Positions 1 through 24,544 of a stretch of DNA of 24,544 nt are shown here, in pieces; the first letter of the stretch is position 1, and each line of letters starts with the position of its first letter. Position numbers and translations under genes: made by a program. The DNA is taken from positions 1 through 24,544 of the IMG/VR virus record IMGVR_UViG_3300009149_000263; one strand, given 5' to 3'. This stretch comes from a virus. The notes under the pieces were generated by a model. That model saw nothing but the letters and a program-made list of their open reading frames with translations. It did not search any database and had not been told where the DNA came from.

Positions 1-2
1 AT

Positions 3-119
3 AGAAAAACCAAATCTATCCCAGAGGTAAACTGGGAATTGCGAATACCTAGAAGCAAAGTTGGAAGAGTTATAATAAGGCGTCCCGCATCACGCGGGGG
101 TGATATTATCATAGAGTAA
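3..119 (+). CDS. 3' end of an unidentified rightward gene (partial)
   Basis: The frame starting at base 3 is open from the window edge to a TAA at 117-119 and gives 38 residues. The peptide looks like a normal protein tail: it ends in a beta-prone, basic stretch with the segment GRVIIRRPASRGGDIIIE. It stops 13 bases before a strong terminator, as expected for the last gene of a rightward unit. The other two forward frames have stops within the first 30 bases. The fragment is too short to assign a family, and the start lies outside the window. Confidence 0.5.
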   Translation, partial: RKTKSIPEVNWELRIPRSKVGRVIIRRPASRGGDIIIE

Positions 120-132
120 TTAAAAAGAAAAA

Positions 133-156
133 GCCCCGCTTATGCGGGGCTTTTTT
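133..156. terminator. Bidirectional intrinsic terminator
   Basis: GCCCCGC (133-139) pairs perfectly with GCGGGGC (144-150) around a TTAT loop. Six T follow, and an A-rich run (122-132) precedes, so it can act on both strands. It lies between the converging partial gene ending at 119 and the leftward gene ending at 182. Confidence 0.85.
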
Positions 157-181
157 GCTATATACGACTATTTGCCATTAC

Positions 182-619
182 TCACATATCGTGAGGATCT
201 ACCGGGGGAAAAACGGGGTCACCGCTAGGATAAGGAAAATCAGTATCTCTAACTGGGGCTTCAATTTTACTCGAAATTTGACCTGATAAGGAGTGGCACC
301 AACATAAGGCGGAAGCGTAGTCGTTGGCTATTCCGCTAATATTGTCTGTTACATATTCTGGGGTAAGATTGATAGCATAACCCGACGCTCCCGTTACGCC
401 GCTTGCAGGGTAATCGGGAATAGGGTCTGTCCACCCCATAAAACCAGTAGTACCATCTACGTATGAACCTTCTGTGACCGGGTTAGATTGTTCGTCCACC
501 CCTGAAAATTGGCAGTTCATTCCAACAACCAACGAAGAAATGCCGGTTTTGTTGCTGTTATTGTAGAAAGGCTCTAATCTAACGAATTGGTAGGTATAAT
601 CTCCTGAAATATGACTCAT
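182..619 (-). CDS. Unassigned protein, possibly a minor virion protein
   Basis: The product has 145 residues with an ATG start and TGA stop. I do not recognise a family. It is rich in Gly, Ser, Thr, Pro and Asp and has no membrane segment, signal peptide or catalytic motif that I can see. The composition (for example SGVTGASGYAINLTP) is typical of beta-rich virion surface proteins, so a minor structural role is possible, but this is only inference. The C-terminus is a proline-rich tail (SGDPVFPPVDPHDM). It is the last gene of the leftward unit and ends 26 bases from the bidirectional terminator. The leader before the ATG is A/T-rich without a Shine-Dalgarno. The AAGTGTA motif found at other genes is absent here. 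Confidence 0.7.
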   Translation of the reverse strand: MSHISGDYTYQFVRLEPFYNNSNKTGISSLVVGMNCQFSGVDEQSNPVTEGSYVDGTTGFMGWTDPIPDYPASGVTGASGYAINLTPEYVTDNISGIANDYASALCWCHSLSGQISSKIEAPVRDTDFPYPSGDPVFPPVDPHDM

Positions 620-649
620 CTTTTTATTATATGTTTATATGTTGTATTC

Positions 650-979
650 TCAACTCCCAGAGGGAAGTTTATTATTCTGGGAGATTTTCACTGCTTGGGC
701 ATTGTGGCGAGCAATCTCGATCTCTATTAATCGAAGTCGCATTTCTATTTTATCTATATCTCCACTGTTACCAGAAATAGCTTTTTGGAGAACAGTCATT
801 TCGGTAATTTTTTTGTCCATTTGAATAAGCTTGTCGTGAACTTTGTCAAATTCTATTTTACTGGGAAATAAAGTCTGAAGGTAAGCTAGGAGAGCTAAAC
901 CAATTATCGGGGCTATTTTTAAAAAAGTATCTAAATCTGTAAACCCTATCTTAGACTCTTCCTTTTTGCTTATTGTCAT
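650..979 (-). CDS. Membrane-anchored coiled-coil protein (spanin- or holin-accessory-like topology)
   Basis: The protein has 109 residues. A short charged N-terminus is followed by one hydrophobic segment at about residues 22-38 (IAPIIGLALLAYLQTLF). From about 42 to 95 there is a heptad-like helical region rich in Lys, Glu, Ile and Leu. A single N-terminal anchor with a coiled coil is the topology of phage inner-membrane spanins (Rz type) and of some holin accessory proteins. No endolysin or partner spanin is visible nearby, so a lysis role is only a possibility. The gene starts with ATG. On the coding strand AAGTGTAGAC lies 21 bases upstream, matching the promoter-like motif seen before several virion genes. 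The next leftward gene begins 31 bases downstream. Confidence 0.7.
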   Translation of the reverse strand: MTISKKEESKIGFTDLDTFLKIAPIIGLALLAYLQTLFPSKIEFDKVHDKLIQMDKKITEMTVLQKAISGNSGDIDKIEMRLRLIEIEIARHNAQAVKISQNNKLPSGS

Positions 980-990
980 GCGCTATAAGA

Positions 991-1000
991 GTCTACACTT
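991..1000 (-). promoter_or_regulatory. AAGTGTA promoter-like motif before the membrane-anchored protein
   Basis: The minus strand reads AAGTGTAGAC at 1000-991, followed by TCTTATAG and the ATG at 979. The first A of the motif is 21 bases from the ATG. This site has the 7-base core but diverges after it. Confidence 0.4.
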
Positions 1001-1038
1001 ATTTTTAGTTTTCTTGTTTAAATTTTTTAAAATTGTTC

Positions 1039-1548
1039 TTATTCCACCCTTATAACGAATTGGTTGGAGGATATTTCTAAGCTCAAACCAAACTGCTTAA
1101 CAAATTCATCAACCGCAGTTTTAGGTCCTCGAGGACAACCGTTTGCTGCATCACTCCAACCATAATCATCCCCACATAAATAGCCCCCCGGTTTAATAAA
1201 TTTAACAAAATGGGACAAGTCCATAATAACAGAGTCATAACTGTGGTCGGCGTCAATGTATACCCAATCAAAATAATTATATGGAAAAGTTACATCTGTT
1301 GAATTTTTTCTATGTATTTTTACTCTTTTGTTATTTTGGAATTTTCTCAGCACTTTCTGGAACACCCGTTCGGTTCTTTCGTATCCTTTTGCCCATTTTA
1401 CCCAAGGGAATTCTTGATGAGTCCAAGGGTCTATCAGGTGTAGCTCCCTCGGGTTTTTAGACAAGATTTCAGAAGAAAAATCCCCCTCCCAAACCCCTAC
1501 TTCCGCACACACGTTGTCTTTTTTTATTTTGTTTAAAGGGTACCTCAT
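1039..1548 (-). CDS. Class I SAM-dependent methyltransferase
   Basis: The protein has 169 residues with a Rossmann methyltransferase pattern. Residues 15-25 (AEVGVWEGDFS) form the glycine-containing SAM loop, and the acidic end of the second strand is at 37-42 (HLIDPW). The strand-4 motif VYIDADHSYDSV is at 96-107, followed by KPGGYLCGDDYGW at 119-131. This resembles the Methyltransf_24 type found beside phage and polysaccharide glycosyltransferases, whose substrates are often sugars or small molecules. There is no DNA-methylase PPY/PPW tetrad, so DNA is an unlikely target. The gene starts 6 bases after the stop of the upstream glycosyltransferase gene, so the two are probably co-transcribed and may act on the same glycan. 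The substrate cannot be told from the sequence. Confidence 0.85.
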   Translation of the reverse strand: MRYPLNKIKKDNVCAEVGVWEGDFSSEILSKNPRELHLIDPWTHQEFPWVKWAKGYERTERVFQKVLRKFQNNKRVKIHRKNSTDVTFPYNYFDWVYIDADHSYDSVIMDLSHFVKFIKPGGYLCGDDYGWSDAANGCPRGPKTAVDEFVKQFGLSLEISSNQFVIRVE

Positions 1549-1554
1549 TCCAAA

Positions 1555-2655
1555 CTATTTGACTAAAAAATTACATTTTTCCTGCACTGCCCCCAACCCA
1601 TAACGTTCCGCTGCAATTAAATGTTCAAAGTAATTTTCATACATTTTAGCCACCAAGTCGATGGTGAAATTTTCTTCTGCATATAGGCGGCACTCTTTAG
1701 GGTTAATGGTTTCAATTATGTTGAGCGCATGATAAAATTCATTTAACGAACGACACCTAAATCCTGTTTTTCCGTGAATATTATATTCTGCTAACCCTCC
1801 CCAATCAGTAGAAAGGACAGGGGTGCCGGAGATAAAAGCTTCCAACATTGACCATCCACACGGCTCCGTATAAAGAGACGGCATCACTAACGCTTTAGCG
1901 TTGGCGAGCAATTCTTTGCGTTCTTCGTTACTGACAGTATGAATGTATTCAGCCAAAGGGTTATCTTTTTTTAAAGTGTTTTTTAAGTTTTGAGGCCCTA
2001 CAAATTTAATAGGTGTGGAGCTTGCTTTGGATAAATTTTGGGCGATATCGATTCCTTTATTGTCGGTCATCCGGCCTAAAAACAACAAGTAATTTTGTTT
2101 TTTGTCTTGATAAGCAAAGTCTTCAAAATAGAAACCGGGACGGATAACGTGATCTGTAAATGGTGGCAAATTATTGTTGTGTAGAGGAAATTGTAATTTG
2201 TGTAGCTGAGCGTAAGTTTCGAAAACCTTAAAGGGAGCAAACCCCGAGTCGTACCCAATACTGGGTTCAACAACACAAAAACCTTTTAATTGCTCGCAGC
2301 ACTCTCGGTGCCCAATCCCCCAAAAAGCTAAAACAAAATCTTGCTCTTCTTGTTTGTTTTTTTTAATTAGCGCTGCTGCGTTTTTATTAAATTCTTTATG
2401 TACTTCATTCCTAATAGACTGAGGGTGAAAATTTTGCCATTGTTGTTTTTTATATACTTTATCATAAGTAGCCCGAGAAACCACGTTAAAATGTTCGGTA
2501 CATGGAACGCGGGAATCTGGATGCCCATAGTGAAAAACAGTATGACCTTTTCCTGTCATAACTTTACAAAATTTGTAAACCTTTTGCGTAAAAGCGCACA
2601 AAGTTATTTCTTTGCGTGTCGGATGAGTAGGGATTGAGAGTACATGAAAAACCAT
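1555..2655 (-). CDS. GT4-type glycosyltransferase (GT-B fold)
   Basis: The protein has 366 residues. Its C-terminal half has the signature of GT-B retaining glycosyltransferases. FLGRM at 192-196 is followed by NKGIDIAQNL, FVGPQNL, a VMPSLYTEPCGWSMLEAF block with the two glutamates of the EX7E motif (E264 and E272), and GTPVLSTDWGGLAEY for the nucleotide-sugar site. The N-terminal half is the less conserved acceptor domain, starting with a beta strand (MVFHVLSIPTHP). The enzyme would be cytoplasmic and transfer a sugar from an NDP-sugar. The acceptor is unknown: host surface glycan, virion protein or modified DNA base are all possible. Together with the downstream methyltransferase it forms a small glycan-modification pair. 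It is transcribed divergently from the PhoH-like gene. Confidence 0.88.
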   Translation of the reverse strand: MVFHVLSIPTHPTRKEITLCAFTQKVYKFCKVMTGKGHTVFHYGHPDSRVPCTEHFNVVSRATYDKVYKKQQWQNFHPQSIRNEVHKEFNKNAAALIKKNKQEEQDFVLAFWGIGHRECCEQLKGFCVVEPSIGYDSGFAPFKVFETYAQLHKLQFPLHNNNLPPFTDHVIRPGFYFEDFAYQDKKQNYLLFLGRMTDNKGIDIAQNLSKASSTPIKFVGPQNLKNTLKKDNPLAEYIHTVSNEERKELLANAKALVMPSLYTEPCGWSMLEAFISGTPVLSTDWGGLAEYNIHGKTGFRCRSLNEFYHALNIIETINPKECRLYAEENFTIDLVAKMYENYFEHLIAAERYGLGAVQEKCNFLVK

Positions 2656-2690
2656 CTTTTGGAGATAATAATAGGTAAATAGCTCAAGTC

Positions 2691-2700
2691 AAGTGTAATT
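2691..2700 (+). promoter_or_regulatory. AAGTGTA promoter-like motif before the PhoH-like gene
   Basis: AAGTGTAATT lies in the 53-base divergent gap, followed by ATTTATTA and the ATG at 2709, 18 bases from the motif start. It is nearly identical to the sites before the portal and protease genes. Confidence 0.5.
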
Positions 2701-2708
2701 ATTTATTA

Positions 2709-3428
2709 ATGAGCAGACGTAAGAAGTCTTTAGCTTCGGAAAAGATAATACCCATTGAAAGTAAATATAAGCTTTATCTTAAAAATTTTAAATTAACAGA
2801 AAAGCAACACCAGTTTTTAAAAATAGCATTTGACAAAAACACTAAAATAGTTTTTGTTTCTGGGCCAGCGGGATCATCCAAAACTTTTATTTCTATTTAT
2901 GCAGCTTTACAGCTGTTTAATATGAATATGAATCAAGATTTGTTTTATGTACGCACGATTGCTGAAAGCGCAGATAGAAATCTCGGAAGTTTGCCGGGGG
3001 ATGTAGACGAAAAATTCAACCCGTTTATGATGCCAATGCAAGACAAGCTTTCTGAATTGTTGGAGCCCCCTCAAATAAAGATGCTTTTAGACGAAAAGAT
3101 AATTCAATGCGCCCCTATTAATTTTTTGCGAGGTGCCAGCTGGTCAAACAAACTAATAATAGCAGACGAATCGCAAAATTTTACGAGAAAAGAATTAGTT
3201 ACGTTAATTACCAGAATAGGCAATAATTCTAAGTATTTTATATGCGGGGACCCAATGCAACCCGATATTAATGGAAAAAGCGGCTTTGTTTCTATCATGG
3301 ATTTATTTGACGATGAAGACTCCAAGGCAAAAGGCGTGTATACCTTTAAGTTCACCAAAGAAGATATTGTTCGAAGTGAAATTTTAAAATTTATTGTGAA
3401 TAAACTAGAAAATAACCCGATAAACTGA
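2709..3428 (+). CDS. phoH: PhoH-like P-loop ATPase
   Basis: The protein has 239 residues, the size of the phage PhoH domain. The Walker A loop GPAGSSKT is at 52-59, preceded by a KQHQFLK helix. The family segment ESADRNLGSLPGD follows. The Walker B motif LIIADESQN is at 149-157, and the PhoH signature GDPMQPDINGKSGF starts at 180. PhoH-like proteins are common in marine phages and are related to superfamily 1 helicase cores; their role in infection is unsettled. A basic N-terminal extension (MSRRKK) could contact nucleic acid. It is the first gene of a rightward unit. Its ATG has no clear Shine-Dalgarno, but an AAGTGTAATT motif lies 18 bases upstream. The zinc-ribbon gene starts 10 bases after its stop. 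Confidence 0.92.
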   Translation: MSRRKKSLASEKIIPIESKYKLYLKNFKLTEKQHQFLKIAFDKNTKIVFVSGPAGSSKTFISIYAALQLFNMNMNQDLFYVRTIAESADRNLGSLPGDVDEKFNPFMMPMQDKLSELLEPPQIKMLLDEKIIQCAPINFLRGASWSNKLIIADESQNFTRKELVTLITRIGNNSKYFICGDPMQPDINGKSGFVSIMDLFDDEDSKAKGVYTFKFTKEDIVRSEILKFIVNKLENNPIN

Positions 3429-3438
3429 ATTATAAAAA

Positions 3439-3840
3439 ATGGCTAGTATATTTTGTCCCGAGTGTGGAGGTAAAAACAGTTACACTTTAAAAAGGCCCAA
3501 CTTCTGTCAAAGCTGTGGGGAAACCTTTGCAGCTTTTGGAATGTCGAGAGCCTCGGCATCTAAACCTAGCCTAAAGGTAACAGCAGAGGAAGACGAGGAA
3601 ACACCAATTCCTAATTTATCCAAATTAGAATATGACATTGATATGTCGGCGTCCGCAACTAAAATAACTTTAGAAGATTTGGTTAATAACCCGCTAAATC
3701 CAAAAGATATAACGTATAAAACCACGGCAAACGCTGCTCGAAAAAGAATGACTCAAGAAGAGTTTCTGAAGGTTTCCCAAGCTGAGTGTGCCACTTCCCA
3801 AGGCAAATCTAGGGACGTTAGTGGTGGAGAAACAAAATAA
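3439..3840 (+). CDS. Small zinc-ribbon protein
   Basis: The protein has 133 residues. Four cysteines form a zinc ribbon near the N-terminus: C6-x2-C9 and C23-x2-C26 (FCPECGG and NFCQSCGE). The rest is hydrophilic and partly acidic (an EEDEE stretch near residue 53) and looks weakly folded. Zinc ribbons of this type serve in nucleic-acid binding or in contacts with RNA polymerase or replication proteins; the sequence does not decide which. Its 3' end overlaps the reading frame of the sigma-like gene, which suggests coupled translation and possibly a shared role in transcription. That link is inference. The start is the first ATG after an A-rich leader with no evident Shine-Dalgarno. Confidence 0.75.
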   Translation: MASIFCPECGGKNSYTLKRPNFCQSCGETFAAFGMSRASASKPSLKVTAEEDEETPIPNLSKLEYDIDMSASATKITLEDLVNNPLNPKDITYKTTANAARKRMTQEEFLKVSQAECATSQGKSRDVSGGETK

Positions 3841-4540
3841 AAAAAGCTACGAAGATAAATGTGATGTTATAGACAACGAGATAAGAAAGCGGTATTATAA
3901 GTGGCATTTACATGCTTTGGCATGGATAGACTTTGATGACGTATCGCAAATTATCCGTACTCACATTTACAACAAGTGGAGCCAATGGGATCAATCGCGG
4001 GCAATTGAACCGTGGGTGAACAAGATTATATCCAACCAACTAAAGAATATCCTTCGCAACAATTACTCCAATTTTGCGCGTCCCTGTATAAGCTGTGAAC
4101 ACAACCAGTCCAAAGAGCAGGGAAGCGGCCAAATATCCAATTTATGCTCTGTAACCAAAAGTGGGCTCCAGTCTGAAGAATGCGACCTTTACGCAAAATG
4201 GTACAAAACTAGAAAGCAGGCTTATGACATCAAGATCCCTGTTTCGCTAGAGACAAATACCTATGACAAGTGCACTCTCCCGGAAGACCATTATGATATT
4301 AGCGGTGCGGTATCGTCGATGCATTTACGAATGCGCCAGTTCCTGAATGACCGTCATTATATTATTTATAAAATGCTCTTTGTTGACCACATTGAAGAAG
4401 AGACGGTTGCCAAAGTATTAGGTTATAAAAGTAACGAAAAGGGTAGGAAGGCTGGCTACAAGCAAATCAAAAACTTAAAAAATTTTTACAAAAGGATTGC
4501 CAAAAAGATATGCAACGAAACCGATATTTTTTTTGAATGA
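3821..4540 (+). CDS. Divergent phage RNA polymerase sigma factor with a four-cysteine insertion
   Basis: The product has about 239 residues from GTG 3821. The frame is open from GTG 3788, and GTG 3824 is also possible; AGGGA at 3811-3815 favours 3821 or 3824, and no upstream ATG exists. Residues about 20-82 resemble sigma region 2: helices with DFDDV, HIYNKW and EPWVNKIISNQLKNILRN. Residues about 179-230 resemble region 4: a helix-turn-helix with EEETVAKVLGYKS and a basic recognition helix. Between them lies an insertion with C89-x2-C92, C109 and C121, which could bind zinc. This is the layout of compact two-domain sigma factors such as ECF or T4 gp55-like late sigmas. It overlaps the zinc-ribbon gene upstream and the next gene by 4 bases (ATGA). 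It may read the AAGTGTA motif found before virion genes. Confidence 0.72.
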   Translation: MVEKQNKKSYEDKCDVIDNEIRKRYYKWHLHALAWIDFDDVSQIIRTHIYNKWSQWDQSRAIEPWVNKIISNQLKNILRNNYSNFARPCISCEHNQSKEQGSGQISNLCSVTKSGLQSEECDLYAKWYKTRKQAYDIKIPVSLETNTYDKCTLPEDHYDISGAVSSMHLRMRQFLNDRHYIIYKMLFVDHIEEETVAKVLGYKSNEKGRKAGYKQIKNLKNFYKRIAKKICNETDIFFE

Positions 4541-5607
4541 AAGAATACATCCTAAAACCAGAAGAAAAGGAAAGAAGCCTTCAGTTGTTTGAAGAGCTTG
4601 ACGGCGATTTAAGTGGGGTAACCAAAAAACTTTTTAATGACGAAAACGAAAAGGGGAGTACGGTTCGAGGGAGAGCTCTGCGAAAATATTGGATAGAGGA
4701 GGGTTTAAGCTATAAAATTAAAGTCAAAAAAAGAGTGGTAAAACATTTTTTAACGGACGAGGAGAAATCTTTTGTTAAACAGCATTATTGCCCGGAGGTG
4801 ACGAAATTAGAGGTCGGTCAATTGCTCTGGCCTAAAGACTCTAAAAGCAAAGGCTTTCCTGAGACTGACAAGTTCATAGCTTTGTGCGAGTATATTACCA
4901 AAGAGTTTCCGGCGGCCATTAACATGCGAGACGATGCAGCCGGAGAAAAATACACGCCTCCCCGCATTCTTTCTACAGCGATCAAGAGATTAAACAAGGT
5001 CGCGTCAACAGAATTTGAATCGGAAAAAATGAACTTGCGAGACAGGAAGTGCATAGAGAAACTGATAACTTATTTAAACGCTCCAAGATTTGTGCAAGTT
5101 ATAGGCTCTTATGTTACGCGCCAAAGTAGGGAGTTGTTTGAATCAGAGTATATTCGAAGCACGTGGGATAAACCAGATTTAACTTCAGACGAATTAAATT
5201 TATATGTTAACGTTTGCATGGATTATGTAAACATTAAAGAGATTGAACAACAAAAACAAAAACTTAATTTGATGTTTGATGATACTGAGGGGCAAAACGA
5301 TTTAACAATGCGCCTAACAGAGATGCTTAAAACTAAGGCGGAAGAATATAACCAGTGCATTAACCGCATAGATAAAATGCTTGCTAAATTAAACGGCGAG
5401 AGGGCGAAGAGGGTGGCTAATCAGCAACAAAGGAACGCTTCCGTAATTTCTTTGGTTCAGCTTTTTCAAGACGAAGAAGAGAGAAAGTTGATGATAAAAA
5501 TGGCCGACATGCAAAAGCAAGCGGTTAGAAAAGAGGCTGACGAAGTAGAAAAAATGTCTGACTGGAAAGCTCGTGTACTTGGAGTTTCTAAAGAAGACGC
5601 TATATAA
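4537..5607 (+). CDS. Unassigned protein, possible small terminase-like DNA-binding protein
   Basis: The protein has 356 residues. The N-terminus looks like a helix-turn-helix: DLSGVTKKLF, then a segment around residues 36-55 with STVRGRALRKYWIEEGL. A basic linker (KIKVKKRVVK) follows. The C-terminal third is strongly helical and coiled-coil-like, rich in Glu, Lys, Gln and Met. A DNA-binding head plus helical oligomerisation region is the general plan of small terminase subunits, and the gene lies two genes before the large terminase in an overlapping operon. However, it is about twice the usual TerS length and I do not recognise a family, so the role is inference. It starts on the ATGA overlap with the sigma gene and its stop shares one base with the next ATG (TAATG), so translation is probably coupled. 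Confidence 0.6.
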   Translation: MKEYILKPEEKERSLQLFEELDGDLSGVTKKLFNDENEKGSTVRGRALRKYWIEEGLSYKIKVKKRVVKHFLTDEEKSFVKQHYCPEVTKLEVGQLLWPKDSKSKGFPETDKFIALCEYITKEFPAAINMRDDAAGEKYTPPRILSTAIKRLNKVASTEFESEKMNLRDRKCIEKLITYLNAPRFVQVIGSYVTRQSRELFESEYIRSTWDKPDLTSDELNLYVNVCMDYVNIKEIEQQKQKLNLMFDDTEGQNDLTMRLTEMLKTKAEEYNQCINRIDKMLAKLNGERAKRVANQQQRNASVISLVQLFQDEEERKLMIKMADMQKQAVRKEADEVEKMSDWKARVLGVSKEDAI

Positions 5608-6545
5608 TGGAAAGAATATGTAACATAATTTTCCCTTGCGCTGAATGTAAAAAAGAATTTACTAGCCGAGCCTCTTTGCACAAACACCTCAAGCAACACG
5701 GTTTAAATTTAGCTTCTTACTATACACAATATCACCCTCGGAAAAATAAGCTTACGGGAGACCCACTTCCGTTCAAAAGGTTTGACGAATATTTCGAAAG
5801 AGATTTTTCGACAAAAAGCCAGATGTTCAAGTGGTGCGACCAGAACTCCGAGGAAGAAGTGAAGGAATACGCTCTTTCCATATTAGAAAAACGGGGCTTT
5901 AAAAAGAAAAGAAAATATGGCCCTTTCCATTTGGAAACCACTAATTCATTCATGCCATCCCTGTCTCTTTACCGTAAACTTTTTGGGAGCTATAATGCAG
6001 CTTGTGAATCTGTAGGGTGCGAACCTTTGTACGACAAGAACCTTCCAAAAGATTTTTTTACAAAAGAAGTTCCCTCGGATTTTACTGTTGCGGTAGACAC
6101 TCGAGAACAAAAACCTCTAGCGTTTGACTGCAAAACCATAAGCCTTAAATTGGATATAGGGGATTATACAGCCATGGGAGATCATTATAGCTATACTTTT
6201 GTAGATCGTAAATCAGGAAATGATTTGCAGGGCACTTTAGGAAAAAATAATATAGAGAGGTTCAAGAGGGAAATCGAGAGGGCCCAAGAAATGGACTGTT
6301 ATCTTTTTGTAGTTATAGAGTCTAGCGTTCAAAAAATAACAAAGGAAAATAAAATTTTTAACAGGCGCTCTAATATGGATTATACGTTAAGGCAAATCAA
6401 GGATATCTCCCATGAATACCCCCGAAGGTGCCAATTTGTTTTCGCAGACAGCAGGGAAAATGCCTCCATCTTGATTCCATTACTTTTATTGCATGGAAAA
6501 AAGGTATGGCAAACTGATTTACAATATTTTTTAGATACCAAATGA
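5607..6545 (+). CDS. C2H2 zinc finger - ERCC4-type nuclease fusion
   Basis: The protein has 312 residues in three parts. Residues 11-31 form a canonical C2H2 finger, C11-x2-C14-x12-H27-x3-H31. Residues about 112-140 (SLSLYRKLFGSYNAACESVG) resemble the repeat found next to homing-endonuclease domains. From about 158 there is an ERCC4-type nuclease core: VDTREQ (D164 to Q168), IGDY (D186) and VDRKSGNDL (D200 and K202), followed by helices with RFKREIERAQE. ERCC4 nucleases such as XPF and Mus81 cut branched DNA using a GDX(n)ERKX3D motif; here the glutamate is aspartate. The gene overlaps its upstream neighbour by one base and the large terminase by four. A role in trimming branched DNA before packaging, as T4 gp49 does, is possible but inferred. 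Confidence 0.82.
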   Translation: MERICNIIFPCAECKKEFTSRASLHKHLKQHGLNLASYYTQYHPRKNKLTGDPLPFKRFDEYFERDFSTKSQMFKWCDQNSEEEVKEYALSILEKRGFKKKRKYGPFHLETTNSFMPSLSLYRKLFGSYNAACESVGCEPLYDKNLPKDFFTKEVPSDFTVAVDTREQKPLAFDCKTISLKLDIGDYTAMGDHYSYTFVDRKSGNDLQGTLGKNNIERFKREIERAQEMDCYLFVVIESSVQKITKENKIFNRRSNMDYTLRQIKDISHEYPRRCQFVFADSRENASILIPLLLLHGKKVWQTDLQYFLDTK

Positions 6546-8407
6546 GCTGGATAGAAGGTCATCAACACAGGCGTACGTCTACATTGAGAAGTAACGAAGA
6601 GTTGCTAAAACTCAATGGATTTATAGACGAGAAGGAAGCTAAGCTTGCTCTTTATGAGTTTTTAAGAAACAACACTACCTTTGCAGTCGATTTAATATTA
6701 GGCGTAAAGCTCTTCCCTTTTCAACATTTAGCCATCAAGTCGATGTTCGAAACCGATTATTTTCTCGGAGTGTGGGCTCGGGGAATGTCGAAGTCTTTTA
6801 CAACGGGTATTTTTGCAGCCTTAGACGCGGTTTTAAATCAAGGGGTGGAGATTGGGATATTGTCGAAATCGTTTAGGCAAGCCAAAATGATTTTCAAAAA
6901 AATAGAAGATGTTGCCGCTAAGCCGGAGGCCGAATTTTTCCGTCAGTGCATCACTAAAACAACAAAAAGTAATGACGAGTGGCTTATGGAAATTGGACGT
7001 AGTCGTATTCGAGCGTTGCCATTGGGGGATGGTGAAAAGTTGCGTGGGTTTCGTTTTCATAGAATTATTATTGACGAGTTTGCGTTGATGCCAGAGAGGA
7101 TTTACAATGAAGTTATTGTGCCTTTCTTGTCCGTGGTAGAGAATCCAGTTCAACGAGACGACCTTTTTAAGCTTGAAAACCGTCTCCTGAAAGAGAACAA
7201 AATGAAGGAGGAGGACAGACACGTGTGGCCCAACAATAAACTTATTGCTTTATCTTCGGCTTCATATAAATTCGAATATCTTTACAAAATGTATACCCAA
7301 TTTGAACACTTGATTGCCGGCGATAAGAAAAAGGACAAAGCCTCTCGGTGCATAATGCAGTACAGCTACGACTGTGCGCCTCAGCAGCTGTACGATCAAA
7401 ATTTAATCAATCAAGCTAAGGCAACAATGAGTCAGTCTCAGTTTGAGCGAGAGTTTGGCGCTATTTTTACAGATGACAGTTCTGGTTATTTCAAGACGAG
7501 TAAAATGGCCTTGTGTACAGTTACGGACGGCGAGCTGCCTTCCGTAGAGGTCCAAGGAGACCCTAGCGCAGAATATATATTGGCCTTTGACCCCTCGTGG
7601 TCTCAGACCGAAAGTTCTGATGATTTTGCAATTCAAATTATGAAGCTGCATCCCGAGGAGCACAAGATCACCCTAGTCCATAGTTATGCATTATCGGGAA
7701 CTTCCCTGAAGCACCATATAAATTATTTTTTGTTTTGTTTGGAAAATTTTAACATAGTAGCTGTTTGCGGGGACTATAACGGGGGAGTTCAATTTTTACA
7801 AGCTTGTAATGAAAGTGCCAGTTTCAAGAAAAAAGAAATAAATCTTAAAACCATTGAAGCTAACCTTGATAAGCCAGAAGATTATCAAAGCGATTTAAGA
7901 TCATACAAAAACCAATACAACAGAAAAGATCATAAATATGTAATTTTGAGAAAGCCTACTAGTCATTGGATTAGACAGGCCAACGAACTATTGCAAGCTA
8001 ATTTTGATCATCGCCGTGTTTATTTTGCCAGCAGAGCTATAGACGACTCTTACGCCACACAAAAAAATAAAAATATTCAAATTCAGGATATTAAATTTTT
8101 AAGAGCTTCGGAGGAGATGAAGCAGTCCAGAGGAGCTAAAATGATTGATTTTATTGAACATCAGTCGGATATGTTAGAATTAACCAAAAATGAATGTGCT
8201 CTGGTGCAGATCACCACTACTCCGCAAGGAACCCAAACCTTTGATTTGCCTTCTAATTTGCGCAGGCAAACAAGTCCAGATAAAGCACGCAAAGATTCTT
8301 ATTCGGCTCTTATTCTGGCCAATTGGATGGCCAAAGTCTATTTGGACGCTCAAGAGTGCAAGGTGGAAGATGTTATAGAAACCTTTACCCCAGAGTTTAT
8401 AATGTAG
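6542..8407 (+). CDS. terL: Terminase large subunit (packaging ATPase-nuclease)
   Basis: The protein has 621 residues, close to T4 gp17. It pumps DNA into the prohead through the portal and cuts the concatemer. The ATPase domain has an atypical Walker A at 78-86 (WARGMSKSF, with R80, K84 and S85), a coupling-type segment GILSKSFRQAKMIF, and Walker B IIIDE at 175-179. The RNase-H-fold nuclease begins near 345. Candidate catalytic aspartates are D350 (LAFDPSW), D411 (CGDYNGG) and D585 (ARKDSYSAL). The start ATG lies on the ATGA overlap with the nuclease gene. No downstream gene overlaps it: the unit ends with TAG, and a 54-base gap holding a palindrome and a promoter-like motif precedes the portal. 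Confidence 0.95.
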   Translation: MSWIEGHQHRRTSTLRSNEELLKLNGFIDEKEAKLALYEFLRNNTTFAVDLILGVKLFPFQHLAIKSMFETDYFLGVWARGMSKSFTTGIFAALDAVLNQGVEIGILSKSFRQAKMIFKKIEDVAAKPEAEFFRQCITKTTKSNDEWLMEIGRSRIRALPLGDGEKLRGFRFHRIIIDEFALMPERIYNEVIVPFLSVVENPVQRDDLFKLENRLLKENKMKEEDRHVWPNNKLIALSSASYKFEYLYKMYTQFEHLIAGDKKKDKASRCIMQYSYDCAPQQLYDQNLINQAKATMSQSQFEREFGAIFTDDSSGYFKTSKMALCTVTDGELPSVEVQGDPSAEYILAFDPSWSQTESSDDFAIQIMKLHPEEHKITLVHSYALSGTSLKHHINYFLFCLENFNIVAVCGDYNGGVQFLQACNESASFKKKEINLKTIEANLDKPEDYQSDLRSYKNQYNRKDHKYVILRKPTSHWIRQANELLQANFDHRRVYFASRAIDDSYATQKNKNIQIQDIKFLRASEEMKQSRGAKMIDFIEHQSDMLELTKNECALVQITTTPQGTQTFDLPSNLRRQTSPDKARKDSYSALILANWMAKVYLDAQECKVEDVIETFTPEFIM

Positions 8408-8410
8408 AGG

Positions 8411-8431
8411 AAGTAACTTTCAAAGTCACTT
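8411..8431. promoter_or_regulatory. Near-perfect AT-rich palindrome before the portal gene
   Basis: AAGTAACTTT and AAAGTCACTT are inverted copies (9 of 10 matching) around a central C. It lies between the terminase stop and the portal promoter-like motif. It could be an operator for a dimeric protein or a weak hairpin. There is no GC stem, so a normal intrinsic terminator is unlikely. Confidence 0.3.
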
Positions 8432-8441
8432 TATTAACTTT

Positions 8442-8450
8442 AAGTGTAAT
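8442..8450 (+). promoter_or_regulatory. AAGTGTA promoter-like motif before the portal gene
   Basis: AAGTGTAAT is followed by TTATTTTTGAC and the ATG at 8462, 20 bases from the motif start. The 15-base stretch TAAGTGTAATTTATT is identical to the site before the protease gene. Confidence 0.55.
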
Positions 8451-8461
8451 TTATTTTTGAC

Positions 8462-10489
8462 ATGGCCGAAAAAAGAAGATATACCAAAAGATCAGATTAT
8501 TGGAGCAAGTTCAAAGCTCAACAAGAGCGGGCAGCTGAAGAGTTCTCGTATACCCAAGGGGGTACGATGCCTAATTACAAACCAGAGCTGATAGGGGAGT
8601 CTTTTTATAACTACGAGTCTAAGGCGTATACTCATGCCGGAGGGCCTAGTGCGAGCACAGGTACCCGTCGCAACAACATTGCTATTGCCCCCAAGCTGTT
8701 TAAGTACGCCAACATTCGAGCAGGAATGCTGCCTTATGAATACGCCTTAGATGGAGTTAATGTTCGAGACGCTATAGAGCTTGCCCAAAAAGCTTATTGC
8801 AATATAGCAGTCTTTAGGAACGCTATCGACATGATGGCTGATTTTGCTAATTCGACCATGTACCTTGAAGGGGGGAATGCCAAGTCTAGGGCCTTTATTA
8901 ATGCGTGGTTGAAGAAAATTAAAATTTGGAATTTAAAGGATCAGTTTTTTAGAGAGTTTTATAGAAGTGGAAATGTGTTTTTATATACCATCGAGGGTAA
9001 AATAAATGTTGAAGATTTTTCCAAAGTAAGAAACCTAGGGTTAAGCCTAAAAACTAACAAGTTGCCCGTTCGTTATATACTTTTAAATCCTTTTGATATA
9101 GTGGCAAAACGCGCTACCTCTTTCGATATGGGCTTGTATGCAAAAGTGTTAAGCGAGTACGAAGCAGAAAGACTCAAGAACCCTAAGACAGACGAAGACG
9201 CAGAGTTATATGAAGCTTTGGACCCTGAGATCCAAAGGAAAATTAAGAATGATTCTTGGTCAATGAGTGGATTGAGGGTAGACCTTGACCCGAAAAAATT
9301 GAGATACGCTTTTTACAAAAAGCAGGATTACGAACCATTTGCCATTCCTTTTGGTTTTCCCGTTTTAGACGATATTGAGTTTAAGATGGAAATGAAAAAG
9401 ATCGACCAGTCTATTTGCAGGACGATTGAAAATGTGGTTCTGATGATTACGATGGGCACCACACCCGATAAAGGGGGCGTTAATCCTCGAAATATTCGAG
9501 CTATGCAGTCCTTGTTCCAAAACCAAAGCGTGGGGCGCATCCTTGTGAGCGATTATACAACTAAAGCGGAATTCATTATTCCAGACATCAATAAGGTTAT
9601 TGGTCCCCAAAAATATGAGGTAGTAAATCAGGACATTAAAGAGGGGTTACAGAACATTATTCTTAATCAAGAAAAATTTGCAAGCACAGAAGTTAAGGCT
9701 CAAATGTTTTTACAGAGACTTAAGGAGTCTCGTGATTCCTTTTTAAATACCTTTTTGCAACCTGAGATAAAACAGCTGTGCAAAAATTACGGTTTTAAAA
9801 ATGCTCCAACTGCCAAGTTTGAGACAATCGATTTACAAGATCAAACTCAAGTGCAAAGGGTTATTACCCGCATGATGGAGTTAGGTGTCTTGCCCCCCAG
9901 TGAAGGAATTAAGGTTATTGAAACGGGAGTATTCCCTAGCGCCAAAGAGCTTGACGAAGCGCAAGAAAAATTCTTGGAAGACCGCCAGAAAGGGTATTAC
10001 AACCCTCTTGTGGGGGGTAGCCCGATGCCTCTAGACTTGGAAGAAGAGGTGGAAATGGAAGAAATCAAGCACCCAACCAGCATGAAAATGTTAGAAAAAG
10101 AGAAGGAAGCGAAGAAGGGAAACAGAAGCGCTTCTAATCCGGGTCGTCCGGTAGGATCCAAAACATTAGCCAAAAACAGATATTCGGTATCTGCAATTAA
10201 GCGGGCCGCAGACATTACCAATGATCTTTTCGTATCTCTTACAAGTGAAGCCAAAAAAGTGTTTAAGAAAAAGAGGTTAAATAAAAACCAAAAGGAAATG
10301 TTAGAAAGGGTCTGCGAATCAGTGGTTGTAGCTAAAGAGAGGAAGGATTGGTTAAAAACCGGGAAAGAATGTATAGGCGACCCCCAAAAACTAATAGGAT
10401 TATCTCCCATGTCGCAAGTTTTAGACATCAGTGCGGAGCATGAATTGGATGATTATGCTGCGGCGATTTTGTACCACGCAAGCGTTTAG
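8462..10489 (+). CDS. Portal protein
   Basis: The protein has 675 residues. It would form the dodecameric ring at the head vertex through which DNA enters and leaves. The assignment rests on position (directly between large terminase and prohead protease), length, and portal-like features: a mixed alpha/beta clip and wing region, for example YRSGNVFLYTIEG near residues 164-176, which is typical of portals, the segment VRYILLNPFDIVAK, and a long helical region after residue 300. The C-terminal 170 residues are highly charged (EEEVEMEEIKHPTSMKMLEKEKEAKK) with a basic helical end, and resemble a portal crown or tail. The ATG has no Shine-Dalgarno but has the AAGTGTAAT motif 20 bases upstream. 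An 83-base gap with a second copy of the motif follows. Confidence 0.88.
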   Translation: MAEKRRYTKRSDYWSKFKAQQERAAEEFSYTQGGTMPNYKPELIGESFYNYESKAYTHAGGPSASTGTRRNNIAIAPKLFKYANIRAGMLPYEYALDGVNVRDAIELAQKAYCNIAVFRNAIDMMADFANSTMYLEGGNAKSRAFINAWLKKIKIWNLKDQFFREFYRSGNVFLYTIEGKINVEDFSKVRNLGLSLKTNKLPVRYILLNPFDIVAKRATSFDMGLYAKVLSEYEAERLKNPKTDEDAELYEALDPEIQRKIKNDSWSMSGLRVDLDPKKLRYAFYKKQDYEPFAIPFGFPVLDDIEFKMEMKKIDQSICRTIENVVLMITMGTTPDKGGVNPRNIRAMQSLFQNQSVGRILVSDYTTKAEFIIPDINKVIGPQKYEVVNQDIKEGLQNIILNQEKFASTEVKAQMFLQRLKESRDSFLNTFLQPEIKQLCKNYGFKNAPTAKFETIDLQDQTQVQRVITRMMELGVLPPSEGIKVIETGVFPSAKELDEAQEKFLEDRQKGYYNPLVGGSPMPLDLEEEVEMEEIKHPTSMKMLEKEKEAKKGNRSASNPGRPVGSKTLAKNRYSVSAIKRAADITNDLFVSLTSEAKKVFKKKRLNKNQKEMLERVCESVVVAKERKDWLKTGKECIGDPQKLIGLSPMSQVLDISAEHELDDYAAAILYHASV

Positions 10490-10551
10490 TGCATAAAATA
10501 CTCCGGCATCCCAAGTGAAACAAGCAGAAAAAATTCTCTCGCTAAATAATT

Positions 10552-10560
10552 AAGTGTAAT
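10552..10560 (+). promoter_or_regulatory. AAGTGTA promoter-like motif before the protease-scaffold gene
   Basis: AAGTGTAAT is followed by TTATTTGTGCAT and the ATG at 10573, 21 bases from the motif start. It shares TAAGTGTAATTTATT with the portal site. The spacing supports ATG 10573 as start, not the in-frame GTG at 10567. Confidence 0.55.
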
Positions 10561-10572
10561 TTATTTGTGCAT

Positions 10573-12150
10573 ATGGCGGATAACTTCAAATATAAAACAA
10601 AGTATAGCTTTGATATTTACGCGACAACCGATTTGGAAAATGACCTTAATATCAGTTTAGCCTCTTTAGAGAACCTTCGCCCCCTTATACCCAAATCAAT
10701 AGACTTGGAAAGAAATATTGACTTGGTGGGGGCTGCATTTAATGCTGCTGTTGTTAATAAATTTAATAAAAATGGAGATGGGATCAACTCAGAAACAGCC
10801 GTTGACCTCATAGAATATTTTGTCAACAAGCCCACAAACATAGAACACAAGAAGCAAAAAGTGGTAGGGCACATTGTTAATGCAGGGTTTACCGACACAA
10901 ACAATAATAAAATAATAGGTAATTCTGCTGCTTTAAAGAACAAAGACCCTTACTATATTTCTTTGGCGGCGGTTATCTATAAAACTGTAAACAAGGATTT
11001 TGCAGATGTTTTACTTCAGTCTAGTGACGCAGACAGTGATTTTTTTAATAAAATTTCCGCTAGCTGGGAGTTAGGTTTTAATGATTTTGTTTTAGCGGTT
11101 GGATCGAAAGACCTGAAAGATGCGGATATTATCACCGACCCTAAGCACATTAATGAAATGAAGCATCATTTGAAAGCTTTTGAAGGGGAGGGAAAATTAA
11201 ATGATGGCACTCCTATCTACAGGCTCGTGGTGGGAGACGTTTTTCCTTTGGGGATTGGTTTTACCACCAATCCTGCTGCAGATGTAAGCGGTTTAATTGT
11301 TCAAAAGAATATAGATTTAGAGGTGAATGATCACCGAGACGCACAAAAAGAAGAAAATAATTTTAAAAATAATATTTTAAAAATTTCACAAAGTGAAATA
11401 AATAATGTAAAAAATACTAATACTATGGATATTACAGAGTTCAAAACCGAGTTCGAGAAGATTCTCGATTCGAAGTTAGCGGACAACGCTGAATTCACTC
11501 AGGAAGCTGTGGCCAGTGTTGCATCTCATGTTATCGACAAGATTCGTGAGAAAGACGAGGCTTGGAATGCTGAAAGAGGAGCGGCTGAGGCTGAAAAGGC
11601 TCAGGCTGAGAAGGATGCAACCGAAGCTAAATCTTCGATCGAAGAACTTCAGAAGAAGTTGGAGGAAGCTAGCGATAAAATTAATTCGTTAGAATCTTCC
11701 ATCAGCACTGCTGCGGCAGAACAGTTATTCAATGTTCGGATGGAAGCTATCGATGAGCTTTACGATCTTTCGGATCAAGACAGGACTGTCTTGGCGAATG
11801 AAGTGAAGACTCTTGAGGCTTCGGATGCCGCTTTTGAAGACTACCAATCTAAATTGTCATCGTTGCTTCTACATAAAAGCAAAGCTTTTAAAGTGGAGCA
11901 GGAGAAGCAATTTGAGGCAAAGGTTCAGGAAGAGCTTGAAAAACGCTTGACTACCACTTCGCAAGAGGTGCGTGCTGCCGTTACAGAGCCCGCTGTTGCA
12001 ACCGATGAATGCGTTGAAGATTTCGTTGACAATGTTGAAGTACCACACTCTAGCATTGCTAATAATAACGAAGCTTCTTCCGCAGAAGACTCTTTGAGCG
12101 ATCAGTTCAGGAAGGCTTTTAACACTGAAAACATTTCAATAACATACTAA
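10573..12150 (+). CDS. Prohead maturation protease fused to scaffold protein
   Basis: The protein has 525 residues from ATG 10573; GTG 10567 is also in frame but falls too close to the motif. The first 250 residues look like a herpesvirus-fold prohead protease. PTNIEHKKQKVVGHI holds the likely catalytic H92, ISASWELGF the likely S162, and the domain closes with GIGFTTNPAADVSGL. After an Asn- and Lys-rich linker (about residues 258-284), the rest is a helical, acidic coiled-coil region rich in Ala, Glu and Lys with EELQKKLEEASDKI, as in phage scaffold cores. The protease would cut scaffold and capsid proteins during head maturation. An in-frame ATG at residue 285 could yield scaffold alone. 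The role of each half is inferred from sequence type and position before the capsid gene. Confidence 0.82.
   Translation: MADNFKYKTKYSFDIYATTDLENDLNISLASLENLRPLIPKSIDLERNIDLVGAAFNAAVVNKFNKNGDGINSETAVDLIEYFVNKPTNIEHKKQKVVGHIVNAGFTDTNNNKIIGNSAALKNKDPYYISLAAVIYKTVNKDFADVLLQSSDADSDFFNKISASWELGFNDFVLAVGSKDLKDADIITDPKHINEMKHHLKAFEGEGKLNDGTPIYRLVVGDVFPLGIGFTTNPAADVSGLIVQKNIDLEVNDHRDAQKEENNFKNNILKISQSEINNVKNTNTMDITEFKTEFEKILDSKLADNAEFTQEAVASVASHVIDKIREKDEAWNAERGAAEAEKAQAEKDATEAKSSIEELQKKLEEASDKINSLESSISTAAAEQLFNVRMEAIDELYDLSDQDRTVLANEVKTLEASDAAFEDYQSKLSSLLLHKSKAFKVEQEKQFEAKVQEELEKRLTTTSQEVRAAVTEPAVATDECVEDFVDNVEVPHSSIANNNEASSAEDSLSDQFRKAFNTENISITY
11425..12150 (+). CDS. Possible separate scaffold protein from an internal start
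   Basis: This is an in-frame ATG inside the protease-scaffold gene, giving 241 residues (MDITEFKTEFEKILDSKL onward). The 85 bases before it are very AT-rich and read as a low-complexity linker, much like a former intergenic spacer. The leader TACTAATACTATGG resembles the leader of the next gene (AAACTACTATGG). Codon choice changes abruptly at this ATG to the style of the capsid gene. Phage lambda makes its scaffold Nu3 from an internal start in the protease gene C in the same way. The internal start is inference. Confidence 0.45.
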   Translation: MDITEFKTEFEKILDSKLADNAEFTQEAVASVASHVIDKIREKDEAWNAERGAAEAEKAQAEKDATEAKSSIEELQKKLEEASDKINSLESSISTAAAEQLFNVRMEAIDELYDLSDQDRTVLANEVKTLEASDAAFEDYQSKLSSLLLHKSKAFKVEQEKQFEAKVQEELEKRLTTTSQEVRAAVTEPAVATDECVEDFVDNVEVPHSSIANNNEASSAEDSLSDQFRKAFNTENISITY

Positions 12151-12164
12151 ACAAATAAACTACT

Positions 12165-12830
12165 ATGGCACTTAGATTATACCCTTTTAGGCAATATAAC
12201 GAAACGGATGTCATCAACCTGTATGCAAATCAGGTTGTTGATGACAATCCGACAACCAACGGTAACGGTAGCGCAGGCGTGATGGTAAAGGTATTGAGCG
12301 GTAATATGAACCAAGATACTTTCGATCTTATCGGAAGTGATTACTTGGGTAAAACAGATTATCCGTTCTTGGGCGCTGACAAGTACCCAACAGTTCCTTT
12401 ACGATTCGTGGCTGCTTCTACCGGTAACGGAGTATTAGGCGTCACTCTTAATCAAACACTTAAGCATGACGAGAACGGAGAAAAACTTCTCTATAACCCA
12501 GTTAAAAAAGATGAACTACAGGCAGTTCTTAGCGGTCAGGCTTGCCCGGTCGCTACGAGAGGTCTTTTCACTTTTGATGAAAATGCTTACGAGAAGGATG
12601 CTAATTTTGTCCCCGGGAATATCGCAGGTATTTCTGCGGGTACTGATGGTAAGTTAACTGGATTCGCTCGCGAATCTTTAGCTGACCTAGCGGGAACTAT
12701 TGTTGGTCAGATTCTTGGAACTGGCAACAGAACCTCTCAGAACGGTCAATCAGACATTTTCGCTGGCACGGGTACTGCGCAGTATGCGTTGGTACAGTTG
12801 GATTGTTCCGCTTCTTGGGACGTTGCATAA
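12165..12830 (+). CDS. Probable virion protein, candidate capsid decoration protein
   Basis: The protein has 221 residues, rich in Gly, Asn, Thr, Asp and Ala, with beta-strand patterns and no membrane segment (for example GVMVKVLSGNM, VPLRFVAAST and YALVQLDCSASWDVA). I do not recognise a family by sequence. Its place between scaffold and major capsid genes, its size, and its capsid-gene-like codon use suggest an abundant head protein such as a decoration or stabilising protein. It starts with ATG 15 bases after the previous stop, with leader AAACAAATAAACTACT and no Shine-Dalgarno or promoter-like motif, so it is probably read on the transcript of the upstream gene. Confidence 0.7.
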   Translation: MALRLYPFRQYNETDVINLYANQVVDDNPTTNGNGSAGVMVKVLSGNMNQDTFDLIGSDYLGKTDYPFLGADKYPTVPLRFVAASTGNGVLGVTLNQTLKHDENGEKLLYNPVKKDELQAVLSGQACPVATRGLFTFDENAYEKDANFVPGNIAGISAGTDGKLTGFARESLADLAGTIVGQILGTGNRTSQNGQSDIFAGTGTAQYALVQLDCSASWDVA

Positions 12831-12859
12831 CATTAACTCAGAAAGGAATTAATAATATA

Positions 12860-14017
12860 ATGAAAATTACATTAAAAAGAACCGACGAGCAAGTGGAACT
12901 GGTGAAAGCAATGGGATCTCGTAACAGAGAGACCGCTTACGCCGCTCAAATTGCGTTAGCTGAGTTTATTGGTCCGGTGTTAGCCGAAGTTATCAATAAT
13001 GCTCCAACTATCAGCAATCTGTTCACCCCGATAGAATATAATGCTGACGACAATCCTTCGATTCCGTTGGACTTGTATTACGATGTTTTTGATGAGGATT
13101 ACATCCGCGTTTACAGCCAGTCTGTGGCGGGCGGTCTTCCCACCAACTACATTCAACCCACGGCCTCCGAATTAAAGTTCGCTACTTATAGCTTGGATAG
13201 CGCGGTGTCTTTCGACAGAAAGTACGCTTCCCGCTCTAGACTTGACGTGATTGGTAAAACTTTTACTCGTGTGGCACAGGAAGTTCTCCTTAAACAGGAA
13301 AGAACATCTTCCAACCTCTTGATGACAGCTCTCGCGAATGCGACCAACGGTAATGCGGCATTAACTGCTAAAAACCGTAACGTGTTCAGAACTGCTCAGG
13401 CTAACCGTTTCTTGATTGACGATTTAAATAAATTGTTTACCAAGATGAAGAGGGTTAATTCTTCATGGTCCGGCGGTACACCTGCCGGTGCCCGCAAGGC
13501 ATTGACTGACCTTCTGGTTTCACCTGAAGTAGTTGAGCAGATTCGTTCTATGGCTTATCAGCCAGTGAGTACTTTGGGTCCGGCCGGTGCTGCTGCGGTA
13601 GCAGGCGACGGAGCTGGTATTGCTGCGACTGATGCCGTGAGAAATTCAGTGTTTGGCCAGAGCGGCTTAACGGAGTTCTTCGGTGTAGCTATCATGGAGG
13701 TCCTTGAGTTAGGTGTTGGCAAGCGTTTCAATGACGTCTTCGATACTGTGGCAGGTACTACCGATTATCTTAATCATGGTTCCGTCACAGCTTCTAGTGC
13801 CTTCAATGGCGCTAGTGAGGAAATCATTGTTGGTCTTGACCGCAGTCGTGACGCGATGATTCGCGCTATTGCTGTGGATTCCGAAACTGGATCTCAATTC
13901 AACTTGGTCGCTGATGATCAGTTCTCTAATAGACAGCAGAGAATCGGTTATTACGGCGCATTGGAAGAGGGACGTATGGTCTTGGACAATAGAGCCTTAG
14001 TGGGCTTAATCATGTAA
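12860..14017 (+). CDS. Major capsid protein
   Basis: The protein has 385 residues from ATG 12860. An upstream in-frame ATG at 12803 would overlap the previous gene, while AGAAAGGAA at 12840-12848 is one of the few Shine-Dalgarno sequences in the window and supports 12860. The protein has an N-terminal helical region, then IPLDLYYDVFDEDYIRVY and a long alpha/beta body ending in YYGALEEGRMVLDNRALVGLIM. This fits an HK97-fold capsid subunit by length and position after protease and scaffold; the fold itself is inferred. Codons are strikingly C- and T-ending and avoid rare AT-rich ones, as expected for the most abundant virion protein. A strong terminator follows the stop by 19 bases. Confidence 0.88.
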   Translation: MKITLKRTDEQVELVKAMGSRNRETAYAAQIALAEFIGPVLAEVINNAPTISNLFTPIEYNADDNPSIPLDLYYDVFDEDYIRVYSQSVAGGLPTNYIQPTASELKFATYSLDSAVSFDRKYASRSRLDVIGKTFTRVAQEVLLKQERTSSNLLMTALANATNGNAALTAKNRNVFRTAQANRFLIDDLNKLFTKMKRVNSSWSGGTPAGARKALTDLLVSPEVVEQIRSMAYQPVSTLGPAGAAAVAGDGAGIAATDAVRNSVFGQSGLTEFFGVAIMEVLELGVGKRFNDVFDTVAGTTDYLNHGSVTASSAFNGASEEIIVGLDRSRDAMIRAIAVDSETGSQFNLVADDQFSNRQQRIGYYGALEEGRMVLDNRALVGLIM

Positions 14018-14036
14018 TCAGCTTGATTCTGATTGA

Positions 14037-14070
14037 CTCCGCCCCTTTAGGGGGGCGGAGTTTTTTTTTT
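14037..14070 (+). terminator. Intrinsic terminator after the major capsid gene
   Basis: A nine-base stem, CTCCGCCCC (14037-14045) with GGGGCGGAG (14052-14060), has a six-base loop and is followed by ten T. It is the strongest terminator in the window and would end the portal-to-capsid transcript. Confidence 0.92.
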
Positions 14071-14086
14071 GGAAAAATGCTTTTTT

Positions 14087-14095
14087 AGTTGTAAT
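14087..14095 (+). promoter_or_regulatory. Variant promoter-like motif before the Lys-rich protein gene
   Basis: AGTTGTAAT differs from AGTGTAAT by one inserted T. It lies 17 bases before ATG 14104 and directly after a strong terminator, where a new promoter is needed. Confidence 0.35.
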
Positions 14096-14103
14096 ATATT
14101 ACC

Positions 14104-14535
14104 ATGGCAGCGAAAAAGAAAACTAAGAAAAAAACGGTGAAAAAGTCTGTAGCCAAGAGTATCACCAAAAAGACCAATTTAGAAGACCTTCAAAATTTTG
14201 CTACAGGGAAGCTAGATGACAATGCTATAGAGAAGGTTAAAAAGCTTGAGGAGGTACTTGGGATTAAAACGGTTAATCCATTTGGAACGAATGACCCTAA
14301 TATTTTTGAAGGTCGGCTGAAAGAGTCCAATTTGAATGATTTGCAGAGCCTAGCTATGAAAGTAGGAGTCTTTCCTGATGGTATGCTAGGGAGATTAAAG
14401 CAAAAACTTCGCGAAGAGTTTAAGCGTACAACTAGGGGTTCTCGTACTATCAGCATGGAGGACCCTTTGCCTATTCATGATCCGAGTCATCCGAACCATG
14501 AAAGAGCTAAAAAATTAATGAGCGAAGGTTTCTAG
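14104..14535 (+). CDS. Lys-rich protein with SAP/Rho-N-like repeats
   Basis: The protein has 143 residues. The first 24 residues are almost only Lys, Thr, Ala, Ser and Val (AAKKKTKKKTVKKSVAKS), like a histone H1 tail. Two similar segments follow: NLEDLQNFATGKL and, about 60 residues later, NLNDLQSLAMKVGVFPDGML leading into LKQKLREEFKR. The second looks like a helix-extended-loop-helix unit of SAP or Rho-N type, which usually binds nucleic acid. The position, right after the capsid terminator, suggests a head-associated or connector protein. DNA contact inside the head is a reasonable inference but unproven. I do not recognise the family. It has its own promoter-like variant, and the next gene starts 21 bases after its stop. 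Confidence 0.7.
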   Translation: MAAKKKTKKKTVKKSVAKSITKKTNLEDLQNFATGKLDDNAIEKVKKLEEVLGIKTVNPFGTNDPNIFEGRLKESNLNDLQSLAMKVGVFPDGMLGRLKQKLREEFKRTTRGSRTISMEDPLPIHDPSHPNHERAKKLMSEGF

Positions 14536-14539
14536 TTTT

Positions 14540-14548
14540 TAGTGTAAA
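14540..14548 (+). promoter_or_regulatory. AAGTGTA-like motif before the putative connector gene
   Basis: TAGTGTAAA begins 17 bases before ATG 14557. A second partial copy, TAGTGTATG, overlaps the start codon itself. Confidence 0.4.
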
Positions 14549-14556
14549 TATAGTGT

Positions 14557-15096
14557 ATGCCAGATAGATCTAAAACCCCGTATTTAGTGAGCACTCTTGC
14601 CACAGGTATTTATAACGACGAGTTTGATTCAGATACAGGGTTTGCCACGTTGACTTCTATTTCAGGGTGGCTAGCCAATAACATAGGGCTTTTAAATACT
14701 ACGCTCTATACGTCTTATTCTGGTTCAGGTGGCGCTACCTCAGACACGACAGTCCAGCCCTCCGGAAGTTTTAGGTTTGAGGAGGGGGATATCTACAAGC
14801 AATTATACTTAACCAACTACTATACAAAAAAAGCTCGGACTATTCTCAAGGGTATTGGAAGCTCTATTGATTTTATTACATTGCGAGAAGGAGACTCTAC
14901 AATTACCCGTACTAACAAAAATGAGGTGGCGAAGACTTACAGAGGGTTCGCTAAGGACTCTCAGGAGCGCCTAGAGCTACTTGTAGCTAAATATAATATC
15001 TATGAGGCGGCCCCGGTTCAAGTAGCCGGCACAGACGCTTCTATCGACGCTAGCGGCGATATCTATTCCGCTTACGATTATCGCGGTCGTAGTTAA
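14557..15096 (+). CDS. Probable head-tail connector protein
   Basis: The protein has 179 residues. The N-terminal part has SISGWLANNIGLLNTTLYT, a helix plus Ser/Gly/Thr-rich loop. The middle holds a helical block with EEGDIYKQLYLTNYYTKKARTILKGI, and the C-terminal helix contains SQERLELLVAKYNIYEA. This mainly helical plan, with size and location between capsid and tail genes, fits adaptor or connector proteins that bind the portal, such as the HK97 gp6 type. I see no diagnostic motif, so this is an inference from context. It is the last rightward gene before the inverted cassette and ends 30 bases before a bidirectional terminator. Confidence 0.55.
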   Translation: MPDRSKTPYLVSTLATGIYNDEFDSDTGFATLTSISGWLANNIGLLNTTLYTSYSGSGGATSDTTVQPSGSFRFEEGDIYKQLYLTNYYTKKARTILKGIGSSIDFITLREGDSTITRTNKNEVAKTYRGFAKDSQERLELLVAKYNIYEAAPVQVAGTDASIDASGDIYSAYDYRGRS

Positions 15097-15116
15097 GAGG
15101 CTTTAAAGTTTTAAGT

Positions 15117-15149
15117 AAAAAAAAACCCCGCTCAATAGAGCGGGGTTTT
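15117..15149. terminator. Bidirectional terminator at the convergent junction
   Basis: CCCCGCTC (15126-15133) pairs with GAGCGGGG (15138-15145) around AATA. A run of A precedes and TTTT follows. It stops rightward reading from 14557-15096 and leftward reading from the tail-tube gene. Confidence 0.88.
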
Positions 15150-15170
15150 GAATTATTACTAGAGCTTTTA

Positions 15171-16649
15171 TCAAGATGGGATTGGCGGCGCTCCAATATA
15201 GGAACTAGCCAAGCTCTTTTGAGTTCCTAAAGGCCAATACGGCATCGTTGTCCATCGTGGATAAGAACCTTGCATAAATATGCCGTTAGCTGTGTCACTA
15301 GATCCACCTATTTGAGTTGAGAAGGTGATGTCCACAGTTTCGTTATCTCCAATTGAGCTGCTGTAACTTTCTCCTTCAAGGCGAGCCCCTTTAACATCAA
15401 TGATTAAAGCGTCAGCGCCCGGTGAGCCCGTGGCAGCTGAGCGGCGCATTGTTAAGCGGAAGTTGGTTTTAGTGGTAGACGAAAGCTTCTCAAACAGATT
15501 GTTTGTTTTTAATTCAGAAATAATAGCAGAAACCGTTACGCTAATGTCCATTGGCAAATCAATGATACGGGCGTATCCGAACGTATTACCGAGTCTCCCC
15601 AGAACCGTACGGCTCATGGGAACAGAAACACCAAAGCTTTGGATATGTGCTTTCCCGTCTCCACTCAAAACAGTGAAACCGTCATAAGAGAAAGTTCCGT
15701 CTCCATCTGGATCTAAGAATTCCAATAATAAGTCTCCCGGTCGAAGGGCTATGATGGTGTTATCCGCCACAGTATTACCGTCAACATAATCTCCTGTGGT
15801 GGATATCGTTCCACCTCGGAAGTTGTAGTTGTTGGCCACCTGTTGGCCGTCAGTGTCATTAACACCCGGAATTTGGTTGCCAGTTACATTGTTACCTCCA
15901 GCTACCCCATTGTCTAAAGCTCCAGAGATTTTGTCATCCACACGAATGTTAAAAGCTTCAACAGTAACGCTAGCCGTTGGAATAGCCCCGACAGAAGCGT
16001 CAATTGTATAATCGCTAATAAAACCATTACCAATAGAAATAACATCGAAACTAGATGCTGTGGTGGTCACAGTATCTCCTTGAACGTCAGTTCCTTCCTT
16101 GGTCGTAACGATGAAATAGTTGTTTCCTTGGGTATCTTCAATTAATCCCGAAAGAGCCGAAAAGCCGGATATACAGCCGTCACCGGTCCACGCATAAGCT
16201 GTTGAATTAGCGCGTCCCGAAGGCTGGGCTGCAGCAGAGCCTGAAATATTAGTGGGAAGGTTAAATCCCATTTTCCGCTCGTTACCACCGTCACAAAGAT
16301 AATAATTGAAATCTAAACCCACCGTTGGAGATTCCATAACTATAGAATCCAAACGCGCAAGTCTACCAAATTCATTGACATCTTGGCGGTTAATGGTGAA
16401 GTTAAAATTTGCTGATTGTACACGATGCAGTGGTTCAATCAGAGTGCGATTAAGGATTAACCCATGAGCTGCGGTCCCTATAAAAGCGTTATCAGGGAAG
16501 GTTATCCCTGTGACTCCTGTCCAGTTTATGTTATCATATGTGTCAATGGAACGACTTGCTGAGTTGTTTCCCGTCTGCATATGGTAACCCGTGGATGAGG
16601 GCGCTATGAATAGCGCCTGACTTTGATAAATTACTCTGTTTCTAGCCAT
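15171..16649 (-). CDS. Tail tube-like major tail protein with duplicated fold
   Basis: The protein has 492 residues. Two segments share a pattern. Residues 77-120 begin VQSANFNFTINRQDVNEFGR and contain LARLDSIVMESPTVGLDFNYYL. Residues 336-380 begin IQSFGVSVPMSRTVLGRLG and contain YARIIDLPMDISVTVSAII. In both, an xQS strand, an Arg and a Gly lead to a hydrophobic beta strand after a Pro, as in tail tube proteins where an axial loop and strand line the tube. Residues about 201-235 (SIGNGFISDYTIDASVG, then PTASVTVEAF) resemble a further tube-like strand pair. This would form the tail tube through which DNA passes. A position after connector genes and an abundant-protein composition support this. 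It is last in the inverted unit. A tube with an extra domain or a virion structural protein of another kind remains possible. Confidence 0.72.
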   Translation of the reverse strand: MARNRVIYQSQALFIAPSSTGYHMQTGNNSASRSIDTYDNINWTGVTGITFPDNAFIGTAAHGLILNRTLIEPLHRVQSANFNFTINRQDVNEFGRLARLDSIVMESPTVGLDFNYYLCDGGNERKMGFNLPTNISGSAAAQPSGRANSTAYAWTGDGCISGFSALSGLIEDTQGNNYFIVTTKEGTDVQGDTVTTTASSFDVISIGNGFISDYTIDASVGAIPTASVTVEAFNIRVDDKISGALDNGVAGGNNVTGNQIPGVNDTDGQQVANNYNFRGGTISTTGDYVDGNTVADNTIIALRPGDLLLEFLDPDGDGTFSYDGFTVLSGDGKAHIQSFGVSVPMSRTVLGRLGNTFGYARIIDLPMDISVTVSAIISELKTNNLFEKLSSTTKTNFRLTMRRSAATGSPGADALIIDVKGARLEGESYSSSIGDNETVDITFSTQIGGSSDTANGIFMQGSYPRWTTMPYWPLGTQKSLASSYIGAPPIPS

Positions 16650-16670
16650 AATAGTATATTAAATTTAAAA

Positions 16671-16683
16671 CAATTTACAACTT
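16671..16683 (-). promoter_or_regulatory. Weak promoter-like variant before the tail-tube gene
   Basis: The minus strand reads AAGTTGTAAATTG, the same one-T-insertion variant as at 14087. It lies in the 54-base gap between two leftward genes, 34 bases from the ATG, which is farther than at other sites. Confidence 0.22.
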
Positions 16684-16703
16684 TTTTATGACTTTGAGAA
16701 CTT

Positions 16704-17558
16704 TTAACTTCTAGGGAGGCGATATTTGTAGATTTCAAAGTCAATAAATCCAACGAAAAGATCGACAGGTATAACTTGGGTGGAACTATCAGAAATTTTA
16801 GAAACATTAACAGAATTAATGATATATTGGTCGCCGCTCCCTTCGGAAGCTACATTAATATAATCGTAACCCGTTGAATATTCTGATTTTACATCCCCGT
16901 ATTCGGTAAGAGGGGATCCTGTGAAAGGAATATTACCAAAAACAACTTCAGCGGCGTCGGCCATAACAGACAAAGCACCGTCCAACTGGTAAATATTTTC
17001 CGCAAAGATCACGGCTGTAACATCTGTTACGGTATTATCTAAGCCGCCAAAAGCAAGGGGCTCATTGGTAGTAGCGCCCAAGGAAAGAAATGCTGCGGGA
17101 GTAGCTTGGTCATAAGGAGAAACATATGTTAAAGTTCGACCGTAACGGCTATTTGTTTTATATTTACCGGCGGTAATTAGAGCTTCTTCCGTTTGGTTTC
17201 CTATGTAAACGTTAAAGTCTTTAACGGTAAAACTACCGCTAATATTATTACCTGTATCAAAGGTGGAATCAAAAAGTATCCTACCATTGTCAAAATCAAA
17301 GGTAAGACCGCTCGTTCCTTCGGAGATAAGCCCTGAATCGCCGCTAATAACTGGATTTATTGTTGCACCTGATATGTTTTTGTCATACGCCCATTGTTTA
17401 TAAGGGGACCCGAATACGACTTTATTTTGGACTCTTTCGTCGGCATAATGATAAAAGTCAGTGCTGTAATTTTTATGTGCTTGCCCCTTTTTTAAAAGAA
17501 AATTATCGAACCAAAGGTAGAAGCTGTTTAGAAGTTCGTGCTGATATACTGTTTTCAT
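16704..17558 (-). CDS. Unassigned virion protein of the connector cassette
   Basis: The protein has 284 residues. The N-terminus is helical and aromatic (HELLNSFYLWFDNFLLKKGQA). The rest is beta-rich with many Gly, Ser, Asn and Thr (for example SGSFTVKDFNVYIGN), ending in FVGFIDFEIYKYRLPRS. It has no catalytic or membrane motif, and I do not recognise a family. Its start shares one base with the stop of the previous gene (TAATG), and it lies between a connector-type gene and the tail tube gene, so a neck or tail terminator-like role is likely but inferred. A 54-base gap separates it from the tail-tube gene, which is the only non-overlapping junction in the cassette. Confidence 0.6.
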   Translation of the reverse strand: MKTVYQHELLNSFYLWFDNFLLKKGQAHKNYSTDFYHYADERVQNKVVFGSPYKQWAYDKNISGATINPVISGDSGLISEGTSGLTFDFDNGRILFDSTFDTGNNISGSFTVKDFNVYIGNQTEEALITAGKYKTNSRYGRTLTYVSPYDQATPAAFLSLGATTNEPLAFGGLDNTVTDVTAVIFAENIYQLDGALSVMADAAEVVFGNIPFTGSPLTEYGDVKSEYSTGYDYINVASEGSGDQYIINSVNVSKISDSSTQVIPVDLFVGFIDFEIYKYRLPRS

Positions 17559-18157
17559 TAAAATATTTTATTTTCTAGTTTTTTTATCTTTTTATAATAA
17601 TCATTGAGCAAAGCAGACATATATTGAATATTAGAAAACTTTCCCGCCCTCACTCTTCCTTTAACTTGGATGGCATGGCCAGACTTAGATTTTCTAATTT
17701 TAGCGCTTTTTACTAAATATTGCCCGAGGCCAGATATGCCGCGTTCAATTCCTCTTGTCCAACTTCTGCCCGTGGCCCACGGCAATGGAGTGGAAGCAAA
17801 AACCTTTTCTTTGCTGGGCACGTCAATATTGACACGAAGAGATTCTTGCTTGGGGTGGTATTTTATTTCGTAGGTTTGAAGGAGCTCCCTTAGTGGTGTA
17901 ATAGGGTCGCTCCCCTCATTAAAACCAATATAGGTAAACAAATTTCCTGTACCGCTCAACGTTCTGCTGATATTAGAGGAGCTGGGACCACCTTTAATTT
18001 CTAAAGTAACGGGGTGATTGTCGAAAGTGGCCAAAAACTCCTTATGAAGTTGAGAGAACTCTTTTTCAATAATGCGTCGCACTTCCTTTTTAAAGGCGTT
18101 TCCACGCACAACTTGCCGTTGAATTTTTTTTGTGTTTTTCGCTGATAAGGTTGCCAT
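17558..18157 (-). CDS. Putative neck / tail-completion protein
   Basis: The protein has 199 residues. It has a basic N-terminal helix (KKIQRQVVRGNAFKKEVRRIIEKEF), a middle beta region (HPVTLEIKGGPSSS) and a mixed C-terminal half with LPWATGRSWTRGIERGISGL, KGRVRAGKFSNIQYMSAL and a basic final helix. The general plan, with a long helix followed by strands, resembles HK97 gp10-type head-tail joining proteins, but the match is only suggestive. It is overlapped by one base at both ends (TAATG junctions), which indicates coupled translation in the order head-closure, neck, tail. The role is inferred from its place in the cassette. Confidence 0.5.
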   Translation of the reverse strand: MATLSAKNTKKIQRQVVRGNAFKKEVRRIIEKEFSQLHKEFLATFDNHPVTLEIKGGPSSSNISRTLSGTGNLFTYIGFNEGSDPITPLRELLQTYEIKYHPKQESLRVNIDVPSKEKVFASTPLPWATGRSWTRGIERGISGLGQYLVKSAKIRKSKSGHAIQVKGRVRAGKFSNIQYMSALLNDYYKKIKKLENKIF

Positions 18158-18609
18158 TACGATAATTTCTTTAACATCACGGTGTAAAACTGGGTGTCAA
18201 ATAGTCCGTGTCCCCTGAAATCACTGTAAATAGAGAACTCTTGATCATCAAATTTAATTCTTTTCGCCTCTGAAACAGAGGAATAATCTGAAGCTTTTAT
18301 TTTCATCCTCACTAAACCCTCCGGAATATATACTTTAATTTGGTTGGGTGAGGCTGCCGCCGTAAAATAGTCTTCCGAAAAACTTGCCCCATATTGAATT
18401 CGAGCCTGAACAGTGGATTCTTGAGGCGTATAAACAATAGGGGTTGTGGCTCCAGCGTTTCCATAAATAGAGTTAAATGAGGAGCTCGGCGTGGGAACGG
18501 TTTTGACAGGGTCTTTTATAACAGTTACGGGGCGCGCGAATGTATCGTGCTGATCGTCCATTACGCCGTTTAATGTGCTTTTTTCTGTTGTGCTGATTAG
18601 ACTAGCCAT
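18157..18609 (-). CDS. Putative head-closure (stopper-type) protein
   Basis: The protein has 150 residues from ATG 18609; an upstream in-frame GTG at 18624 lies inside the promoter-like motif and is less likely. The C-terminal half is a beta barrel-like pattern: TVQARIQYG, LVRMKIKASDYSS, RIKFDDQEFSIYSDFR and QFYTVMLKKLS. This alternation of strands, with a short segment before the last strand, resembles SPP1 gp16 and other phage head-tail joining proteins that seal the portal after packaging. The N-terminal 40 residues are Ser/Thr/Pro-rich. It is the first gene of the inverted leftward cassette, with AAGTGTATAAT just upstream and a divergent chaperone gene on the other side. The assignment is inference by pattern and position. 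Confidence 0.52.
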   Translation of the reverse strand: MASLISTTEKSTLNGVMDDQHDTFARPVTVIKDPVKTVPTPSSSFNSIYGNAGATTPIVYTPQESTVQARIQYGASFSEDYFTAAASPNQIKVYIPEGLVRMKIKASDYSSVSEAKRIKFDDQEFSIYSDFRGHGLFDTQFYTVMLKKLS

Positions 18610-18615
18610 GCTTAT

Positions 18616-18626
18616 ATTATACACTT
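18616..18626 (-). promoter_or_regulatory. AAGTGTATAAT promoter-like motif for the inverted cassette
   Basis: The minus strand reads AAGTGTATAAT at 18626-18616, followed by ATAAGC and the ATG at 18609, 17 bases from the motif start. It includes a perfect TATAAT. It is identical over 11 bases to the site before the tape-measure gene on the other strand. Confidence 0.5.
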
Positions 18627-18678
18627 TTTAAAAAGAGTTAGAAAAAAAGTATATCTAGAATATTATTTTTATATATTT

Positions 18679-19386
18679 ATGTTTAAACAACTATACTCTT
18701 TTTCCATAGAAGACACTAAAGAAGTCGAGGAAAAAACTAAAGAAAAGCGCAAAAACAAGGATGGGGACGAAAAAGAAGTGGAGGTTTCCCAGAAAATCCA
18801 AAAGAAAATCCCTTTTAAATTCGTGATCAAAGAGCCCAGCCGACGTGAGTTGGAGGAGGCTGATATGGAGTATTCCATTGAAATGAGCCGCTGTATCAAA
18901 AAAGGGGTTTTAACCAAAGCCATGTTGGCCAAAAAATATTCCGATACGGGGGGGCTTTTGGCTGAAAGTGACGCTAATAAGCTAGTAGAGCTGTACGGGG
19001 AATTAGCGAGTATTGAGGGGGAGTATACCAAAAAAACCTTAGCCAACAGGGACGTCAAAAAACTTCCAGCTCAAATAAAAAAAGAAATTGATGAGTTGAG
19101 CGGTAAAGCGGCGTTGGCTCGTCGAGATATTGTTAATTTAGAGTCCGCCTATCAAAGCTTGTTTAATCATACCGCTGACACCAAGGCTCAAAACCGTATT
19201 ATTTTATGGTACATTACCCATTTAACTTATTTTGAATCCACGGAAGGAGGAGTCGAAAAGGAAACCCCTTATTTTCCGGGAAAAAGTTTTGATGAAAAGG
19301 TGGATCACTATTACCTTAGAGAAGAAAGTGAAGATTCTTTATTTGGGGTTGTTGCAGGAAAATTAGCTTCTATAATTAGTTATTAA
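18679..19386 (+). CDS. Probable tail assembly chaperone, first of a pair
   Basis: The protein has 235 residues. It is strongly hydrophilic and helical, rich in Lys and Glu (EEKTKEKRKNKDGDEKEVEVSQK near residues 17-38), followed by helical blocks such as EPSRRELEEADMEYSIEMS and a C-terminal domain with LWYITHLTYFES and FDEKVDHYYLREESED. A charged soluble protein encoded just before the tape-measure gene is typical of the tail assembly chaperone that coats the tape measure during tail building. The TAA at 19384-19386 is followed in the same frame by 22 sense codons that look coding, ending with TAA 19453-19455. The start is ATG after a very AT-rich leader. The role is by position and composition. 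Confidence 0.62.
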   Translation: MFKQLYSFSIEDTKEVEEKTKEKRKNKDGDEKEVEVSQKIQKKIPFKFVIKEPSRRELEEADMEYSIEMSRCIKKGVLTKAMLAKKYSDTGGLLAESDANKLVELYGELASIEGEYTKKTLANRDVKKLPAQIKKEIDELSGKAALARRDIVNLESAYQSLFNHTADTKAQNRIILWYITHLTYFESTEGGVEKETPYFPGKSFDEKVDHYYLREESEDSLFGVVAGKLASIISY

Positions 19387-19455
19387 TATTTTAGCAACGA
19401 GCCAACCAAAGAAGAGTTCGATAAAATTATAAATGATATCGACGGAACAAGCTAA
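19387..19455 (+). other. Coding-looking extension beyond the first chaperone stop
   Basis: In frame with the upstream gene, the 22 codons after TAA 19384-19386 read YFSNEPTKEEFDKIINDIDG plus two more residues, then TAA. The peptide is acidic, low in rare codons and continues the helical style of the gene. Its end overlaps the start of the next gene by 23 bases, like a normal phage junction. Possible explanations are readthrough, a recent nonsense change or a sequence error. Confidence 0.45.
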
Positions 19456-20425
19456 TGTTAATTTTCGCCGCATCTTTAAGGATTTAGTTTTTGGGTGGTC
19501 TCGGATTAGGCACAACAATACATTTGCCTACCTTAAGCATTTATCTGTTTTTGATCAAGTCGACATAGAAGAGGTTCGCACCAAGTTTTACGAGAAGGCA
19601 AAAAAAAGGGGGCTTCCTACCCAAGCTGACGCTTTAGTCCGCTTAAAAGAGGAGGAGATGTGGGGTTCTGAGGATGAGGCTAAAATCAAAGAACAGGAAG
19701 AATACCTCAAGGCCGCAGAAATCACCAAAAAACAATTTTATCTAAAAAGGGAAATAGAGCGTTCCAATGAAGAAATTCAGGCGGCCAAACTAAAAATTGC
19801 TAAACTGTATAGCACTAAAGATGAGCTCGTAGGGCAAACCTGCGAAAAGTATGCAGACGGTCGGCTTTCAGACCATTATATTTTGCGCTCCTTGTACAAG
19901 GACGAAAAGCTAACTGATTTTTTTTATGATCAACATAGCATTGACCAAATGACAAGAAAGGAAATGTTTGATGTTGTTAAACTTTACAATGACAGTTATA
20001 ATGTTTTTGATGACACCAATATTCAAAAAGTAACATTGCAGGATTTTTATCAGCCTTATATCCCGTTTTGCGAAAATGTAAATAATATGTTTTCCAAACC
20101 TTTGTTTGAACTTTCCGTCAATCAGGTGAAATTAGTGATTTATAGCAGAATGTTCAAAAACATTTTTGAGAATTATCCTAAAATTCCTGATGACATCAAA
20201 AAGGACCCCGAAAAGATTTTAGATTACGTGAATGCTCAAGAAAAAGCAAAGGACACCCTTAAGCCTTTCGACAAAGATGGGGCATCTACCATTGTTGGAG
20301 CGAGGAAAGAAGACTACGAGTATTTGGGGATTAACGAGGGTTCTCAAAACACGCTTACCGCAAAATTAAAGGAAAAGGGCGGAAAAATAGATATGAAAGA
20401 TCTTATGGGCGCACTAAAAGGGTAA
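19433..20425 (+). CDS. Probable second tail assembly protein before the tape measure
   Basis: The protein has 330 residues. The N-terminal part includes RRIFKDLVFGWSRIRHNNTFAYLKHLSVFDQVD. A long helical region with EEEMWGSEDEAKIKEQEEYLKAAEITKK follows, then IERSNEEIQAAKLKIAKLYS and a mixed C-terminal half. It is charged and helical with no membrane or catalytic motif, and lies between the first chaperone and the tape measure, the usual place of the second chaperone form (G/GT pair of lambda). Here the second frame is a separate ORF, because an in-frame TAA at 19430-19432 directly precedes its ATG. The N-terminus MISTEQANVNF overlaps the extended first frame. I do not recognise the family; the role is inferred. 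Confidence 0.58.
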   Translation: MISTEQANVNFRRIFKDLVFGWSRIRHNNTFAYLKHLSVFDQVDIEEVRTKFYEKAKKRGLPTQADALVRLKEEEMWGSEDEAKIKEQEEYLKAAEITKKQFYLKREIERSNEEIQAAKLKIAKLYSTKDELVGQTCEKYADGRLSDHYILRSLYKDEKLTDFFYDQHSIDQMTRKEMFDVVKLYNDSYNVFDDTNIQKVTLQDFYQPYIPFCENVNNMFSKPLFELSVNQVKLVIYSRMFKNIFENYPKIPDDIKKDPEKILDYVNAQEKAKDTLKPFDKDGASTIVGARKEDYEYLGINEGSQNTLTAKLKEKGGKIDMKDLMGALKG

Positions 20426-20429
20426 AAAA

Positions 20430-20440
20430 AAGTGTATAAT
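20430..20440 (+). promoter_or_regulatory. AAGTGTATAAT promoter-like motif before the tape-measure gene
   Basis: AAGTGTATAAT, with a TATAAT core, is followed by TTAATTTAAAGCT and the ATG at 20454, 24 bases from the motif start. It is the longest spacing of the set. Confidence 0.5.
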
Positions 20441-20453
20441 TTAATTTAAAGCT

Positions 20454-23400
20454 ATGTCTTTTAAATTAGATGCCATCATTGACAGTAAGACCCTTGAGAG
20501 GTCTATCGACAAAGGAGTCCAAGCGTGGAACCGGAAACGTGCGGCAGGCAGCACCCTAAAGCTTAAGATTGATGAAAAGGGGTTTCGGCAGCCTTTAGGT
20601 CGGATCACCGGTGACATCAATATGTTTGATGATGCGTTGGCTGCTTCTAACGCTCGTGTTATTGCTTTTGGTGCATCCACTGCAGTTATAGGGGGGATTT
20701 CTAAAGCTTTTAGAGAGTTGGCTAAAACTACAGTTGAAGTTCAAAAATCCTTTAGTGAAATAAATCGTATTTTAGATTTAAGCACGAAAAGGTTTGAAAA
20801 GTTTGGTAATCAGCTTTTCGATATTTCAAAAAAGAACGCTACCAGTTTCCAAGACACAACCAAGGCTGCATTAGAGTTTGCTCGTCAAGGTTTACAAACA
20901 GAAGAAACCTTAAAAAGAACCGCCGACGCGTTGACGTTGGTGCGATTGACGGGAATTAATGCCGACAAAGCGGTGAGCTCTTTAACGGCAACAGTAAACG
21001 CTTTTGACAGCGCAATGGTTACTACCTCTACTTCGTTGAACAAATTTGTAGCAGTGGAAACCAAGTTTGCCGTGGGAGCAAAAGATTTGGTGGAAGCCAT
21101 TGGTCGTGTAGGTTCTTCTGCAAAAGACGCAAAGGTAGGTTTCGACGAACTAAACGCCATGGTAACCGCAGTGCAGCAAAGCACTGGTCGAGGGGGCGCT
21201 GTCATTGGTAACGCGATGAAAACGATCTTTACGCGTTTGCAACGTCAAAGTACCCTTACAGCCTTGGAGTCCTATAATGTGGCTGTACGGGATATTGAAG
21301 GGAATACGTTGCCCGCAATGAGAATTTTAGATAATTTTGCTCAAAAATATAAAGGGTTGGCAGATGCCAGTCAGGGATACTTACGGGAACAGGTGGCGGG
21401 TGTTTTCCAAGCCAATATTTTGTCGGCTGTTTTAAGAGATTTAGGCAAAAACCAATCAATCTATGGTCAAGCTTTAAAGGTTTCTACCGGCGCTACCAAC
21501 GAAGCAGACCAAGCAACAGCCAAATTAAACCAATCTTTATCTGCACTTGTTACCCAAACAGGTATCGAATTCAAACGTTTACAAGAAAACATAGGCAAAG
21601 CAACATTTGAGCCTATAGCGAGATCTATCATGGAGCCTTTGAAGAGTGCCATGGAGGGTCTTAATCAGCTCCTTGATAGTGAAGGGGTGGGGAGTGAGGT
21701 TGCTAACGGTATCCTCAAGGGAATTAAAAATGTAATTGGTGGACCCGGGCTTATTGCTATTGGCGGAGTTATTTTAAAGGTGTTTTTCAACATGGTGAGT
21801 TATATGGCTAAAGCTCTTCCTTCTTTGATTGGCATGACAACCGAGACTCAAAAACGCGCTACCTTTGGGCAGTTTGTCGCAGCGGCTTTGAGTAAAGAGG
21901 TGGATTTAGCCAAGGCTGTTGCGGCTGCCGAAGGGAACGCCGCCCTACAAGCTCAATTATTGTTGGGTCACGCAAAGAAAACTGCAACAGAACTCGACAA
22001 ACAGGAAACCTCACTGCAAAATATAGTTCGCATGATGGCGCAGACTAAAGGGGGATATGTTGCTGCCGCAGGCGCTATGAAAGGGAAAGGAGCGTTTGGC
22101 CGTGGTGCAGGAGGTTTCATACCGGGGGTGGCCGGGGAAGTTCAAGATATTCGTCGTGGAGTTGGCGGTGTGTCACCCGGATCTAAACCTGTATCTATAC
22201 CTAATTTTGCTTTCGGAGGTGGAGTGCGTGGAACGATGGTTGCTAACAGCGGAGAATATATAGTTCCCAACTATAGCAACGGCGGTTCCGCAATTTTTAA
22301 TCCTAATATGGTTTCACAGTACGGAATGCCAGCCGGAGCGAAACCCATTAGAGGGGCGGCGGGATATGTTCCTAATTTTGTTGACGTTAATAAATTAACT
22401 TTAGATGATTTTAGCTCAATGTCGAACAAAGAAATTAAAGCGGGGGGTGCGGGTATGGTTAGTCGTTATACCGGCCTTCTAAGCCCGTTGTTGCAACGAA
22501 AGAAAACTAGTGATTATTTCAATCAAACGCCGCAAGTACAAATTGCAAAATTTGGGGCGCGAAAAGGTGCGGCAGGTGACGCTTTAAAAAACGTTTTCAC
22601 TACGAGCAATATAGCTATGTTAACTCCTCCTTCCGGCATAGGGGCGGGTAACTTTGGGCAAAGCAATTTTGGTGCAAAAAATAGTATTATACCGGGGATG
22701 TCTTTTGGTATTAAATATCCAAAATATACTTATAACCCCAAAAGGTCTTCTAAAGACGGAACTAATATTGAGCCAATTGAGGAGCACATAGAAAACGGTA
22801 TTATTGCCGCCACCCGATTATTTACAGCTTCGATAAATCCACCTGCCAAAAGTTTGGATGAAACGCAAATGAAAGCCGCTCTCAACACTGCTCAAGGAGG
22901 GGCTGGGGCTGTCGCGGCTGCAGCGGGCGCAGCTTTTGAGGTGGGTATAAGTCAAGCGTTAGGGTTAAAGGCCGCTCAGCCTGAAAAAGGAAAAAGTTTA
23001 GATGTTCCTATTGGTACGATTGCCTCTCGATCAAAATTAAATAAACTTTTTTCCACCGGCGGAACAGGCAAAATGAGCCCCGCTATTACGGGGGCAGATT
23101 TTAAAATTTCGGATAGCGTCGGGAATTCCCGCAGTATGGCGGAAAAAATTATCGCTAAAGATAGCGCTTCCTTTAACAAATTTGCTGCATCGAGAAAGAG
23201 GCGTGGAGCTAGAGGTTATGTTCCCAATTTTGCTGCGCTTGGGGATGCGGTCGAAAGAGAAGCAGCAGCCGGAGTTCCTTTGGGACGTATAAGGGTAAAC
23301 CGTTCCTCTAGATTATCGAGCCCCAATAATCCAGCGGGTTTAGGTGTGACGAACACGCGTGATGAACCGCAGGGATTAAAAGATGTTTATGGTGCGGCAA

Positions 23401-24544
23401 GAGGGTATGTTCCTAATTTTGTAGATTTTTCAAAAGCAACGGCTAGCGATCAACTCGGTGGTCTTGGGTGGGGAAAATCAGGCAGATGGTCAAAACTGCT
23501 TGACTCAGAACAAAAAAAATTAGTGGCGGCTTATCAAAAACAAATTGCAGACATGAAGTTCCAAGACATGACCGAGGAACAATTAAAAGCTGCACAAAAT
23601 CAACTCATAGTTGCAGTTAAGGCGCAGCTTGCCGGTAAAAAATTAACCAAATCAGCTGAAGATAGACTCAGAAAAGAAATCATGCAAGAAACCGCTGAGT
23701 TAGCTAGGTCAAAACCCGGTGCCTCGGGTGGGGCGGGTGCGATGGGAGGCAGGGGAATGATGGCTGGAATGGGATTATCTTTTGGTGCCCCAATGTTGGC
23801 AGGAGGAATTGAACAAGCGGGAGGCCCTAAAGAAGCATCTAGCGCACTGACTGGGGTGGGAACGGGAGCAGCGTTAGGTATGATGATCCCCGGTCCATGG
23901 GGTATAGCAATTGGTGCTGCCGCTGGAGGTCTTATAGGTTTTGGTAAAGAGGCTATTAAGGTGGGTAAAGATTTAGCCACATTAAGCCAAGACCTAGAAC
24001 AATTTGAAGCCACCACTAAAGAAAACACTACCGCTGGACAAGCATACATTCAAGCCCAAAAAGATATATTAACCTCTACAAGCCAAAGCGAATTAGAGAA
24101 TGCGCAAAAAAGAGCGGCTAAAAGTCTGGAGGAACTTGCAGGAACAGGGTTGGAAAAGAAATTTTCGGAAGCTGGGGATAATGTAGAGTCGCTAACAGGT
24201 GCGTTAGCTGATTTTACTGTGGCTGCGGGCGCGGAAAGGCAGGGCAGGCAAGCTGTTATCGCTGGTAAACAATTTGAATTGGGGGACACTACAACCCGAA
24301 CAAAGCTATTGGGGAACCAAGGGGGTTTAGAAGAATACACAGAGATTATTAAATTTGCGGGACAAAAAACAGAAGCAGAATTTATTAAAGTATTTGGAGA
24401 ATTGTTTCAAGGCATGAAAGACTTGCCTGTAGAGGCTATCGCTGAAGCAGCTAAAGAAACCGATTGGGGTTTTGATAAAAAAGATGTAGCTAGAGGCAAA
24501 ATTGTTAAATTGCTCAAAGGCAAGGAGGGTTTTAAGGGTTTGGA
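20454..24544 (+). CDS. Tape-measure protein, 5' part (runs off the window)
   Basis: The frame is open from ATG 20454 to the window end, giving at least 1363 residues. The N-terminal part is a TP901-type tape-measure region: helices with VQKSFSEINRILDLS, FQDTTKAALEFARQGLQTEE near residue 131, and VIGNAMKTIFTRLQRQS. A hydrophobic segment lies near 430-455 (GPGLIAIGGVILKVFF) and a glycine-rich one near 1131-1165 (GPWGIAIGAAAGGLIGFG), as in tape measures that enter the host membrane. Between them is a loosely packed region punctuated by PNF motifs: IPNFA 582, IVPNY 603, and GYVPNF at 637, 921 and 984. Residues 643-920 form a soluble insert with a PD-(D/E)XK-like pattern. The protein sets tail length and helps DNA entry. 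The AAGTGTATAAT motif precedes it. Confidence 0.9.
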   Translation, partial: MSFKLDAIIDSKTLERSIDKGVQAWNRKRAAGSTLKLKIDEKGFRQPLGRITGDINMFDDALAASNARVIAFGASTAVIGGISKAFRELAKTTVEVQKSFSEINRILDLSTKRFEKFGNQLFDISKKNATSFQDTTKAALEFARQGLQTEETLKRTADALTLVRLTGINADKAVSSLTATVNAFDSAMVTTSTSLNKFVAVETKFAVGAKDLVEAIGRVGSSAKDAKVGFDELNAMVTAVQQSTGRGGAVIGNAMKTIFTRLQRQSTLTALESYNVAVRDIEGNTLPAMRILDNFAQKYKGLADASQGYLREQVAGVFQANILSAVLRDLGKNQSIYGQALKVSTGATNEADQATAKLNQSLSALVTQTGIEFKRLQENIGKATFEPIARSIMEPLKSAMEGLNQLLDSEGVGSEVANGILKGIKNVIGGPGLIAIGGVILKVFFNMVSYMAKALPSLIGMTTETQKRATFGQFVAAALSKEVDLAKAVAAAEGNAALQAQLLLGHAKKTATELDKQETSLQNIVRMMAQTKGGYVAAAGAMKGKGAFGRGAGGFIPGVAGEVQDIRRGVGGVSPGSKPVSIPNFAFGGGVRGTMVANSGEYIVPNYSNGGSAIFNPNMVSQYGMPAGAKPIRGAAGYVPNFVDVNKLTLDDFSSMSNKEIKAGGAGMVSRYTGLLSPLLQRKKTSDYFNQTPQVQIAKFGARKGAAGDALKNVFTTSNIAMLTPPSGIGAGNFGQSNFGAKNSIIPGMSFGIKYPKYTYNPKRSSKDGTNIEPIEEHIENGIIAATRLFTASINPPAKSLDETQMKAALNTAQGGAGAVAAAAGAAFEVGISQALGLKAAQPEKGKSLDVPIGTIASRSKLNKLFSTGGTGKMSPAITGADFKISDSVGNSRSMAEKIIAKDSASFNKFAASRKRRGARGYVPNFAALGDAVEREAAAGVPLGRIRVNRSSRLSSPNNPAGLGVTNTRDEPQGLKDVYGAARGYVPNFVDFSKATASDQLGGLGWGKSGRWSKLLDSEQKKLVAAYQKQIADMKFQDMTEEQLKAAQNQLIVAVKAQLAGKKLTKSAEDRLRKEIMQETAELARSKPGASGGAGAMGGRGMMAGMGLSFGAPMLAGGIEQAGGPKEASSALTGVGTGAALGMMIPGPWGIAIGAAAGGLIGFGKEAIKVGKDLATLSQDLEQFEATTKENTTAGQAYIQAQKDILTSTSQSELENAQKRAAKSLEELAGTGLEKKFSEAGDNVESLTGALADFTVAAGAERQGRQAVIAGKQFELGDTTTRTKLLGNQGGLEEYTEIIKFAGQKTEAEFIKVFGELFQGMKDLPVEAIAEAAKETDWGFDKKDVARGKIVKLLKGKEGFKGL
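22380..23213 (+). other. Inserted soluble domain in the tape measure, PD-(D/E)XK-like
   Basis: This covers residues 643-920 of the tape-measure protein and is bounded on both sides by GYVPNF. The composition is unlike a coiled coil: many Gly, Pro, Asn and aromatic residues. Near the C-terminal end, an Ala-rich helix with AAFEVGISQALGL (E829) is followed by SLDVP (D850) and, 32 residues later, GADFKIS (D882 and K884). The order helix-E, D, D-x-K is that of PD-(D/E)XK nucleases. The assignment is tentative and rests on these few residues. Confidence 0.35.
23214..23420 (+). repeat. PNF-bounded repeat module in the tape measure
   Basis: Residues 921-989 run from one GYVPNF to the next. Inside are AVEREAAAGVPLGRIRV, then NNPAGLGVTNTRDEPQGL. 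From memory, similar PNF-(x)-ERE-AGVP-NPxGL-NTxDEP modules recur in large aquatic-phage tape measures. The function is unknown. Confidence 0.5.

Follow-up and report, generated by a model that had tools for sequence, protein, structure and literature searches.

Gene Content of the Window

The window, meaning the whole stretch of DNA analysed here, is the 24,544-base IMG/VR record IMGVR_UViG_3300009149_000263, the ends of which leave it incomplete as a genome. Gene calling followed a simple longest-ORF rule, and the start codons given are computed ones. The gene order is a glycosyltransferase on the minus strand, phoH, a zinc-ribbon-like ORF, a sigma-like ORF, an unknown ORF, an ERCC4-type nuclease, TerL and the portal, followed by a gene of unknown family (possibly a prohead protease), a further head-region gene, the presumed capsid gene and then tail-region genes. 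Names of the genes after the portal reflect their order and size and not matches to known families. The zinc-ribbon-like ORF (3439–3840) adjoins the sigma gene and was recognised in 41 loci. A strong stem-loop with a T run lies 3′ of the capsid gene (14030–14085), and its stem is kept among relatives, although by differing sequences.

Searches with TerL and with the sigma protein gave at least 560 confirmed loci each. Relative contigs reach 194 and 205 kb, the others being fragments, which means that some members of the family, at least, have large genomes. The search for cultured relatives by capsid and sigma gave none, and by TerL only matches at about 28% identity or less. Contigs from metagenome-assembled genomes (MAGs) used for host assignment disagree, pointing to Halobacteriovorax, Flavobacteriaceae and Verrucomicrobiales.

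A Recurrent Motif Upstream of Start Codons

The first-pass annotation of this DNA had listed seven AAGTGTA-type sites as a candidate phage late promoter, and all seven were found again at the same positions and on the same strands. They are AAGTGTAGA at 992–1000 (minus), before gene 650–979 and conserved before its orthologues; AAGTGTAAT at 2691–2699 (plus), before phoH (2709), where it heads the operon carrying the sigma gene; AAGTGTAAT at 8442–8450 (plus), before the portal gene (8462) and conserved in nearly all relatives; AAGTGTAAT at 10552–10560 (plus), before the post-portal gene (10573, the possible prohead protease); TAGTGTAAAT at 14540–14549 (plus), before gene 14557; AAGTGTATAAT at 18616–18626 (minus), before the minus-strand gene starting at 18609; and AAGTGTATAAT at 20430–20440 (plus), before a 1363-codon open frame (20454). 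The distances from motif start to ATG (21, 18, 20, 21, 17, 17 and 24) were reproduced when ATG 10573 and ATG 18609 were used rather than the longer GTG ORFs. Continuation of the motif by AAT or TAAT, which had been attributed to five sites, actually occurs in six of the seven, the site at 1000 being the only exception. An eighth exact AAGTGTA-type site, absent from the earlier list, lies antisense within a gene at 3481–3487 (minus).

Chance in A+T-rich sequence could be suspected from the window count alone, since AAGTGTA occurs 7 times versus 2.4 expected from shuffles, a modest enrichment and by itself weak evidence. Placement speaks strongly against it. The sites follow gene orientation as had been proposed, all seven lying 15–22 nt (from the G of GTGTA) before a same-strand start codon; the probability that a random site lies 10–34 nt 5′ of a correctly oriented start is ~0.011, and that six of seven do so by chance about 1e-11.

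A matrix was then built from 94 non-redundant sites of relatives, anchored on GTGTA, with the window and the near-identical contig L001 left out. On both strands of the window, the seven listed sites rank 1 to 7 in this out-of-sample scan (scores 11.5–14.4, with the site at 992–1000 in seventh place), and the next-best score, 9.3, is not upstream of a gene. The one-base variant reported after the capsid terminator is also real: AGTTGTAAT at 14087–14095 (plus) directly follows the stem-loop, before gene 14104, and TAGTTGTAAT is identical in close relatives. It ranks lower in the matrix than the seven, and some distant relatives have a canonical GTGTA there.

In addition, an imperfect palindrome, AAAGTCACTTT, is found at 8412–8440, about 19 nt 5′ of the portal late motif, and is kept in most relatives. 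It was not seen at other late-motif sites and is confined to the portal.

Conservation of the Motif in Relatives

As relatives cannot be treated as independent samples, the pooled counts (the 94-site matrix, a logo of 85 sites and 16 sigma-protein clusters) were made after removal of near-duplicates. Upstream regions of relatives, 377 in all, contain 114 occurrences of AGTGTAA versus 0.5 expected, at a median position of -18. The enrichment at unit starts predicted from the window is strong, also out of sample. Orthologous sites before the portal gene, phoH, gene 10573 and gene 14557 are kept down to about 45% protein identity despite indels, while their flanks and the exact distance to the start shift. 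Among upstream 5-mers, the core GTGTA(A/T) ranks first in 11 of the 16 sigma-protein clusters, and most of the remaining clusters supply few upstream regions. When the window clade was pooled for de novo motif search, T runs dominated the output.

The motif had also been described as absent before overlapping genes. This holds in three relatives, in which GTGTA lies 5′ of 1/96, 2/93 and 1/72 genes with a gap below 10, compared with 28/111, 23/105 and 13/98 genes with a gap of at least 10. In three other phages of similar composition, GTGTA was found in only 1/17, 1/23 and 3/42 upstream regions. Taken with the placement in the window and the 114 occurrences in relatives, these low counts leave a negligible probability for chance.

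Two Promoter Classes

In the 194-kb relative (G001), GTGTA is present in 30 of 111 upstream regions, in 13 of them exactly at -14. A second class in the same genome is a sigma-70-like dyad, found in 42 of the 111 regions versus 9.8 expected from shuffling, with the consensus C-TTGAC-W-N17-TAtaaT; in 17 of the 42, TATAAT lies at -12 to -14. The CTTGAC -35 element would fit alphaproteobacteria. The two classes occur together less often than expected, with 5 cases versus 11.4 in G001 and 3 versus 9.0 in a second relative, G002.

The genes behind each class differ as well. Known-family genes preceded by GTGTA are virion structural, minor tail (two), tail-fibre-like (two), Clp-like ATPase, PhoH and the portal orthologue, while host-type promoters precede a DnaB-like helicase, dNMP kinase, SAM decarboxylase, clamp loader, rIIA, rIIB and the glycosyltransferase. 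In the 194-kb relative, the GTGTA class is thus that of virion and packaging genes and the CTTGACA-17-TATAAT class that of replication and metabolic genes. PhoH and the Clp-like ATPase are not strictly late functions and count against a purely late class. The rIIA- and rIIB-like genes, SAM decarboxylase and Clp-like ATPase of this relative are found at L139 and L145–L154.

No -35 element appears at the late sites in the logo of 85 non-redundant sites, which shows an A/T-rich surround only, and no other conserved element was found in them from -42 to +15. The late class lacks the TTGACA -35 with a 17-bp spacer that marks host sigma-70 promoters. A common -35 built on GGAAA or on AAAGTCACTTT was considered and was not seen in the pooled logo.

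These data bear on whether the motif might be the operator of a repressor or activator, with the core promoter located elsewhere. A short conserved word would suit an operator, and the portal site does carry the additional AAAGTCACTTT upstream. Against this, the 85 sites have no further conserved element, and the motif occupies the same position as the host-type -10 box in the same genomes. An operator is consequently considered highly improbable.

Host-type promoters are also found in the window. TTGAGA-N16-TATAAT at 626–653 (minus) lies 12 nt before gene 182–619 and is not conserved in all relatives. CTTGACT-N16-TATTAT at 2665–2693 (minus) precedes the divergent glycosyltransferase gene (start 2655), and its -35 element overlaps the phoH late motif by 3 bp, reading ATTACACTTGAC one way and GTCAAGTGTAAT the other. 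Most relatives in which the glycosyltransferase start is intact retain the overlap, as do most close relatives, and the elements are apart in the most distant clade. Two holoenzymes would be predicted to compete at the shared bases of 2665–2699.

A Sigma Factor as Candidate Reader

The ORF at 3821–4540 (plus; open from 3788) is a sigma-70/ECF-type factor, with a sigma2 domain, a four-cysteine insert and a sigma4-like helix-turn-helix. All 33 homologues match Sigma70_r2 of Pfam (best 1.5e-5) and TIGR02937 (best 1.5e-9), and three of the 33 match Sigma70_r4_2 weakly; the score of the window protein itself is marginal (E 0.0014). Its AlphaFold model (mean pLDDT 68.6) has two confident helical parts and an unstructured middle. 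In Foldseek, the top PDB matches are ECF sigmas, led by M. tuberculosis SigH (E 1.8e-3, probability 1.00), and the BFVD matches include many phage sigma factors. A sequence search of the PDB with the sigma profile gave no sigma match, only the fold comparison doing so. Four cysteines in the sigma2–sigma4 linker (C89, C92, C109 and C121) are invariant and probably form a zinc site.

All 43 loci that extend far enough 5′ of TerL carry the sigma gene, and in 41 it lies about 2 kb ahead of TerL. Candidates for a host sigma-70 promoter of this gene, 300–400 nt upstream within the preceding zinc-ribbon-like ORF, were found in 98 of 147 loci versus 98 of 274 control windows; they were not retained, as they may reflect coding conservation.

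The closest known system, in both motif and protein, is that of phiEco32 gp36 (Kuravirus), also found in Salmonella phage 7-11. In phiEco32, early genes are on host sigma-70 promoters and the ECF-like sigma gp36 uses the motif tAATGTATAtA (PMC4281155, PMC4331800). The phiEco32 gp36 matches PHROG 1740 at 1.9e-45, and 24 of the 33 sigma homologues also reach this family at E ≤ 1 (best 8.4e-8), whereas the window sigma shows no match to it at 0.01 and an hhalign comparison with gp36 alone is not significant. From these shared matches, a remote relation to gp36 is likely, not secure. Both systems have a -10-only motif containing TGTA, AGTGTA(T/A)A in the 85-site logo versus AATGTATA in phiEco32. 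They differ in the consensus, AGTGTAA/T here, in the four-cysteine insert and in copy number, with up to about 30 sites per genome here versus three middle and three late promoters in phiEco32. Spacing differs too: the motif lies 15–22 nt from the ATG without a Shine-Dalgarno here, whereas the two AATGTATA sites examined in phiEco32 lie at 41 and 44 nt, and both lead into a Shine-Dalgarno-like AAGGAG. The present system works like the phiEco32/7-11 type and is probably related to it at a distance.

Co-occurrence, the analogy with gp36 and the similarity of the motifs suggest that the window sigma probably reads the AGTGTAA motif. Covariation is uninformative on this link, since both partners are nearly invariant: the motif core does not change over about 50% sigma divergence, apart from position 6, which is A or T depending on the clade. 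The presence of a sigma4-like domain in a factor whose promoters have no visible -35 for it to bind counts against the proposal and in favour of a late promoter read by another factor, be it a different phage sigma, a phage polymerase or host sigma-70 assisted by an activator. Such a reader is unlikely, since this sigma is the only sigma-like gene recognised in the window, lies near the packaging genes and is universal in the loci examined, and since gp36, with a motif that also contains TGTA, belongs to its remote family.

Position of the Motif Relative to the Start Codon

From a -10 hexamer, transcription starts about 12 nt downstream of its first base. By this rule, RNA from both classes of the 194-kb relative would begin on the AUG or no more than about 2 nt from it. 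The rule for phiEco32, whose motif lies 6–8 nt before the start point (PMC4281155), would give much the same starts. Placement of the leaderless type is seen in both G001 and G002, with GTGTA at -14 and TATAAT at -12 to -14. For the window sites, the predicted leaders are 0–9 nt, the spacing of the window clade being looser than that of G001. Motif position thus suggests that late and early transcripts alike are near-leaderless. T4 late motifs (TATAAATA) under identical treatment lie at -22 to -36, and Shine-Dalgarno-like sites, searched with the same pattern, precede 0–12% of the family's genes versus 32% in T4 and 31% in Pelagibacter phage HTVC008M. According to one published account, phage transcripts are often leaderless (PMC5312081), so that leaderlessness itself is not new.

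A fixed distance to the start codon (-14 in 13 of 30 sites in G001) and the near-lack of Shine-Dalgarno sites would also be expected if the motif were a translation signal in the mRNA instead of a promoter. This is very improbable, as the motif is nearly absent before operon-internal genes, and CTTGACA-17-TATAAT takes the matching place at early genes. Moreover, the motif follows terminators and marks unit starts, and it resembles both a -10 element and the phiEco32 sigma motif.

Comparison with T4-Type Late Promoters and Leaderless Systems

The likeness to T4 late promoters that had been suggested stands as an analogy and fails as kinship. T4 gp55 promoters have a single -10-type element and no -35 (PMC2988020), and a -10-only element, a phage sigma and many sites before virion genes are common to both systems. 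The TATAAATA octamer of T4 is a different word, farther from the ATG than GTGTA, and occurs upstream in this family only 0–3 times per genome. The sigma shows no detectable homology to cyanophage gp55 and no match to phrog_234, and gp55 is accordingly not detectably related.

Near-leaderless placement is shared by HTVC008M (NC_020484), which differs in its T4-type motif and gp55-type sigma. In this phage, several genes have ATAAATAG at about -12 relative to the ATG, for the most part with no Shine-Dalgarno (for example at 6280, 7562, 13944, 18392, 19456, 31132 and 49760), which suggests leaderless late transcripts; before other genes, several late motifs lie farther away and are then followed by a Shine-Dalgarno. 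Late promoter prediction in pelagimyophages failed in a published study (PMC7029224). In Sinorhizobium meliloti, 171 mapped transcripts start at the AUG (PMC3616915). There, leaderless transcripts were mapped experimentally, whereas here they are deduced from motif position and would apparently be the rule.

Proposed Mechanism and Significance

The reading as a candidate phage late promoter is supported by the enrichment, the virion gene class, the lack of a -35 and the presence of a sigma factor in the window. AGTGTAA(T), a GTGTA core followed by A/T in an A+T-rich setting, would be the -10-like element of the family's late promoters, recognised without a -35 by host RNA polymerase carrying the phage's ECF-type sigma (3821–4540). 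Early genes would use host sigma-70 promoters and late virion genes the phage sigma; transcription of both classes would begin on the AUG or just a few nucleotides 5′ of it, and the RNA would be translated without a Shine-Dalgarno. As a whole, this proposal of phage-sigma-read, -10-only and near-leaderless late promoters has a good probability of being correct. For a broader version, in which the family is organised on leaderless mRNAs of both classes, an ECF-like sigma with a probable zinc insert reads GTGTA alone and the holoenzymes compete at one divergent region, the chances are about even.

New features are the consensus, the sigma's four-cysteine insert, the large number of sites in each genome and their near-leaderless placement. 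The proposal would give a defined late regulon and a candidate sigma to a large phage family (at least several hundred IMG/VR contigs) for which no cultured close relative was found, and would place a differently built factor among the few phage sigmas for which a -10-only motif is known or has been inferred. It would also provide a simple sequence rule to split early from late genes in such genomes, and leaderless translation of phage virion genes becomes testable.
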